Shown: in pieces, positions 1 to 40,894 of the stretch
Position numbering within the stretch: position 1 is the first letter of the stretch
Layout: every line of letters starts with the position of its first letter
Virus record (IMG/VR): IMGVR_UViG_3300005531_000018
Coordinates: 1 to 40,894 of that record
DNA: 40,894 bases
Reading direction: 5' to 3' (one strand)
Source of the DNA: a virus
Made by a program: the position numbers and the translations under genes
The notes under the pieces: generated by a model
The model's database searches: none
The model's input: only the letters and a program-made list of their open reading frames with translations
What the model was told of the DNA's origin: nothing

Positions 1-360
1 TACGACCACTTGCTTCCGAAGAAGTACCAAGGGAAGTTTAGCGGGCGGGAAGGGCAAGTGGGGAACCCGGCGAGGTCAATCCCGCGGAACAAGTGGATCA
101 ATGGGGCGGTGATGATTGACAGCCGCGGGAATGTGAAATTCAAGACGACGTCTCTGCCACGGAGATCATCGAACCCGGGCAAAGAACAATTCGTTGTCGA
201 GTGGGGATCGAACGTCAGTTTCTTCGATACCCTCGCTGCCGCCAAGAAGTTCATCGCCGGACTACGAACGCGCGGACTTCATTATGGACGACACATTCTG
301 ATTCGGCATGTGTACGCGGACGGGAGACCGTCCAAAGTCGTGTTCGAGAAATCGTACTAG
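1..360 (+). CDS. Partial hypothetical protein (5' end outside window)
   Basis: The reading frame is open from base 1 and ends at the TAG before 361, so the N-terminus is probably upstream; a TTG at 10 is the first possible start inside the window. The visible part is basic, with a GNPARS motif near residue 20 and a SNPGKEQ motif near 58. The same S/T/G-N-P punctuation recurs in the large protein at 5442. The last 50 residues look like a small alpha/beta domain (FVVEWGSNVSFFDTLAAAKKF). I do not recognise a family. The gene lies in a G-rich stretch, unlike the C-rich genes that follow, and its stop directly abuts the next ATG. Confidence 0.6.
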   Translation, partial: YDHLLPKKYQGKFSGREGQVGNPARSIPRNKWINGAVMIDSRGNVKFKTTSLPRRSSNPGKEQFVVEWGSNVSFFDTLAAAKKFIAGLRTRGLHYGRHILIRHVYADGRPSKVVFEKSY

Positions 361-1230
361 ATGCTCCAGCCAGTCACCCTCACGTACCGCAACGCCATCC
401 CGACCGGGATGATGATCGACCCGTCCACACGTCTGGACGCGATGACGATCACCACCCCCAACCCGATCTCCGGGTACACGGGAATCGGTGGAGCGTCTCT
501 GGGTGACGTCAACAATCTCCAACTCGCCTCTCTCGCCGCGACCGGGGCCTCGACGACGGTGGGGATCTTGACGGCGATTGGAACGATTGGCGGGCCGGTC
601 GGGGCGGCGATTGCCGCGGGGATTGGGGTCGCTATGGCCATCGCCCAGTTCTTCAAGGGGTGTGGGCAGACTTGCATCCAGTCCTCGAACGACGCCAACC
701 AACTCGAACCCTATCTCAAACAGAATCTCCAGGCGTACCTCTCTTCTCCGATCCGGACGAAGTCGATGCAAGCCGCGGCGATCAATAACTTCATGACCGT
801 CTGGAACACGCTGGTCCAGGCGTGCTCGAACCCGGCGTTGGCCCAGGCCGGACAGAATTGCATCTCCGACCGGCAACAAGGAAGTTGTAAGTGGCAGACG
901 AGTCCAGGCGGATGGACGCAGAATGCTGACGGAACCTGTACCTATACTTATCCCGGAGCGGCCGGGAGCGGATCGAGTTGCTGGAATTGGTGGGTGGGGT
1001 ATCACGATCCCATTGCAAGCGATCCATGCGTCCTCGACGATTCCGTGTTGGCTCAGGCTACAGGTGCGGCGAGTTCGACCGGCACCCCGGCCGGGACGAC
1101 TACGGGTACAGGTGCGGCGACCGGCTCCACGTCAACCGCGGCTTCGTCGTCGCTTCTGTCCGGCATCCCGGCACCGTTGTTGATCGGGGCGGGGATCTTG
1201 GTGGTGCTGGCGTTCGCGGGGAGGGATTAA
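361..1230 (+). CDS. Membrane protein with central hydrophobic region and C-terminal anchor
   Basis: A 289-aa protein of unknown function. Residues about 65-97 are a long Gly/Ala/Ile-rich hydrophobic stretch ending in AIAQFFKGC. A Cys-containing middle follows (residues about 98-235, at least eight Cys, Trp-rich near CWNWWVGYHDP), then a Thr/Ser/Gly-rich linker and a C-terminal membrane segment (LLIGAGILVVLAFAG) with a two-residue charged tail (RD). The start is the ATG immediately after the upstream stop. The motif YHDPIASDP resembles YQDVIASDP in the next gene. I infer a virion-membrane or entry protein from the layout shared with its neighbours; nothing shows this directly. Confidence 0.7.
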   Translation: MLQPVTLTYRNAIPTGMMIDPSTRLDAMTITTPNPISGYTGIGGASLGDVNNLQLASLAATGASTTVGILTAIGTIGGPVGAAIAAGIGVAMAIAQFFKGCGQTCIQSSNDANQLEPYLKQNLQAYLSSPIRTKSMQAAAINNFMTVWNTLVQACSNPALAQAGQNCISDRQQGSCKWQTSPGGWTQNADGTCTYTYPGAAGSGSSCWNWWVGYHDPIASDPCVLDDSVLAQATGAASSTGTPAGTTTGTGAATGSTSTAASSSLLSGIPAPLLIGAGILVVLAFAGRD

Positions 1231-1234
1231 CGAG

Positions 1235-1990
1235 ATGAGAACGGCAATGTTAAGAGTACCGACGCGTCGGGGCATGATGGGCCTCGGGGACTGTGCCTGG
1301 GTCAACGGGTCCTACGTCAACGTCCTCCCGAACGGGTCGGTGGTGGGGTGCGGGGCTCCTCCGACTCCGGCTCCCATCTCCGGTCCAGGTGCGTCGTCCT
1401 CGGTCGCTAACTTCTATCAGGACGTCATCGCGTCCGATCCCTACTACTCTTCCCCGCAGTATCTTGCCGCGGAGGCCGCCAGTGGTGCGGCTCCCCAGAC
1501 TCCGACCCAGGCGGCCGTCTCGACGCTCAACGATTACTGTCAACAGAACGTTTTTAACAACGGGATCTGGGGGACGCCGCTCGATACCGCGACGTGCAAC
1601 GGAATCACGCCGCTCTCCTCCGCGATGGCCGCGGCCGGGTCCGTTGTCACGCCCAACTATTACCAGATCGCTCCCGGCGGAGGAAGCGGTACCCAAGGCG
1701 CTGGGCCGGTCGTTACGGCGACCCCCGCGGCGTCGACTCCGACCTCCAAGGCTCCCTCGATCACGCAACCGACGACCTCGACCACGACGCCTCAGACCTC
1801 GACCGTCAATCCCGGCAACAACGCCTCGACCGATCTGGTCAACGGTCAACCCGCGGCGGGGTCGTCGCTCAATCCGGCGTTGGCGTCGGCGGAGTCGTGG
1901 TTGACGGCGTCGATGTTTGGCGGGATTCCGAATTGGATGTTAGTGGCCGGTGCGGTCGTCGCCGTGATCGTCATCGGAGGGAAGCGGTAA
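1235..1990 (+). CDS. C-tail-anchored Thr/Pro-rich protein
   Basis: A 251-aa unknown protein. After a short basic N-terminus comes a GDCAWVNGSYVNVLPNG segment, then an ectodomain with four more Cys, and a Thr/Pro/Ser-rich linker at about 165-205. It ends in a membrane segment (WMLVAGAVVAVIVIG) and a GKR tail. It has no recognisable N-terminal signal, so it probably inserts as a C-tail-anchored protein. It shares the Y-x-D-x-IASDP motif with the preceding gene. The start at 1235 lies 4 nt after the upstream stop, suggesting translational coupling. Confidence 0.65.
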   Translation: MRTAMLRVPTRRGMMGLGDCAWVNGSYVNVLPNGSVVGCGAPPTPAPISGPGASSSVANFYQDVIASDPYYSSPQYLAAEAASGAAPQTPTQAAVSTLNDYCQQNVFNNGIWGTPLDTATCNGITPLSSAMAAAGSVVTPNYYQIAPGGGSGTQGAGPVVTATPAASTPTSKAPSITQPTTSTTTPQTSTVNPGNNASTDLVNGQPAAGSSLNPALASAESWLTASMFGGIPNWMLVAGAVVAVIVIGGKR

Positions 1991-1994
1991 CGAT

Positions 1995-2663
1995 ATGAAC
2001 CGGGCCTATTCCCCCGCGTATCTTCCGGCGTACCCGTTCGGGGTGATCGACACCTCGAACCTGCCTTACGACCCGAATGCCGCGGCGACTATCGACGCTC
2101 CGCCCTCACAGTTGGATGTCGCCGCCAATGCGTTCGCGGCGTTGGGGGTCCCGGCCTCGACCGCTTTAACCGTGGCCGCAAGTTCACCGGCCGCTTCAAC
2201 TTCTTTGTTGGGAGACTCGACCGCTATGCCTGACTTCACCATGACCCCGGACTGGGCCGCCGCGGCGGCGAATGGCGTCTCTTGTTGGGACTATCCCAAT
2301 GGCGTCCCCGTGTGGGTGCCGGGTCCCTACGGATCGAACCCCACCGGAACTCCATCGACCGGTCCTCAGTGTTGGGCCTCGAACGCGGTCCCCACCGCGC
2401 AACCGTCGCCTCTCCCGATGGCGACCGTTCAACCGCTCCCCACCGTCGTCAACGCCGCTCCGACGCCCGTGGCTGACAATCAAATCTTCTCGCCGACATC
2501 GCTTCTCAACCCGATGCCCCAGATCGTCGCCGGTCCCAAGGCGGCACCCGCTCCGACGTGCGATCCGATCTCGGCCTGGGTGAACGATAACCCGCTCCTC
2601 GCCGCTGCGATCTTGGCCGCCGGGTTCATCGCCGTGATGTCGAAGAAAGGACACCGGGCCTAA
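1995..2663 (+). CDS. C-tail-anchored Ala/Pro-rich protein
   Basis: A 222-aa unknown protein with the same plan as its neighbours: a long low-charge ectodomain rich in Ala, Pro, Ser and Thr with a few Cys, then one C-terminal membrane segment (PLLAAAILAAGFIAVM) and a basic tail (SKKGHRA). It contains short aromatic patches (CWDYPNGVPVWVPGPYG) of a kind often seen in extracellular surface proteins. Its stop overlaps the next start by one base (TAATG). Function unknown; a virion membrane or surface protein is inferred from context. Confidence 0.65.
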   Translation: MNRAYSPAYLPAYPFGVIDTSNLPYDPNAAATIDAPPSQLDVAANAFAALGVPASTALTVAASSPAASTSLLGDSTAMPDFTMTPDWAAAAANGVSCWDYPNGVPVWVPGPYGSNPTGTPSTGPQCWASNAVPTAQPSPLPMATVQPLPTVVNAAPTPVADNQIFSPTSLLNPMPQIVAGPKAAPAPTCDPISAWVNDNPLLAAAILAAGFIAVMSKKGHRA

Positions 2664-3613
2664 TGAAGACCAAGGACATCGTCACCTACGCATTGATCGC
2701 CGGAGGAGCATATGCTCTCTACTGGTACGTCACCAACTACGGCCCCAACGGTCCGGTGTCGGCGACCAATCCGTCCTGGTGGTCGACGTGGTTTGGTGGA
2801 ACGGCGGGGACCGGTACGACCGCCGCGACCACGACTACGACCACGACCGGGACGACGGCGACGACCACGACCACCAATCCCGGCGTCACCGCGGCCCCCA
2901 CGACCATCGTTGACCAGGGTGGAGTATCGACCGACCAACTCCTCGCCGCGGCGTCCTTGCCCGCTACTGGGAAATTGTCGGCGTCTCAGTGGAATTGGTA
3001 CTACAGCAAAGTATCCGGCGTCACCCAGGACAAAGTCTCCCTCGGTGATAACGGCTCCCCGATGGACGTGTTCACCTACATGACCATGCGTCAACAGAAG
3101 GGATACACGACCCCGGCGTCCGGGTCCTCTTCCGTTGCCGCGACCTCGGCCACCGCCGCCAACTTTGTACCGCCCTCTACGACCGCGGGTGCCGGTGCAA
3201 CCCAGAATCAGATCGCCCAGATCATCGCCCTCCTCAATCCGTCCGACGTCCCCAAGTTCCAGGCGATGGTGGCGGCAGGGCTCACTTACGATCAGGCGAA
3301 CGCGATGTTGGCCAATGCCCAGGGATGCCAGAACGCGTCGAATGCCATCAAGATCGCCTCCGCCCAGGTCCCCGGAGCCCCGGTCCCGCCGACTCTCGCG
3401 TACTCGCCGACCGATGCCACTTCCGGCTCATGCGTACCCTCCGGCATGTCCGGCATCGTCCCGGTCGCCTCTCGTCCCAACGCACAACCAGCCCAGGGGA
3501 TGGGGGCCATCACCCCGACACAATCGGTACGCCCCTCAACCGGATCTCCCTCACGCTCTCCGTGGGGCCGCATCCCGGCTCTCGATGCCGGTGGGATGAA
3601 GTTCAAGAACTAG
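2663..3613 (+). CDS. N-terminally anchored Thr-rich membrane protein
   Basis: A 316-aa protein with an N-terminal membrane segment (residues about 6-25, IVTYALIAGGAYALYWYVTNY), unlike the C-terminal anchors around it. A nearly pure Thr/Ala/Gly linker at about 52-72 would act as a flexible stalk. The helical region that follows (QLLAAASLPATGKLSASQWNW, then QIAQIIALLNPSDVPKFQAM) may fold independently. The C-terminus is Pro/Ser-rich and basic. The start overlaps the upstream stop (TAATG). Family unknown. Confidence 0.65.
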   Translation: MKTKDIVTYALIAGGAYALYWYVTNYGPNGPVSATNPSWWSTWFGGTAGTGTTAATTTTTTTGTTATTTTTNPGVTAAPTTIVDQGGVSTDQLLAAASLPATGKLSASQWNWYYSKVSGVTQDKVSLGDNGSPMDVFTYMTMRQQKGYTTPASGSSSVAATSATAANFVPPSTTAGAGATQNQIAQIIALLNPSDVPKFQAMVAAGLTYDQANAMLANAQGCQNASNAIKIASAQVPGAPVPPTLAYSPTDATSGSCVPSGMSGIVPVASRPNAQPAQGMGAITPTQSVRPSTGSPSRSPWGRIPALDAGGMKFKN

Positions 3614-3629
3614 GAAAGGAACCACAACC

Positions 3630-3800
3630 ATGAACATGCTCTGTCTCGGTTGGCGAACGATCAACACTTGCGGCGGTCAGAACATGGGGCGATCCCAACA
3701 GATCGTTCCCCCGACTGGCGGTGACGGCCAACCCTGTCCCACCGCTTGGTGGTTCTTTATCGGTGCCGGAGTCATCGCCGCGATGGCGATCAGCAAGTAG
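3630..3800 (+). CDS. Small C-tail-anchored membrane protein
   Basis: A 56-aa protein. The ATG at 3630 has a GGAAAGGA ribosome site at 3613-3620. The sequence has a short N-terminal part with two Cys (MNMLCLGWRTINTC), a Pro/Gly-rich middle with a third Cys, and a C-terminal membrane segment (AWWFFIGAGVIAAMAI) ending in SK. The layout matches the larger neighbours in miniature, supporting it as a real gene of the same block. Function unknown. Confidence 0.6.
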   Translation: MNMLCLGWRTINTCGGQNMGRSQQIVPPTGGDGQPCPTAWWFFIGAGVIAAMAISK

Positions 3801-3813
3801 ACGGCGACACATC

Positions 3814-4173
3814 ATGAAGTTCTCACTATCAGCATTGGGCGACTCGGCCGGGACCCCTTCCGGCTACGACGTCGGTGTATCGCTCGACACCTCCGCGGTC
3901 CCGATCACGTCGGCCGACCCCGCGGTCCTCTCGACGCTCAACCTATCAAGTAACCAGATGTCGGACTTGATGACGTTGCCTTCGGGAACCCAGTGCTACC
4001 CGTCCACCTTCGTCGGGCCGCTTCCTCCGGGAGCCTCGTATTGCCCCGACGCCGCTCTGTTGGCCGGGACCCCATCCATCGCCCCGTCCGCTCTCTCCTC
4101 GATGCCGTGGGGGACGCTGGCCGCGGTTCTGTTGGGTCTGGTCGCTCTCACTTCTATCGGAGGACGTCGATGA
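3814..4173 (+). CDS. Small C-tail-anchored membrane protein
   Basis: A 119-aa protein starting at the ATG at 3814. The N-terminus (MKFSLSALGDSAGTPSGYDVG) is not a clear signal peptide. The middle carries two Cys (GTQCYPSTFVGPLPPGASYC). The C-terminus is a membrane segment (MPWGTLAAVLLGLVALTSI) followed by GGRR. The stop overlaps the next start (ATGA at 4170). Same architecture as the genes on both sides; function unknown. Confidence 0.65.
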   Translation: MKFSLSALGDSAGTPSGYDVGVSLDTSAVPITSADPAVLSTLNLSSNQMSDLMTLPSGTQCYPSTFVGPLPPGASYCPDAALLAGTPSIAPSALSSMPWGTLAAVLLGLVALTSIGGRR

Positions 4174-4553
4174 CCTTCACCGTCCCCAACGATCACATCG
4201 CCCGCACTGGGCTCCCCTATCCGTCGTTCCCCGGCGGCCGTATGTCCCTTGCCGGTCTCGGGGCTCCATGTGCGGACTCAGGTACTTGCGGACCAAACCC
4301 TTGCGGATGGTTCGACAACATCTGGATCTCTGACGCGTGCCGGTCGTTCTGCCAATGCTCCGACCCCACCTCCTGGGGCTCTGTTGGCGTCGTTCAGGCA
4401 ACCGCTAATGAGGCCGGGTCGATTATCGGCGGGGCGGTTGGTAACGCCGCGGGTGCCGCGGCTCAAGGCGTCGGAAACCAACTCAACTCCCTTACCGGGT
4501 ACATCATGCTCGGGTTCGGGGCGTTGATTCTGCTAACGGCATTGAAAGGCTAA
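4170..4553 (+). CDS. Cys-rich C-tail-anchored membrane protein
   Basis: A 127-aa protein coupled to the upstream gene by an ATGA overlap. Residues about 32-71 are Cys-rich (CADSGTCGPNPCGWF, then CRSFCQC), suggesting a disulfide-stabilised ectodomain or a metal site. A Gly/Ala stretch (IIGGAVGNAAGAAAQGVG) could be a membrane-active or glycine-zipper helix, and a C-terminal membrane segment follows (YIMLGFGALILLTALKG). The zipper may suggest membrane insertion or penetration. No family recognised. Confidence 0.65.
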   Translation: MTFTVPNDHIARTGLPYPSFPGGRMSLAGLGAPCADSGTCGPNPCGWFDNIWISDACRSFCQCSDPTSWGSVGVVQATANEAGSIIGGAVGNAAGAAAQGVGNQLNSLTGYIMLGFGALILLTALKG

Positions 4554-4573
4554 CGAAAGGATCGATTACGACT

Positions 4574-5041
4574 ATGGCCAATCTCAACATTCATCCCGCG
4601 CCTGGTATGGGGGACCTCACCTCCGGGTTCTTTGTGGTCCCCCAGAACCCGATCCAGATGGCGACCGAGGGCATCTCCCGCGTCCCGACTCTGGGCGAGT
4701 TCATGGCCGGAGCCTTCGTCGTTCCCCAAAACCCGTTCCGGGCCTACATCACCAACTCGGTCACCCCGCTCGGAACCGCCGCCCTCCCCGGCATGTCCGG
4801 TCTCGGGTGTGCGTCGTGTGGCGGAACGTGCGGTATGGGGGCGTTAGACTTCTCCTCGTTCTCGAACTTCACGGCGTCCCTCGCCCCGACTCTCCAGGAG
4901 GACAGTCTCGGATTCGGCCTCCCCAACTACGCCTACTTGGGAATCGGCCTCCTCGCCTACATGTTCTTGTTCTCCGGATCGACCGGCCCGTCGCGGGTCG
5001 CAAGGGCGAGACGGGCGTATCGCAGCTACGCCGCCGCCTAA
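4574..5041 (+). CDS. Membrane protein with two FVVPQNP motifs
   Basis: A 155-aa protein with ribosome site GAAAGGA about 12 nt before the ATG. It contains two related segments: GDLTSGFFVVPQNPIQ (residues 13-28) and LGEFMAGAFVVPQNPFR (residues 40-56). The same signature occurs near the C-terminus of the Arg-rich protein at 10140. A Cys cluster follows (CASCGGTC), then a membrane segment (YAYLGIGLLAYMFLF) and a basic tail (RVARARRAYRSYAAA). The duplicated motif suggests a structural docking or processing signal. Function otherwise unknown. Confidence 0.7.
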   Translation: MANLNIHPAPGMGDLTSGFFVVPQNPIQMATEGISRVPTLGEFMAGAFVVPQNPFRAYITNSVTPLGTAALPGMSGLGCASCGGTCGMGALDFSSFSNFTASLAPTLQEDSLGFGLPNYAYLGIGLLAYMFLFSGSTGPSRVARARRAYRSYAAA

Positions 5042-5057
5042 GGAGACGATCACGACC

Positions 5058-5390
5058 ATGACCATGACCCCGCGAACCAAAGCCTACCTCAACACCCTCA
5101 TCACCGCTTTCATCACAGGCGGCCTGGGTAGTTTCGCGGTCAATCACCTCGACCACGACCACTTCGCGGTCTTCACCCTCAACTTCTGGCGGACCTTCGC
5201 CGCATTCGGAGTCGTCGGCGTCATCAACCACGTCCGCAACTCCCCACTCCCCAACTTCTTCTCTCTCAACATGCCGGAGTTGGCAACGACGGAGGAACCG
5301 GAACCTACTTACGACGACGGCGACCGCGACGGTCACATCGACATCGGCATCAACGACGGCGGAAAGGAGGAAGGCGATCTTCACCAATAA
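5058..5390 (+). CDS. Small two-helix membrane protein, holin-like layout
   Basis: A 110-aa protein with AAGGAG 12 nt before the ATG. Two membrane segments lie at about 10-28 (YLNTLITAFITGGLGSFAV) and 40-58 (FWRTFAAFGVVGVINHV), followed by a hydrophilic acidic tail (EEPEPTYDDGDRDGHIDIG). Size and layout fit small phage holins, but holins are too diverse to assign from sequence by eye, and it sits among virion-membrane candidates, so it could equally be structural. It is the last gene before the first skew-switch motif. Confidence 0.6.
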   Translation: MTMTPRTKAYLNTLITAFITGGLGSFAVNHLDHDHFAVFTLNFWRTFAAFGVVGVINHVRNSPLPNFFSLNMPELATTEEPEPTYDDGDRDGHIDIGINDGGKEEGDLHQ

Positions 5391-5426
5391 GTAACAGGTT
5401 GTCGTAACCGTTTACCAACTGGCGGA

Positions 5427-5440
5427 TTTTGCGGGTGAAT
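5427..5440 (+). repeat. Skew-switch motif, copy 1 (TTTTGCGGGTGAAT)
   Basis: Exact copy in the short gap before the gene at 5442. Counted by eye, 5221-5280 has 6 G and 27 C, while 5461-5520 has 32 G and 7 C. The GGGTGA part could also serve as a ribosome site for the ATG at 5442, but that spacing does not recur at other copies. Confidence 0.85.
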
Positions 5441-5441
5441 T

Positions 5442-7418
5442 ATGGCGAAAAGGAAAAAGACGGGTAAGGGTGGGAAGAGGACGGGGCCGATTGGGAGCGC
5501 GGTGAGGTTTAGTCAGGGGTTGATGAGTGGGGCCGTGGAGGCGGGGGATCAGGCGTTGGGGAGAGTGGTAGGGTTTAATCCCTGGTTCGGATTTGGGAAG
5601 AAGATCGAGTACGGGAATTTTGTGAAGGCTCCCTTCAGGTCTGTTGACGGGGAAATTGAGCACATGTGGGTGAGGGTGAGTAAAGTTACGCCTACTGCTA
5701 TCGAAGGTGTGTTGGACAACGAGCCGGTGTTTAAGCACTCGCCTGCGCTGAAGATGGGTAGCGTGGTGAAGGTTAAAAAGTCGGCAGCGGAGAAGGTTAT
5801 GAACCCCGCCAAGTTCGACCGGTGTGTCAAAGAGGTGAAGGCGAAGGGGCGGCCGGGGAACGCGTACGCGATCTGTACGGCGGCGGGGACGAGGAACCCG
5901 AAAAAGAAAAAAGAGAAGTTCTATGAACCGGGTACGAGGATGCGGTTCGATGGGAATGATCCGGAGGCGGGGGCCTGGGGGTTCTTCGATGTTGAGGTGG
6001 TGGATTGGGAAGCCGTGAAGGACGGGTATGACAGTAATGGCCGTCGAGTATTGCCCAAAGCCACGGTGAGGAATCTAAGAACCGGTCGGGTGTTCACAAC
6101 GTACACGCACAACCTTAAACCTTTAGGGGCGGTGACCAATCCGGCCAAGAAGATGTACGCCATCGAATACAGTTACGAGAACACCCAGGGGACCAAGAAG
6201 TGGAGACTGTTGCCGGAGGGACCGTGGGAGAGCAAGGAAGACGCCCAGGACTTCGGTGATGCGGAAGTCGGGTATGCGTTCAGAGTGGTGAGCACGACCG
6301 CGAAAGAGTTTGAGAAAAAGCTAGTGGACCAGGGGACGAGGAGATCGAACCCGATTCATAAGATGGCGAGTTTTGACTCGAAGGCCGCGGCCGACGCGTT
6401 CGTGAGAGTGATGGAGGCGGATAGAGGGATCGCGATCAAGTACGTCGAGAAGAAGGGCGGGAAGTGGTGGGTGGAGTATGCGGAGTTGGGGAAAGCGTCG
6501 AACCCAGTGGAGCCCATCGCACTCGCTAACGAACTCGTAGGGAGATTGAAAAGTGGCGGGTACATCACTGATGACGGTGGACGGTTGTTGGAGATGGTAA
6601 TTCGACGTAGCGGACTGAGTTGGTCAGAATCGATTGGACTCGTGAAAGCCGCTAAGAAGACGGACGGAAAAGCGGACGCCAAAGCGATCTCTGACGCCTA
6701 CCAGAAAAAGTATGGATCGGAAAAGGCTCAAGAGCAATTACGCCATCGGCACGACGTCAGGTTGGAGCATCTACACGATTCCAGTTACGTGAAGCCAGAA
6801 AAGATTGACAGCATGATCGCGGCCCAGTTGGGGAAGAGGAAGTCAAACCCCTCTGACGCCGCCGCCGGGATGTACGAGTCCTTCCACGGGAAACCCTCCG
6901 ACCAGATCGAGGAGTTCGAGGAGAAGGACCATTACCACTCGAACCTCGCCGGGTTGGGGTGGATGATCGGGTTGAAGGTCAGGACCCCCTCCTGGTACGA
7001 CGTCACGATTGAGTTCGATGACGTTTTGTTATGCTCGAACGAGGACGGGACCCAGTTGTTTTTGGTCGGCGGGGATCAAAGCCTCGACCTCGACAAACTC
7101 AAGATCGATAACGAGACCGGGAAGGAGTCGGTCGTGATCGGGGAGGCGTGGTTGATTGGATACCACACCGAGAAGGACTTCGACGAGTTCAAACCTATCG
7201 ATTACATCCACGGGTTTGGGCATGAGAAGGACCATGCCAAACTCCCGAAGAATGCGGACTTGTGGAACGATGCGGAGCCGCCCAAAGAGGAGAGTTTCGG
7301 GGTGGGGAATTATCCGACGTTGAGGTACGACGTCAGGAATCAGAAGTTGTATCTGGATGGAGGGATTTACAAGATCGAGAAGCCGATGTTTGAGACGTCG
7401 CCGGGGATTGAAGGGTAG
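5442..7418 (+). CDS. Multidomain protein of NP-separated modules, DUF2314-like N-terminal domain
   Basis: A 658-aa protein that reads like a string of small domains. A basic N-terminus (about 1-30) precedes a DUF2314-like domain (about 60-110; EIEHMWVRVSKV, GVLDNEP, LKMGSVVKV). Then comes a short Cys motif (KFDRCVKEVKAKGRPGNAYA then ICTAAG), seen in many phage proteins. Several small modules are bounded by RNPKKK, TNPAKK, RSNPIHK, ASNPVEP and KSNPSDA. The last module (about 475-658; MYESFHGKPSDQ, LFLVGGDQSLDL, PTLRYDV, LYLDGGIYKI) resembles a domain I recall as common in environmental phages. No enzyme motif is evident. The NP sites could be hinges, cleavage sites or fusion scars. The gene is strongly G-rich at its start. 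Confidence 0.7.
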   Translation: MAKRKKTGKGGKRTGPIGSAVRFSQGLMSGAVEAGDQALGRVVGFNPWFGFGKKIEYGNFVKAPFRSVDGEIEHMWVRVSKVTPTAIEGVLDNEPVFKHSPALKMGSVVKVKKSAAEKVMNPAKFDRCVKEVKAKGRPGNAYAICTAAGTRNPKKKKEKFYEPGTRMRFDGNDPEAGAWGFFDVEVVDWEAVKDGYDSNGRRVLPKATVRNLRTGRVFTTYTHNLKPLGAVTNPAKKMYAIEYSYENTQGTKKWRLLPEGPWESKEDAQDFGDAEVGYAFRVVSTTAKEFEKKLVDQGTRRSNPIHKMASFDSKAAADAFVRVMEADRGIAIKYVEKKGGKWWVEYAELGKASNPVEPIALANELVGRLKSGGYITDDGGRLLEMVIRRSGLSWSESIGLVKAAKKTDGKADAKAISDAYQKKYGSEKAQEQLRHRHDVRLEHLHDSSYVKPEKIDSMIAAQLGKRKSNPSDAAAGMYESFHGKPSDQIEEFEEKDHYHSNLAGLGWMIGLKVRTPSWYDVTIEFDDVLLCSNEDGTQLFLVGGDQSLDLDKLKIDNETGKESVVIGEAWLIGYHTEKDFDEFKPIDYIHGFGHEKDHAKLPKNADLWNDAEPPKEESFGVGNYPTLRYDVRNQKLYLDGGIYKIEKPMFETSPGIEG

Positions 7419-7461
7419 GGGATGGCGGTGATGACGGCAAGATGAGTGAAAGGGCGAACAG

Positions 7462-8223
7462 ATGATTGACGAGATGGAAGTGACGACGACATTAACGGTT
7501 GAGGAACTCGCGGAGAACCTCGCCAAGGAGTTAACGGGATACGACAAGATCCCGTTGACGGATCACCAGACCCTCGCGTTGCGGGAAGAGGGGAAGGATT
7601 GGCCCGCCGATGCGTTGAGCATGATCGGGTTGAAGCGGATGCGGAACATTCACGACCTGACGAAGAGAATCGTGGTCGAGAAGGTCCCCGGAGACTTCAT
7701 GGAGTGCGGCGTGTGGCGGGGCGGGGCCTCGATTTTCATGTGGAGGCTTCTGGCGATGTATGGGGAGACGGATCGGAAGGTGATTCTGGCCGATTCGTTC
7801 GAGGGGTTCCCGAAAGATCGGGAATGCGTTCAGGACCGGTTGGAGTTCGCACCCGCGGAGTATATCGCGGTGAGTGAGGAGGAGGTCAGGACCAACTTCG
7901 CCAAGTACAAGGCGGGGGACCGGCTTCATCCCGATCCCAAGACGGTGTTTGTGCGGGGATGGTTCAAGGACACGCTCTTTACCGCGAACATCGGACGGTT
8001 GGCCCTTCTTCGTCTCGACGGCGATCTGTTCGAGTCGACGATGACGTGTTTGAATGCTCTCTATTCTCATGTCGTCGAGGGTGGTTACGTCATCATCGAC
8101 GATTACGCGTTACCGACGTGCCGGAGCGCGGTCGACCAGTTCAGGGAACGGTGGGGGATTAAGAACGAGATCCACCAGATCGATTATTCGGGGGTGTGGT
8201 GGCGGAAAGGGGGGCGGGCGTAA
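7462..8223 (+). CDS. TylF/MycF-family O-methyltransferase-like protein
   Basis: A 253-aa SAM-dependent methyltransferase of the TylF/MycF type, which methylate sugar hydroxyls in characterised members. Visible family signatures are GDFMECGVWRGGASIFM (about 77-93, SAM-binding region), VILADSFEGFP (107-117), LLRLDGDLFEST (about 183-193) and GGYVIIDDYALP (metal/catalytic region, about 207-217). It ends in WWRKGG as family members do. Length is normal. The ribosome-site leader is GAAAGGGCGAAC. Its stop overlaps the region of the next gene, a glycosyltransferase, so both probably modify glycans on the virion or host surface. Substrate unknown. Confidence 0.88.
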   Translation: MIDEMEVTTTLTVEELAENLAKELTGYDKIPLTDHQTLALREEGKDWPADALSMIGLKRMRNIHDLTKRIVVEKVPGDFMECGVWRGGASIFMWRLLAMYGETDRKVILADSFEGFPKDRECVQDRLEFAPAEYIAVSEEEVRTNFAKYKAGDRLHPDPKTVFVRGWFKDTLFTANIGRLALLRLDGDLFESTMTCLNALYSHVVEGGYVIIDDYALPTCRSAVDQFRERWGIKNEIHQIDYSGVWWRKGGRA

Positions 8224-8246
8224 TGGAGAAAGGAATTAATACGACG

Positions 8247-9674
8247 ATGACGATCAACCCGTCGATCCTCTTCTCGGTCATCCATCCTTCGGCCCGCCCG
8301 AACAAGTGGAGAGAGATTTACGACGCCTGGATCAACGCCGCGGTGTTCAAGGACATGGTCGAGTACATTCTCGTGGCCGATCCCAAGTTCTTCAGTGAGG
8401 ATCAGGCGAGAGAAGCGTTCGAGATCATGGCCAAGACCCGGCCCCAGGACCGCGTCATCTGGACCGGCGTGAAGGAGAACGCGACCTACGTCTCGAACGT
8501 CAACCTCGGGGCCAAGGAATCGCAAGGACGCCTTCTGTTCGTGATCGCCGACGATCAGTATCCGGCTCCGGAATGGGACGCGGAGATCGCGTCGATGTCG
8601 ACCGAGGGGATCAAGACCCCCGCGGACGAGTTCGTGGTCGAGGTCAATACGTTGACCCCCGATGAGCATGACCGCGGCATCCTCGTCCTCCCGATCCTTT
8701 CGCGGTCGAGGTATGAGCGGTTCGGGTATGTGTTCTTTCCCGAGTACGAGTCGATGTACGCGGACAATGATTTTTGTGCTCTCGCACGACGCGACGAGTG
8801 CGTGATCGATCTCCGCCATATCGCCCCGTTCCCGCATCGCCACCCGATGTTTGACCCCGAGGCGAAGATGGACGAGGCGTACAGTCTCCAGAATCGTCCC
8901 GAGGCTTACGAGAAGGGGGCGGCGATCTTTGAGGCGAGGAAGGCGTCGAACTTCAACGACGGCGTAAGGATTCATAAGCGCCGCCGTATCGCGGTGTGTC
9001 TGCCGGGGGAGAGATTTTCGATGTTGTGGGTGTCGGCCTGGACCGGCTTACTCGCACATCTTCTCCGCAATCATGAACCGGAGGTCCTGTTTGGATACTC
9101 TTCGTCGGTGTACGTGACCAGGGCATCCCTCGTCACCAACCTCATCCAGTCCAAACAGGACTTCGACTTCGTCCTTTGGTTGGACGACGACAACACCCTG
9201 ACGCCCGCGCAACTGGAGATGATGATCGCCGATCTCGACGACCACCCCGAACTCGCCGGAGTCGCCGGTTGGACGTGGGTGCAGACGGACGGTCACGCGT
9301 GCCTGGAGTCGACGGTCTCGTGTGGAACGTTGAACGAGATCGGCCAATCGCGGCCGTTCACGAAATCGGAGATGGAGTCGTGTACGTCTCCGCTCAAATG
9401 GATTGACTGGTCCGGATTCCCCGCCCTCCTTCTTCGGTTTGACACGTTGAAGGCCGACCCGTTCCCGTTCAGGGCCGAAGTCAACGACAACTACTCCTGG
9501 GGCATGGCCGGGGAGGACGTGAGTTTCTTTATCAAGATGCGGCGTCATGGTCTGAAGTTTGCCGTGGATCGTCGCGTGTATGTCCCGCATTACAAGATGC
9601 GGGCGGTGTCCGGGGATGAGATCCCCATCGCCGGATCGAACGTGATTCAAATGCCGGAGCCGCAACCGGCGTAA
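8247..9674 (+). CDS. Two-domain GT-A-type glycosyltransferase
   Basis: A 475-aa protein from the ATG at 8247, chosen because GGAGAAAGGA lies 12 nt upstream, the usual spacing in this window; an ATG at 8223 is an alternative. The N-terminal half (about 1-235) is GT2-like, with ILFSVIHPSARP and a nucleotide-sugar/metal motif region LLFVIADDQYPAPEWD. The C-terminal half carries a second GT-A unit with FDFVLWLDDDNTL (DxD-type) and AGEDVSFFIKMRRHG (acceptor-side ED motif). The tandem suggests a bifunctional enzyme adding two sugars. It follows the TylF-like methyltransferase directly, consistent with a small glycan-modification cassette. Confidence 0.75.
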   Translation: MTINPSILFSVIHPSARPNKWREIYDAWINAAVFKDMVEYILVADPKFFSEDQAREAFEIMAKTRPQDRVIWTGVKENATYVSNVNLGAKESQGRLLFVIADDQYPAPEWDAEIASMSTEGIKTPADEFVVEVNTLTPDEHDRGILVLPILSRSRYERFGYVFFPEYESMYADNDFCALARRDECVIDLRHIAPFPHRHPMFDPEAKMDEAYSLQNRPEAYEKGAAIFEARKASNFNDGVRIHKRRRIAVCLPGERFSMLWVSAWTGLLAHLLRNHEPEVLFGYSSSVYVTRASLVTNLIQSKQDFDFVLWLDDDNTLTPAQLEMMIADLDDHPELAGVAGWTWVQTDGHACLESTVSCGTLNEIGQSRPFTKSEMESCTSPLKWIDWSGFPALLLRFDTLKADPFPFRAEVNDNYSWGMAGEDVSFFIKMRRHGLKFAVDRRVYVPHYKMRAVSGDEIPIAGSNVIQMPEPQPA

Positions 9675-9688
9675 AAAGTTTGCAGTCA

Positions 9689-9713
9689 CCTCCGGATGCC
9701 GGGGGCAATTTTT
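9689..9713 (+). terminator. Intrinsic terminator after the glycosyltransferase gene
   Basis: A 7-bp GC-rich stem (CCTCCGG at 9689-9695 with CCGGGGG at 9699-9705, one T-G pair) with a 3-nt ATG loop is followed by CAA and five T residues at 9709-9713. It separates the sugar-modification genes from the capsid-candidate group. Confidence 0.65.
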
Positions 9714-9735
9714 GGAAGAAAGGAGAAGTAAACAG

Positions 9736-10068
9736 ATGAGTACAGTCACTTACGCATATCCGGTATCCGGGACGGTCGCTCCGGCCATCGCCCAGGCACT
9801 CGGATGCAACATGCTGACGTGTCAGATCCAGACGAGTGACGCGGACACCACCGCGACCATCACTCACAACTGGCAGTTGACGACGGCCCAACTCAACAAC
9901 TTGTGGCCGACGATCAAAGCCTATATCTCTTCGGCAGGAACCGCCTCGCCGTTGCTGAGTTGGGCTCTGACGAACTCGGTATCCGTCACGATGACCAAGG
10001 TGAGTTCGGTCGGGACCGGCGGAACCATCGTTCTGATTCTGGAACGTCCGTTCTCCGCGATCACGTAG
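9736..10068 (+). CDS. Small beta-rich protein, possible minor virion protein
   Basis: A 110-aa protein. The ATG at 9736 has GAAAGGAG about 9 nt upstream. The sequence alternates Thr/Val/Ile strands (VTYAYPVSGTV, DTTATITHNWQL, SVSVTMTKVS, TIVLILERPF) around one helix-like stretch (LNNLWPTIKAYI), as in a compact beta-sandwich. There is no signal peptide or membrane segment. It lies between the glycosylation genes and the Arg-rich and capsid-candidate genes, so a structural role is plausible but unproven. Confidence 0.6.
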   Translation: MSTVTYAYPVSGTVAPAIAQALGCNMLTCQIQTSDADTTATITHNWQLTTAQLNNLWPTIKAYISSAGTASPLLSWALTNSVSVTMTKVSSVGTGGTIVLILERPFSAIT

Positions 10069-10139
10069 GGCGGGATTGATTCGTACATGGGAGTCAGATT
10101 CCGAATGATCGCATTCGAGTTGAGAAAGGAGATCGAGTC

Positions 10140-11123
10140 GTGGCAGTAGCTACCAGAGTCGTACGCGTTGCCAACCCGCGGCGTAAGCGGTCATCCGGTC
10201 GCGGAAAATTCCGTCTCCGTACCGCCCGCCGCAAGTCCAACGCGGGTCGTTCTCGACGCCGAATGACGGAGAAGCAGATCCGCCACTTCGGCACTGCGGC
10301 CCAGAAGGCCGCATTGAAGCGCAAATATCGCGCCCGCTTCCAGAAGTCCGCGGGTGCAACGCGAAGGCGTCGGCGTAACTCGTCGTCCCACTCGCGCGTA
10401 AAGGTCGTCTATCGGTCTCGGTCGGCAAATCCCAAACGCCGCTCCCGTCGCCGTAGATCCAACCCGGCCCTCGTGGTGACACTTGGGTCCATCAATCCCA
10501 GAAGGAGAACCAAGTCAGTGGCAAAAACTCGCAAACGTCGTCGTTCGCGCAACCCGCGCCGTCACCGCGTTGCCCGCCGCCGACGCACCAATCGTCGGAC
10601 TCGGGTCGTGGTTGTCTCCGCTCCTCGCCGCCGTCGCCGTCACAATCCGGCCCGGTCGCATCGCCGCCGCCATCATCGGCGTCATCGTTCGATGAACCGG
10701 CGTCGGAACCCGTTCATGGGCGGCGGTAAGAACATGCTCATGGCGGGGGTCGGCATCTTGGCCGGTGTCACCGCCACCAAACTCATCCCCAAAGCCATCC
10801 CGGCTTCGATCTCCGCGTCGGTCGGGAGCGGGTCGATCATGGCCGTCGCCGTTTCGGGCGTTTCGGCGTGGTTGACCGGGTGGGTTCTGGGCAAGTTCGT
10901 CAACCCGACCCTGGGTGAATACGCCATGTATGGCGGCATCGCTCAGACGATCTCGGTGGCCCTCAATGCGTTCGTTCCCTCCATTGGCGGGACGTTCTCG
11001 TTGGGCGATCTGGTGAACGGCAATTTCGTCGTCCCCCAGAACCCGATCCGCGCAGGTATGTCGATGGTGGCCCCTTCGGCTCCGGCCGCGCGGGGCATGT
11101 CGGCCTACCCGTCCGCGTACTGA
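10140..11123 (+). CDS. Arg-rich DNA-binding domain fused to membrane domain, with FVVPQNP motif
   Basis: A 327-aa protein starting at GTG 10140, with GAAAGGAG upstream. Residues about 1-195 are protamine-like: dense Arg/Lys runs punctuated by NP (VANPRRKRS, SANPKRRS, RSRNPRRHR, RRHNPARSH). Residues about 198-300 hold two to three hydrophobic segments (MLMAGVGILAGVTATKLIP, IMAVAVSGVSAWLTGWVL, GGIAQTISVALNAFV). Then follows LGDLVNGNFVVPQNPIR, the signature also duplicated in the protein at 4574. I infer a protein that holds condensed DNA against a membrane inside the virion. A host-directed DNA-binding membrane protein is the alternative. Confidence 0.75.
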   Translation: MAVATRVVRVANPRRKRSSGRGKFRLRTARRKSNAGRSRRRMTEKQIRHFGTAAQKAALKRKYRARFQKSAGATRRRRRNSSSHSRVKVVYRSRSANPKRRSRRRRSNPALVVTLGSINPRRRTKSVAKTRKRRRSRNPRRHRVARRRRTNRRTRVVVVSAPRRRRRHNPARSHRRRHHRRHRSMNRRRNPFMGGGKNMLMAGVGILAGVTATKLIPKAIPASISASVGSGSIMAVAVSGVSAWLTGWVLGKFVNPTLGEYAMYGGIAQTISVALNAFVPSIGGTFSLGDLVNGNFVVPQNPIRAGMSMVAPSAPAARGMSAYPSAY

Positions 11124-11132
11124 GGTCGTAAA

Positions 11133-11150
11133 TGAGGCCGGTCGGCCTCA
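11133..11150 (+). terminator. Perfect 8-bp inverted repeat after the Arg-rich gene
   Basis: TGAGGCCG and CGGCCTCA flank a GT centre, 9 nt after the stop region of the gene at 10140. There is no T-tract, so it may be a mRNA 3'-end stabiliser or protein site rather than a terminator. The 11124-11282 gap otherwise holds two tiny reading frames (11132-11176 and 11173-11238, joined by ATGA) that I do not call as genes. Confidence 0.35.
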
Positions 11151-11282
11151 CGTTCGAGTCGTTCGCATCGTCATGAGGGCGGTATCGGAAGCGTTCACCG
11201 TGGCCGCCGCCGCCCTCTCGAAAGTCTCCACCCTTTAACCACTGTGTCGCGGGCCAAACCCGGACAAAGGAGAAAGATCATC

Positions 11283-11918
11283 ATGGCCGCTGCCGCTGCC
11301 GCAATGCCGTCCCTGACGCCTCAACAGGCATACATCCTCAACGAGTTCAACGGTCAGACCTACGAACCGAATCGAATGGACGTGCAGGACACTCCCCTGT
11401 ACGATACCGTCACGTTCACCGCGGGTCAGACCATCACGACCGCGACGTCCCAGTTGTTCGTCAACGTCCAGAACAAGAACATCGCCCAGACCAACGTCCA
11501 GACCTCCAAGAAGTTGGACGCGCCGGAAGCCTTCACCGTCAAGTCCTACCGGTTCTTCTGGCAACCGAATGTCCTCCTCGCCGACCTCTACACCATCCTC
11601 ATCGGCTCCGGCGGGGCGGTCCTGGAGTTCATCATCGGCAACAAGGTCTATCAGCGCGGGCCGCTCTGGGTGTACTCGCCCGGTGGCGGGCTCTACCCGT
11701 TCTTCACGACGTCGTCGACGTCGATGATTAACAACGGGATGCCCGGTCGCTCCGAGATGAACCGCTTGGCCATCAACGTCGTCATCGACAACCAAGCGTC
11801 GTTCTACGCCCAACTCAACTGCCCCTCTTCCATCGCCCTCACGGCGGCGGGTTCGGGCGGCACCGGCTTCCAGTACCAGTTGGTCCTCTCGGGCCTCTAC
11901 GCCCGCGGCGTCCAGTAA
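11283..11918 (+). CDS. Candidate major capsid protein (beta-rich, 211 aa)
   Basis: The ATG at 11283 follows AAAGGAG with good spacing and the codons are consistently C-ending, both suggesting high expression. After an Ala-rich N-terminus the protein is predicted beta-rich without membrane segments: DTVTFTAGQTITTATSQLFVNVQ, AFTVKSYRFFWQPN, VLEFIIGNKVYQRGPLWVYSPGGG, RLAINVVIDNQASFYAQL, FQYQLVLSGLYARG. Length and pattern fit a single jelly-roll capsid protein, and a very stable hairpin follows the gene. I recognise no named family, so capsid identity is inference from context and expression signals. A decoration or other abundant virion protein is the alternative. Confidence 0.55.
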   Translation: MAAAAAAMPSLTPQQAYILNEFNGQTYEPNRMDVQDTPLYDTVTFTAGQTITTATSQLFVNVQNKNIAQTNVQTSKKLDAPEAFTVKSYRFFWQPNVLLADLYTILIGSGGAVLEFIIGNKVYQRGPLWVYSPGGGLYPFFTTSSTSMINNGMPGRSEMNRLAINVVIDNQASFYAQLNCPSSIALTAAGSGGTGFQYQLVLSGLYARGVQ

Positions 11919-11933
11919 CAAAAACGGGGTCGT

Positions 11934-11957
11934 GGATGGGGTCTTCGGACTCCATCC
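11934..11957 (+). terminator. cUUCGg hairpin after the capsid candidate
   Basis: A 10-bp stem (GGATGGGGTC with GACTCCATCC, one G-T pair) closes a TTCG tetraloop through a C-G pair, the exceptionally stable cUUCGg fold. A pyrimidine-rich stretch follows rather than a clean T-tract. It could terminate transcription or protect the 3' end of the abundant upstream message. The rest of the 11919-12217 gap shows no convincing gene; it is C-rich up to the skew-switch motif at 12181. Confidence 0.65.
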
Positions 11958-12180
11958 CCTTCCCCTTCAGTCTCTTACGCGTCGGCGTCGGTGTGGGGTC
12001 CCCTTTCAATCCCCATTTCACCCGGCTCCTCACCTCTGTCACGCGCGAGAGTGGGCGTTCGGCTCTCATCCGGTACGCGGAGACGTTTGGCGGTGTTTAA
12101 GTTCGCCCTTTTCATCGCCTTACCTAGTTTCCATGCCCATCACCCGGCCGACCGGACCATCTGAACGCCCATCCAAAAAT

Positions 12181-12194
12181 TTTTGCGGGTGAAA
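12181..12194 (+). repeat. Skew-switch motif, copy 2 (13 of 14 bases)
   Basis: TTTTGCGGGTGAA followed by A instead of T, preceded by TCCAAAAAT, which resembles the TCCAAAT before the copy at 34943. The line 12121-12180 has 9 G and 24 C; 12421-12480 has 23 G and 7 C. It lies 24 bases before the ATG at 12218. Confidence 0.8.
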
Positions 12195-12217
12195 AGAATA
12201 GAGAGGAGAAAGAGGCG

Positions 12218-12643
12218 ATGGGAACGTTTAATCCGCAAGCCCCGCTAGTGATTAACGGCGTGAATGACGCCAGTCCGATGGGGTTTCAAGATCAGAGTTT
12301 TGACTACGTCTATGACGTGGTGTTGAGCGGGAATCAGGTGTTGAACGATCAGGTGGTAAGTATCTACACCGAGGCGGACTTTGCCTGGAGGGCGTTGATT
12401 GTGAACGTCGCGACCGGGACGTTTAAGGTGAGGTTTACGGACGGGCAGGGGTATTACTTGTCGAGTGGGTTGATTGACTCGGCTAACCTGACGTCGAGTC
12501 CCGCGGACCCCTGGATTGTGTTTCCCGAGGTGGTGTTTCCGGCCGGTGGGAGAATTAGCATCGATATTACGGACACGAGTGGAGCGACGAATACGATCCA
12601 ATTGTTGTTCAGGGGTGTGAACCGGTACCGGTTGCGGTCGTAG
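12218..12643 (+). CDS. Small beta-sandwich structural protein
   Basis: A 141-aa protein with GAGGAGAAAGAGG before the ATG. It is almost wholly beta-strand-like (FDYVYDVVLSGNQVLNDQVV, RALIVNVATGTFKVRFTDG, GRISIDITDTSGATNTIQLL) and ends in FRGVNRYRLRS. That ending closely resembles the ends of the two repeats in the next protein (FAGVRRRAG and FSGVRRYPC), so I infer one copy of the same beta-barrel module. It heads a G-rich gene series after the motif at 12181. Likely a virion component; family unknown. Confidence 0.6.
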   Translation: MGTFNPQAPLVINGVNDASPMGFQDQSFDYVYDVVLSGNQVLNDQVVSIYTEADFAWRALIVNVATGTFKVRFTDGQGYYLSSGLIDSANLTSSPADPWIVFPEVVFPAGGRISIDITDTSGATNTIQLLFRGVNRYRLRS

Positions 12644-12686
12644 GCGGACCGGCGAGAAGGAAGTTGATAAAAGGGCGAAAGGAGAG

Positions 12687-13559
12687 ATGAGAATGGGTGG
12701 GTATGTGACTCCGGCCGGGTTTGGAGATACGTTTTATGTTTACGCGTTCGATGCGGATTCGTTGACGAATGGACAGGACGCGTATAACCAGAGGGTCGTG
12801 ATCGCGGACGGGCAATTCGTGATGCGGCAGTGGGCCGGGTTGTACAGTTGCGCAAGTGGGATTCAGATTCGGAACCGGTTGCAGAATCCGCTGAACAGTG
12901 GGAGCAAAGGGGCGACCATGAGCGGGTTTAAGACCGGTACTCCGGTGATTCCCGAGGTGTGGTATCCGGGTAGCGGGTACATCGGGTTCGATCTGTTTAA
13001 CGTCAATAGGACGGTGATTGGGACCGATGGCGGGAATACGATTTATGGGGCTCAATTGGCCTTTGCCGGTGTGAGGCGGCGGGCCGGAGTCGCGTCGGAC
13101 CCGATGGAGAGCCGGTACAAGTATTACGAGAAGCCGTACAGCTATCGATTTGACCTCTCCATCAATCAATATGCGTCGGTGAGTGGGGTGTCGACGTCGC
13201 CGCAATTGAATCAACTGTACGTCGACGATCAGTACGATTTTGTTCTTCAAAGGATCAGGGTCGTCAAGACGCCGACGCCGGGGACCGAGTACACGACGCC
13301 GACGTTCAAGATTTTGCTTTATAACGGGAACAAGGAGGCGGTCTCCAACATCCCGTTGTTGTCGACGAATCTGGTGAATTTTCCGATCACGTCGACGAGC
13401 GGTACGAATATCCCGACGAATTATTTTCCGACTCCTGGGATCATGTACCGGGCGAACTCGGTGATCCAGTTCTATATCACGAGTCTCCTGTTGCCGCCGA
13501 CGTTGCTGCCGGTGGCGTATGATCTGGAGTTCTCGGGAGTGCGGAGGTATCCGTGTTAG
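12687..13559 (+). CDS. Two-module beta-sandwich structural protein
   Basis: A 290-aa protein with GAAAGGAGAG before the ATG. It reads as two similar beta-rich halves: about 1-135, ending in QLAFAGVRRRAGV, and about 155-290, ending in YDLEFSGVRRYPC. The second half contains FVLQRIRVVKTPTPGTEYTT and FKILLYNGNKEAV, then the pattern LVNFPITS-x-YFPTPGIMY. The single-module protein at 12218 ends similarly, suggesting duplication. No membrane or signal segments. A second capsid protein, penton or vertex protein are all possible. Confidence 0.6.
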   Translation: MRMGGYVTPAGFGDTFYVYAFDADSLTNGQDAYNQRVVIADGQFVMRQWAGLYSCASGIQIRNRLQNPLNSGSKGATMSGFKTGTPVIPEVWYPGSGYIGFDLFNVNRTVIGTDGGNTIYGAQLAFAGVRRRAGVASDPMESRYKYYEKPYSYRFDLSINQYASVSGVSTSPQLNQLYVDDQYDFVLQRIRVVKTPTPGTEYTTPTFKILLYNGNKEAVSNIPLLSTNLVNFPITSTSGTNIPTNYFPTPGIMYRANSVIQFYITSLLLPPTLLPVAYDLEFSGVRRYPC

Positions 13560-14176
13560 GGGCGGAGAGCGGGGCGAGGCATCCGAAGACGGCGAAGGTT
13601 ACGGGGGTGAATGTGACAGACGATTCGATGACGAAGCCGGTGGTCGACGGGTTCTCGTATTCGTTGACGAGACTGGTGACCCCGTTGAGTTTTTACCAGA
13701 ATTGTGTCGCTCAACTCGACACGTTGAGGCGGGCCAACGGGTACCACATGCGGGTGTACAACGTGCCGGATGACCTCGACGAACCCATCGCGGCGTATGG
13801 GAACCTGGAGTATCAGGTCAGGACGCAACCGGGGGCGTATCTGTGGGCGGTTCAGTTCGCGTTGACCCAGGGGAGCGCGGGAAGCGTCACCAACATCTCG
13901 ATCCAGGTGACCGATGCGTGTACGGAGTCGAAAATCTTCTCCGATTACACGTTGGGGAGTGCGTTCGCAGAGACGACGAGCGGGGTGGGATTCAATCGTC
14001 CGCCTTGCCTCCTCGATCAGCCGTTTTTGATCGGAGCCCCCGGACTGGTGAACGTGGAGATTTACAACAACTTCAACCAGTCGATTACCTGCCAACTCCT
14101 TCTGTTCTTCGCGGAGCCGTCGTTGCCGATGGGCGAGTTGGCGAAGATTTTCCAGGCATCGGGTTACTCGGTATAA
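13553..14176 (+). CDS. Beta-rich structural protein
   Basis: A 207-aa protein starting at a GTG that overlaps the upstream stop by 7 nt, implying coupling. The pattern is beta-rich with short loops (FSYSLTRLVTPLSFYQNCV, NLEYQVRTQPGAYLWAVQFAL, NISIQVTDACTES, GLVNVEIYNNFNQSITCQLLLFF). It has four Cys. It differs from the modules of 12218 and 12687 in its ending. No enzymatic motif. Its position inside the beta-protein run argues for a virion component. Confidence 0.55.
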   Translation: MLGAESGARHPKTAKVTGVNVTDDSMTKPVVDGFSYSLTRLVTPLSFYQNCVAQLDTLRRANGYHMRVYNVPDDLDEPIAAYGNLEYQVRTQPGAYLWAVQFALTQGSAGSVTNISIQVTDACTESKIFSDYTLGSAFAETTSGVGFNRPPCLLDQPFLIGAPGLVNVEIYNNFNQSITCQLLLFFAEPSLPMGELAKIFQASGYSV

Positions 14177-14180
14177 AGAC

Positions 14181-14816
14181 ATGAACATCTCAGGAACTTG
14201 TCAACCGACCGAGAAGGTCAGGAGTTACGTTCCGATTCTCGACCCGTCCGGGAATCGCCGCATCAACCGCGGGCCGTTGAATGACTACGACGCGTGTTTG
14301 TTGCGGGAGCGGATGGAGTGGGATCAGGTCATCGAGGGCGGGTTGAGGACCGTGTGTTGTCCGCGGGGCCGGAAGAAGTACAACTCGCCGCCGTGGATCA
14401 CGATGCCCAGGGAAGGGCGGAGATTCAAGCCGGTGGGGATTCTGCCGGTGAGTTCGTTCGGCGGTGTCGCCGGGACCCAGACGGCGTTGACCATGACGGT
14501 CGATACGGGTTACGACGGCGTGTTGACGGATATTGTGTGCGAGGTCGTGGCGGACGGGGCGACCGGATTCATTGAGGGGGGCGGGGACGTCATTTGGAGG
14601 TTGCAGAATAATCAACACTATGTTCGCGACCTCGGGAATATCCAGGTGACCATGGGGAGCCTGACGAGTCCTGGAGTGGTGCCAAGGGGTGGCGTGAGGA
14701 TCTTTTCGAGGAACGTGTTGACGTTCCTGGTGTCGATTGACGCGAGTGGACTGGCGAATTTGAGTCCTGGGGCGAGGATCGTCACGTCGTTGTCGGGATG
14801 GATGTACCCGAGATAA
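14181..14816 (+). CDS. Stand-alone C-terminal-module protein (beta-rich attachment domain)
   Basis: A 211-aa protein. An N-terminal part (LNDYDACLLRERMEWDQVIE, residues about 33-52) is followed by a beta-domain with PPWITMPREGRRFKP, VDTGYDGVLTDIVCEV, GFIEGGGDVIWRLQNNQHYV, RDLGNIQVTMGS and a terminal SGWMYPR. The same order of motifs forms the last ~187 residues of the next two proteins. This gene is therefore the module on its own, possibly a capsid-anchored base on which the propellers of the other two sit. The domain resembles one I recall in environmental phage proteins but cannot name. Confidence 0.65.
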   Translation: MNISGTCQPTEKVRSYVPILDPSGNRRINRGPLNDYDACLLRERMEWDQVIEGGLRTVCCPRGRKKYNSPPWITMPREGRRFKPVGILPVSSFGGVAGTQTALTMTVDTGYDGVLTDIVCEVVADGATGFIEGGGDVIWRLQNNQHYVRDLGNIQVTMGSLTSPGVVPRGGVRIFSRNVLTFLVSIDASGLANLSPGARIVTSLSGWMYPR

Positions 14817-14831
14817 GGGCCGTTTGAGGCG

Positions 14832-16562
14832 ATGAGTTTTGTTACCGGTACGGTTACATTATCGTCTGAGTTTCCACTCCCCATTAGCGGGAGTGTGGAA
14901 ATTGGAGGAGCGTTCTATGCCGTATCGATTGCTTCGCTTGCCTTACATGCGTACAAGTCGGTAGATAAAGGCGTCACCTGGACCCTGGTGGGCGGGGCGG
15001 GGCCTTTGGTCAACAATGGGGCGGGCGGTGGGGGAATCGCTTGCGTCGTTGTCGGGACCGACATCTGGATCGCTTGTCGGAATAATGCCCCTGAGGGGGA
15101 CCCCACGTTCGCCGATCAGGTGACGGTGTTTCATACGGCGACTTTGACGTGGGGGGCGGTGACGACGACGAACTCCCAGGCCGTACCTGCCGCGGGGGAG
15201 CCGGGGAACTTCGGGAATCTCGGAGTGGCGTACCGTCCCTCGACCAACGAACTCATCGTCTACGATGTCGCCATCCCCAACACGGTCGATCCCCCGCCCG
15301 ATTTCAATCCACTCGCGCGGACGGCGTACTATACATTTAACGTATCGTCGCTTGCGTTTAGCGGGTGGATTCCATGCGGTGGGACCTCGCCGACTCAAAA
15401 CTCCGATTGGTTCCCGATTGTTCCGCTGACCGGGAGCGGGGTTATTTATGCCTCGGGGTACACGTACTTTTTCTTTGGGAGATTCAACTACGACGACTCG
15501 TCGACGTCGCTCTATTACCAGTCCCTAAGCGATGCCGGAGTTCTGGGGCCGTTGACCCAGTTGCTTGATCCAACCGCCTCCCCGCTCATCAACCTCACCA
15601 ACATAAGCACAGACGGGACGACGGTGGTGATGGCGTCGACAAACGCCGGGTTGACTAAAATCTACACCTACTCGGCCGCGGCGGGAGGATCGACCCTCAC
15701 TTTCGCGACCCAGACGATCACGACCGCATTGGCGGGGACGTCGAGTATTCAGATCGTCCGTAATCTCTCCAACACGTATCTCATCGCGATCAATACCACG
15801 ACGTTTGACGTCGAACAAGCGATTGATTCGGGATTGGGGTTTGGAGCCTTCTCCTCGGTCGGCACCGCGGCCGTCCCTGACGTCGCGTTGTTCTTTTGTG
15901 TTCAGTTGTCGTCGTATCCGTGGGCGGCGGAGATCGAGGGGAGTATTTATTTTGGTTTGGTCCCGGCCGGTCCGGCTCCGGCGGTTACCTCTACTTCCGG
16001 TCCCGGACGCGGGGCGGCGAGAGAGATTACGCTTAATGCCGCCGATCTTTGCCTCGCGCGGGACTTCAGTCTGTTGGAAAAGATCGACACCACCGCGTTA
16101 TCGTGCGGGACGTGTAGAAAGTATGGAGACTCTCCGCCATGGGTTACGATGCCCGCGGAAGGAAAGTTATTCCGTCCGGTCGCGTCGATCATCGTATCGT
16201 CGATCACGCCGGGAGTTGATACTCCGGTTCTGAAGATGATCGTCGACACCGGTTACGACGGGAATCTGTTCGACATCGTGTGTCAATTGACGGCGAACGG
16301 GACGACCGGGTTCGTCGAGGGGAGCGGGGACGTCACCTGGAGACTGAGGAACAATAATCACTACGTCCGCGATCTGGGTAACATCCTGGTCTCGATGGGG
16401 AGTTTGAAGAGTCCGGGGAATCTTGATGACGGCGGGGTGAGACTTTACTCCGGCAATGTGCTCACGTTTTTGGTGAACATTTCGGTCAGTGGGGCGGGGA
16501 ATCTGAACCCGAACGCCTATGTGACGTGTGGTTTACGCGGGTGGATGTACCCGAGAACATAA
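14832..16562 (+). CDS. Asp-box beta-propeller spike protein with shared C-terminal module
   Basis: A 576-aa protein. Residues about 1-385 look like a beta-propeller of the sialidase/BNR type: an Asp-box S-x-D-x-G-x-T-W is present at residues 43-50 (SVDKGVTW) and blade-like repeats follow. A linker (SGPGRGAAREITLNAADLC, about 390-408) leads to the C-terminal module with PPWVTMPAEGKLFRP, VDTGYDGNLFDIVCQL, GFVEGSGDVTWRL and GWMYPRT. I infer an adhesin or glycan-binding spike. Sialidase catalytic residues cannot be confirmed by eye, so binding rather than cleavage is the cautious reading. The coding strand turns from G-rich to C-rich along the gene. Confidence 0.7.
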   Translation: MSFVTGTVTLSSEFPLPISGSVEIGGAFYAVSIASLALHAYKSVDKGVTWTLVGGAGPLVNNGAGGGGIACVVVGTDIWIACRNNAPEGDPTFADQVTVFHTATLTWGAVTTTNSQAVPAAGEPGNFGNLGVAYRPSTNELIVYDVAIPNTVDPPPDFNPLARTAYYTFNVSSLAFSGWIPCGGTSPTQNSDWFPIVPLTGSGVIYASGYTYFFFGRFNYDDSSTSLYYQSLSDAGVLGPLTQLLDPTASPLINLTNISTDGTTVVMASTNAGLTKIYTYSAAAGGSTLTFATQTITTALAGTSSIQIVRNLSNTYLIAINTTTFDVEQAIDSGLGFGAFSSVGTAAVPDVALFFCVQLSSYPWAAEIEGSIYFGLVPAGPAPAVTSTSGPGRGAAREITLNAADLCLARDFSLLEKIDTTALSCGTCRKYGDSPPWVTMPAEGKLFRPVASIIVSSITPGVDTPVLKMIVDTGYDGNLFDIVCQLTANGTTGFVEGSGDVTWRLRNNNHYVRDLGNILVSMGSLKSPGNLDDGGVRLYSGNVLTFLVNISVSGAGNLNPNAYVTCGLRGWMYPRT

Positions 16563-16567
16563 AGACC

Positions 16568-18460
16568 ATGGCATTGACCCCTGTACAGCTACCGAACGCT
16601 CCAACCGCCTTGCCGGGGAGCCCGAACACATACGGCCCCGGATGCGGTCCATTCGTTAACGGCACCGATCTCTACGTCCTCACTCAACAGGCCGGGAATA
16701 TCACCAACGGGGCCGCGGCCTTCGCCATCTGTAAAAGTAGCGATGGAGGGGCGACGTGGACAGCGATGGATGCGGCCAACGAACCCAAGACGACGGGAGT
16801 GGTTCCGTATTGCGTCAATGGGGTCCAGATCGGGGCCAAGTTATACGTCATTTGGGGGCGATATTCGGTCGGCACCGGCACCCTCCACCTCGCCGCGACG
16901 ACCTTCAACATGGCGACCGGGACGTATGGGGCGACCGACACCGCCGGACCCGACACCCAGGTCGGAGCCTCCAATCCCATCGGGGCCTACACGGACGACA
17001 ACTGCAATGTCAACGCCGCGGCGAGGCCGGACGGAAAAATCTCGATTGCGTATTGCACCAACCCGGTCGCCACGCCGGTCGTCGAATACGTTGTCTGGGA
17101 TCCAGGCGGCGGCGGATGGACCGGTCACCAGACCCTCGCGACCGATTCGGGCGGGTTCGTCCAATGCTACGTCCCTTACGGCATCTACATCGATTCGACC
17201 GGACGCAAGTATGTCATCATGCTCTTTTTCAACACGGGGACGAGCGTGGGTCAGATCCAGTGCGTCACGCTCAACAACGCCGACGCCATCACGTCGACGA
17301 CCGTGGTGTCGTCCGACGTCTTCATCAACACTTTCCCCAACGGTCTCATCTCCGCCTTCTTAGGCGGCGGGTATCTCGACGCGACCAACTCCAGGATCGT
17401 GACGACGAGAATGTCGGCCTCGGGGGTCCTGGGGTTCTCCTCCGCCTCCTTCGCCGACAACCCGGTGTGGACGAGCGTCAACTCGACCATCTCCATCGTC
17501 GACAACTCGAACTTCCCGGTGAGTGCTCAAGGCTACGAGGCGACGTCGATCACCGAGTTCCAGTCGATGACCGTGTACCCGGCAGGAGGAACGACTCTAG
17601 GCTTCTTCACCTTCACCTTCAACCCGGCGTCCCCGATGGGGTCGTCGCTCTGGAACGTCATCCAGACCACTTACAACGGGACGAGTTGGTCGGCACCGGT
17701 CACCCAGGTCTCTAACGTGGGGGTTGGCCCGGGCGTCACAGTCGCGAACGGCGTCTCCGCTCTGGTATCCGGAACCACGACCTACATCATCTTCGGGATC
17801 TACGGTCCCAACATCTCCTACTCCTCCGCCTTCGCCTCCATCGCCGCCCCGGCCCCGACCGCCACCTCATCCAATGGTCCCGGCCGCGGAGCCGCCCGTT
17901 CCATCACCCTCAACGCCGCCGATCTTTGCTTGGCCCGCGACTTTCGCCTCCTCGATCTCATCGATCCCCAGGCCCTCTCATGCGGACGCCGCCCCGATTG
18001 CGTGGTCTTCCAGGACTTCTACGACGGCGATCAGGACGGACGCATCGATCACCTCCCGATCCCCCCAGGAGCCCGCCGGTTCTTCTACACCAACTCGATC
18101 CCGGTCCCGACCGTCGCCTCCGGCAACAACGCCGTCATCTCTTTCAACGCCCCAGTCGGTTACGACGGATTCATCCTCGGTCATTACCACCTCTACTCCG
18201 GACCCGGCACCTTCGTCGAGGGCTCCGGTGACCTCGTCTGGAGAATCCGCCTCAATCAAATCTACGCCCGCAACCTCGGCAACATCCAGGTCACCATGGG
18301 GTCCCCCCGCACCCTCATGGTCGTCGAGGGCGGGATCTGGATCGGCTCCGACCAATCCATCCAGTACCAAGTCGAGTTTTTCAACCTGACCGGGCTCATC
18401 ACCCCAGGCGTCGGCAATATCCTATGCGGTCTGTACGGCTACTTCTACCCGAGGACCTAA
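16568..18460 (+). CDS. Second Asp-box beta-propeller spike protein
   Basis: A 630-aa paralogue of the preceding protein, starting at ATG 16568, 5 nt after its stop. An Asp-box (SSDGGATW, residues 57-64) lies in a ~440-residue propeller-like region. Then comes the shared linker (NGPGRGAARSITLNAADLC) and C-terminal module (VGYDGFILGHYHLY, FVEGSGDLVWRIRLNQIYAR, NLGNIQVTMGS, LYGYFYPRT). Within the module an insertion (DCVVFQDFYDGDQDGRIDHL) replaces the region just upstream of the strands in the other two copies; its D-G-D-x-D-G-R pattern resembles a calcium loop. Two spikes with different heads could widen host range. Confidence 0.7.
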   Translation: MALTPVQLPNAPTALPGSPNTYGPGCGPFVNGTDLYVLTQQAGNITNGAAAFAICKSSDGGATWTAMDAANEPKTTGVVPYCVNGVQIGAKLYVIWGRYSVGTGTLHLAATTFNMATGTYGATDTAGPDTQVGASNPIGAYTDDNCNVNAAARPDGKISIAYCTNPVATPVVEYVVWDPGGGGWTGHQTLATDSGGFVQCYVPYGIYIDSTGRKYVIMLFFNTGTSVGQIQCVTLNNADAITSTTVVSSDVFINTFPNGLISAFLGGGYLDATNSRIVTTRMSASGVLGFSSASFADNPVWTSVNSTISIVDNSNFPVSAQGYEATSITEFQSMTVYPAGGTTLGFFTFTFNPASPMGSSLWNVIQTTYNGTSWSAPVTQVSNVGVGPGVTVANGVSALVSGTTTYIIFGIYGPNISYSSAFASIAAPAPTATSSNGPGRGAARSITLNAADLCLARDFRLLDLIDPQALSCGRRPDCVVFQDFYDGDQDGRIDHLPIPPGARRFFYTNSIPVPTVASGNNAVISFNAPVGYDGFILGHYHLYSGPGTFVEGSGDLVWRIRLNQIYARNLGNIQVTMGSPRTLMVVEGGIWIGSDQSIQYQVEFFNLTGLITPGVGNILCGLYGYFYPRT

Positions 18461-18477
18461 TCACTACCATCACCCCT

Positions 18478-18846
18478 ATGAACAAAATCATCCAATTCCT
18501 CACCTCACCCCAGTTCACGGTCATCCGTGTTCTCGCCTTGGTGTCGTGTTCGATGTGGCTCATGATGCTTTTTCTCTTGAACGTGGCGGCCTTGGCCCAG
18601 TCCATGACCTCCCCGCCCCGGCCCTCCCCGACCTTCAGCGATCTCGCCACCCAGGAGTACCGCCAGAACATCGAAAACGAACACCGCTTCTCCGTTCTCG
18701 AAACCGTCGTCAAGAATATCGACGAACGGACCTCCTTCATCCAGACCTGTATGTGGGCCTTGGTCGTCGGCATGTCCGGTCTGGTCGGCGAACGCGGTAT
18801 CAGCATCGTCAAGGAACGCAAGCACAAAGGAACCAACAACCTATGA
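18478..18846 (+). CDS. Two-membrane-segment small protein
   Basis: A 122-aa protein from ATG 18478. Membrane segments lie at about 13-37 (FTVIRVLALVSCSMWLMMLFL) and about 84-102 (FIQTCMWALVVGMSGLVG). Between them is a charged, coiled-coil-prone stretch (QEYRQNIENEHRFSVLETVV), and the C-terminus is basic (IVKERKHKGTNN). The layout would suit a phage lysis helper or an inner-membrane anchor. Its stop overlaps the next start (ATGA at 18843). Strongly C-rich, just before copy 3 of the skew-switch motif. Confidence 0.65.
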   Translation: MNKIIQFLTSPQFTVIRVLALVSCSMWLMMLFLLNVAALAQSMTSPPRPSPTFSDLATQEYRQNIENEHRFSVLETVVKNIDERTSFIQTCMWALVVGMSGLVGERGISIVKERKHKGTNNL

Positions 18847-19901
18847 TGAAAACCATCCTCTTTATCGCCATCTCCGTCCTCGCCGGTTTTGCGGGTGAAT
18901 CGACGGCATGGGGACAACAGAAACAGGCCCCGGACTGCCAGTTGGCGTTTATGTTTACGGCGTCGGGGCAGTTTACGCCGTCGCTGGCGAATTACGGGAG
19001 CGGGAGTAGTGGAGGGCCCAATCTGTGTGATAGCTGGACGTTGGGGTATGCGAGTGTCGGGTTTAGCGCGATCAGTTTGGTTGTCCAGAGTGCGCCCGCG
19101 GCGACGTCGAGCACGCCTGGGAGTTGGGTGAATTACGCGGGGACAGTGAGTACTGGGTCGAATCCGAACACGAGTACGAGCGGGGCTCAGACGAAGCTGA
19201 CGAACGGGGCGGTGGCGATTCCCTGGATCAGGGTGACGCTGGCGAGTGCGACCGGAAGCGGGACCGTGTTTGGGTTGCTGCAAGGGTGGAATACGGGGAA
19301 TTTTGGGGGCGGAGGGAGCGGTGGAGGGGGAGGAGGATGCGGGACCCCTTGTCAGGTGGTCGGGACCGCGGCGGCGGGGAGTCCTCCGAGTGGGGCTCCG
19401 GTACAGGTGGGCGGGAGCGATGGGACGAATATGCGGACCATCAAGACCGACACGAGCGGGGATCAGGTGGTGGTCGGGACCGCGGCGGCGGGGGCGGCGG
19501 CGACTGGGAATCCGGTGGCCGCGGGGGCGAAGGATACGAGCGGGAATGTGGAGAATGTTCAGAGCGATGTCGCGGGGAGGTTGTTGAATGGGGCGTATCC
19601 GTCGAGTGCGGCGGTTACGTTGAGTGCGAGTGGGTTGACCAGGATTGTGACGCATTCAGGGTCGAATACGACGACGGTGAGTCACTATAGCATCGCGTTC
19701 GCGAGTGCGGTGAACTTTCAGCTGGAGTATGGGACGGGAACGAATTGCGCGGCCGGGACGACGGCGTTGACGGGGGTGTATCAGTCGATTGCGGGGATTA
19801 CGATTGACGTGCCGTTTATCGTCCCGGCGGGTCAGGATCTATGCGTTAACTTGGGGTCGAGCGTGAACGGAGGGGGGACGATTTTTTATGTTCAACCCTA
19901 A
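18843..19901 (+). CDS. Exported adhesin-like protein with Gly-rich hinge
   Basis: A 352-aa protein. Residues 1-25 form a signal peptide (MMKTILFIAISVLAGFAGES, cleavage probably near STAWG-Q). A beta-rich N-terminal part follows, then a Gly-rich hinge (about 152-170) containing CGTPC, then repeats VVGTAAAGSPPSG and VVGTAAAGAAATG. The C-terminal domain (FQLEYGTGTNCAAGTTALTG, VPAGQDLCVNLGSS) resembles domains of environmental phage fibre-like proteins. The skew-switch motif encodes residues G-F-A-G-E-S of the signal peptide, and base composition changes at that point inside the gene. Likely cell-surface or virion fibre. Confidence 0.65.
   Translation: MMKTILFIAISVLAGFAGESTAWGQQKQAPDCQLAFMFTASGQFTPSLANYGSGSSGGPNLCDSWTLGYASVGFSAISLVVQSAPAATSSTPGSWVNYAGTVSTGSNPNTSTSGAQTKLTNGAVAIPWIRVTLASATGSGTVFGLLQGWNTGNFGGGGSGGGGGGCGTPCQVVGTAAAGSPPSGAPVQVGGSDGTNMRTIKTDTSGDQVVVGTAAAGAAATGNPVAAGAKDTSGNVENVQSDVAGRLLNGAYPSSAAVTLSASGLTRIVTHSGSNTTTVSHYSIAFASAVNFQLEYGTGTNCAAGTTALTGVYQSIAGITIDVPFIVPAGQDLCVNLGSSVNGGGTIFYVQP
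18887..18900 (+). repeat. Skew-switch motif, copy 3, inside a coding sequence
   Basis: Exact copy of TTTTGCGGGTGAAT, read in the signal peptide of the gene at 18843 as the end of G-F-A-G-E-S. Line 18601-18660 has 11 G and 31 C; 19561-19620 has 27 G and 10 C. As there is no gene boundary here, the composition switch cannot be explained by a new gene cassette. Confidence 0.85.
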
Positions 19902-21516
19902 GGCGAGATTGAGAGTGTCTCCGAAGGTCATGAGGGTAGTGATGTTTGTGGGTATCCTCGTGATGCTGGCGTGGTGCGGGCGGGATGGGGTGAGGTTGAT
20001 GGCCTCAGGGGTGTCGGCGAGGCCGGGGATTCCGGCTCCGGTGACGCTGGCGACCGCGTATGCGAATAACCGGAGGGATGGGTGGTATGCGAATGAGACC
20101 ACGTTGACCCCGGCGAACGTGGGCGGGGGGTCGTTCGGGAAGTTGTATACGTGGGCAGTTGCGGCGGGGAGGGTGAATGCTCAACCGCTGGTGATCCCGA
20201 GGGTGTCGACGTCGAGCGGGCAAAGGGATCTGTTGATTGTAACGTCGATGGCGGGGACCATGTACGCGTTCGATGTCAACAACAAAGTCCAGGCGTGGAA
20301 CTCTTCGTTGATCTCGACCGGGTATCAACCGAATAATCCGTTGCTTTATCTGGAGACGGTCGGGTGTGTGAGTACGCCGGTTGCCGATGTTGCGAATGCA
20401 GTGGTCTACGCGGTGTGTGGGGATAGTTCGCCGTCGTGGAAGCTGTTCAAGATCAGTTTGTTTAATGGGGCGATTCTGGCGAGTACGACGATTGTGGGAC
20501 AGGTGACCGGGACGGGGAACCCGCAAGGGGATGACGTGATCGGGGGGAAGTTGCAGTTTGTTCCGTCGCTGCATTTGCAGAGGGCGGCGTTGTTGATGGC
20601 GAACGGGAACATCTATATCGGGTTTGGGAGTCATGCGGATTCGGGGTCGTGGCATGGGTGGGCGTTCGCGTACAAGGCGAGTGATCTGAGTCAGGTCGCG
20701 GTGTTCTGTACGACTCCGTCGAATACGGGAGGAGGGTTGTGGGGGGCCGGTGGAGGGTTCTCGGCCGACGCCGCGGGGAATCTCTATGTACTGACGGGGA
20801 ATGGTGGGTGGGATGGGATCACGGCGTTCGGGGAAAGTATTTTGAAGCTGGACCAGAATTTGAATCTTTTGGACTGGTTCACTCCGGCGAACTACGCGAC
20901 TCTGATTACGAACGATTCGGACATGAGTTCGGGGCGGGCGATGTTGATGTCGACCTCGAATGGGTCGACACTCCTGGTCGGCGGGACGAAGGATTATAAC
21001 GTCTATGCGGTCGATACCGCGTGCATGGGGCATCTGCAAGGGACCGGGTCGTCGTGTACGGCTCCTCAGGTGTGGTTGACGAATAACGGGGCTCCGGGGC
21101 CGCATGTGGGGATTTATGGCGGGACGTTCGCCAACGGGGCGGTGTTCGTGCCGAATACCGGAGGGCCGATTTATAAGTACACGTTTTCGCCGGGGACGGG
21201 ACTGTTCAACAAAACCGCGGTCCAGTCGTCGGTGAATTATCAGTTTCCGGGGCCGCATCTCTCGTATTCCTCCAATGGGGCCAATGGCGGGGTGTTGTGG
21301 GCGATTACTTGCGCGATCAGCGCGGAGAGTACCGCGGAGCCAGGGACGTTGCGGGCGTTCGATCCGTCGACGATGTCGGAGATTTATAACTCGGGGGCGT
21401 TGATCGCCGACAACCTGGGGAATGTGAATAAATTCAATCCCGCGGTCGTCGCGGACGGGAAGGTGTACGTGTCGAGTGGATCGAACGTGTACCAGTTCGG
21501 ATTGGGAGCACACTAA
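19888..21516 (+). CDS. Membrane-anchored PQQ-type beta-propeller protein
   Basis: A 542-aa protein overlapping the upstream gene by 14 nt. A basic N-terminus and hydrophobic segment (about 15-32, VMRVVMFVGILVMLAWCG) would export or anchor it. The body resembles PQQ/quinoprotein-like propellers: NNRRDGWYANETTLTPANVG, LYTWAVAAGRVNAQPLVIPR, MAGTMYAFDVNNKVQAW, GGTKDYNVYAVDTAC, FNPAVVADGKVYVSSGSNVYQFG. Similar openings (NNxR-x-G-x-N-x-N-E-T-x-L-T-P-x-N-V) occur in secreted proteins of soil bacteria. Dehydrogenase catalytic residues are not evident, so a binding or scaffold role is likelier. It looks host-acquired. Confidence 0.75.
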   Translation: MFNPKARLRVSPKVMRVVMFVGILVMLAWCGRDGVRLMASGVSARPGIPAPVTLATAYANNRRDGWYANETTLTPANVGGGSFGKLYTWAVAAGRVNAQPLVIPRVSTSSGQRDLLIVTSMAGTMYAFDVNNKVQAWNSSLISTGYQPNNPLLYLETVGCVSTPVADVANAVVYAVCGDSSPSWKLFKISLFNGAILASTTIVGQVTGTGNPQGDDVIGGKLQFVPSLHLQRAALLMANGNIYIGFGSHADSGSWHGWAFAYKASDLSQVAVFCTTPSNTGGGLWGAGGGFSADAAGNLYVLTGNGGWDGITAFGESILKLDQNLNLLDWFTPANYATLITNDSDMSSGRAMLMSTSNGSTLLVGGTKDYNVYAVDTACMGHLQGTGSSCTAPQVWLTNNGAPGPHVGIYGGTFANGAVFVPNTGGPIYKYTFSPGTGLFNKTAVQSSVNYQFPGPHLSYSSNGANGGVLWAITCAISAESTAEPGTLRAFDPSTMSEIYNSGALIADNLGNVNKFNPAVVADGKVYVSSGSNVYQFGLGAH

Positions 21517-22721
21517 TGGAAAAAATGAAGAAGATGGCGAGGGCGACGTCGAGGTCACCGTTCGCTCCGTTCCTGGTGATCGTCGCCGCGGTCATGACGA
21601 TTGAGGCATTGATGGTGCTGTTGCCGAAAACCGCCATCGGGAGTTCGTTGACGGTCGGGGCGTACACGACGGTCCAGAATGCCGGGAGTTCGGTGACCCA
21701 GAGATCGGTGTTGAACTTTGTGAGCGGGTGTACGCCGGTCGACAATGCCGGTACCAAGGCGACCGATGTGACGTGTTCGGGCGGGGGCGGGGCGACGATT
21801 GGCGGGGTGAATGCCCAGACGGTCGGATATACGCCGGTCAGTGGGGACTCGGGGAAGCTGGTGACGATGAACGGGAGCAATCTGACCCTGACGTTACCCA
21901 GTCCTCCGCCGTCGAATACGTGGTTGATCTGGGTCGAGAATCTGAACGCGACGAACGTGACGATCTCAAGGAACGGGTTGACGATTAACGGCGGGACTGC
22001 CAACATCACGCTCCCTCAGTATGAGATGGTGAACGTCTGGACCAATGGGACGAATTATTTTGCGTCGTTGCCGTTCGTGGCCGGGACCAACATGACGATC
22101 ACCCCGGCGTCGAACGGGATCACGTTCGCGGCGAGTGGCGGAGGTGGGGGTGGGAATGTTATTCCTTTGCCGACGATTACTCCGGTGATCGACGCCAACT
22201 TTGCCTGGGCCAATCAACAAACGGCGAGTTACACGAACACGAATAACACGATCTATTTGACGGTGCCTACTCTTGGCGGGGACAATCTCTGCGCGAGGGA
22301 GACGAGCGTCCCAGGCGCGGCCCCATATACGTCCACTTTCATGTTCGCCCCGACCGTGTCGAACAACTCCAACATGGGAGTCGGGGTTGAGTTGAGAGAT
22401 TCGGTGAGCGGCACCATGGTCGCGATGCAATTTGACGGGAGTCTCAACTCGACCCGGTGTATCTCTGGGTCACTGACCGGGTGGAGCGGAGCCGGAGGGA
22501 ATCAGTATCGCTATGGGTCTTACACCTTTGGGCAAATCAACAATACAGGGACGAATGTGAACTTTTTGGCGTCGAATGACGGGGTTAGTTTCTCGGTCGT
22601 CTGTACAGTAGCGATTGGAATTTGGCCCAACACCCCGAATAAGGTGGGCTTCTATGTTCAGAGTGAGGGAGCCCCGTCGAATGCGTCGATGGCCGTTTAC
22701 AGCTACACCCACACACCTTAG
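21516..22721 (+). CDS. Anchored fibre-like / lectin-like protein
   Basis: A 401-aa protein coupled to the upstream gene (TAATG). An N-terminal membrane segment lies at about 19-38 (FLVIVAAVMTIEALMVLLP). Residues about 55-90 (VQNAGSSVTQRSVLNFVSGC, then VDNAGTKATDVTCSGGGG) match a short segment common in phage tail-fibre and spike proteins. A Gly-rich hinge near 210 leads to a C-terminal beta-domain (about 215-401) of concanavalin-like appearance (VGVELRDSVSGTMVAMQF, NKVGFYVQSEG). I infer a surface-exposed binding protein. Membrane anchoring is unusual for a fibre of a tailed phage. Confidence 0.6.
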   Translation: MEKMKKMARATSRSPFAPFLVIVAAVMTIEALMVLLPKTAIGSSLTVGAYTTVQNAGSSVTQRSVLNFVSGCTPVDNAGTKATDVTCSGGGGATIGGVNAQTVGYTPVSGDSGKLVTMNGSNLTLTLPSPPPSNTWLIWVENLNATNVTISRNGLTINGGTANITLPQYEMVNVWTNGTNYFASLPFVAGTNMTITPASNGITFAASGGGGGGNVIPLPTITPVIDANFAWANQQTASYTNTNNTIYLTVPTLGGDNLCARETSVPGAAPYTSTFMFAPTVSNNSNMGVGVELRDSVSGTMVAMQFDGSLNSTRCISGSLTGWSGAGGNQYRYGSYTFGQINNTGTNVNFLASNDGVSFSVVCTVAIGIWPNTPNKVGFYVQSEGAPSNASMAVYSYTHTP

Positions 22722-22733
22722 AATGGAATTGCG

Positions 22734-23363
22734 ATGACCCCATTCAGAACTCCCGACACCTGGAGAACCCGGTACGCCAAGCGGGCGTCGATGGGGACCA
22801 TGGATCAGGTCCTCGCGACGATTGCGAACGTCGAGAAGTCCAAAAACGGTCTCAACAACCCCGGCAACGTCATCTACGTCGGACAGACCGGAGCCTCGCC
22901 GTCGTCCAATTGCTTCACCGACACCGCAACCGGCAAACAGGACTGTATCGCCCAGTTCGACACCATCGACAACGGGGTGGCCGCGGAGACCTCGATCATC
23001 AACTCCGCGGCGGCCCAAGGGCTCACCATCGCCCAGTTCACCGCCAAGTACGCTCCGTCCGGATCGGGCAACGACCCGGCCGCATACGCCCAGTACATCG
23101 CCCAAGCAACCGGGTTGAGCGTCGACGCCCCGTTGAGCGCCGCCATCGCCGCGGCGTCCAACCCAGGGATCACAACCGGCCCGAATCCACCGGCTTCCAA
23201 TGGCGGCACCGTGTACTATACGCCGGACTCATCGGCGGTGTGCGATCCAGGTGTCGACCCGACGTGCGGGGTGGCCATCGAGGCGTCGACGTCTCCGGAC
23301 TGGACGACGATTGGGATTCTGGCGGCCCTCGCGGCGGTGCTGTTGATCGCTACCGGGCGATAG
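22734..23363 (+). CDS. Membrane-anchored transglycosylase-like lysin
   Basis: A 209-aa protein. Residues about 23-130 resemble small phage lysozyme/transglycosylase-like domains: a candidate catalytic Glu34 in IANVEKSKNGLNNPGNVIYV with the NNPGN motif at 41-45, then AQFDTIDNGVAAETSIIN, then LTIAQFTAKYAPSGSGNDPA and IAQATGLSVDAPLSAA. The C-terminus is a membrane segment (WTTIGILAALAAVLLIATGR) with the basic end typical of the C-tail-anchored proteins at 361-5041. A virion-membrane lysin that opens peptidoglycan at entry fits; release at lysis is possible. It overlaps a convergent minus-strand gene by 14 nt. Confidence 0.7.
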   Translation: MTPFRTPDTWRTRYAKRASMGTMDQVLATIANVEKSKNGLNNPGNVIYVGQTGASPSSNCFTDTATGKQDCIAQFDTIDNGVAAETSIINSAAAQGLTIAQFTAKYAPSGSGNDPAAYAQYIAQATGLSVDAPLSAAIAAASNPGITTGPNPPASNGGTVYYTPDSSAVCDPGVDPTCGVAIEASTSPDWTTIGILAALAAVLLIATGR

Positions 23364-23574
23364 CCTCGTCTTCTTCGATCCTTCGCGCGAGGCGGGCCGC
23401 GATCTCGGTCATGACAATCGTCATGGCCCAGACCCCCAACATCGTTTGACGGGCGAGTTCCTTCTCGGACAGGTGCATCGAGACATCGGACACCTTCTCG
23501 CAGTCTTTGAGGGTGTTGTTGCGGTACTCGATCCACTCCTCCGCGGTGAAGAGGCCGGGGCGAGGGCCGATCAT
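23350..23574 (-). CDS. Small helical hypothetical protein
   Basis: A 74-aa protein. The ATG at 23574 has AGGGAGG a few nt upstream on the minus strand and overlaps the stop of the upstream minus-strand gene (ATGA). The sequence is helical and charged: LFTAEEWIEYRNNTLKDCEK, VSMHLSEKELARQTMLGVWA, MTIVMTEIAARLARRIEEDE. It contains one hydrophobic stretch but no certain membrane segment. Function unknown. Confidence 0.55.
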   Translation of the reverse strand: MIGPRPGLFTAEEWIEYRNNTLKDCEKVSDVSMHLSEKELARQTMLGVWAMTIVMTEIAARLARRIEEDEAIAR

Positions 23575-23925
23575 CCCCGCCTCCCTTTGGCCGCATTCGC
23601 CGCCGCCGCCGCCTTTTTCACCGCCCAATACGCTCGAATCCTCTTCGCCTGGGCCTTCTTCTGGGCGGCCGTCCAACCTCGCCGACGCCGCCGACCAAAT
23701 CCGATCCGGCCGATTTTGCCGGGTTGGAAAGGGTGGCGTAGACGGCGTGGCGGTGGTTCCGGCGGCCTCTGGCGGGTTGAGGAGGGTCTTTGGACGCCCG
23801 CGCCGCGGGGCTCCCTCAGCCACGAGAAGGGCCTCTAAAACGGCGACCGTGTGGACTTCCCGCTCGGTGTCGCGCCGGAGTTGGGCGATGAAGGAGCGGA
23901 GTTGGGTGATGGTGGTGCTTGTCAT
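23571..23925 (-). pseudogene. AT-hook-like small protein with an apparent +1 frameshift
   Basis: Two halves of one likely protein lie in different frames. The 5' half from ATG 23925 reads as a helical start (TQLRSFIAQLRRDTEREVHT) plus a GRP-type basic motif (APRRGRPK). The 3' half, offset by one nt, reads GRRRRRGWTAAQKKAQAKRI then RAYWAVKKAA and ends at TGA 23571-23573, overlapping the next ATG. Bacterial and phage proteins with an N-terminal helix, RGRP motif and a W-x-x-AQKKA-x-A-x-RI-x-A-x-WA tail are familiar to me, so a one-base slip between about 23700 and 23740 is likely. It could be real, a sequencing error or programmed. Confidence 0.45.
23712..23729 (+). repeat. Possible degenerate skew-switch motif
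   Basis: ATTTTGCCGGGTTGGAA resembles the 14-mer with small insertions. The + strand is C-rich before it and moderately G-rich after it, like the exact copies, but the G-rich tract lasts only to about 24550. It coincides with the apparent frameshift in the minus-strand gene. This may be coincidence. Confidence 0.3.
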
Positions 23926-24003
23926 AGAGGGGATCTTGACCGATTCCACGGCCGCGGAGAATAGAGCGCCAGTACCAGGACGGCCGAAACCACGGTTCTA
24001 GGG

Positions 24004-24098
24004 GTGTCGCATTCTATAGTAAAAGGCGTACAGGGCTTCGGAAGAGGGTGAAAAAGTGGCTTAGTTTGCAACGCCGGACAAAAAAGGTATTGCGACAC
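24004..24098. promoter_or_regulatory. Divergent intergenic region with 8-bp inverted repeat
   Basis: GTGTCGCA (24004-24011) and TGCGACAC (24091-24098) are exact reverse complements 79 nt apart, between a minus-strand gene and the + strand gene at 24173. TTGGAC at 24099 is a weak -35-like match. The arms may be two half-sites of an operator, or a recombinase-related site given the integrase gene 470 nt downstream. The 23950-24172 interval shows no gene. Confidence 0.4.
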
Positions 24099-24172
24099 TT
24101 GGACGTGGTGTGGTAACGTTTACGACAATGATCCGGATCTTTACAGGGCCGGGTCACGAGAAGGGCGAACGA

Positions 24173-24559
24173 ATGGAAAACCAGACTAATACCGATTCAC
24201 CGGCCGAATCGTGCGCGACGTGCCGGTTCTACGTCCCCAACATGTGGGCGTCTCCGGACATACCCACGGCCCCAAGCGGAACCAGCATAGCCGAATCGAT
24301 TAAGTGGGTTTTGGGCCATTGCCGCCGCCGGTCGCCGACCAACGAGTTCAAATCGACCGCTTTCCCGTTGATGCCGCCGGACCAATGGTGTGGGGAGTAC
24401 ATCGCCATCGCCGCGACGGTCGAGCGGGTCACGATGATCGACTTGATGGCGAGGTCGGTGAGGGCGGCGGAGACCGCGGCCGTAGCGTGCGAGAAGACCG
24501 CGGAGGCGATGGAGAAGATCGCGACGTGTGTGGTGACCGGGACCTTCAGGACGTCATAG
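24173..24559 (+). CDS. Cys-rich putative zinc-binding protein
   Basis: A 128-aa protein from ATG 24173, preceded by GAGAAGGGCGAAC. The N-terminal half carries the pattern C-x2-C-R-F-Y (CATCRFYVP), then GHCRRRSP and a terminal DQWCGEY, a zinc-ribbon-like arrangement recurring in phage and bacterial proteins. The C-terminal half is a helix rich in Ala/Glu (MARSVRAAETAAVACEKTAE). The role is unknown. It directly precedes the recombinase with a 3-nt gap, so a helper or regulator of recombination is conceivable. Confidence 0.65.
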   Translation: MENQTNTDSPAESCATCRFYVPNMWASPDIPTAPSGTSIAESIKWVLGHCRRRSPTNEFKSTAFPLMPPDQWCGEYIAIAATVERVTMIDLMARSVRAAETAAVACEKTAEAMEKIATCVVTGTFRTS

Positions 24560-24562
24560 TCG

Positions 24563-25072
24563 ATGCCTTACCAGCACAAACGGGAACCCCTCACCTCGGA
24601 CCAGATCACCACCCTCACCTCTGCGTGCCGCACCCCGGAGGAGAAGTTGGTGATCTGGACCCTCCTGGACACCGGGCTCCGGATCTCCGAGTTCACCGCC
24701 ATCAACCGCGAAAACCTGGACTTCCAAACTCACCGCCTGACCGTCATGGGGAAGGGCCGCAAACGCCGCATCGTCCCTCTCACTCCCCGGCTCCGTGAAC
24801 TCCTCGAAGCCTACGTCCTCGCACACGACGCGATCTCGATGGAGGTGAGGAAGGCCCAGAGGATCGTTAAGCGGGTCGCGACCAGGGCCAAGATCCGGAA
24901 GCCGGTCACGCCCCACGTCCTCCGCCACACGTTCGCGGTCCAAGCGGTCCAGAAGGGGGTCTCGTTGCCGACGCTCATGCAGATGCTTGGCCACTCGAAC
25001 CTCCAGACCACCCAAATCTATCTCAACCTCGCCCCCGAGGATGCGATTAAGGAGTTCTCGTCGAAATGGTAG
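24563..25072 (+). CDS. Minimal tyrosine recombinase (catalytic domain only)
   Basis: A 169-aa tyrosine recombinase with all catalytic positions visible: Arg40 (DTGLRISE), Lys64 (VMGKGRKRRIVPL), His118-x-x-Arg121 (HVLRHTF), His144 (LGHSNLQTT) and Tyr153 (QIYLNL). Typical integrases are 300-400 aa; this one lacks the N-terminal arm- and core-binding domains and begins about 10 residues before the catalytic fold. The ending NLAPEDAIKEFSSKW is reminiscent of XerA-like and archaeal-virus enzymes. It may integrate the element, resolve multimers or invert DNA. No attachment site was recognised. Its stop overlaps the next start. Confidence 0.85.
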   Translation: MPYQHKREPLTSDQITTLTSACRTPEEKLVIWTLLDTGLRISEFTAINRENLDFQTHRLTVMGKGRKRRIVPLTPRLRELLEAYVLAHDAISMEVRKAQRIVKRVATRAKIRKPVTPHVLRHTFAVQAVQKGVSLPTLMQMLGHSNLQTTQIYLNLAPEDAIKEFSSKW

Positions 25073-25323
25073 ACCAGATTCTCTCGTTTCACTGGATGGT
25101 GTTCTTCTGGGGACTCTTCCTGGGCATCCTCACCGGCATCCGGCTCCGTAAGCGTCACGACGTCTACACCCGCCGCCTCACCGAGATCGCCCTCACCGCC
25201 CGTCATTACCGCCATGCCGACGCCAATCATTGCACCTACTTCGAGATCCAGAAGTGCCGCGAGGACCTCTTCGATCTCATCGACTGTTACGATCAAGACG
25301 TCAAAAAAGGAACCCTAAAATGA
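25066..25323 (+). CDS. Small single-span membrane protein
   Basis: An 85-aa protein overlapping the recombinase by 7 nt. A membrane segment at about 9-25 (HWMVFFWGLFLGILTGI) is followed by a basic turn (RLRKRHD), so the tail should be cytoplasmic. The tail is helical with His/Cys residues (HADANHCTYFEIQKCREDLF). Its stop overlaps the next start (ATGA at 25320). No family recognised. Confidence 0.6.
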   Translation: MVDQILSFHWMVFFWGLFLGILTGIRLRKRHDVYTRRLTEIALTARHYRHADANHCTYFEIQKCREDLFDLIDCYDQDVKKGTLK

Positions 25324-25889
25324 CCATCACCATCAACCGCCTAGCCATCTTCGCGGTCGCCGCCTTCATGATCTCCGTGATGACGCCGTCCGCGAACGCC
25401 CAGTCCACCTCCACCTCCGACGACGGCGACAAAATCATCTCAGTCCCCAAACGCTACGTCTCCCCGGAAGGTGTCGCCCACCAAGCCCCCGCCGCCTCCG
25501 CCCAGTGGATCGGCATCGGCCGCGAGATCGGCACCGCCATCAACGAAGGTCTCGGGGCCGTCGTCGACAAGGCCGAAAAATTCGGCACCACCAAGGTCGG
25601 TACCTTCGTCATGTTCATGGTCGCCTGGAAAATCATCGGCCGCGACGTCTTAGGCGTCGTCCTCGGGGTCCCCTTCCTCATCGCCGGGTGGGGCGTCATC
25701 CTCTACCTCTGCCGCCGCATGTTCTTCGGCTACCGCGTTATCGACCGCGTCGAGGGCCGCACCAAGTTCTACAAGGACGCCCCGGCGATGAAGTTCAACA
25801 GTGGCGACATGAAGGGTCTCACCGGAGCCGCTCTCATCATCTCCGCTGTTGCCTTCACCCTCGTCATGATTCTGGAGGTGATATTCTAA
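25320..25889 (+). CDS. Secreted/membrane protein with signal peptide
   Basis: A 189-aa protein. A signal peptide with an ANA-Q cleavage site is clear (LAIFAVAAFMISVMTPSANA). After an acidic/Ser-rich stretch comes an amphipathic region (IGREIGTAINEGLGAVVDKA), then two adjoining membrane segments (VGTFVMFMVAWKIIG and VVLGVPFLIAGWGVILYL) and a last one at the C-terminus (GLTGAALIISAVAFTLVMIL). Similar architecture (EGLGAVVDKAEKF followed by hydrophobic spans) seems familiar from phage genomes. A lysis or envelope role is possible but not shown. Confidence 0.6.
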   Translation: MTITINRLAIFAVAAFMISVMTPSANAQSTSTSDDGDKIISVPKRYVSPEGVAHQAPAASAQWIGIGREIGTAINEGLGAVVDKAEKFGTTKVGTFVMFMVAWKIIGRDVLGVVLGVPFLIAGWGVILYLCRRMFFGYRVIDRVEGRTKFYKDAPAMKFNSGDMKGLTGAALIISAVAFTLVMILEVIF

Positions 25890-26179
25890 TGACCAAAACC
25901 GAACTCGACAAACTCCACGACGATCTAGCCTACGCCGATCTCAAGGTGATTGTCTTACGCTTCGGTCTATCCGAGGCTTTCAAGACTGGACCAACGAATC
26001 AAAAGGCCGCTGCCGTCATGAAGCGTTTTATTGAAAACGAACTAGACCCGGCTGTTGCGGAGTCCTCTCGATTAAATGAATTACACGACGAGCACTGTGA
26101 CGGACCTAGTCGTCGTCGTTTCGTTCACCGCCGTTCCAGAATAAACCCGCCATCAGAGAAAAAGGAACCCACTCAATGA
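25889..26179 (+). CDS. Small basic hypothetical protein
   Basis: A 96-aa protein coupled to the upstream gene (TAATG). The N-terminal two thirds are helical (MTKTELDKLHDDLAYADLKV, AAAVMKRFIENELDPA), and the C-terminus is basic (SRRRFVHRRSRINPPSEKK) with an INP motif. No recognisable domain. The stop overlaps the next start (ATGA). Confidence 0.55.
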   Translation: MTKTELDKLHDDLAYADLKVIVLRFGLSEAFKTGPTNQKAAAVMKRFIENELDPAVAESSRLNELHDEHCDGPSRRRFVHRRSRINPPSEKKEPTQ

Positions 26180-26448
26180 ACCGCCGTTCTATCCGCGACC
26201 ATCGCCGCATCCCTCGCCGTTTCCGTTTCACCACCAAAGAAGGCGTCGGCACCACCACATGGCCCCTCTCGATTAAGAACGGGGAGCCATCCTTTAACCC
26301 CTCCGTCCGGATCGCCTACGTCATCGACCCTTCCGGCCGCCACATCGTCCCCAAAGGAGGTCCACCTCTCCTAATGTCCAACCCCAAACCTAGCGAAGCC
26401 ATCGAAGATTACGCTAAGCGTCTCGTCGGTCGTCAAGAGTCCCCGTAG
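26176..26448 (+). CDS. Small basic hypothetical protein
   Basis: A 90-aa protein. It has a strongly basic N-terminus (MNRRSIRDHRRIPRRFRFTT) then a small beta-rich part (VRIAYVIDPSGRHIVPKGGP) and a short helix (EAIEDYAKRLVGRQ). It includes FNPS and SNPK motifs like other NP-containing proteins here. It ends a run of overlapping genes from 24173. The 26449-26563 gap is AT-richer and probably carries a promoter for the next gene, though no clear -35/-10 pair is seen. Confidence 0.5.
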   Translation: MNRRSIRDHRRIPRRFRFTTKEGVGTTTWPLSIKNGEPSFNPSVRIAYVIDPSGRHIVPKGGPPLLMSNPKPSEAIEDYAKRLVGRQESP

Positions 26449-26563
26449 AGGGACAAACACGCGATGCTTACGTCAGTAGGCACTACACCGACACAAAAAC
26501 CTTAGTCCTCACCATCATCTGTTTTTTAGACGAACTCAACCAGGACGGAAAAATATAAATAAA

Positions 26564-26902
26564 ATGCCCAGTTTCTCTCTCACCCCGGCCCAACTCGCCT
26601 CTCTCCGCCTTCTACCCGGCCGCGCCCTCATCAAGGTCGCCCCCATCCGTCTCACCACCGACTCCGGCCTCCACCTCCCCCAGGCCGCCGCGGAGGCCCA
26701 CGAACACGCCCAGATCCTCCGCGAAGGCACCGTCACCCTCATCAACCCAGAACCGCACACCAACCCCGGCATCGCCGTCCATTACCTCAATCCGGCCGGT
26801 CTCCTCAACAAACGTGTCCTCTACTTCACCCACCTCGACGAGGTCGATAACGAATATGTCATTGTGCTCCACGGTCAGATCGTAGCCGTGGTCGGGGACT
26901 GA
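26564..26902 (+). CDS. GroES-like co-chaperonin
   Basis: A 112-aa protein with the plan of Cpn10/GroES, the lid of the GroEL folding chamber: LLPGRALIKVAPIRLTTDSG at the N-terminus (family pattern P-x-x-x-R-x-L-x-K), LHLPQ, an ILREGTVTLI strand matching the usual GxV-x-x-V-G region, and a C-terminal end (EYVIVLHGQIVAVV) matching the usual I-x-G-x-I-L-A-V-V. Length is close to the normal 95-100 aa. Mobile-loop identity is weak, so binding to host GroEL is inference. Phage T4 gp31 is a known precedent for a phage co-chaperonin used in capsid folding. Confidence 0.65.
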   Translation: MPSFSLTPAQLASLRLLPGRALIKVAPIRLTTDSGLHLPQAAAEAHEHAQILREGTVTLINPEPHTNPGIAVHYLNPAGLLNKRVLYFTHLDEVDNEYVIVLHGQIVAVVGD

Positions 26903-26912
26903 ATCGTCCCCG
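26893..26912. terminator. Bidirectional hairpin between convergent genes
   Basis: CGGGGAC and GTCCCCG form a 7-bp stem with a 6-nt loop containing the TGA of the GroES-like gene. The convergent minus-strand gene ends at 26916. No T-tract is present on the + side. It is placed as expected for a shared terminator. Confidence 0.45.
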
Positions 26913-26915
26913 CTA

Positions 26916-27284
26916 TTAGGAAGGAAAAATTCTCGGGAAGAGGTGGCGCATCGCCGTCCCCCCTTCCCTCCTGTACATCCACCCGATCACGTCCGTCTTC
27001 TGATCCACCGTCAACCCGTTCCACGTAACCGGCGGTATCGCCACATAATCCCACCTCTGCCCGCCGGTCTTCGTGTAAAACGTCCCATGATCCAACACCC
27101 TGACCGTCATCCCCACCGGATCATCCCCCACCAACTTCGCCGTATACAGGGTGATTCCGCCCACTTGAAACGAATCCCCCTTCACGTAATCGACGCCCTC
27201 AACCAATCCCCCCTCCTTAGCCACTCCCGTCGTCATCGCGGTCGGGTTGTTGTTGCGGTCAGTCCTTGCAGTTGAGGGCGTCAT
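26916..27284 (-). CDS. Phage-type conserved protein of unknown function
   Basis: A 122-aa protein with GGAGA 11 nt before the ATG on the minus strand. The sequence (RNNNPTAMTTGVAKEGGLVE, GVDYVKGDSF, YTAKLVGDDPVGMTVRVLD, QRWDYVAIPPVTWNGL, DVIGWMYRREGGTAMRHLFP) resembles a compact conserved family I recall from phages and bacteria. The RNNNP opening is reminiscent of lysozyme-like NNPGN segments but no catalytic Glu is evident. It is last in a four-gene minus-strand operon. Function unknown. Confidence 0.6.
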   Translation of the reverse strand: MTPSTARTDRNNNPTAMTTGVAKEGGLVEGVDYVKGDSFQVGGITLYTAKLVGDDPVGMTVRVLDHGTFYTKTGGQRWDYVAIPPVTWNGLTVDQKTDVIGWMYRREGGTAMRHLFPRIFPS

Positions 27285-27323
27285 ATCGATTACGTTCTCC
27301 TTCCCCGTCTTCCCTGTCTTCTC

Positions 27324-28103
27324 TTACAGCGAGTTCAAATCCTGAGTCAGGGTCTCAAAATCAAACCCGCTCGGAGCCAACCTGGTCTTCTCGATCCAGT
27401 CGCGGCTCAGGACCGCGTACCCTTCATCGCAATACCTGACGAGGAAATTCCAACTCATCCTCACCAGCATCCCCCAGGTCACGACCGTCACCGTATCCTC
27501 GTCATACCCGACCGCGGGAACGCAATGCCCACCCCAACTCCCCACCGCCGACGCCGCCGGATCGCTATCATCCACATGCCACCCGGTCCCCGGCACCGCA
27601 TTCGACTGGCTCTGTGCCGTCTCCGGCAACGCCAGTCCGAGGTAGCAATTCCCGAACATCGAGACGCTCAACTTCACGTCCTCAATCAACGCCTCTTCCG
27701 TCCCCTGCCTGACCGCGGCGAACGCCACGATCCGATGCCCCGCGATCCCTTGCTTCCTCCACGTATTCAGCGCCGTCAACATATCGCACCCGTTGTCGGT
27801 CGCCTCATCCCCCGGCACATACCCGCCGATCACCTCATACGCCTTCAAAATCTCGTCATCGGTCGGCACCACCGGGTTCCCCACATACGTCGTCCATTGC
27901 TCGATCATATGCCCCGCCGCGGCACACACGCAGTCCCCAAGCGTGTCATTCATCATCATCGGCCACTCCGGCACATGACTCTGAAAGAACGCCTGTCCAG
28001 GTGCGGGCGGAAGGGCCGCCGTATACCTCGACAACTTAAACGTCCTCTTATCGAACCTCGGGGCCTTCTTCCCCAACCTCACTTCCATCATCATCCCTGC
28101 CAT
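27324..28103 (-). CDS. Papain-like (C1-type) cysteine peptidase-like protein
   Basis: A 259-aa protein with the layout of phage papain-like peptidases: the nucleophile region MNDTLGDCVCAAAGHMIEQW with candidate Cys58, a DNGCDMLTALNTWRKQGI segment, a histidine region GSWGGHCVPAVGYD with candidate His193, and a VVTWG stretch that may supply the third polar position. No signal peptide is seen, so it probably acts in the cytoplasm or in the virion. Possible roles are virion protein maturation (perhaps at the NP motifs, a speculation) or host-protein cleavage. It is separated from the gene upstream by only 1 nt. Confidence 0.7.
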   Translation of the reverse strand: MAGMMMEVRLGKKAPRFDKRTFKLSRYTAALPPAPGQAFFQSHVPEWPMMMNDTLGDCVCAAAGHMIEQWTTYVGNPVVPTDDEILKAYEVIGGYVPGDEATDNGCDMLTALNTWRKQGIAGHRIVAFAAVRQGTEEALIEDVKLSVSMFGNCYLGLALPETAQSQSNAVPGTGWHVDDSDPAASAVGSWGGHCVPAVGYDEDTVTVVTWGMLVRMSWNFLVRYCDEGYAVLSRDWIEKTRLAPSGFDFETLTQDLNSL

Positions 28104-28104
28104 C

Positions 28105-28539
28105 TTACTCCACCCCCGTCAAAATCTTCGAGATCGTCATCGCCCAATCCGCGGCAGTCGGCGGCGGCAAATACCTGTACGCCACCTGCCCCACCCTCAA
28201 CCACAAATCCCCCTCCGCTTCCGGCGGATAATACGCCGCTTGCCTCTCGATCACCTTCAACTCCGCGACCATCACCGTCAGATTCGTCGCATACTCCGGC
28301 GGCATCGGATTCGGCACCGCGGCCAAAACCGCCTCGATCACCGTCGCAATGTTCCTCATCTCTTCTTTTTCCTTTCCGTTGAATTTTGCGGGTGAATCAC
28401 CCGCGGTTAAGAATAGTTTCGATGCCGGGTAGGGATTGTTACAGCCTTGATCGACACCATGGACTTCACCGGCCTGGACGTTGGCCCCACAACCGCAAAC
28501 CCAGGGTTGATAGAGAGTGTAGGAGAGGGCTTGGATCAT
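28105..28539 (-). CDS. Hypothetical protein containing the skew-switch motif
   Basis: A 144-aa reading from ATG 28539, which overlaps the upstream stop (ATGA), supporting this start. The first 47 residues have a small Cys-bearing unit (PWVCGCGANVQAGEVHGVDQ, then GCNNPYPASKLFL). Residues 48-53 (D-S-P-A-K-F) are the reverse strand of the motif at 28384. The rest (VIEAVLAAVPNPMPPEYATN, MVAELKVIERQAAYYPPEAE) is helical. An internal ATG at 28359 has GGAAAGGA upstream, so the helical part could be a separate 84-aa gene. Unknown family. Confidence 0.5.
   Translation of the reverse strand: MIQALSYTLYQPWVCGCGANVQAGEVHGVDQGCNNPYPASKLFLTAGDSPAKFNGKEKEEMRNIATVIEAVLAAVPNPMPPEYATNLTVMVAELKVIERQAAYYPPEAEGDLWLRVGQVAYRYLPPPTAADWAMTISKILTGVE
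28384..28397 (+). repeat. Skew-switch motif, copy 4, inside a minus-strand gene
   Basis: Exact copy on the + strand, although the genes here run on the minus strand. Line 28201-28260 has 9 G and 26 C; 28621-28680 has 21 G and 8 C. Uniquely, it extends into a palindrome: GCGGGTG (28388-28394), AAT, CACCCGC (28398-28404). Confidence 0.85.
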
Positions 28540-29636
28540 CGGGCCGGTCCTCCGTTGATGGAGTAGAGGTTGGGGTCGTCCTCGTTCCGGCTAATCATGT
28601 AACGGCGGATGTCGTCGCGGAGAGCGGGTTTGTTACCGGTTAAGTGGTAGATTCCCTGGTAGTTAGCGATGAGGTCGTAAGTGGGGGAGTATTGGTTTCG
28701 TACCAGGATCAGGTCACGGGACGAATACGCCCGCCGATTCTTGCTCCCGTGGAAGAAGTGGGTGGCGAAGCCGTCGACGTAGCCGATGTTCTTTTTGAGG
28801 CGGGCGGCGTTCTGTTGCCACGCGTGGATGTATTGGCGATAATCGGCGCTATAGCCGTCGATGTGCATGTCTGGGGCTTCTTCGCCGACCAAGCCGAAGG
28901 TCATGAACCAATCGCCGTGACCCAGGATACACTTATCAAGGAGCCCGCCACATGTCTCGTATCCTTCGCGGGTGAAGGCCCAGGCCCCGCCGGTTGCACC
29001 GACGCCGGGAAGTCCGCCGACTCCCATGGCCATCGCGTAATGATAGTCGTCATCGACTGGGATGTCACGACGCCGCCAACCGCCATTTTCGTACCCATCC
29101 GGAAGCCGGAATCCGTTCTGGATGTAGTTGAAGGCAAACCCGTTGTTGGTACCGATGACGCGGTGTCCGGTAGAGTAGGTTTCGCCGGAAAGGTCGGCGT
29201 ATTGGGAGAACATCTGGACCCAGGCGTAATGTTGAAGCTGGTGGATGGTTTCGAGGGCGACGTCGTGACGGGTGAAATGAAAGTCCATGTCGATGGCCGC
29301 CCCGTGTTTCCAACCTGGAGGGAAGCGTTCGATGACGAGGCGTTGGACGTGTTCTTTGAGGAAGAGTTCGGAGTCGCCGCGGAATTGGAAGTCCCGAGGG
29401 TTGACGGTGGGGTCGGTTACCTCGAATGGCCGGTCCCCAAACGCCATCTCTCCGACGTAGAGCCGGACGTTCGGCATCTTCTCCATGTGACGGCGGAAGT
29501 CGTTGGCGAGTTCGCGCCGGGTACGCCATCGCCACGGGTTGGTGTAGCAACAAGCGACGTGGAGGATCTCGGACTCGCTCCATTCGGCAAAAGGTTGATG
29601 TACGTCTGGGTGTTGACGGTGGTGTTCTACAGGCAC
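28536..29636 (-). CDS. Glycosyltransferase-like protein
   Basis: A 366-aa protein. I start it at GTG 29636, preceded by GAAAGGGCGAAC, the leader also seen before 7462 and, in similar form, 24173; the open frame extends further but only as a shadow of the lipoprotein gene. Features: ILHVACCYTNPWRWRTRREL, VRLYVGEMAFGDRPFEVTDP, a KE-containing segment (SELFLKEHVQRLVIERFPPG), DMDFHFTRHDVALETIHQLQ in place of the DxD-bearing strand, VVQMFS-like AWVQMFSQYADL, and GGAWAFTREGYETCGGL, LGHGDWFM toward the acceptor side. This matches a glycosyltransferase-like family known in phages. It heads the minus-strand operon. Confidence 0.65.
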   Translation of the reverse strand: MPVEHHRQHPDVHQPFAEWSESEILHVACCYTNPWRWRTRRELANDFRRHMEKMPNVRLYVGEMAFGDRPFEVTDPTVNPRDFQFRGDSELFLKEHVQRLVIERFPPGWKHGAAIDMDFHFTRHDVALETIHQLQHYAWVQMFSQYADLSGETYSTGHRVIGTNNGFAFNYIQNGFRLPDGYENGGWRRRDIPVDDDYHYAMAMGVGGLPGVGATGGAWAFTREGYETCGGLLDKCILGHGDWFMTFGLVGEEAPDMHIDGYSADYRQYIHAWQQNAARLKKNIGYVDGFATHFFHGSKNRRAYSSRDLILVRNQYSPTYDLIANYQGIYHLTGNKPALRDDIRRYMISRNEDDPNLYSINGGPAR

Positions 29637-29790
29637 TTCGTTCGCCCTTTCTCTGACTTGGTGAGGGTTGCTGACGGTCACGCCGTCCGGTCGATCAATC
29701 CTACTATGGGCGGGATCGCGGGGGCAAATAAATTTGAGTTCCAGATCCGGCCCCTGTAATCTGACGGAGGGAACAAAGGAACCCATTTTC

Positions 29791-30288
29791 ATGAAAACGA
29801 CAAACTTTATGGCAGTCGTAGTACTGGTCGCGTCGTCCCTGGTGACATCGTCGTGTGGCGGGTCGAAGCTGGTGGTTTTGCTCGATGCGGTGGCGGTCGC
29901 GTCGGCGGCGGCTCCGGCGGCCGTCATTGCGCTCGAAGCCTCAGGAACGGTATCGGCCGCGGACGTCAACACCGTGATCGCGTTGTCCAAGACCGTGTCG
30001 GCCGACACCTCCCAGGCGATCACCGACGCCGAATCCGGCAAACCCTCCGCCCAGATCGCCCAGGCCGTCGTGAACGATTACGCAAACGTCCCGTCCTCGA
30101 TCCCTGGACTCTCGCCCGCGGCCTTGGCCATCGCCCAGGGTGTGATCTCCGCGGCGGAGGCGGTGTTGACCGAGGTCGCCAACGGGTCTTTCTCCTCGCA
30201 CCCGCTCAAGATCGATGCCGCGACGAAGGACAAGTTGGAGACGATCCGAAAGAAGTGTCAGACGACACAGTACATCCCGTCCAGATAA
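29791..30288 (+). CDS. Probable lipoprotein
   Basis: A 165-aa protein with CAAAGGA 10 nt before the ATG. The N-terminus has the shape of a lipoprotein signal (MKTTNFMAVVVLVASSLVTS then SCGGS); the residues before the Cys (T-S-S) are a weak lipobox match. The mature part is helical and rich in Ala/Val/Ser (VVVLLDAVAVASAAAPAAVI-like, VNTVIALSKTVSADTSQAIT, AALAIAQGVISAAEAVL) and ends with a charged stretch (KIDAATKDKLETIRKK). Small phage lipoproteins may act as spanin subunits or in superinfection exclusion; neither can be shown here. It is divergent from the glycosyltransferase operon. Confidence 0.6.
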   Translation: MKTTNFMAVVVLVASSLVTSSCGGSKLVVLLDAVAVASAAAPAAVIALEASGTVSAADVNTVIALSKTVSADTSQAITDAESGKPSAQIAQAVVNDYANVPSSIPGLSPAALAIAQGVISAAEAVLTEVANGSFSSHPLKIDAATKDKLETIRKKCQTTQYIPSR

Positions 30289-30293
30289 AAATC

Positions 30294-30323
30294 GGGGCGG
30301 CCCCCCGGAAAGAAGACCGCCCC
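30294..30323 (+). terminator. GC-rich hairpin after the lipoprotein gene
   Basis: GGGGCGG (30294-30300) pairs with CCGCCCC (30317-30323) across a 16-nt loop, starting 6 nt after the stop. There is no T-tract, but position and stability suit a transcript end between the lipoprotein gene and the convergent repressor gene. Confidence 0.5.
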
Positions 30324-30379
30324 ATGCTTCCATCTGGCAACTTCCAACACGTTCACGGACACCGAAAAATCAAACAGGA

Positions 30380-30595
30380 TTACGCGACAATCCTCTCGTG
30401 GAGTTCATCGAGCGTAATCCCCATAGCCTTGGCGATGCGACCGGCGACGGGGAAGGACGGCATTCTCTTCTTCGCCAAAATCAGACTGACATGGCTCCGG
30501 TCGACTTGGGCCTCTCTGGCGACTTGGCTGATATTTTCAACCTCCACCGGGGCCACCGCGGCCTTCTTTTTCTTCGTCGTCTTCGTCGCGTTCAT
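30380..30595 (-). CDS. Cro/CI-type helix-turn-helix regulator
   Basis: A 71-aa protein. After a Lys/Ala-rich N-terminus, residues about 20-66 form an XRE-type HTH: ISQVAREAQVDRSHVSLILA is the helix-turn-helix, then KKRMPSFPVAGRIAKAMGIT and LDELHERI complete the five-helix fold. It has no dimerisation or peptidase domain, so it is Cro-like in size. It is transcribed away from the early/replication genes starting at 30833, the classic position for a phage switch regulator. Operator candidates lie at 30603-30673 and 30727-30739. Confidence 0.75.
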   Translation of the reverse strand: MNATKTTKKKKAAVAPVEVENISQVAREAQVDRSHVSLILAKKRMPSFPVAGRIAKAMGITLDELHERIVA

Positions 30596-30602
30596 AAAAT
30601 TC

Positions 30603-30673
30603 CGGAAGCCCCTTAGGTCCGCTGGAGTTCGCTAATCATTCGAGTTTGGTCTCCTATCTCGTCGGGGGCTTCC
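30603..30673. promoter_or_regulatory. 9-bp inverted repeat upstream of the repressor gene
   Basis: GGAAGCCCC (30603-30611) and GGGGCTTCC (30665-30673) are exact reverse complements 53 nt apart, within the 237-nt region between the repressor and the early genes. They could be two operator half-sites for looping or a long-loop hairpin. The interval has no convincing gene. Confidence 0.4.
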
Positions 30674-30726
30674 TCTGAGGGTGATTATCGTGATTCCGCT
30701 CCCCGAAGTCAAATAAATCTCAATTC

Positions 30727-30739
30727 ACCGCCTTGCGGT
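30727..30739. promoter_or_regulatory. Palindromic operator candidate
   Basis: ACCGC-CTT-GCGGT is a perfect 5-bp-arm palindrome with a 3-nt centre, between the Cro-like gene and the early promoter at 30791. Size and symmetry suit binding by a dimer of a small HTH protein. Only one copy was found by eye. Confidence 0.4.
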
Positions 30740-30790
30740 CGAATAGATCGAGACCCCTATATTTTGTTTCCAGAATTTCTCGGATTTTTG

Positions 30791-30820
30791 TTGACACTCA
30801 GCAACACCACCCAGTATTAT
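30791..30820 (+). promoter_or_regulatory. Sigma70-type early promoter
   Basis: TTGACA at 30791-30796 and TATTAT at 30815-30820 are separated by 18 nt, close to consensus. The surrounding DNA is the most AT-rich in the window. The start codon at 30833 would lie only a few bases after the expected transcription start, giving a nearly leaderless message if that start is correct. Confidence 0.75.
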
Positions 30821-30832
30821 CGTTTTCACCGT

Positions 30833-31276
30833 ATGGAAAATGAAACCGTGACTCCGGCGGCCCCGAAGTCGAGAATGATCGCGTCCTTGCACATGGAGAC
30901 GACGGTCCAGAAAGCCCTTCGCACCGAACCTGACATGGCCGCTTACGCGAACGCTCACACGCGCCTGAGTGACGTCCGCACCATCCGGCTCCTCCATGTC
31001 GCCATGGGTCTCGTCACCGAGGCCGGTGAGTTCCTCGATCAGTTGAAGAAGCATATCTTCTACGGCCGCCCCCTCGACACCGTCAACCTCATCGAGGAAC
31101 TCGGGGACTCCAACTGGTACGAACGTATCGGCGTCGACGCCCTCGAAACCACCTTCCTCGACATGGTCCACCGCAACGTCGCCAAACTCCAAGCCCGGTT
31201 CCCCGAAAAATTCACCGAGGACGCCGCCAACAATCGCGACCTCGCCCAAGAACGTCAAATCCTGGAAGGAAAATAA
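30833..31276 (+). CDS. MazG-like nucleoside triphosphate pyrophosphohydrolase
   Basis: A 147-aa all-helical NTP-pyrophosphohydrolase-like protein. The metal-binding signature is visible: LVTEAGEFLDQLKKHIFYG (Glu63, Glu66) and VNLIEELGDSNWYERI (Glu88/89, Asp92). Such enzymes hydrolyse NTPs to NMP and PPi and in phages are thought to adjust nucleotide or ppGpp pools. It is the first gene after the sigma70 promoter. No ribosome site precedes ATG 30833; internal ATGs at residues 15 and 21 are alternatives. It starts a run of early genes ending in ThyX, another nucleotide-metabolism enzyme. Confidence 0.8.
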   Translation: MENETVTPAAPKSRMIASLHMETTVQKALRTEPDMAAYANAHTRLSDVRTIRLLHVAMGLVTEAGEFLDQLKKHIFYGRPLDTVNLIEELGDSNWYERIGVDALETTFLDMVHRNVAKLQARFPEKFTEDAANNRDLAQERQILEGK

Positions 31277-31282
31277 CCTACT

Positions 31283-31621
31283 GTGCAGCAACTTCAACTC
31301 ACCAAAGAACAGATTCCCCAGTTCCTCGAAGACCGACGCCGCGAACTTGCCGCGGTCGACGACGTCATCGCGATCAAACAATCCTGTATCGCGCATCTCG
31401 ACGAGATGGACCGCGCCTTAGAAAACCCCCCTCAAAAGGGCGTCGAGATGGCCCTCCGTCAATTCTCCTCGATCCAGCGCATCGAGTACACGCTCCAACT
31501 CCGCTCCCTCGAAGAGAAGCGTATCCAACTCTCCGCTCTCATCAAACAGATCGAGTCCCAGGCCGGTCGCCGCATCGAGGTCCCCTCCGGTCCGATTCCG
31601 TTCAAGGCTCCGCGGGTCTAA
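31283..31621 (+). CDS. Coiled-coil hypothetical protein
   Basis: A 112-aa protein starting at GTG 31283 with GGAAGGA about 12 nt upstream. It is nearly all helix with heptad-like spacing (IPQFLEDRRRELAAVDDVIA, FSSIQRIEYTLQLRSLEEKR, IQLSALIKQIESQAG) and ends in a short Pro-rich tail (VPSGPIPFKAPRV). No enzyme motif. A scaffold or regulator of early complexes is possible. Confidence 0.6.
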   Translation: MQQLQLTKEQIPQFLEDRRRELAAVDDVIAIKQSCIAHLDEMDRALENPPQKGVEMALRQFSSIQRIEYTLQLRSLEEKRIQLSALIKQIESQAGRRIEVPSGPIPFKAPRV

Positions 31622-31669
31622 CCGTCCCGCCACCATCGCCATCTTCATCCAGACCATTACGCCCTAGTT

Positions 31670-32263
31670 ATGTCTATGTCCGACCCATCCCGCCGCTCCC
31701 GTCGCCGCACCGCGACCGACGAAGCCTCCGTTGTCGTTCCGTTTGAAGATGCCGACCCCTCAGCCGGTGAACTTCCCCTCAAGGAGCTTGACGAGTTCGT
31801 TGTACCCGGCAGTGACGATAAAGGCCGCAAGGTTACCGTGACCTTCAACATCCACCCAGCGATGGATCGCCAACTGGACGTCATCCTCTCCTCCCGCCGC
31901 TTCCCTTACGCCAACAAAAAAGAACTCGTCCGCCACGCCCTCGCCCGTCATTGCGTCTGGTTATTGTCGATCCGCCAAACCGTCCCCACCCACTACATGG
32001 CGATGTTTGAGGCCGGGATCGAACTTATCAAGGAAGACGAGACCGCGGCGAGGATGGAGCGGGTCTTCATGAGTTTGGAAGACCGTGTGAACGATCACGT
32101 CATGAAGGGTGAGCAAGGCGAGGCCCTCCGCCTTATCAGCCAAATCCACCAACAGTTATTGAAGTTGAAGCCGTCGTTGTGGATGAGGCGGTTTGCAGAG
32201 CGGTTCCTCGGTCAATATGGCCGGTGGCTCAAGAGTACGGGACGGGTTGAGACAGAGGACTGA
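31670..32263 (+). CDS. Ribbon-helix-helix-like DNA-binding protein
   Basis: A 197-aa protein. A basic Ser/Arg N-terminus and acidic linker precede a ribbon-helix-helix-like unit at about 54-95: the strand RKVTVTFNIHPAMDRQL, then helices LDVILSSRRFPYANKKELVR and HALARHCVWLL. The C-terminal 100 residues are helical and charged (ELIKEDETAARMERVFMSLE, ALRLISQIHQQLLKLKPSLW). RHH proteins bind DNA as dimers, often as regulators. It immediately precedes the helicase gene, so a role in replication initiation or regulation is inferred. Confidence 0.6.
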   Translation: MSMSDPSRRSRRRTATDEASVVVPFEDADPSAGELPLKELDEFVVPGSDDKGRKVTVTFNIHPAMDRQLDVILSSRRFPYANKKELVRHALARHCVWLLSIRQTVPTHYMAMFEAGIELIKEDETAARMERVFMSLEDRVNDHVMKGEQGEALRLISQIHQQLLKLKPSLWMRRFAERFLGQYGRWLKSTGRVETED

Positions 32264-32272
32264 ACCATCGTC

Positions 32273-33970
32273 ATGATCTCCGGTCTCTCCCCTCTCGACA
32301 TCGGCCTCCCCGCCAAGTTCTCCTCTTGGCGGCCCAACCAAATCCTCGCCCTCTCGCGCGAGTTCCCCGTCATCACCCCGGACCCCTCGAATCCGACCTC
32401 CATCATCCCCTCCTACTTCCAATCCCACTCCATGCCGGTCGGAGACGGCAAGTCCGTCTTCTACATCGCCAAGGCCCTCCTCACCGCTCAACGCGCCTGT
32501 ATCCTCACCTCGACCAAGGGCCTCCAAAACCAACTCATGGGCGACTTCTCCCCCATCGGTCTTTGCGACATCCGGGGCCGCAACAACTACGTCTGTATCG
32601 ACAAAGAATGCCGCAATTGCGAAGAAGGCCAACACCATCGTTGTCCCCCTCTCGAATGCGACTACGAACGCCACCGCGAGAAGATGCTCCAATCGCCCCT
32701 GGTCACGACCAACTACTCCTACTTCACCCGGTCCCATCGTTATGGCCGCGGGATGGGGTCGTTCGATCTCCTCATCCTCGACGAGGCCCACGATGCCCCT
32801 GACGAAGTCTGTGCGGCCATGGCCATCGAGGTCGGCTACTGGGAAGCCTCCAAGATCGGCATCAACCTCCCGCGCGAAGGCGATCTCGATCAATGGCACG
32901 ATTGGGCCACCGAGGCCCTCCCCATCGTCTCGCGCAACGTCGAGGACCTCAAACTCTCGATGGAATCCGAAAAGGAAGAACGAGGCCGCCCTCACATCTC
33001 GACCATCAAGGAATACCGCTTCTGGTCCGCGGTCCTGACCAAAGTCAATTCCATCCTCGAAGCCTCCGGCGAGTGGGCCATCGAACGTATCGGCAACGGC
33101 TACCGCCTGGAGCCCATCTGGGCCTCCGACTACGCCGACGCCATCCTATTCCGCAACATCCCCCACATCATCCTGGTCTCCGCGACCATGGTCCAAAAGA
33201 CCATCGATCTCTTAGGCATCCCCGAGGACCGCAATCAATTCTTCGAGTACCCGTCCTCGTTCCCACCCCAGAACTCCCCCATTTACAACTACTGCCCTCT
33301 CGGGATCTCCGGACGCCCCCTCCAACTCAACCACCGCTCCACCAACGACGACCTCGTCATCTGGACGTCGTTCATGGACAACATCATCCGCCGCCGCCTG
33401 GACCGTAAGGGCATCATCCACTCGGTCTCCTACGACCGTTCCCGCTTCATTCGCGACAACTCCGAGTTCGGCCGCCACATGATCGTCCCCGAGAAGGGCT
33501 CCGAGACCGCCGCCGCCATCCGCCGCTTCGTTCTCGCTCCCCCCGGCACCATCCTCGTCTCCCCCTCCATCACCACCGGCCTGGACTTCAAATACTCCCT
33601 CTGCGAGTACAACATCATCGCCAAAGTCCCGTTCCTCGACACCCGCGGGGCGGTCCTCTCCGCCCGCCAAGCCTCCGACGACGAATACGCCCCCTACGTC
33701 ACCGCCCAAACCATCGTCCAGGCCGCGGGCCGCTCCACACGTGCCGCCGACGACCGCTCCGAGGTCTTCATCCTCGACGCCAACTTTTCCTGGTTCTTCC
33801 GCAAATACAAACACCTCTTCCCGTTCTGGTTTAGCCGCCTTCTCCAGAAGCCGACCTCAATGCCAGAACCACCGGCCCCTCTCAACCGGGTCCCGGACTT
33901 ATCCACCCTCAGCCTGGAGGCCGACGACACAACACTCACCTCCATCTCAAACCTTCCGAAAGGACTTTAG
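32273..33970 (+). CDS. DinG/XPD-type superfamily 2 helicase with Fe-S cluster motif
   Basis: A 565-aa helicase. Visible motifs: a Q-like SSWRPNQ (17-23), Walker A PVGDGKS (55-61), a Cys cluster after GRNNYVC (Cys108, 113, 116, 124, 129) with the usual TTNYSYF downstream, motif II LLILDEAHD (167-174), motif III-like VSATMV, and motif VI QAAGRSTRAADD. The Cys spacing fits a 4Fe-4S domain as in XPD and DinG, which unwind DNA 5' to 3'. Length is shorter than bacterial DinG (~700 aa). It sits between the RHH and the DNA-metabolism gene, so it is the likely replicative or repair helicase of the element. Confidence 0.88.
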   Translation: MISGLSPLDIGLPAKFSSWRPNQILALSREFPVITPDPSNPTSIIPSYFQSHSMPVGDGKSVFYIAKALLTAQRACILTSTKGLQNQLMGDFSPIGLCDIRGRNNYVCIDKECRNCEEGQHHRCPPLECDYERHREKMLQSPLVTTNYSYFTRSHRYGRGMGSFDLLILDEAHDAPDEVCAAMAIEVGYWEASKIGINLPREGDLDQWHDWATEALPIVSRNVEDLKLSMESEKEERGRPHISTIKEYRFWSAVLTKVNSILEASGEWAIERIGNGYRLEPIWASDYADAILFRNIPHIILVSATMVQKTIDLLGIPEDRNQFFEYPSSFPPQNSPIYNYCPLGISGRPLQLNHRSTNDDLVIWTSFMDNIIRRRLDRKGIIHSVSYDRSRFIRDNSEFGRHMIVPEKGSETAAAIRRFVLAPPGTILVSPSITTGLDFKYSLCEYNIIAKVPFLDTRGAVLSARQASDDEYAPYVTAQTIVQAAGRSTRAADDRSEVFILDANFSWFFRKYKHLFPFWFSRLLQKPTSMPEPPAPLNRVPDLSTLSLEADDTTLTSISNLPKGL

Positions 33971-33976
33971 ATCACC

Positions 33977-34864
33977 ATGCCAACAGACGTGTCCAACACC
34001 TCTGCCGTTCCGGGAGCCATCAACCGCATCTCCAACTCCCTCGATGACATGCACGCTCCCGGAATTGGCCCCGACCAATCCGACTGCCGCGTCAAAGTCA
34101 TCTCCTACGTCTCCTTCGACTACGCGGGCAAGTACAAGGACGACCCGTTCATCGCCGTCAAAGCCACTTGCGAACCTCTCGACGGCTCCAACGAAGGCAA
34201 GGACTTCGACATCGAATGGACGACCGGCGCGAAGGCGTCCGATTACGCCATTGTCGACGACGGCGGATACCTCACCCCGACCGGTGCCAAATCCTCCCTC
34301 ACCAACACCTCCAACTGGGCGTTGTTGCAGCGTTCCCTGAAGGACGCCTCCTTCAATCTCGCCCTCCTCAACGGCGACCGCGGCATCCGCGCCCTCGAAG
34401 GGATCGAGTGGACCGTCCGCCGCATCCCGCAACCCAAGCGTGACGGAATCGCCAATCAGGACCCCTCCGCCCGCGAACAGAAGTACTACACCTGCCTCAA
34501 AATCATCGCCCTCCCCGGCGAAAAGAAGCCCGCCGCGGCCCGCCGCGCCCCGGCCAAACCGGCCGCCGCCCCTGCCGCTCCGGCTCCCACCTCTGCCCCC
34601 GCCCCTGCCGCCGCGGCCTCCAACGCCACGGGTGACGCCCAGATCGCCCAGTTCGTCATCTCCGCCCTCGCCGCTTCCGGCGGCACCCTCGCCCTCGCCG
34701 ACGTGGCCAAAGCCGTCTTCCAACAGGCCAAGGCCGCCGGTCTCTCCGCCCGCGATTCTTCGGAATCCGGCAAGAAGGCCGCCACCGAGGACTTCCTCAT
34801 CGAGCAAGGCATGGAGACCTCCGCCTGGGTGTTCGATAACGGCGTCGTGACCGCGACCGCCTAG
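33977..34864 (+). CDS. Putative DNA-metabolism protein with Pro/Ala linker
   Basis: A 295-aa protein 6 nt after the helicase gene. Residues about 1-175 look like a beta-rich domain (CRVKVISYVSFDYAGKYKDD, VKATCEPLDGSNEGKDFDIE, IRALEGIEWTVRRIP, YYTCLKIIALPG), as in single-stranded-DNA-binding or DUF669-type recombination partners. A Pro/Ala linker follows (about 182-216), then a C-terminal helical domain (QIAQFVISALAASGGTLALA, AVFQQAKAAGLSARDSS, FLIEQGMETSAWVFDNGVV) of winged-helix appearance. I infer an accessory protein for the helicase or the Sak4-like ATPase. No firm family. Confidence 0.6.
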   Translation: MPTDVSNTSAVPGAINRISNSLDDMHAPGIGPDQSDCRVKVISYVSFDYAGKYKDDPFIAVKATCEPLDGSNEGKDFDIEWTTGAKASDYAIVDDGGYLTPTGAKSSLTNTSNWALLQRSLKDASFNLALLNGDRGIRALEGIEWTVRRIPQPKRDGIANQDPSAREQKYYTCLKIIALPGEKKPAAARRAPAKPAAAPAAPAPTSAPAPAAAASNATGDAQIAQFVISALAASGGTLALADVAKAVFQQAKAAGLSARDSSESGKKAATEDFLIEQGMETSAWVFDNGVVTATA

Positions 34865-34887
34865 TCCACCCTTTCCTTTCCTCCTCA

Positions 34888-34946
34888 GGAGAGGAGGCGG
34901 AGAAGATCATTACCATCTAACGATCTCCCCTCCTCTCCAAATTTTT
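34888..34946 (+). terminator. Long-stem intrinsic terminator
   Basis: GGAGAGGA (34888-34895) pairs with TCCTCTCC (34931-34938), and AGATC near 34903 pairs with GATCT near 34922, giving an extended imperfect stem. AAATTTTT follows, ending in T-tract 34942-34946. The T-tract is the start of copy 5 of the skew-switch motif. It ends the helicase transcript. Confidence 0.7.
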
Positions 34947-34956
34947 GCGGGTGAAT
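34943..34956 (+). repeat. Skew-switch motif, copy 5
   Basis: Exact copy directly after a terminator stem. Line 34501-34560 has 15 G and 30 C; 35041-35100 has 28 G and 11 C. The preceding bases TCCAAAT match those before copy 2 (TCCAAAAAT). Confidence 0.85.
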
Positions 34957-34995
34957 CGGTGGGATCGTCATGAGAATGGGAGATTGTAACGTTAA

Positions 34996-35202
34996 ATGAA
35001 ATTGGAGGATGAGGACGTGTTGTTGACGATTGTGGCGTGGATATTCCTGGTCGCCGCGGTGGTGATGACGGTGGTGATGATCGGGGTGGGGTCCGCGGGT
35101 CAGTGGGATTGGGGTGATGAGAACGATCAGGCACTCGTGTCGTTCTTCTTGTTTTTTGTGGCGATGGCGGTGGTGACGAATTGGGCGAGGAAGAGGTCGT
35201 AG
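34996..35202 (+). CDS. Small two-span membrane protein
   Basis: A 68-aa protein. Membrane segments lie at about 8-28 (VLLTIVAWIFLVAAVVMTVV) and 46-62 (LVSFFLFFVAMAVVTNW), with a charged loop (GQWDWGDENDQ) and a basic end (ARKRS). No ribosome site is obvious. G-rich coding immediately after copy 5 of the motif. Function unknown. Confidence 0.5.
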   Translation: MKLEDEDVLLTIVAWIFLVAAVVMTVVMIGVGSAGQWDWGDENDQALVSFFLFFVAMAVVTNWARKRS

Positions 35203-35204
35203 AG

Positions 35205-35378
35205 ATGTCGGTAGAGATAATGAACGATCCGGAAAAGAGATATGTGTTCTCGACGATTGATCCGGTACCCATGCAATGGGTGATGGATAAGGCTCTTAAA
35301 CTATTGCGGGCCGGTTGGGACGTGAATATATACCCGTTTTGGGATCGAGGCGGAGGACCCTGGGAGGATAAAAAGTAA
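35205..35378 (+). CDS. Small hypothetical protein
   Basis: A 57-aa protein from ATG 35205, 2 nt after the upstream stop; ATG 35220 is an alternative. The sequence YVFSTIDPVPMQWVMDKALK then LLRAGWDVNIYPFWD suggests a small alpha/beta fold. It is highly aromatic at the end. No family recognised. Confidence 0.5.
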   Translation: MSVEIMNDPEKRYVFSTIDPVPMQWVMDKALKLLRAGWDVNIYPFWDRGGGPWEDKK

Positions 35379-35379
35379 G

Positions 35380-35784
35380 ATGCCGGAGCCGAAGACGTTC
35401 CATGTCGAGATCAGTACGGATGCGGGGAGAAGGCGGGGGTCGATGACCGGGACCCAGATCGTCGTGGGGATCAGGAAGTCGGAGTCTGGAATGTTATGCG
35501 TCAATGAGTGCCTGAACGAGAAGGGGTACGCGGTGACGCATTTGGGGACCGGGGTCGCGATTGGGAAGGGGATGCCGAAGAGGGTGGCGGTGAGGTTGAT
35601 GGAGTTGATCGACGGGGAGAATTGGAACCGGCCCAGACGGGAGTTGGAAGGGGATTTTGAGTTAGCGGCGAAAGTCCGGGACGCCTATAACCGGGCGATG
35701 TTTGAATACTCCCAGGCAATGGGGAGAGCGGTTGGGATTGGACAAGAGATTGGAAAGGAAAAGGAGATCGAAAACGATGTCTAA
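35380..35784 (+). CDS. Hypothetical early protein
   Basis: A 134-aa protein. The first 85 residues look like a small beta-rich domain (TFHVEISTDAGRRRGSMTGT, TQIVVGIRKSESGMLCVNEC, KGYAVTHLGTGVAIGKGMPK) and the rest is helical and charged (LEGDFELAAKVRDAYNRAMF, IGQEIGKEKEIEND). It overlaps the next gene by 8 nt. Strongly G-rich. Function unknown. Confidence 0.55.
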   Translation: MPEPKTFHVEISTDAGRRRGSMTGTQIVVGIRKSESGMLCVNECLNEKGYAVTHLGTGVAIGKGMPKRVAVRLMELIDGENWNRPRRELEGDFELAAKVRDAYNRAMFEYSQAMGRAVGIGQEIGKEKEIENDV

Positions 35785-36154
35785 CGAGACGGTAATTACG
35801 GGCGGCCTCAGAGTGGAATTGGATGTCCTCAACCACGAGGGCCGCGAATGGGTTAGTAAGATCGCCTACGACGAATTGTTGGGGGCGAAAAAGGCCCTCG
35901 ACGCCGACATCGCCCAGTTGAGGAAGAACGGGGCATTGACGGACGTGGAGAAGGCAGAGAACAAGCGGAATCAGGACGCCGTGATCGAGATGAAGGCGTG
36001 GATTGACGAGATCGCGGTGTTCATCCGGACGCATTACGCCAAAGAGATCGAGTTGGGTCAACATGCAGCGTTTAAGTCGCTGGCGGATGCGGTGAAGTTC
36101 TACATGGGGCGGGAGAGACAGATGACGGCCGCCGCGGAGAACAAAGGGAAGTAG
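35777..36154 (+). CDS. Helical hypothetical protein
   Basis: A 125-aa protein from ATG 35777, with AAGGAG upstream inside the previous gene. It is mostly helical (YDELLGAKKALDADIAQLRK, AENKRNQDAVIEMKAWIDEI, AAFKSLADAVKFYMGRER) with coiled-coil character and no enzymatic motif. Its place among replication genes is the only functional hint. Confidence 0.55.
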   Translation: MSNETVITGGLRVELDVLNHEGREWVSKIAYDELLGAKKALDADIAQLRKNGALTDVEKAENKRNQDAVIEMKAWIDEIAVFIRTHYAKEIELGQHAAFKSLADAVKFYMGRERQMTAAAENKGK

Positions 36155-36165
36155 GGGGTAACGAC

Positions 36166-36381
36166 GTGGACGCCAAAACTCTGGATAGTGCCGCTCACAT
36201 CGCCATGCACCGGATACTGACGACTGATTTATCACGTCCAGAGTTGGCGTGCCCCGGTGCCCGACGCTCCGCTCATATCGAAGCCGGGGCCAAGATCATC
36301 ATCGACGTCTTCAGTTCGATCAAAGAAAAAGAAAAGGAAACCAATTACGACCATGCCCGACCAACCTATACTGGCATCTGA
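36166..36381 (+). CDS. Small hypothetical protein
   Basis: A 71-aa reading from GTG 36166 that overlaps the start of the ATPase gene by 29 nt. The protein has a helical first part (LDSAAHIAMHRILTTDL) and an AHIEAGAKIIIDVFSSIKEK stretch, then a tail encoded in the overlap. The ribosome site of the next gene lies inside it. Moderate confidence because of the GTG start and overlap. Confidence 0.45.
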   Translation: MDAKTLDSAAHIAMHRILTTDLSRPELACPGARRSAHIEAGAKIIIDVFSSIKEKEKETNYDHARPTYTGI

Positions 36382-37162
36382 CTTAAACCTCCTCAAGACC
36401 GCGGGGTTCTCCCAACCGTCCGCGAAGTTGAAGACCCCCCGGATCTCGATGGCGACATGCGGAAGGACGAAGAACGGGAAGAGTCATTGGGCGGTGATGA
36501 CGTCGCCGGAGCCGGTCGCCTATATCATGCTCGATCCAGGAAGTAGAGAGATCGCGACCAAGGCCGCGGCGATGGGGAAAAAAATCGTCTCCAAGTTTAT
36601 CGACCACTCGAAGAAGGATAACCAGGAGACGGCGAAGAAGGTGTGGGCGGAGTACAGGGCGTCGATCCGCGCGATCATGGCGACCAAGTCGATCCGGACC
36701 CTGGTGGTCGATACGATTGACGAGTGTTGGGAGATCATCCAGTTAGCGGAGTTCGGGAAGCTGAAACAGAATAATAAATTTGCCTACGGCGGCGTCAATG
36801 CGGAGTTTGGCGGGTTGATCGACGAGGTCTACTTCGGCCGCGAGGACCTCAACACCATCTACATCCAGAAGGTGAAGAAGTCCTATATCGACGACAAATG
36901 GGACGGGAAGACGTTCAAGCCCGCCGGGTTCTCGTCGCTCGATTATCTGGTGGACATGAGCATCGAGCACTTCTTCAGGGAGAAGAACTTCGGATTTAGA
37001 ACACTGGCGACCGAGGCCACCAGATTCGGAGCCCAGTTCTCCGGCCTGGAGTTTTACGCGGAGGAGAACAGTTTCCTCGACCTCGCCCTCCACATCTTCA
37101 ACCCGGCGAACGGGTTGGTGGGGTATGACCCGGTCGGGGCCGACCCGTTCTACTGGCAGTAA
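36353..37162 (+). CDS. Sak4-like RecA-fold ATPase
   Basis: A 269-aa P-loop ATPase from ATG 36353 with AAAAGGAAA upstream. Walker A is GRTKNGKSHW (37-46); a Walker B-like strand is IRTLVVDTIDECW (about 105-117). The context LKTPRISMATCGRTKNGKS, MLDPGSREIATKAAAMGKKI and YGGVNAEFGGLI matches the phage AAA_24/Sak4 group of RecA-like proteins, which help single-strand annealing or recombination. It shares the early region with the putative DNA-binding protein at 33977, a pairing common in phages. No exonuclease partner is obvious. Confidence 0.75.
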   Translation: MPDQPILASDLNLLKTAGFSQPSAKLKTPRISMATCGRTKNGKSHWAVMTSPEPVAYIMLDPGSREIATKAAAMGKKIVSKFIDHSKKDNQETAKKVWAEYRASIRAIMATKSIRTLVVDTIDECWEIIQLAEFGKLKQNNKFAYGGVNAEFGGLIDEVYFGREDLNTIYIQKVKKSYIDDKWDGKTFKPAGFSSLDYLVDMSIEHFFREKNFGFRTLATEATRFGAQFSGLEFYAEENSFLDLALHIFNPANGLVGYDPVGADPFYWQ

Positions 37163-37404
37163 TGAGGACCTTTATGCCCCCCTCCAAAACCCGCACCTCC
37201 GACATCGCCTCCCGACGCCGTCTCCACCAGACCCGCGCCGATTGGCTTGACTTCTTCCGGGACGCCCTCAACGGACTCCTCAACACCGACACCGAACGCA
37301 TCAAAGAACTCACCGACGACGAGGCCGCCTCCTTAGTCGCCTCCGCCGTCAAGATCGCCGACGCCTCCATCGAGGCCATCGAAGCCCGCTTCCCAGGAAT
37401 CTAA
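37162..37404 (+). CDS. Small helical hypothetical protein
   Basis: An 80-aa protein coupled to the ATPase gene by TAATG; ATG 37174 is an alternative start. The sequence is helical (RADWLDFFRDALNGLLNTDT, ELTDDEAASLVASAVKIADA, SIEAIEARFPG). Composition is strongly C-rich. Function unknown. Confidence 0.55.
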   Translation: MRTFMPPSKTRTSDIASRRRLHQTRADWLDFFRDALNGLLNTDTERIKELTDDEAASLVASAVKIADASIEAIEARFPGI

Positions 37405-37411
37405 CCCAACA

Positions 37412-37777
37412 ATGCTTATGAACCGTCACGGCAAACAAAACATCTTCCTCATCCGAGAACTCCTCGACCGGTTCGGTCAGGACGCGACCTCCTCGATCAG
37501 CGTGATCGCCAACCCGTTCGCGGTATTCGTCAACGGCGAGATCGTCGCCCGGTTCTCCAACTTCGCGTGTGCGTGCTCCACCGCGGACTTCCACATCGAC
37601 GAGATCATCGCCTCGACCCGCTCCGACATCTCGCACCCTCGCCGCAAAGACGCCCAGTATTACGCGGTCGAGATCGTCGAGGTCAGGGACGAGACCGCGG
37701 GGTTGAAGTATCGGCGGGTCGGACGCGACTGGGAGTTGAAGAGGTCCTTCGAGAAGTTCGGGAAAGGTGCGATGTAG
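37412..37777 (+). CDS. Hypothetical protein
   Basis: A 121-aa protein. It contains a helical start (NIFLIRELLDRFGQDATSS), a beta-rich core (ISVIANPFAVFVNGEIVARF, YYAVEIVEVRDETAGLKYRR) and two adjacent Cys residues (FACACST). The end is basic (WELKRSFEKFGKG). It abuts the next gene, which starts at the base after its stop. No family recognised. Confidence 0.55.
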   Translation: MLMNRHGKQNIFLIRELLDRFGQDATSSISVIANPFAVFVNGEIVARFSNFACACSTADFHIDEIIASTRSDISHPRRKDAQYYAVEIVEVRDETAGLKYRRVGRDWELKRSFEKFGKGAM

Positions 37778-38035
37778 ATGAGTCAGGAACAGAACAAGGA
37801 ACGTGTCTTGTGGTTCAAGTCGGTCCTCCTGGGCGTACCCGCCGGGGAAGGCGGGAAGAGGCGGGTGTCGATGGCCAACTCCATCGAGGGGGCGAGGTCG
37901 TGGGCGTATGCAATGCTCTCCGCGGAGCCCGAAAATAGCCCCGCCTTCGTCCGGACCTACAAAGTCGTCGAGGCTCCCGTCGAGGACCTCGACGTCGCAT
38001 CGATTCCAAAAGGGTACAGGCCACCGTCGTCATGA
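37778..38035 (+). CDS. Small hypothetical protein
   Basis: An 85-aa protein starting directly after the previous stop. It has a beta-like opening (RVLWFKSVLLGVPAGEGGKR), a helix (NSIEGARSWAYAMLSAEP) and a further strand (VRTYKVVEAPVEDLDV). The last codons overlap the next start (ATGA). Function unknown. Confidence 0.55.
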   Translation: MSQEQNKERVLWFKSVLLGVPAGEGGKRRVSMANSIEGARSWAYAMLSAEPENSPAFVRTYKVVEAPVEDLDVASIPKGYRPPSS

Positions 38036-38214
38036 GATTCTATACCTTTATCGCCATCTTCGTCCTTCTCTCCGATTGTTTGGACATCTACGGAGGATTC
38101 CACCATCTCCCCGTGAATTGGGCGTGGTCCATCGGGTGGCCGTTAATCGTCACCATCCTTATCCACGCCTACCTCGTCCCGTGGTTCCTATGGGAGTCGA
38201 GGAAAAAACTATGA
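38032..38214 (+). CDS. Small two-span membrane protein
   Basis: A 60-aa protein, starting in an ATGA overlap. Hydrophobic segments at about 3-21 (FYTFIAIFVLLSDCLDIYG) and 31-52 (AWSIGWPLIVTILIHAYLVP) would span the membrane twice, with a basic end (ESRKKL). It is followed by another ATGA overlap. No family recognised. Confidence 0.55.
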   Translation: MRFYTFIAIFVLLSDCLDIYGGFHHLPVNWAWSIGWPLIVTILIHAYLVPWFLWESRKKL

Positions 38215-38462
38215 ACACTCTCTTCAGACTTCATCTCGAAAGGCTTTCCATCTGCCCGTGTGGTTTTGGTGTTCTCGACGATTCCATCCCAATCGGGACC
38301 ATCTACGTCGCCGACGTCACCACATTCAGGCGCGGATTCACCTATAAGTGTGGTGGGTGTGGCCGTATCCAGAAGAATAGTGTGGCCGTTATCAATTGTT
38401 CTCAACAACTCCATCCGGAAAGACCGATGGCCCCTCTACCATTCGGACTATTCACCATCTAA
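38211..38462 (+). CDS. Putative zinc-ribbon protein
   Basis: An 83-aa protein. Two Cys pairs, CPCG near residue 14 and CGGCG near 47 (YKCGGCGRIQ), are spaced like a small zinc ribbon; a further single Cys follows. Such proteins often bind nucleic acid or act as transcription helpers. The N-terminal ATG overlaps the previous stop and the next gene starts 4 nt after its stop, so it is within an early operon. Confidence 0.6.
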   Translation: MNTLFRLHLERLSICPCGFGVLDDSIPIGTIYVADVTTFRRGFTYKCGGCGRIQKNSVAVINCSQQLHPERPMAPLPFGLFTI

Positions 38463-38466
38463 CCTC

Positions 38467-39279
38467 ATGATCTCCATCGACGACCGGATCGGTAGCATCG
38501 AACTCATCCCCACTCTCCAATCCCTTGCCCCGATCCTCATCAAACCATCCTCTGGCATCCCCATCCCCGCGGTCTCCTCGACTCGGCTCCTTTGCGGGGA
38601 CGCCTGTTTCGACGGCCTGGGCCGCGACAACAAACACACTCACGTCGGGATCGAGCGTAAACGCATCCGCGACATGATGAACTCCATCCGGTCGGGGCGG
38701 TATTCGGGGAAGCAATTGCCGGAGATGCTCGACTTCTACGACCACTCCTACCTCATCATCGAGGGATACGTCAGATGCGGCCCCGGCGGCGATCTGGAAA
38801 CCCTGGTCACGACCGCCAACCCCCAGTCCACCACCCTGGGCGGACGCTGGTATCCCGTCATGGCCGGTAACCGGACCTTCCGCTATTTTGAACTCGACCA
38901 CTTCATCGCCACCATCGAGACCCACACCCCGGTCAAGGTCCGCCGCACCACCACCGACTTCCAGACCGCCGCCGAAATCCTCTCCATCTACACCCACCAC
39001 CAACGCCCTCCCGAATCCCACCACGCCCACCAAGCCCTCCACACCCCCCAGAACGTCGCCACAATCGGGAAGGCCGGTCTGGTGCGGCGAGTGGCGGCAT
39101 GTCTTAACGGGATCGGGTGGGAGAAGTCGGCCGCGGTCGCCCTCAAATTCCACACCGTCGAGGAGATGGTGTTGGCGGGGCCGAACGAGTGGAAGATGCC
39201 GGGGATCGGGAAGGTGTTGGCCCAAAAAGCGTTCGATCAGTTACGAGGAAAGTATAAAGACGAGAAAGAGGAACTATGA
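38467..39279 (+). CDS. ERCC4 (XPF/MUS81)-type nuclease with HhH domain
   Basis: A 270-aa nuclease from ATG 38467, chosen because it lies just after the upstream stop. ERCC4-fold motifs are visible: MISIDDRIGS (residues 1-10, the usual V-D-x-R-E strand, here D-D-R-I), RLLCGDACFDG (40-50, with GD), HVGIERKRIRDMMNSIRSGR (59-78, the IERK catalytic block) and YLIIEG (95-100). The C-terminus (about 195-265) has two helix-hairpin-helix-like segments (LVRRVAACLNGIGWEKSA, KMPGIGKVLAQKAFDQL). XPF-type enzymes cut branched DNA. The Glu of the first motif is replaced by Ile, which could weaken catalysis. Confidence 0.8.
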   Translation: MISIDDRIGSIELIPTLQSLAPILIKPSSGIPIPAVSSTRLLCGDACFDGLGRDNKHTHVGIERKRIRDMMNSIRSGRYSGKQLPEMLDFYDHSYLIIEGYVRCGPGGDLETLVTTANPQSTTLGGRWYPVMAGNRTFRYFELDHFIATIETHTPVKVRRTTTDFQTAAEILSIYTHHQRPPESHHAHQALHTPQNVATIGKAGLVRRVAACLNGIGWEKSAAVALKFHTVEEMVLAGPNEWKMPGIGKVLAQKAFDQLRGKYKDEKEEL

Positions 39280-39473
39280 GGAAGATTGTTGAATACATGA
39301 TCGTGACTGCATATGTCTCAGAAAACGGAGGAGGAGACGAAGAATTAGCAATAATTACTCTGGAACAATCTGTCCGTGGTGCGATGTCACAAGGGTGGGA
39401 ACCCATGGGTGGTGTAAGCATTTTTGATAATGATATGTTCACCCAAACCATGGTGAAATATGCCGACCAATAA
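39276..39473 (+). CDS. DUF1737-like small protein
   Basis: A 65-aa protein in an ATGA overlap with the nuclease gene. It has the pattern of DUF1737-type proteins: an opening strand (VEYMIVTAYVSENGG), a helix (LEQSVRGAMSQGW), the EPMGGVSIFDN strand and a closing TQTMVKYA. Function unknown. It is less GC-rich than its neighbours. Confidence 0.6.
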   Translation: MRKIVEYMIVTAYVSENGGGDEELAIITLEQSVRGAMSQGWEPMGGVSIFDNDMFTQTMVKYADQ

Positions 39474-39939
39474 ACCCACCCGCCCCCGTACCCCATCACG
39501 CCCACGCCGTCCTCGCCGCCCCCGCCCCATCGACCCGGCCGCCGCTTTCAACAAAGCCGTCAATGCCCTCCTCGATCACGGGGCCTCCGTCATTGACGAC
39601 TTCGCCGACCGGCTCCTGGACCGCCTCCTCAACCCCACCCCAATCGCCAATCCGATCCCCCCTCGCCCGCCGTCCGGCTCCCCTCACACCCCGCCGCCTC
39701 CTCCCCCTCCCCGTCCCCATCGCCGCCCCGCCACCCACTACGACGTCCTGGGGGTCTCCCCCTCCGCCCCCATCGAGGTCATCACCGCCTCCTGGAAAGC
39801 CCTCTGCAAACTTCATCACCCCGACCGCGGCGGAGACCTCGCCAAGAGTCAACTCATCAATCGCGCCCACGACATCCTCTCCGATCCCGTGAAACGCGCC
39901 GACTACGACCGCCAACTCCGCCATCAAGGAATCCTATAA
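39460..39939 (+). CDS. J-domain (DnaJ-like) protein
   Basis: A 159-aa protein overlapping the previous gene by 14 nt. The N-terminus is Arg/Pro-rich (about 1-25), followed by a helix (FNKAVNALLDHGASVIDDFA) and a Pro-rich linker (about 65-90). Residues about 92-155 are a J-domain: THYDVLGVSPSAPIEVITAS, the HPD signature at 120-122 (LHHPDRGGD), and INRAHDILSDPVKRADYDRQ. J-proteins stimulate Hsp70 ATPase; a C-terminal J-domain recalls viral co-chaperones that recruit host DnaK to replication or assembly. With the GroES-like gene, two chaperone adaptors occur in one element. Confidence 0.85.
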   Translation: MPTNKPTRPRTPSRPRRPRRPRPIDPAAAFNKAVNALLDHGASVIDDFADRLLDRLLNPTPIANPIPPRPPSGSPHTPPPPPPPRPHRRPATHYDVLGVSPSAPIEVITASWKALCKLHHPDRGGDLAKSQLINRAHDILSDPVKRADYDRQLRHQGIL

Positions 39940-39941
39940 CA

Positions 39942-40655
39942 ATGAACCTCGTCAAACCCTACGCCAACATCGAAAGAATAAACGGGAATCCCCCATCTTT
40001 CACACCGGCCGTAGCAGTCGGTGAACCTTTGGGTCGTAGCTTCCGCCTCCAGGGAATCCACGCTCTCCGCATAATCGAATGGTGCGGTCGCATCTCCCAC
40101 CGCTCCGAGGACGCCGTCACCGACACCTCCTGGGAACGTTTCATCCAGGCCGTCGTCCTCGATCACGGCGACTGGTCCATCACCGAACACGTCTCCGCCA
40201 CCGTGGGCTTCCTCGTAGATCGTGGCATCACCCACGAACTCGTCCGCCACCGCCTCTTCGCCTTCACCCAGGAGTCCACCCGCTTCGTCAACTACGAGAA
40301 GAAAATGCCCCCGTCCTTCATTGGACCGCACATCGAGGCCGACCCCGCCATCCCGATCTGGGCCTCTCTCATCTCCCATTGCGAGGAAGCCTACCGTCAA
40401 CTTCTTGGTCTCGGTGTCGCCCCCCAGTTGGCCCGCTCCGTCTTCCCCAACGCCCTCGCCTCCCGTATCGTCGTAACCGGCAACCTCCGCAACTGGCGAC
40501 ACTTCCTCCTCATGCGGACCACCAAAGAATCTCACCCCCAGATGCGCGAGGTCACCATCCCCCTCCTCGCCCAGTTCCAATCCTCCATCCCCCTCCTCTA
40601 TGACGACATCGCCCCCAACTCCCGCCAGATCGAGAACATGAGGAAACCGCGATAA
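39942..40655 (+). CDS. thyX: Flavin-dependent thymidylate synthase ThyX
   Basis: A 237-aa ThyX, which makes dTMP from dUMP using FAD, NADPH and methylene-tetrahydrofolate. The signature R-H-R-x7-S is present as RHRLFAFTQES (102-112), followed by TRFVNYEKK; the usual first Ser (RHRxxS) is Ala here. Other family features are DWSITEHVSATVGFLVDRG, HELVRHR, and QLARSVFPNALASRIVVTGN-type C-terminal motif with NLRNWRHFLLMRT. Length is normal. It starts 2 nt after the J-domain gene and its stop overlaps the next start (TAATG). It suggests independence from host thymidylate supply, as in many phages. Confidence 0.92.
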   Translation: MNLVKPYANIERINGNPPSFTPAVAVGEPLGRSFRLQGIHALRIIEWCGRISHRSEDAVTDTSWERFIQAVVLDHGDWSITEHVSATVGFLVDRGITHELVRHRLFAFTQESTRFVNYEKKMPPSFIGPHIEADPAIPIWASLISHCEEAYRQLLGLGVAPQLARSVFPNALASRIVVTGNLRNWRHFLLMRTTKESHPQMREVTIPLLAQFQSSIPLLYDDIAPNSRQIENMRKPR

Positions 40656-40894
40656 TGGAACACCAAATCAGTATCTACTCCGGTAGTGGGGGCTTCATCG
40701 CCCGATGTGTTTGTGGTTGGCAATCCCACACCACAGACGAAGGCTCCGCCGCGAATGCAGGTAACAATCACATTGAGAATCTCAAAACCGGAGACTCCGA
40801 ATGCCGCATCTGCCACAACCGAGGCTTCATCGTCGACGAGTTCGTCAACCCCATGACCGGCCTCTGTTCCGATTGCACCGACTTCCTCAAAACA
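40655..40894 (+). CDS. Partial zinc-finger-like protein (3' end outside window)
   Basis: At least 80 residues, starting in a TAATG overlap with thyX and still open at the window end. Cys pairs RCVCGWQ (near 18), ECRICHN (near 53) and LCSDC (near 73) suggest one or two zinc-binding sites. The N-terminus (ISIYSGSGGFIARC) is beta-like. Function unknown. Confidence 0.55.
   Translation, partial: MEHQISIYSGSGGFIARCVCGWQSHTTDEGSAANAGNNHIENLKTGDSECRICHNRGFIVDEFVNPMTGLCSDCTDFLKT

Follow-up and report, generated by a model that had tools for sequence, protein, structure and literature searches.

What resets the strand composition of this viral DNA, and why does it happen at a short repeated word? We addressed this question over the whole stretch analyzed (40,894 nt, termed here the window, W), in which a sequence-only reading had reported five copies of the motif TTTTGCGGGTGAA(T/A), each at an abrupt change from C-rich to G-rich. 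The five copies are present as claimed and all lie on the + strand: four are exact (at 5427, 18887, 28384, and 34943) and one, at 12181, matches at 13/14 positions. With up to two mismatches allowed, we found 6 matches against 0.26 expected from shuffled sequences. The copies occupy dissimilar genetic contexts. The first (TTTTGCGGGTGAAT, 5427 to 5440) is immediately 5' of the gene at 5442 to 7418, the second (TTTTGCGGGTGAAA, 12181 to 12194) is intergenic, with the gene at 12218 beginning 37 nt on, the third (18887 to 18900) falls within the signal-peptide codons (..GFAGES..) of the gene at 18843 to 19901, the fourth (28384 to 28397) is flanked by two minus-strand genes, and the fifth (34943 to 34956) is intergenic, after the gene at 33977 to 34864. 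The sixth match, TTTAGCGGGTGGAT at 15357, is not accompanied by an upward jump of the skew. We use it as a negative control within the window, along with two further near-misses that lack a jump, TTCGGCCGGTGAA (24196, minus strand) and CTTCGCGGGTGAAG (28964).

We then analyzed the GC skew itself. Whether minima of the cumulative skew coincide with the motif had been proposed as a check, and they do: the minima at 12179 to 12186, 18884, 28377, and 34942 to 34948 lie ~7 nt or less from a copy, and the first, at 5275 to 5357, is ~70 nt upstream of its motif. These five are the only minima of the window with a prominence above 100, the next reaching 81, so that the motif copies mark the five strongest cumulative minima of the window. 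From each copy to the next (5441 to 12180, 12195 to 18886, 18901 to 28383, and 28398 to 34942, the last including minus-strand genes), the skew drifted from G-rich back to C-rich, as had also been noted; by tenths of the interval, the fall was nearly linear, from +0.31 to -0.27, with no sharp downward jump between the upward ones. A sawtooth model, set to +1 immediately after a site and falling linearly to -1 immediately before the following one, was cross-correlated with the skew at every offset. The best of the 40,894 possible offsets was -9 nt, and the fit was 1908, compared to a maximum of 1483 in 2000 random site sets. A sharp C-to-G switch devoid of motif was also observed at 39067, inside the ERCC4-nuclease gene; it is among the largest over 300 nt, and its cumulative prominence (67) is far below that of the motif sites. 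Since this jump has no motif, we consider that the motif accounts for the large-scale minima and not for every local swing.

The skew arose mainly at third codon positions and was strongest at synonymous sites. On the + strand, fourfold-degenerate sites were 67% C and 20% G over the 750 nt left of the motif and 15% C and 69% G over the 750 nt to its right, and this bias decayed over ~3 kb on either side. The flip was the same on the + strand whichever strand was coding, and at 28384 it was identical although both neighboring genes are on the minus strand. Coding direction as the cause is ruled out by this site and by the bias at synonymous positions. Across the motif, C at fourfold sites fell from.67 to.15, T only went from.08 to.09, and A was flat also, whereas T at two-fold pyrimidine sites increased from.14 to.55. 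The fourfold swap of C for G, together with the two-fold rise of T, indicates that the rightward strand avoids C, no matter which synonym takes its place. Simple cytosine deamination (C to T) does not fit, because T and A stay flat at fourfold sites while C and G swap, and the gradient of single-strand exposure that the sequence-only reading had offered as one cause fails in that form. A C-to-G exchange via abasic sites is possible, a route that we raise alongside a uracil-DNA-glycosylase domain encoded by the relative described below; selection on strand composition is another possible source of the exchange.

A relative, R (IMGVR_UViG_3300050821_004627, 61,475 bp, used as its reverse complement), was located through a conserved 210-aa protein of the window (11286 to 11918, + strand). 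This is the most conserved protein common to both genomes (77% identity); it has no family match, and its AlphaFold model has a mean pLDDT of 30. R and the window have collinear genes with about 30 to 77% protein identity. The ends of R overlap by 97 bp, and a second contig (27.6 kb) from another metagenome is 100% identical to R and spans the join, from which we conclude that R is circular, with a length of ~61.4 kb. By comparison, the window is short of roughly 20 kb; the corresponding segment of R carries genes for PolA, a UvrD-type helicase, a protein with a uracil-DNA-glycosylase domain, and topoisomerase VI A-like and ParB/Noc-like proteins. No DNA similar to the first 20 kb of the window was found in the phage collection, and searches for a host or provirus and for plasmid relatives found none.

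The window 14-mer is absent from R, and a search of IMG/VR for the exact 14-mer returned single scattered matches only, as expected since the motif diverges between relatives. The most repeated 13-mer of R, TTCGGCAGGAGAA, shares 9/13 positions with the window motif (common form, TTNNGCNGGNGAA) and occurs in 11 exact copies, or 19 at up to one mismatch, on both strands, with 0 in shuffled sequences. The best sawtooth offset in R was -26 nt of 61,378, with a fit beyond those of 2000 random site sets. The sawtooth of the relative is thus accompanied by a motif that is conserved, though diverged, which was the other check proposed. We also ranked all repeated k-mers (thousands) by how far the skew jumps where they occur, with no preselection of the motif, and the motif came first in each genome, with a z of 7.2 in the window and 6.0 in R; shifted controls reached at most 4.9 and 3.5, respectively. 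In four control phages (JG054, RDJL2, Pam3, and LWP01), whose only link is a topoisomerase-like gene, no k-mer exceeded 3.8. Two distant relatives with the helicase and the nuclease in common, G003 and G004, had neither motif nor sawtooth and no k-mer above 3.6, so that the system is limited to the lineage of the window and R, as far as sampled. A chance motif is ruled out by the shuffles, the unbiased k-mer ranking, and the random-site sawtooth fits. The motif-anchored sawtooth is real and is strengthened by an independent genome, the coupling being documented in two independent genomes only. As a separate observation, G004 (IMGVR_UViG_3300046782_000297, a 67-kb phage contig) carries ~41 copies of the palindrome GTAAAGTTTAC, which have no skew effect and look like a repressor operator or stoperator array.

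Jumps in R were upward on both motif strands (83 at minus copies versus 64 at plus copies) and larger at exact than at one-mismatch copies (69 versus 45); the copy at R2951 showed a weak jump only (23). That orientation is irrelevant was also evident between the genomes, since the plus copy at 5427 is syntenic with a minus copy at R36018, an inverted motif before the orthologous gene with the same upward jump. At 12181, the window has motif and jump, and the corresponding spacer of R has neither; R has both one gene downstream. Conversely, R8195 has motif and jump and the orthologous place in the window, 38785, neither. The copies at 18887 and R47317 lie at the same signal-peptide codons (..GFAGES.. 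versus ..GSAGEA..), and 34943 is syntenic with R4317. At orthologous places, the presence or absence of the motif thus tracks that of the jump. The motif changed together at all sites while several sites stayed put, as expected of a binding site that co-evolves with its reader. Within a conserved stretch of the helicase, YSLCEY of the window (33599) corresponds to FSAGEY at the motif copy R2951, where the DNA motif seems to override the protein sequence.

We propose that each motif is a dispersed, origin-like site at which replication forks diverge, and we give this reading a probability of about 60%. The 13- to 14-bp motif would launch forks both ways, directly or after the DNA is nicked or broken there, and would be read by a virus-encoded protein, for which the ParB/Noc-like protein and basic proteins are candidates. 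Forks from neighboring sites would meet at variable places, so that both the mean direction of the forks and the strand bias that depends on it would fall linearly between sites and be reset abruptly at each of them; on the strand read rightward from a site, C would be avoided and G favored. The abrupt C-to-G switch, visible at synonymous positions, is the kind of skew jump by which replication origins are recognized. Taking the skew as a report of fork direction, we infer divergence of the forks at the motif and not their convergence, although the sign of the skew at origins is not universal, the opposite direction having been discussed for Candida albicans (PMC3459929). The many origin or primer sites put forward by the sequence-only reading are thus partly supported: with minima at the motif and a relative that agrees, many origin-like or priming sites are the best-supported reading, while the simple exposure-gradient variant does not fit. 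In the present, incomplete annotation, neither an initiator nor a primase was recognized at or near the motif sites, nor was an AT-rich unwinding element. A fuller picture, of a lineage of circular ~60-kb viruses with roughly 8 to 20 equivalent motif-defined bidirectional sites every few kilobases, a co-evolving virus reader, and an unusual C-to-G-type strand-asymmetric substitution, has in our view an even chance of being right.

Several other explanations were weighed against diverging forks. Short strand-specific consensus sequences repeated along the genome mark the single-strand interruptions of T5 and phiKMV, and the motif could be such an interruption, with strand displacement or gaps exposing one strand. 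That it is short and asymmetric, with all five window copies on one strand, and that genes for a UvrD-type helicase and an ERCC4-type nuclease are present would suit this view, but one-way displacement predicts a one-sided effect, and the flip is symmetric about the sites whichever strand bears the motif. Moreover, we know of no skew effect of T5-like nick sites, and the T5 and phiKMV interruptions are not known to set strand composition, whereas both motif strands act alike here; we consider this explanation unlikely. Somewhat less likely still is a fork barrier or terminator, at which forks begun at scattered places would converge under an inverted skew convention. A switch that is sharp at the motif, with gradual change between, would be compatible with it, and the sign of the skew alone leaves fork direction unfixed (PMC3459929), but barriers are usually polar and here orientation is irrelevant, with no Ter-like polarity, and divergence is what would be expected from the G-rich leading strand that is usual in bacteria and most phages. 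The bias could also be selected, a G-rich polarity away from the motif guiding, in a KOPS-like manner, a machine for DNA translocation, packaging, or segregation that is loaded there and is perhaps the ParB/Noc-like protein whose gene is present in R. The pure swap of C and G at fourfold sites with A/T unchanged speaks for this, but we found no single polar, KOPS-like k-mer that stands out as the carrier of the bias, which follows base composition broadly. Furthermore, parS and Noc sites are palindromic; the motif is dispersed like them and R encodes a ParB/Noc-like protein, but the motif is not a palindrome. We regard selection of this kind as improbable.

A promoter, operator, or stoperator, with skew produced by transcription-coupled mutation, might be suspected because several copies are just 5' of genes and the R motif includes AGGAG-like Shine-Dalgarno letters. 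However, copies also lie inside genes (18887, R2951, and R12315), the pair formed by 5427 (+) and R36018 (-) shows opposite orientations at one syntenic place, and the skew flips at 28384 with both neighboring genes on the minus strand, so that neither the orientation to genes nor an intergenic position is fixed. Sigma-70-like promoters are not in excess from 4500 to 19500, and the C-rich left side is beyond what sense transcription can make. The stoperators of mycobacteriophage L5 are asymmetric 13-bp repeats dispersed through the genome, but they follow the direction of transcription and bind a repressor, whereas the copies studied here also occur within genes, face either way, and mark the skew. 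A transcriptional origin of the pattern is very unlikely. Abrupt switches could in principle also be junctions, where an assembly or mosaic artifact joined unrelated segments at a common word. Gene order is collinear with R over every junction, one of which is within a conserved gene, and R is circular and identical from two metagenomes, which leaves a negligible probability for this explanation; chimeric assembly is ruled out by the collinearity.

Dispersed bidirectional initiation has known counterparts elsewhere. Human N-domains are without a consensus motif, and the ACS of yeast is A/T-rich and read by ORC. In phage T4, initiation takes place at several places in one genome, as we propose here; T4 origins are not known to have a common short consensus or to mark a skew sawtooth, both of which are found in the window and R. 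Human N-domains ("factory roof") show an upward skew jump at predicted origins; from one origin to its neighbor the skew declines linearly and never drops sharply (PMC3320577, PMC3459929), which is the shape seen here. N-domains are megabase-scale, whereas the viral intervals are 3 to 10 kb, are bounded by copies of a 13-bp motif, and show a far larger bias. Yeast ACS elements are short oriented consensus sequences at which a symmetric skew change is centered irrespective of their orientation (PMC3459929). The viral motif behaves likewise, as an oriented short consensus at jumps that occur regardless of its orientation, but it is GC-containing, its reader is putative, and its sites are far denser than yeast ACS origins. 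In huge-phage genomes, skew patterns have been described from which replication was deduced to be bidirectional or unidirectional (PMC7162821). The statement that no described system has this pattern must therefore be narrowed: the pattern is known from human N-domains and yeast ACS (PMC3320577, PMC3459929), and what appears to be new is to find it in a virus genome, at a scale of kilobases and defined by a motif. Our search of open-access papers brought up no phage in which a motif marks a skew sawtooth, which is weak evidence of absence. Many defined copying sites are thus familiar from yeast and human chromosomes, and we did not find them described for such a virus.

If our reading is correct, a very small genome would be a eukaryote-like replicon with many origins, and, among the prokaryotic and viral replicons known to us, would hold the clearest link between motif and skew. 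The rule of "one phage, one or few origins" would then not be general, and the lineage would be a compact natural model, with the spacing of origins, the meeting of forks, and strand-specific mutation all readable from sequence and open to testing. Such systems could be sought by ranking k-mers on the size of the skew change where they occur.

We then looked into the gene content. On the + strand, the window encodes a DinG-like DNA helicase (32273 to 33970; phrog_2488, 1e-57), a Sak4-like/AAA_24 recombinase ATPase (36350 to 37162; family match), and an ERCC4 (XPF-type) nuclease homologue (38452 to 39279), assigned through a family match of its R orthologue, to which it is 60% identical. Upstream of the helicase is a conserved basic protein (31670 to 32263, +; 47% identity to R; no family match) that, as judged by eye only, is possibly a DNA-binding protein. 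No terminase, portal, or tail genes were recognized among the proteins scanned in the window and R; 22734 to 23363 has weak matches to lysin/tail families. The virion type is possibly an undescribed one, and the virus probably infects bacteria. No Rfam structured RNA matched the window, and it contains no tRNAs. Three consecutive proteins (14181 to 14816, 14832 to 16562, and 16526 to 18460) have a common C-terminal domain (..VIWRL..Y.RDLGNI.VTMGS..) and may be paralogous receptor- or fibre-like proteins. Many small proteins of both genomes have a C-terminal membrane segment, and both viruses have several small membrane-type proteins in which a peptide, GDL..G.FVVPQNP or a variant of it, recurs (window, 4574 to 5041 and 10140 to 11123; R, 34950 to 35459 and 31616 to 32290); the peptide is perhaps a processing or docking signal.

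What the first reader, a model, noticed from the sequence alone, without database searches (positions are those of the whole stretch)
18887..28404. The motif works through coding sequence and in both gene orientations
Copy 3 lies inside the signal-peptide codons of a + strand gene (G-F-A-G-E-S) and copy 4 inside a minus-strand reading frame (D-S-P-A-K-F), yet the + strand skew flips in the same direction at both. Wobble codons change accordingly: Leu is mostly CTC before and TTG after. This excludes codon adaptation of imported gene cassettes and transcription direction as simple causes, and argues for strand-asymmetric mutation tied to replication or to another DNA-level process.
Basis: partly seen in the sequence, partly recalled or inferred. 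Interest (0 to 1): 0.75.

Follow-up and report, generated by a model that had tools for sequence, protein, structure and literature searches.

The report
Dispersed sites flip viral strand composition
A virus genome carries five copies of a 13-letter DNA site, and at every copy the balance of G versus C between the two DNA strands switches abruptly, as if a DNA-copying or similar machine sets out in both directions from each copy; three relatives do the same with different site sequences, which looks like a new kind of viral genome organisation.

Summary
All five copies of TTTTGCGGGTGAA(T) sit at the window's five largest upward GC-skew steps, within 8 bp. Fourfold-site composition swaps from C 0.67/G 0.19 to C 0.13/G 0.71 across the site with A and T unchanged, and follows the genomic strand (gene-strand coefficient about 0). 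The window is part of an uncultured, probably tailless jelly-roll virus; I found 26 relatives. Three (G002, G004, G007) carry their own, different 13-15-bp repeated site (two are clear dyads) with the same steps, partly at the same genomic places, e.g. within 15 bp upstream of the same gene in all four. Orthologous genes change skew as local sites predict (r = 0.73). Other relatives lack repeated sites and comparably strong sawtooths. Best reading: origin-like points from which a strand-polarised process, most likely bidirectional replication, departs, forming kilobase-scale 'N-domains'; the site binder is unknown (a ParB/KorB-like protein is a candidate). Mycobacteriophage stoperators and T5 nick sites, the nearest known dispersed sites tested, show no skew step. 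Copy 4 probably lies 24 nt upstream of the true start codon, not in coding sequence.

The parts
5427..5440 (+). site copy 1 (TTTTGCGGGTGAAT), 9 bp upstream (site centre) of the start of the 658-aa gene 5442-7418; GC-skew step +0.28
   Evidence: the same place is occupied by different sites in G002, G004 and G007
12181..12194 (+). site copy 2 (TTTTGCGGGTGAAA), 31 bp upstream (site centre) of gene 12218-12643; step +0.27
18887..18900 (+). site copy 3, inside the signal-peptide codons of gene 18843-19901; step +0.38
   Evidence: a different site at the homologous codons in G002 and G004
28384..28397 (+). site copy 4, in minus ORF 28105-28539, probably 24 nt upstream of the true start codon at about 28359; step +0.30
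34943..34956 (+). site copy 5, intergenic, 47 bp upstream (site centre) of the small gene 34996-35202; step +0.39
   Evidence: G002 has a site next to the homologue of gene 33977-34864
5433..12187 (.). N-shaped skew domain 1 (6754 bp), skew falls from +0.21 to -0.10
12187..18893 (.). N-shaped skew domain 2 (6706 bp), +0.18 to -0.15
18893..28390 (.). N-shaped skew domain 3 (9497 bp), +0.22 to -0.20; contains both + and - genes
28390..34949 (.). N-shaped skew domain 4 (6559 bp), +0.07 to -0.23
18843..19901 (+). secreted/structural-type protein with signal peptide that holds copy 3 (cluster 22)
28105..28539 (-). ORF that holds copy 4; homologues in G015 and G019 begin at residue 61, so the true start is probably near 28359
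28536..30041 (-). minus gene to the right of copy 4; its + strand third-position skew is +0.43 (coding strand -0.43)
11283..11918 (+). conserved small jelly-roll-like (probable capsid) protein used to find the relatives
32273..33970 (+). helicase (PHROG 2488, Helicase_C_2), replication/recombination module
36353..37162 (+). Sak4-like/AAA_24 RecA-type ATPase, recombination module
38467..39279 (+). protein whose G002 homologue (60% identity) is an ERCC4-domain nuclease; recombination module

Best explanation
The 13-bp repeats are dispersed, lineage-specific recognition sites (dyad-like in G004 and G007) in the genomes of a group of uncultured, probably tailless viruses. From each site a strand-polarised DNA process moves outward in both directions, most likely bidirectional DNA replication, so the genome is tiled with short replication domains (3.7-11.5 kb between active sites in most cases). 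Over evolutionary time the outward strand (lagging-strand template and leading nascent strand) loses C and gains G. This gives an upward skew jump at every site and a decline to the opposite sign before the next site, the pattern called an N-domain in human DNA. A trans-acting protein reads the sites: sites keep some genomic positions while their sequence is replaced in all copies together. A ParB/KorB-like protein is the best available candidate reader. Shown: sites, jumps, independence from genes and from site orientation, turnover of the sites in relatives. Inferred: that the process is replication, that it starts at the sites, and that a ParB-like protein reads them.
For: Jump centred on the site: best offset 0, +4, -11 and +22 bp in G000, G002, G004 and G007; mean step above every rotation of the site set in each. 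The motif is rediscovered from skew-jump windows alone in G004 (log-likelihood 51.7 vs control maximum 30.1) and G007 (41.7 vs 33.3). Same sign for both motif orientations and for sites inside genes or between them. Gene strand has no effect; local sites predict skew differences between orthologues. N-shaped decline between sites, as expected for a fork-polarity gradient (PMC3320577). The sign (outward strand G-rich) is that of bacterial leading strands (general knowledge). Dyad sites TTTACG-N-CGTAAA in G004 and TTTTA-TGAT-TAAAA in G007. The relatives encode family A DNA polymerase, a UDG-domain protein, helicase, Sak4 and ERCC4 nuclease. A ParB-like protein is encoded by all three site-bearing genomes that cover that region, each with a site 22-60 bp upstream of its gene or operon. 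G004's site resembles the KorB operator TTTAGCGGCTAAA (PMC11790492).
Against: No replication data exist. No conserved AT-rich unwinding element or other flanking element accompanies the sites. The base exchange is nearly pure G-C with A at or above T, unlike deamination-driven replication skews; a deamination-only model fits worse and predicts T above A. Some exact or near-exact sites show no step (G002 58513, G004 48504, G007 42303 and 59855). ParB-like genes also occur in relatives without detectable sites. No primase or initiator protein was recognised. Five or more origins in about 60 kb would be unusual for a virus.
Confidence: 0.48

Rival explanations
1. The sites are cut or nicked by a viral enzyme. 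Strand displacement or recombination-dependent replication then runs outward from the break, exposing the same strands as an origin would.
For: Dyad target sites; a recombination-rich gene set (Sak4, ERCC4, helicase, HNH/endonuclease VII-type genes in G002). Break-induced forks leaving both ends give the observed sign. T5-like phages have a helicase of the same family and single-strand interruptions.
Against: T5 nick sites show no skew step (0.036, -0.023, -0.033). 5'-to-3' resection from a break would give the opposite sign. No candidate nuclease is specific to the site-bearing genomes.
Confidence: 0.2
2. The sites are operators or promoters, and transcription (R-loops, transcription-coupled mutation) makes the skew.
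For: 24 of 34 sites lie within -100 to +80 bp of a gene start and 19 of 34 are intergenic, against 24-29% and 9-14% of the sequence. Outward transcripts would be G-rich, and the sign fits exposure of the non-template strand.
Against: Gene strand has no effect. Sites deep inside genes give the same steps, and site orientation relative to genes is mixed. The divergent + genes starting at 30.8 kb, which have no site, begin with negative skew (-0.40). Stoperators, the nearest analogous operators, show no step.
Confidence: 0.12
3. Selection, not mutation, shapes the strands (for example avoidance of C-rich Rho-type signals or purine loading of outward strands), with the sites as landmarks.
For: The exchange is nearly pure G-C and the outward strand is purine-rich in non-coding DNA of G000 too (A 0.265, G 0.33, C 0.218, T 0.187). 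Even synonymous C-to-A and C-to-T choices (Arg, Leu) avoid C.
Against: The effect spans kilobases and all synonymous site types in step with distance to the site; no over-represented oriented oligomer was found.
Confidence: 0.12
4. Assembly chimera or mosaic of segments that share a terminal 14-mer.
For: Each copy marks an abrupt change of composition.
Against: A gene runs across copy 3 and is homologous across it in G002 and G004. Gene order is shared with a complete circular relative. Three independently assembled genomes show the same with other sites.
Confidence: 0.02

Closest known systems
Human replication N-domains (compositional skew bounded by master origins; PMC3320577)
   Same: Upward skew jump at borders and gradual decline to the opposite sign between them, read there as a fork-polarity gradient.
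   Different: A few kb instead of megabases; defined by a short exact DNA site; in a small virus; nearly pure G-C exchange.
Cluster A mycobacteriophage stoperators (PMC3029335)
   Same: 13-bp sites, 24-34 copies (24 in L5, 34 in Bxb1), mostly intergenic, consensus changes in concert between lineages.
   Different: Stoperators in Noelle and D29 show no skew step; they have one orientation relative to transcription, these sites are mixed.
KorB operators / ParB parS sites (plasmid RK2; PMC11790492)
   Same: A short palindrome recognised by a ParB-family protein; TTTAGCGGCTAAA versus G004 TTTACGGCGTAAA; the relatives encode a ParB-like protein.
   Different: No strand-composition effect is known to me; binding not shown here; sites in G000 and G002 are poor dyads.
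Site-specific nicks of phage T5
   Same: Dispersed, sequence-specific sites in phage DNA; T5-like phages share a helicase family with this virus.
   Different: T5 nick sites show no skew step; T5 is a large tailed phage.
Salisaeta icosahedral phage 1 and other single-jelly-roll tailless viruses (virus type, not the sites)
   Same: Circular genome of 44 kb, no recognised tail genes; the capsid-like protein's best, weak fold matches are jelly-roll capsids such as SPV1 and SH1.
   Different: Fold matches are weak (best PDB E 1e-3); SSIP-1 has no sawtooth.

Membership tests
Bidirectional replication origins | GC skew switches from negative to positive at the site | tested here: met
Bidirectional replication origins | Skew independent of gene strand, polarity reverses between neighbouring origins | tested here: met
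Bidirectional replication origins | AT-rich unwinding region or conserved extra elements beside the site | tested here: not met
   only a small local AT rise, no other conserved columns; not a universal feature of viral origins, so not treated as defining
Bidirectional replication origins | DNA synthesis starts there | not testable with these tools
   needs infected cells or reads
Stoperators | Many copies of one 13-bp site, consensus changes in concert between relatives | tested here: met
Stoperators | One orientation relative to transcription | tested here: not met
   mixed in G002, G004 and G007
Stoperators | Known stoperators share the skew-step property | tested here: not met
   Noelle 0.018, D29 -0.004 mean step
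KorB/ParB operator array | ParB-family protein encoded in the genome | tested here: met
   G002, G004, G007; the window lacks that region
KorB/ParB operator array | Palindromic site bound by that protein | tested here: inconclusive
   dyads in G004 and G007, weak in G000 and G002; binding not testable
KorB/ParB operator array | Presence of protein and sites goes together | tested here: inconclusive
   ParB-like genes also in relatives without detected sites
T5-type nick sites | Site-specific single-strand interruptions in DNA | not testable with these tools
   sequence only
T5-type nick sites | Skew step at known nick sites | tested here: not met

The most novel reading that the evidence does not exclude
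A virus lineage has its genome tiled with 5-13 origin-like sites read by one virus-encoded dyad-binding protein, possibly of the ParB/KorB family. An outward-moving process from each site, with a C-to-G type strand bias not described before, writes the sawtooth. The recognition sequence is replaced at all sites together while some positions are kept.
Probability: 0.3. Interest if true: 0.9.

Novelty: new variant of a known kind. Interest (0 to 1): 0.8.

Why it matters
If the sites are origins, the sequence alone gives near-single-base maps of 5-13 start sites in one small genome, with three natural re-designs of the recognition site at shared positions. That would be a compact model for how multi-origin replication shapes genome composition, so far discussed mainly for human N-domains. 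If they are not origins, a DNA-level process with strong G-C strand exchange remains to be found. In either case the exact site list makes the question directly testable.

Tried and rejected
Motif in other viruses: 14- and 15-mer scans of IMG/VR gave only single, apparently chance copies; of these, the 119 copies from the 14-mer scan, tested for skew, show none. Close relatives by single-protein scans (helicase, 14832-16562) found none; megablast against phages found none. Relatives came from the peptide FVVPQNP repeated in window proteins, then capsid-protein profiles.

Motif search in relatives without repeats (G003, G012, G017, G022): nothing clearly above control windows. G029 has a 13-mer five times with a mean step of only 0.043. 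Stoperators and T5 nicks as explanations: no step. Oriented oligomers (Chi/KOPS-like) near the sites: none stands out.

Substitution models: C-to-G alone, or C-to-T plus A-to-G, fit best; the data cannot choose. A gene present only in site-bearing genomes: only ThyX in three of four, not a credible site reader.
Full report
WHAT WAS CHECKED. The window is a 40,894-bp uncultured virus record. The 13-mer TTTTGCGGGTGAA occurs five times, all on the + strand, at 5427, 12181, 18887, 28384 and 34943. I computed the change of (G-C)/length between the 1000 bp left and right of every position. The five largest upward steps are at 34939, 18885, 28378, 5433 and 12189 (0.39 to 0.27), each within 8 bp of a copy; the sixth is 0.15. 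The mean step at the five copies is 0.325, above all rotations of the site set around the sequence (maximum 0.229), and is maximal at offset 0. The same 14-mer elsewhere in IMG/VR has no step (119 copies, mean 0.003, sd 0.04), so the letters alone do nothing in unrelated genomes.

STRAND, NOT GENE. Third-position skew within 500 nt flips from between -0.3 and -0.7 on the left to between +0.3 and +0.6 on the right of all five copies, in + genes (copies 1, 2, 3, 5) and - genes (copy 4) alike. At fourfold sites of + genes the composition is A 0.05 C 0.67 G 0.19 T 0.09 left and A 0.06 C 0.13 G 0.71 T 0.10 right; - genes follow the genomic strand. Codons obey C avoidance on the outward strand wherever a synonym allows: Leu CTC to TTG, Arg CGC to AGG, Ser TCC to AGC/AGT, C-ending twofold codons 0.88 to 0.52. 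One correction: homologues of the minus ORF with copy 4 begin at what is residue 61 here, so copy 4 is probably 24 nt upstream of the true start.

THE VIRUS AND ITS RELATIVES. PHROG, Pfam, phage tblastn and megablast searches found no tailed-phage terminase, portal or capsid among the window proteins scanned, but a D10-like helicase, a Sak4-like ATPase, an ERCC4 protein, ThyX, MazG and a tyrosine recombinase. A peptide repeated in window proteins (FVVPQNP) led to four relatives. A profile of a conserved 211-aa protein led to 26 relatives in all. Many have direct terminal repeats of 97-127 bp, as circular complete assemblies do, at 41-62 kb. The 211-aa protein models as a beta-rich fold whose weak best matches are single-jelly-roll capsids (SPV1; SH1 lower in the list), so a tailless icosahedral virus is likely.

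SITES IN RELATIVES. I searched each genome for k-mers repeated at dispersed places, chosen by copy number without regard to skew, and then asked whether they sit on skew steps. Four genomes score far above the rest: G000 (TTTTGCGGGTGAA x5), G002 (TTCGGCAGGAGAA x11 exact), G004 (TTTACGGCGTAAAC x8) and G007 (ATGATTAAAAC x10 allowing one mismatch; full form TTTTATGATTAAAAC). In each the mean step exceeds every rotation of the site set, with offsets 0, 4, -11 and 22 bp. In reverse, a motif finder given only the windows around skew steps recovers the G004 and G007 sites (log-likelihood 51.7 against a control maximum of 30.1, and 41.7 against 33.3) and nothing convincing in G003, G012, G017 and G022. 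Sites occur in both orientations in G002, G004 and G007 with the same upward step, and sites inside genes give steps as large as intergenic ones.

SAME PLACES, DIFFERENT LETTERS. Upstream of the homologue of gene 5442-7418 all four genomes have their own site 8-15 bp before the gene. In the signal peptide of the homologues of gene 18843-19901, G000, G002 and G004 have their own site. G002 and G007 both have one about 320 bp into the ERCC4 gene. Thus the positions are partly kept while the sequence is replaced at all copies. This is expected for sites read by a co-evolving protein and parallels, in that respect only, the stoperators of cluster A mycobacteriophages (PMC3029335).

CAUSE OF THE SKEW IS LOCAL TO SITES. 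In all four genomes fourfold genomic skew depends on position between sites (coefficient 0.22-0.65) and not on gene strand (0.00-0.03). Across 118 orthologous pairs the difference in skew follows the difference in predicted site position (r = 0.73, p = 6e-21); of 31 pairs with opposite prediction, 28 differ in the predicted direction. Pairs share genomes and are not fully independent, so the p-value is optimistic. Between sites the skew declines from positive to negative, nearly linearly on average in G000.

MECHANISM. The jump sign is unchanged by reverse complement, so the relevant fact is that the strand running 5' to 3' away from the site is G-rich and C-poor on both sides. That is the leading-strand sense of forks leaving the site in both directions, and the gradual reversal between neighbours is the fork-polarity gradient described for human N-domains (PMC3320577). 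I therefore favour bidirectional replication start sites. Break- or nick-initiated replication gives the same sign and cannot be separated here. Transcription is less likely because gene strand and site orientation do not matter. The exchange is nearly pure G for C, with A at or above T on the outward strand. Cytosine deamination alone fits poorly; C-to-G, or C-to-T with A-to-G, fit well. The relatives carry a uracil-DNA-glycosylase domain protein near a family A polymerase. Removal of uracil followed by C insertion opposite the gap would give C-to-G, but this is speculation.

WHO READS THE SITES. G002, G004 and G007 encode a ParB-like protein, and in each a site lies 22-60 bp upstream of that gene or of the short gene set that contains it. 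The G004 site resembles the KorB operator core TTTAGCGGCTAAA (oligonucleotide in PMC11790492). But other relatives have ParB-like genes without detectable sites, and the window lacks that region. This remains a candidate only.

CONTROLS AND LIMITS. Stoperators of phages Noelle and D29 and three annotated T5 nick sites show no step; SSIP-1 has no sawtooth. A few sites have no step (G002 58513, G004 48504, G007 42303 and 59855). In the helicase tree the site-bearing genomes fall in one group with G012 and G017, in which no site was found. Gene calls are my own simple model. No reads, no infected host and no close strain pairs of the site-bearing genomes were available, so mutation cannot be separated from selection.

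Noticed in passing
4634, 4718, 11028 (+): The peptide FVVPQNP[IF] with similar flanks (GDLxxGxFVVPQNP) recurs in different proteins of the presumed structural operon and in relatives; possibly a processing or assembly signal.
   Followed up: partly
1-5400: A run of Gly/Ala/Thr/Pro-rich proteins, several with a single C-terminal membrane segment, no database match; probably virion membrane proteins.
   Followed up: no
window as a whole: Relatives with terminal repeats are mostly 46-62 kb (one 41 kb) and the window lacks the polymerase, UDG and ParB-like genes of G002, so it is probably a fragment of a genome of about 60 kb.
   Followed up: partly
L158:8723-10171 (-) and L158:4332-5780 (-): In relatives a uracil-DNA glycosylase domain is joined to a polymerase-type (PHROG 17) region and the family A polymerase domain is a separate gene: a split polymerase with a UDG head.
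   Followed up: partly
L157:14026-15819 (+) and homologues: A 500-690 aa protein conserved in most relatives with no database match, often the only gene on its strand in that region, divergent from its neighbour.
   Followed up: no
L262-L264 (G029): 25210, 32093, 39215, 42168, 49546: 13-mer GGCGCTCTTCTCG occurs five times in both orientations with a small mean skew step (0.043); function unknown.
   Followed up: no
L187, L188, L189: Relatives of the 211-aa capsid-like protein lie in contigs binned as Methylophilaceae and Acidobacteria, the only hints at hosts.
   Followed up: no
39942-40655 (+): ThyX is shared by G000, G004 and G007 only, three of the four site-bearing genomes.
   Followed up: no
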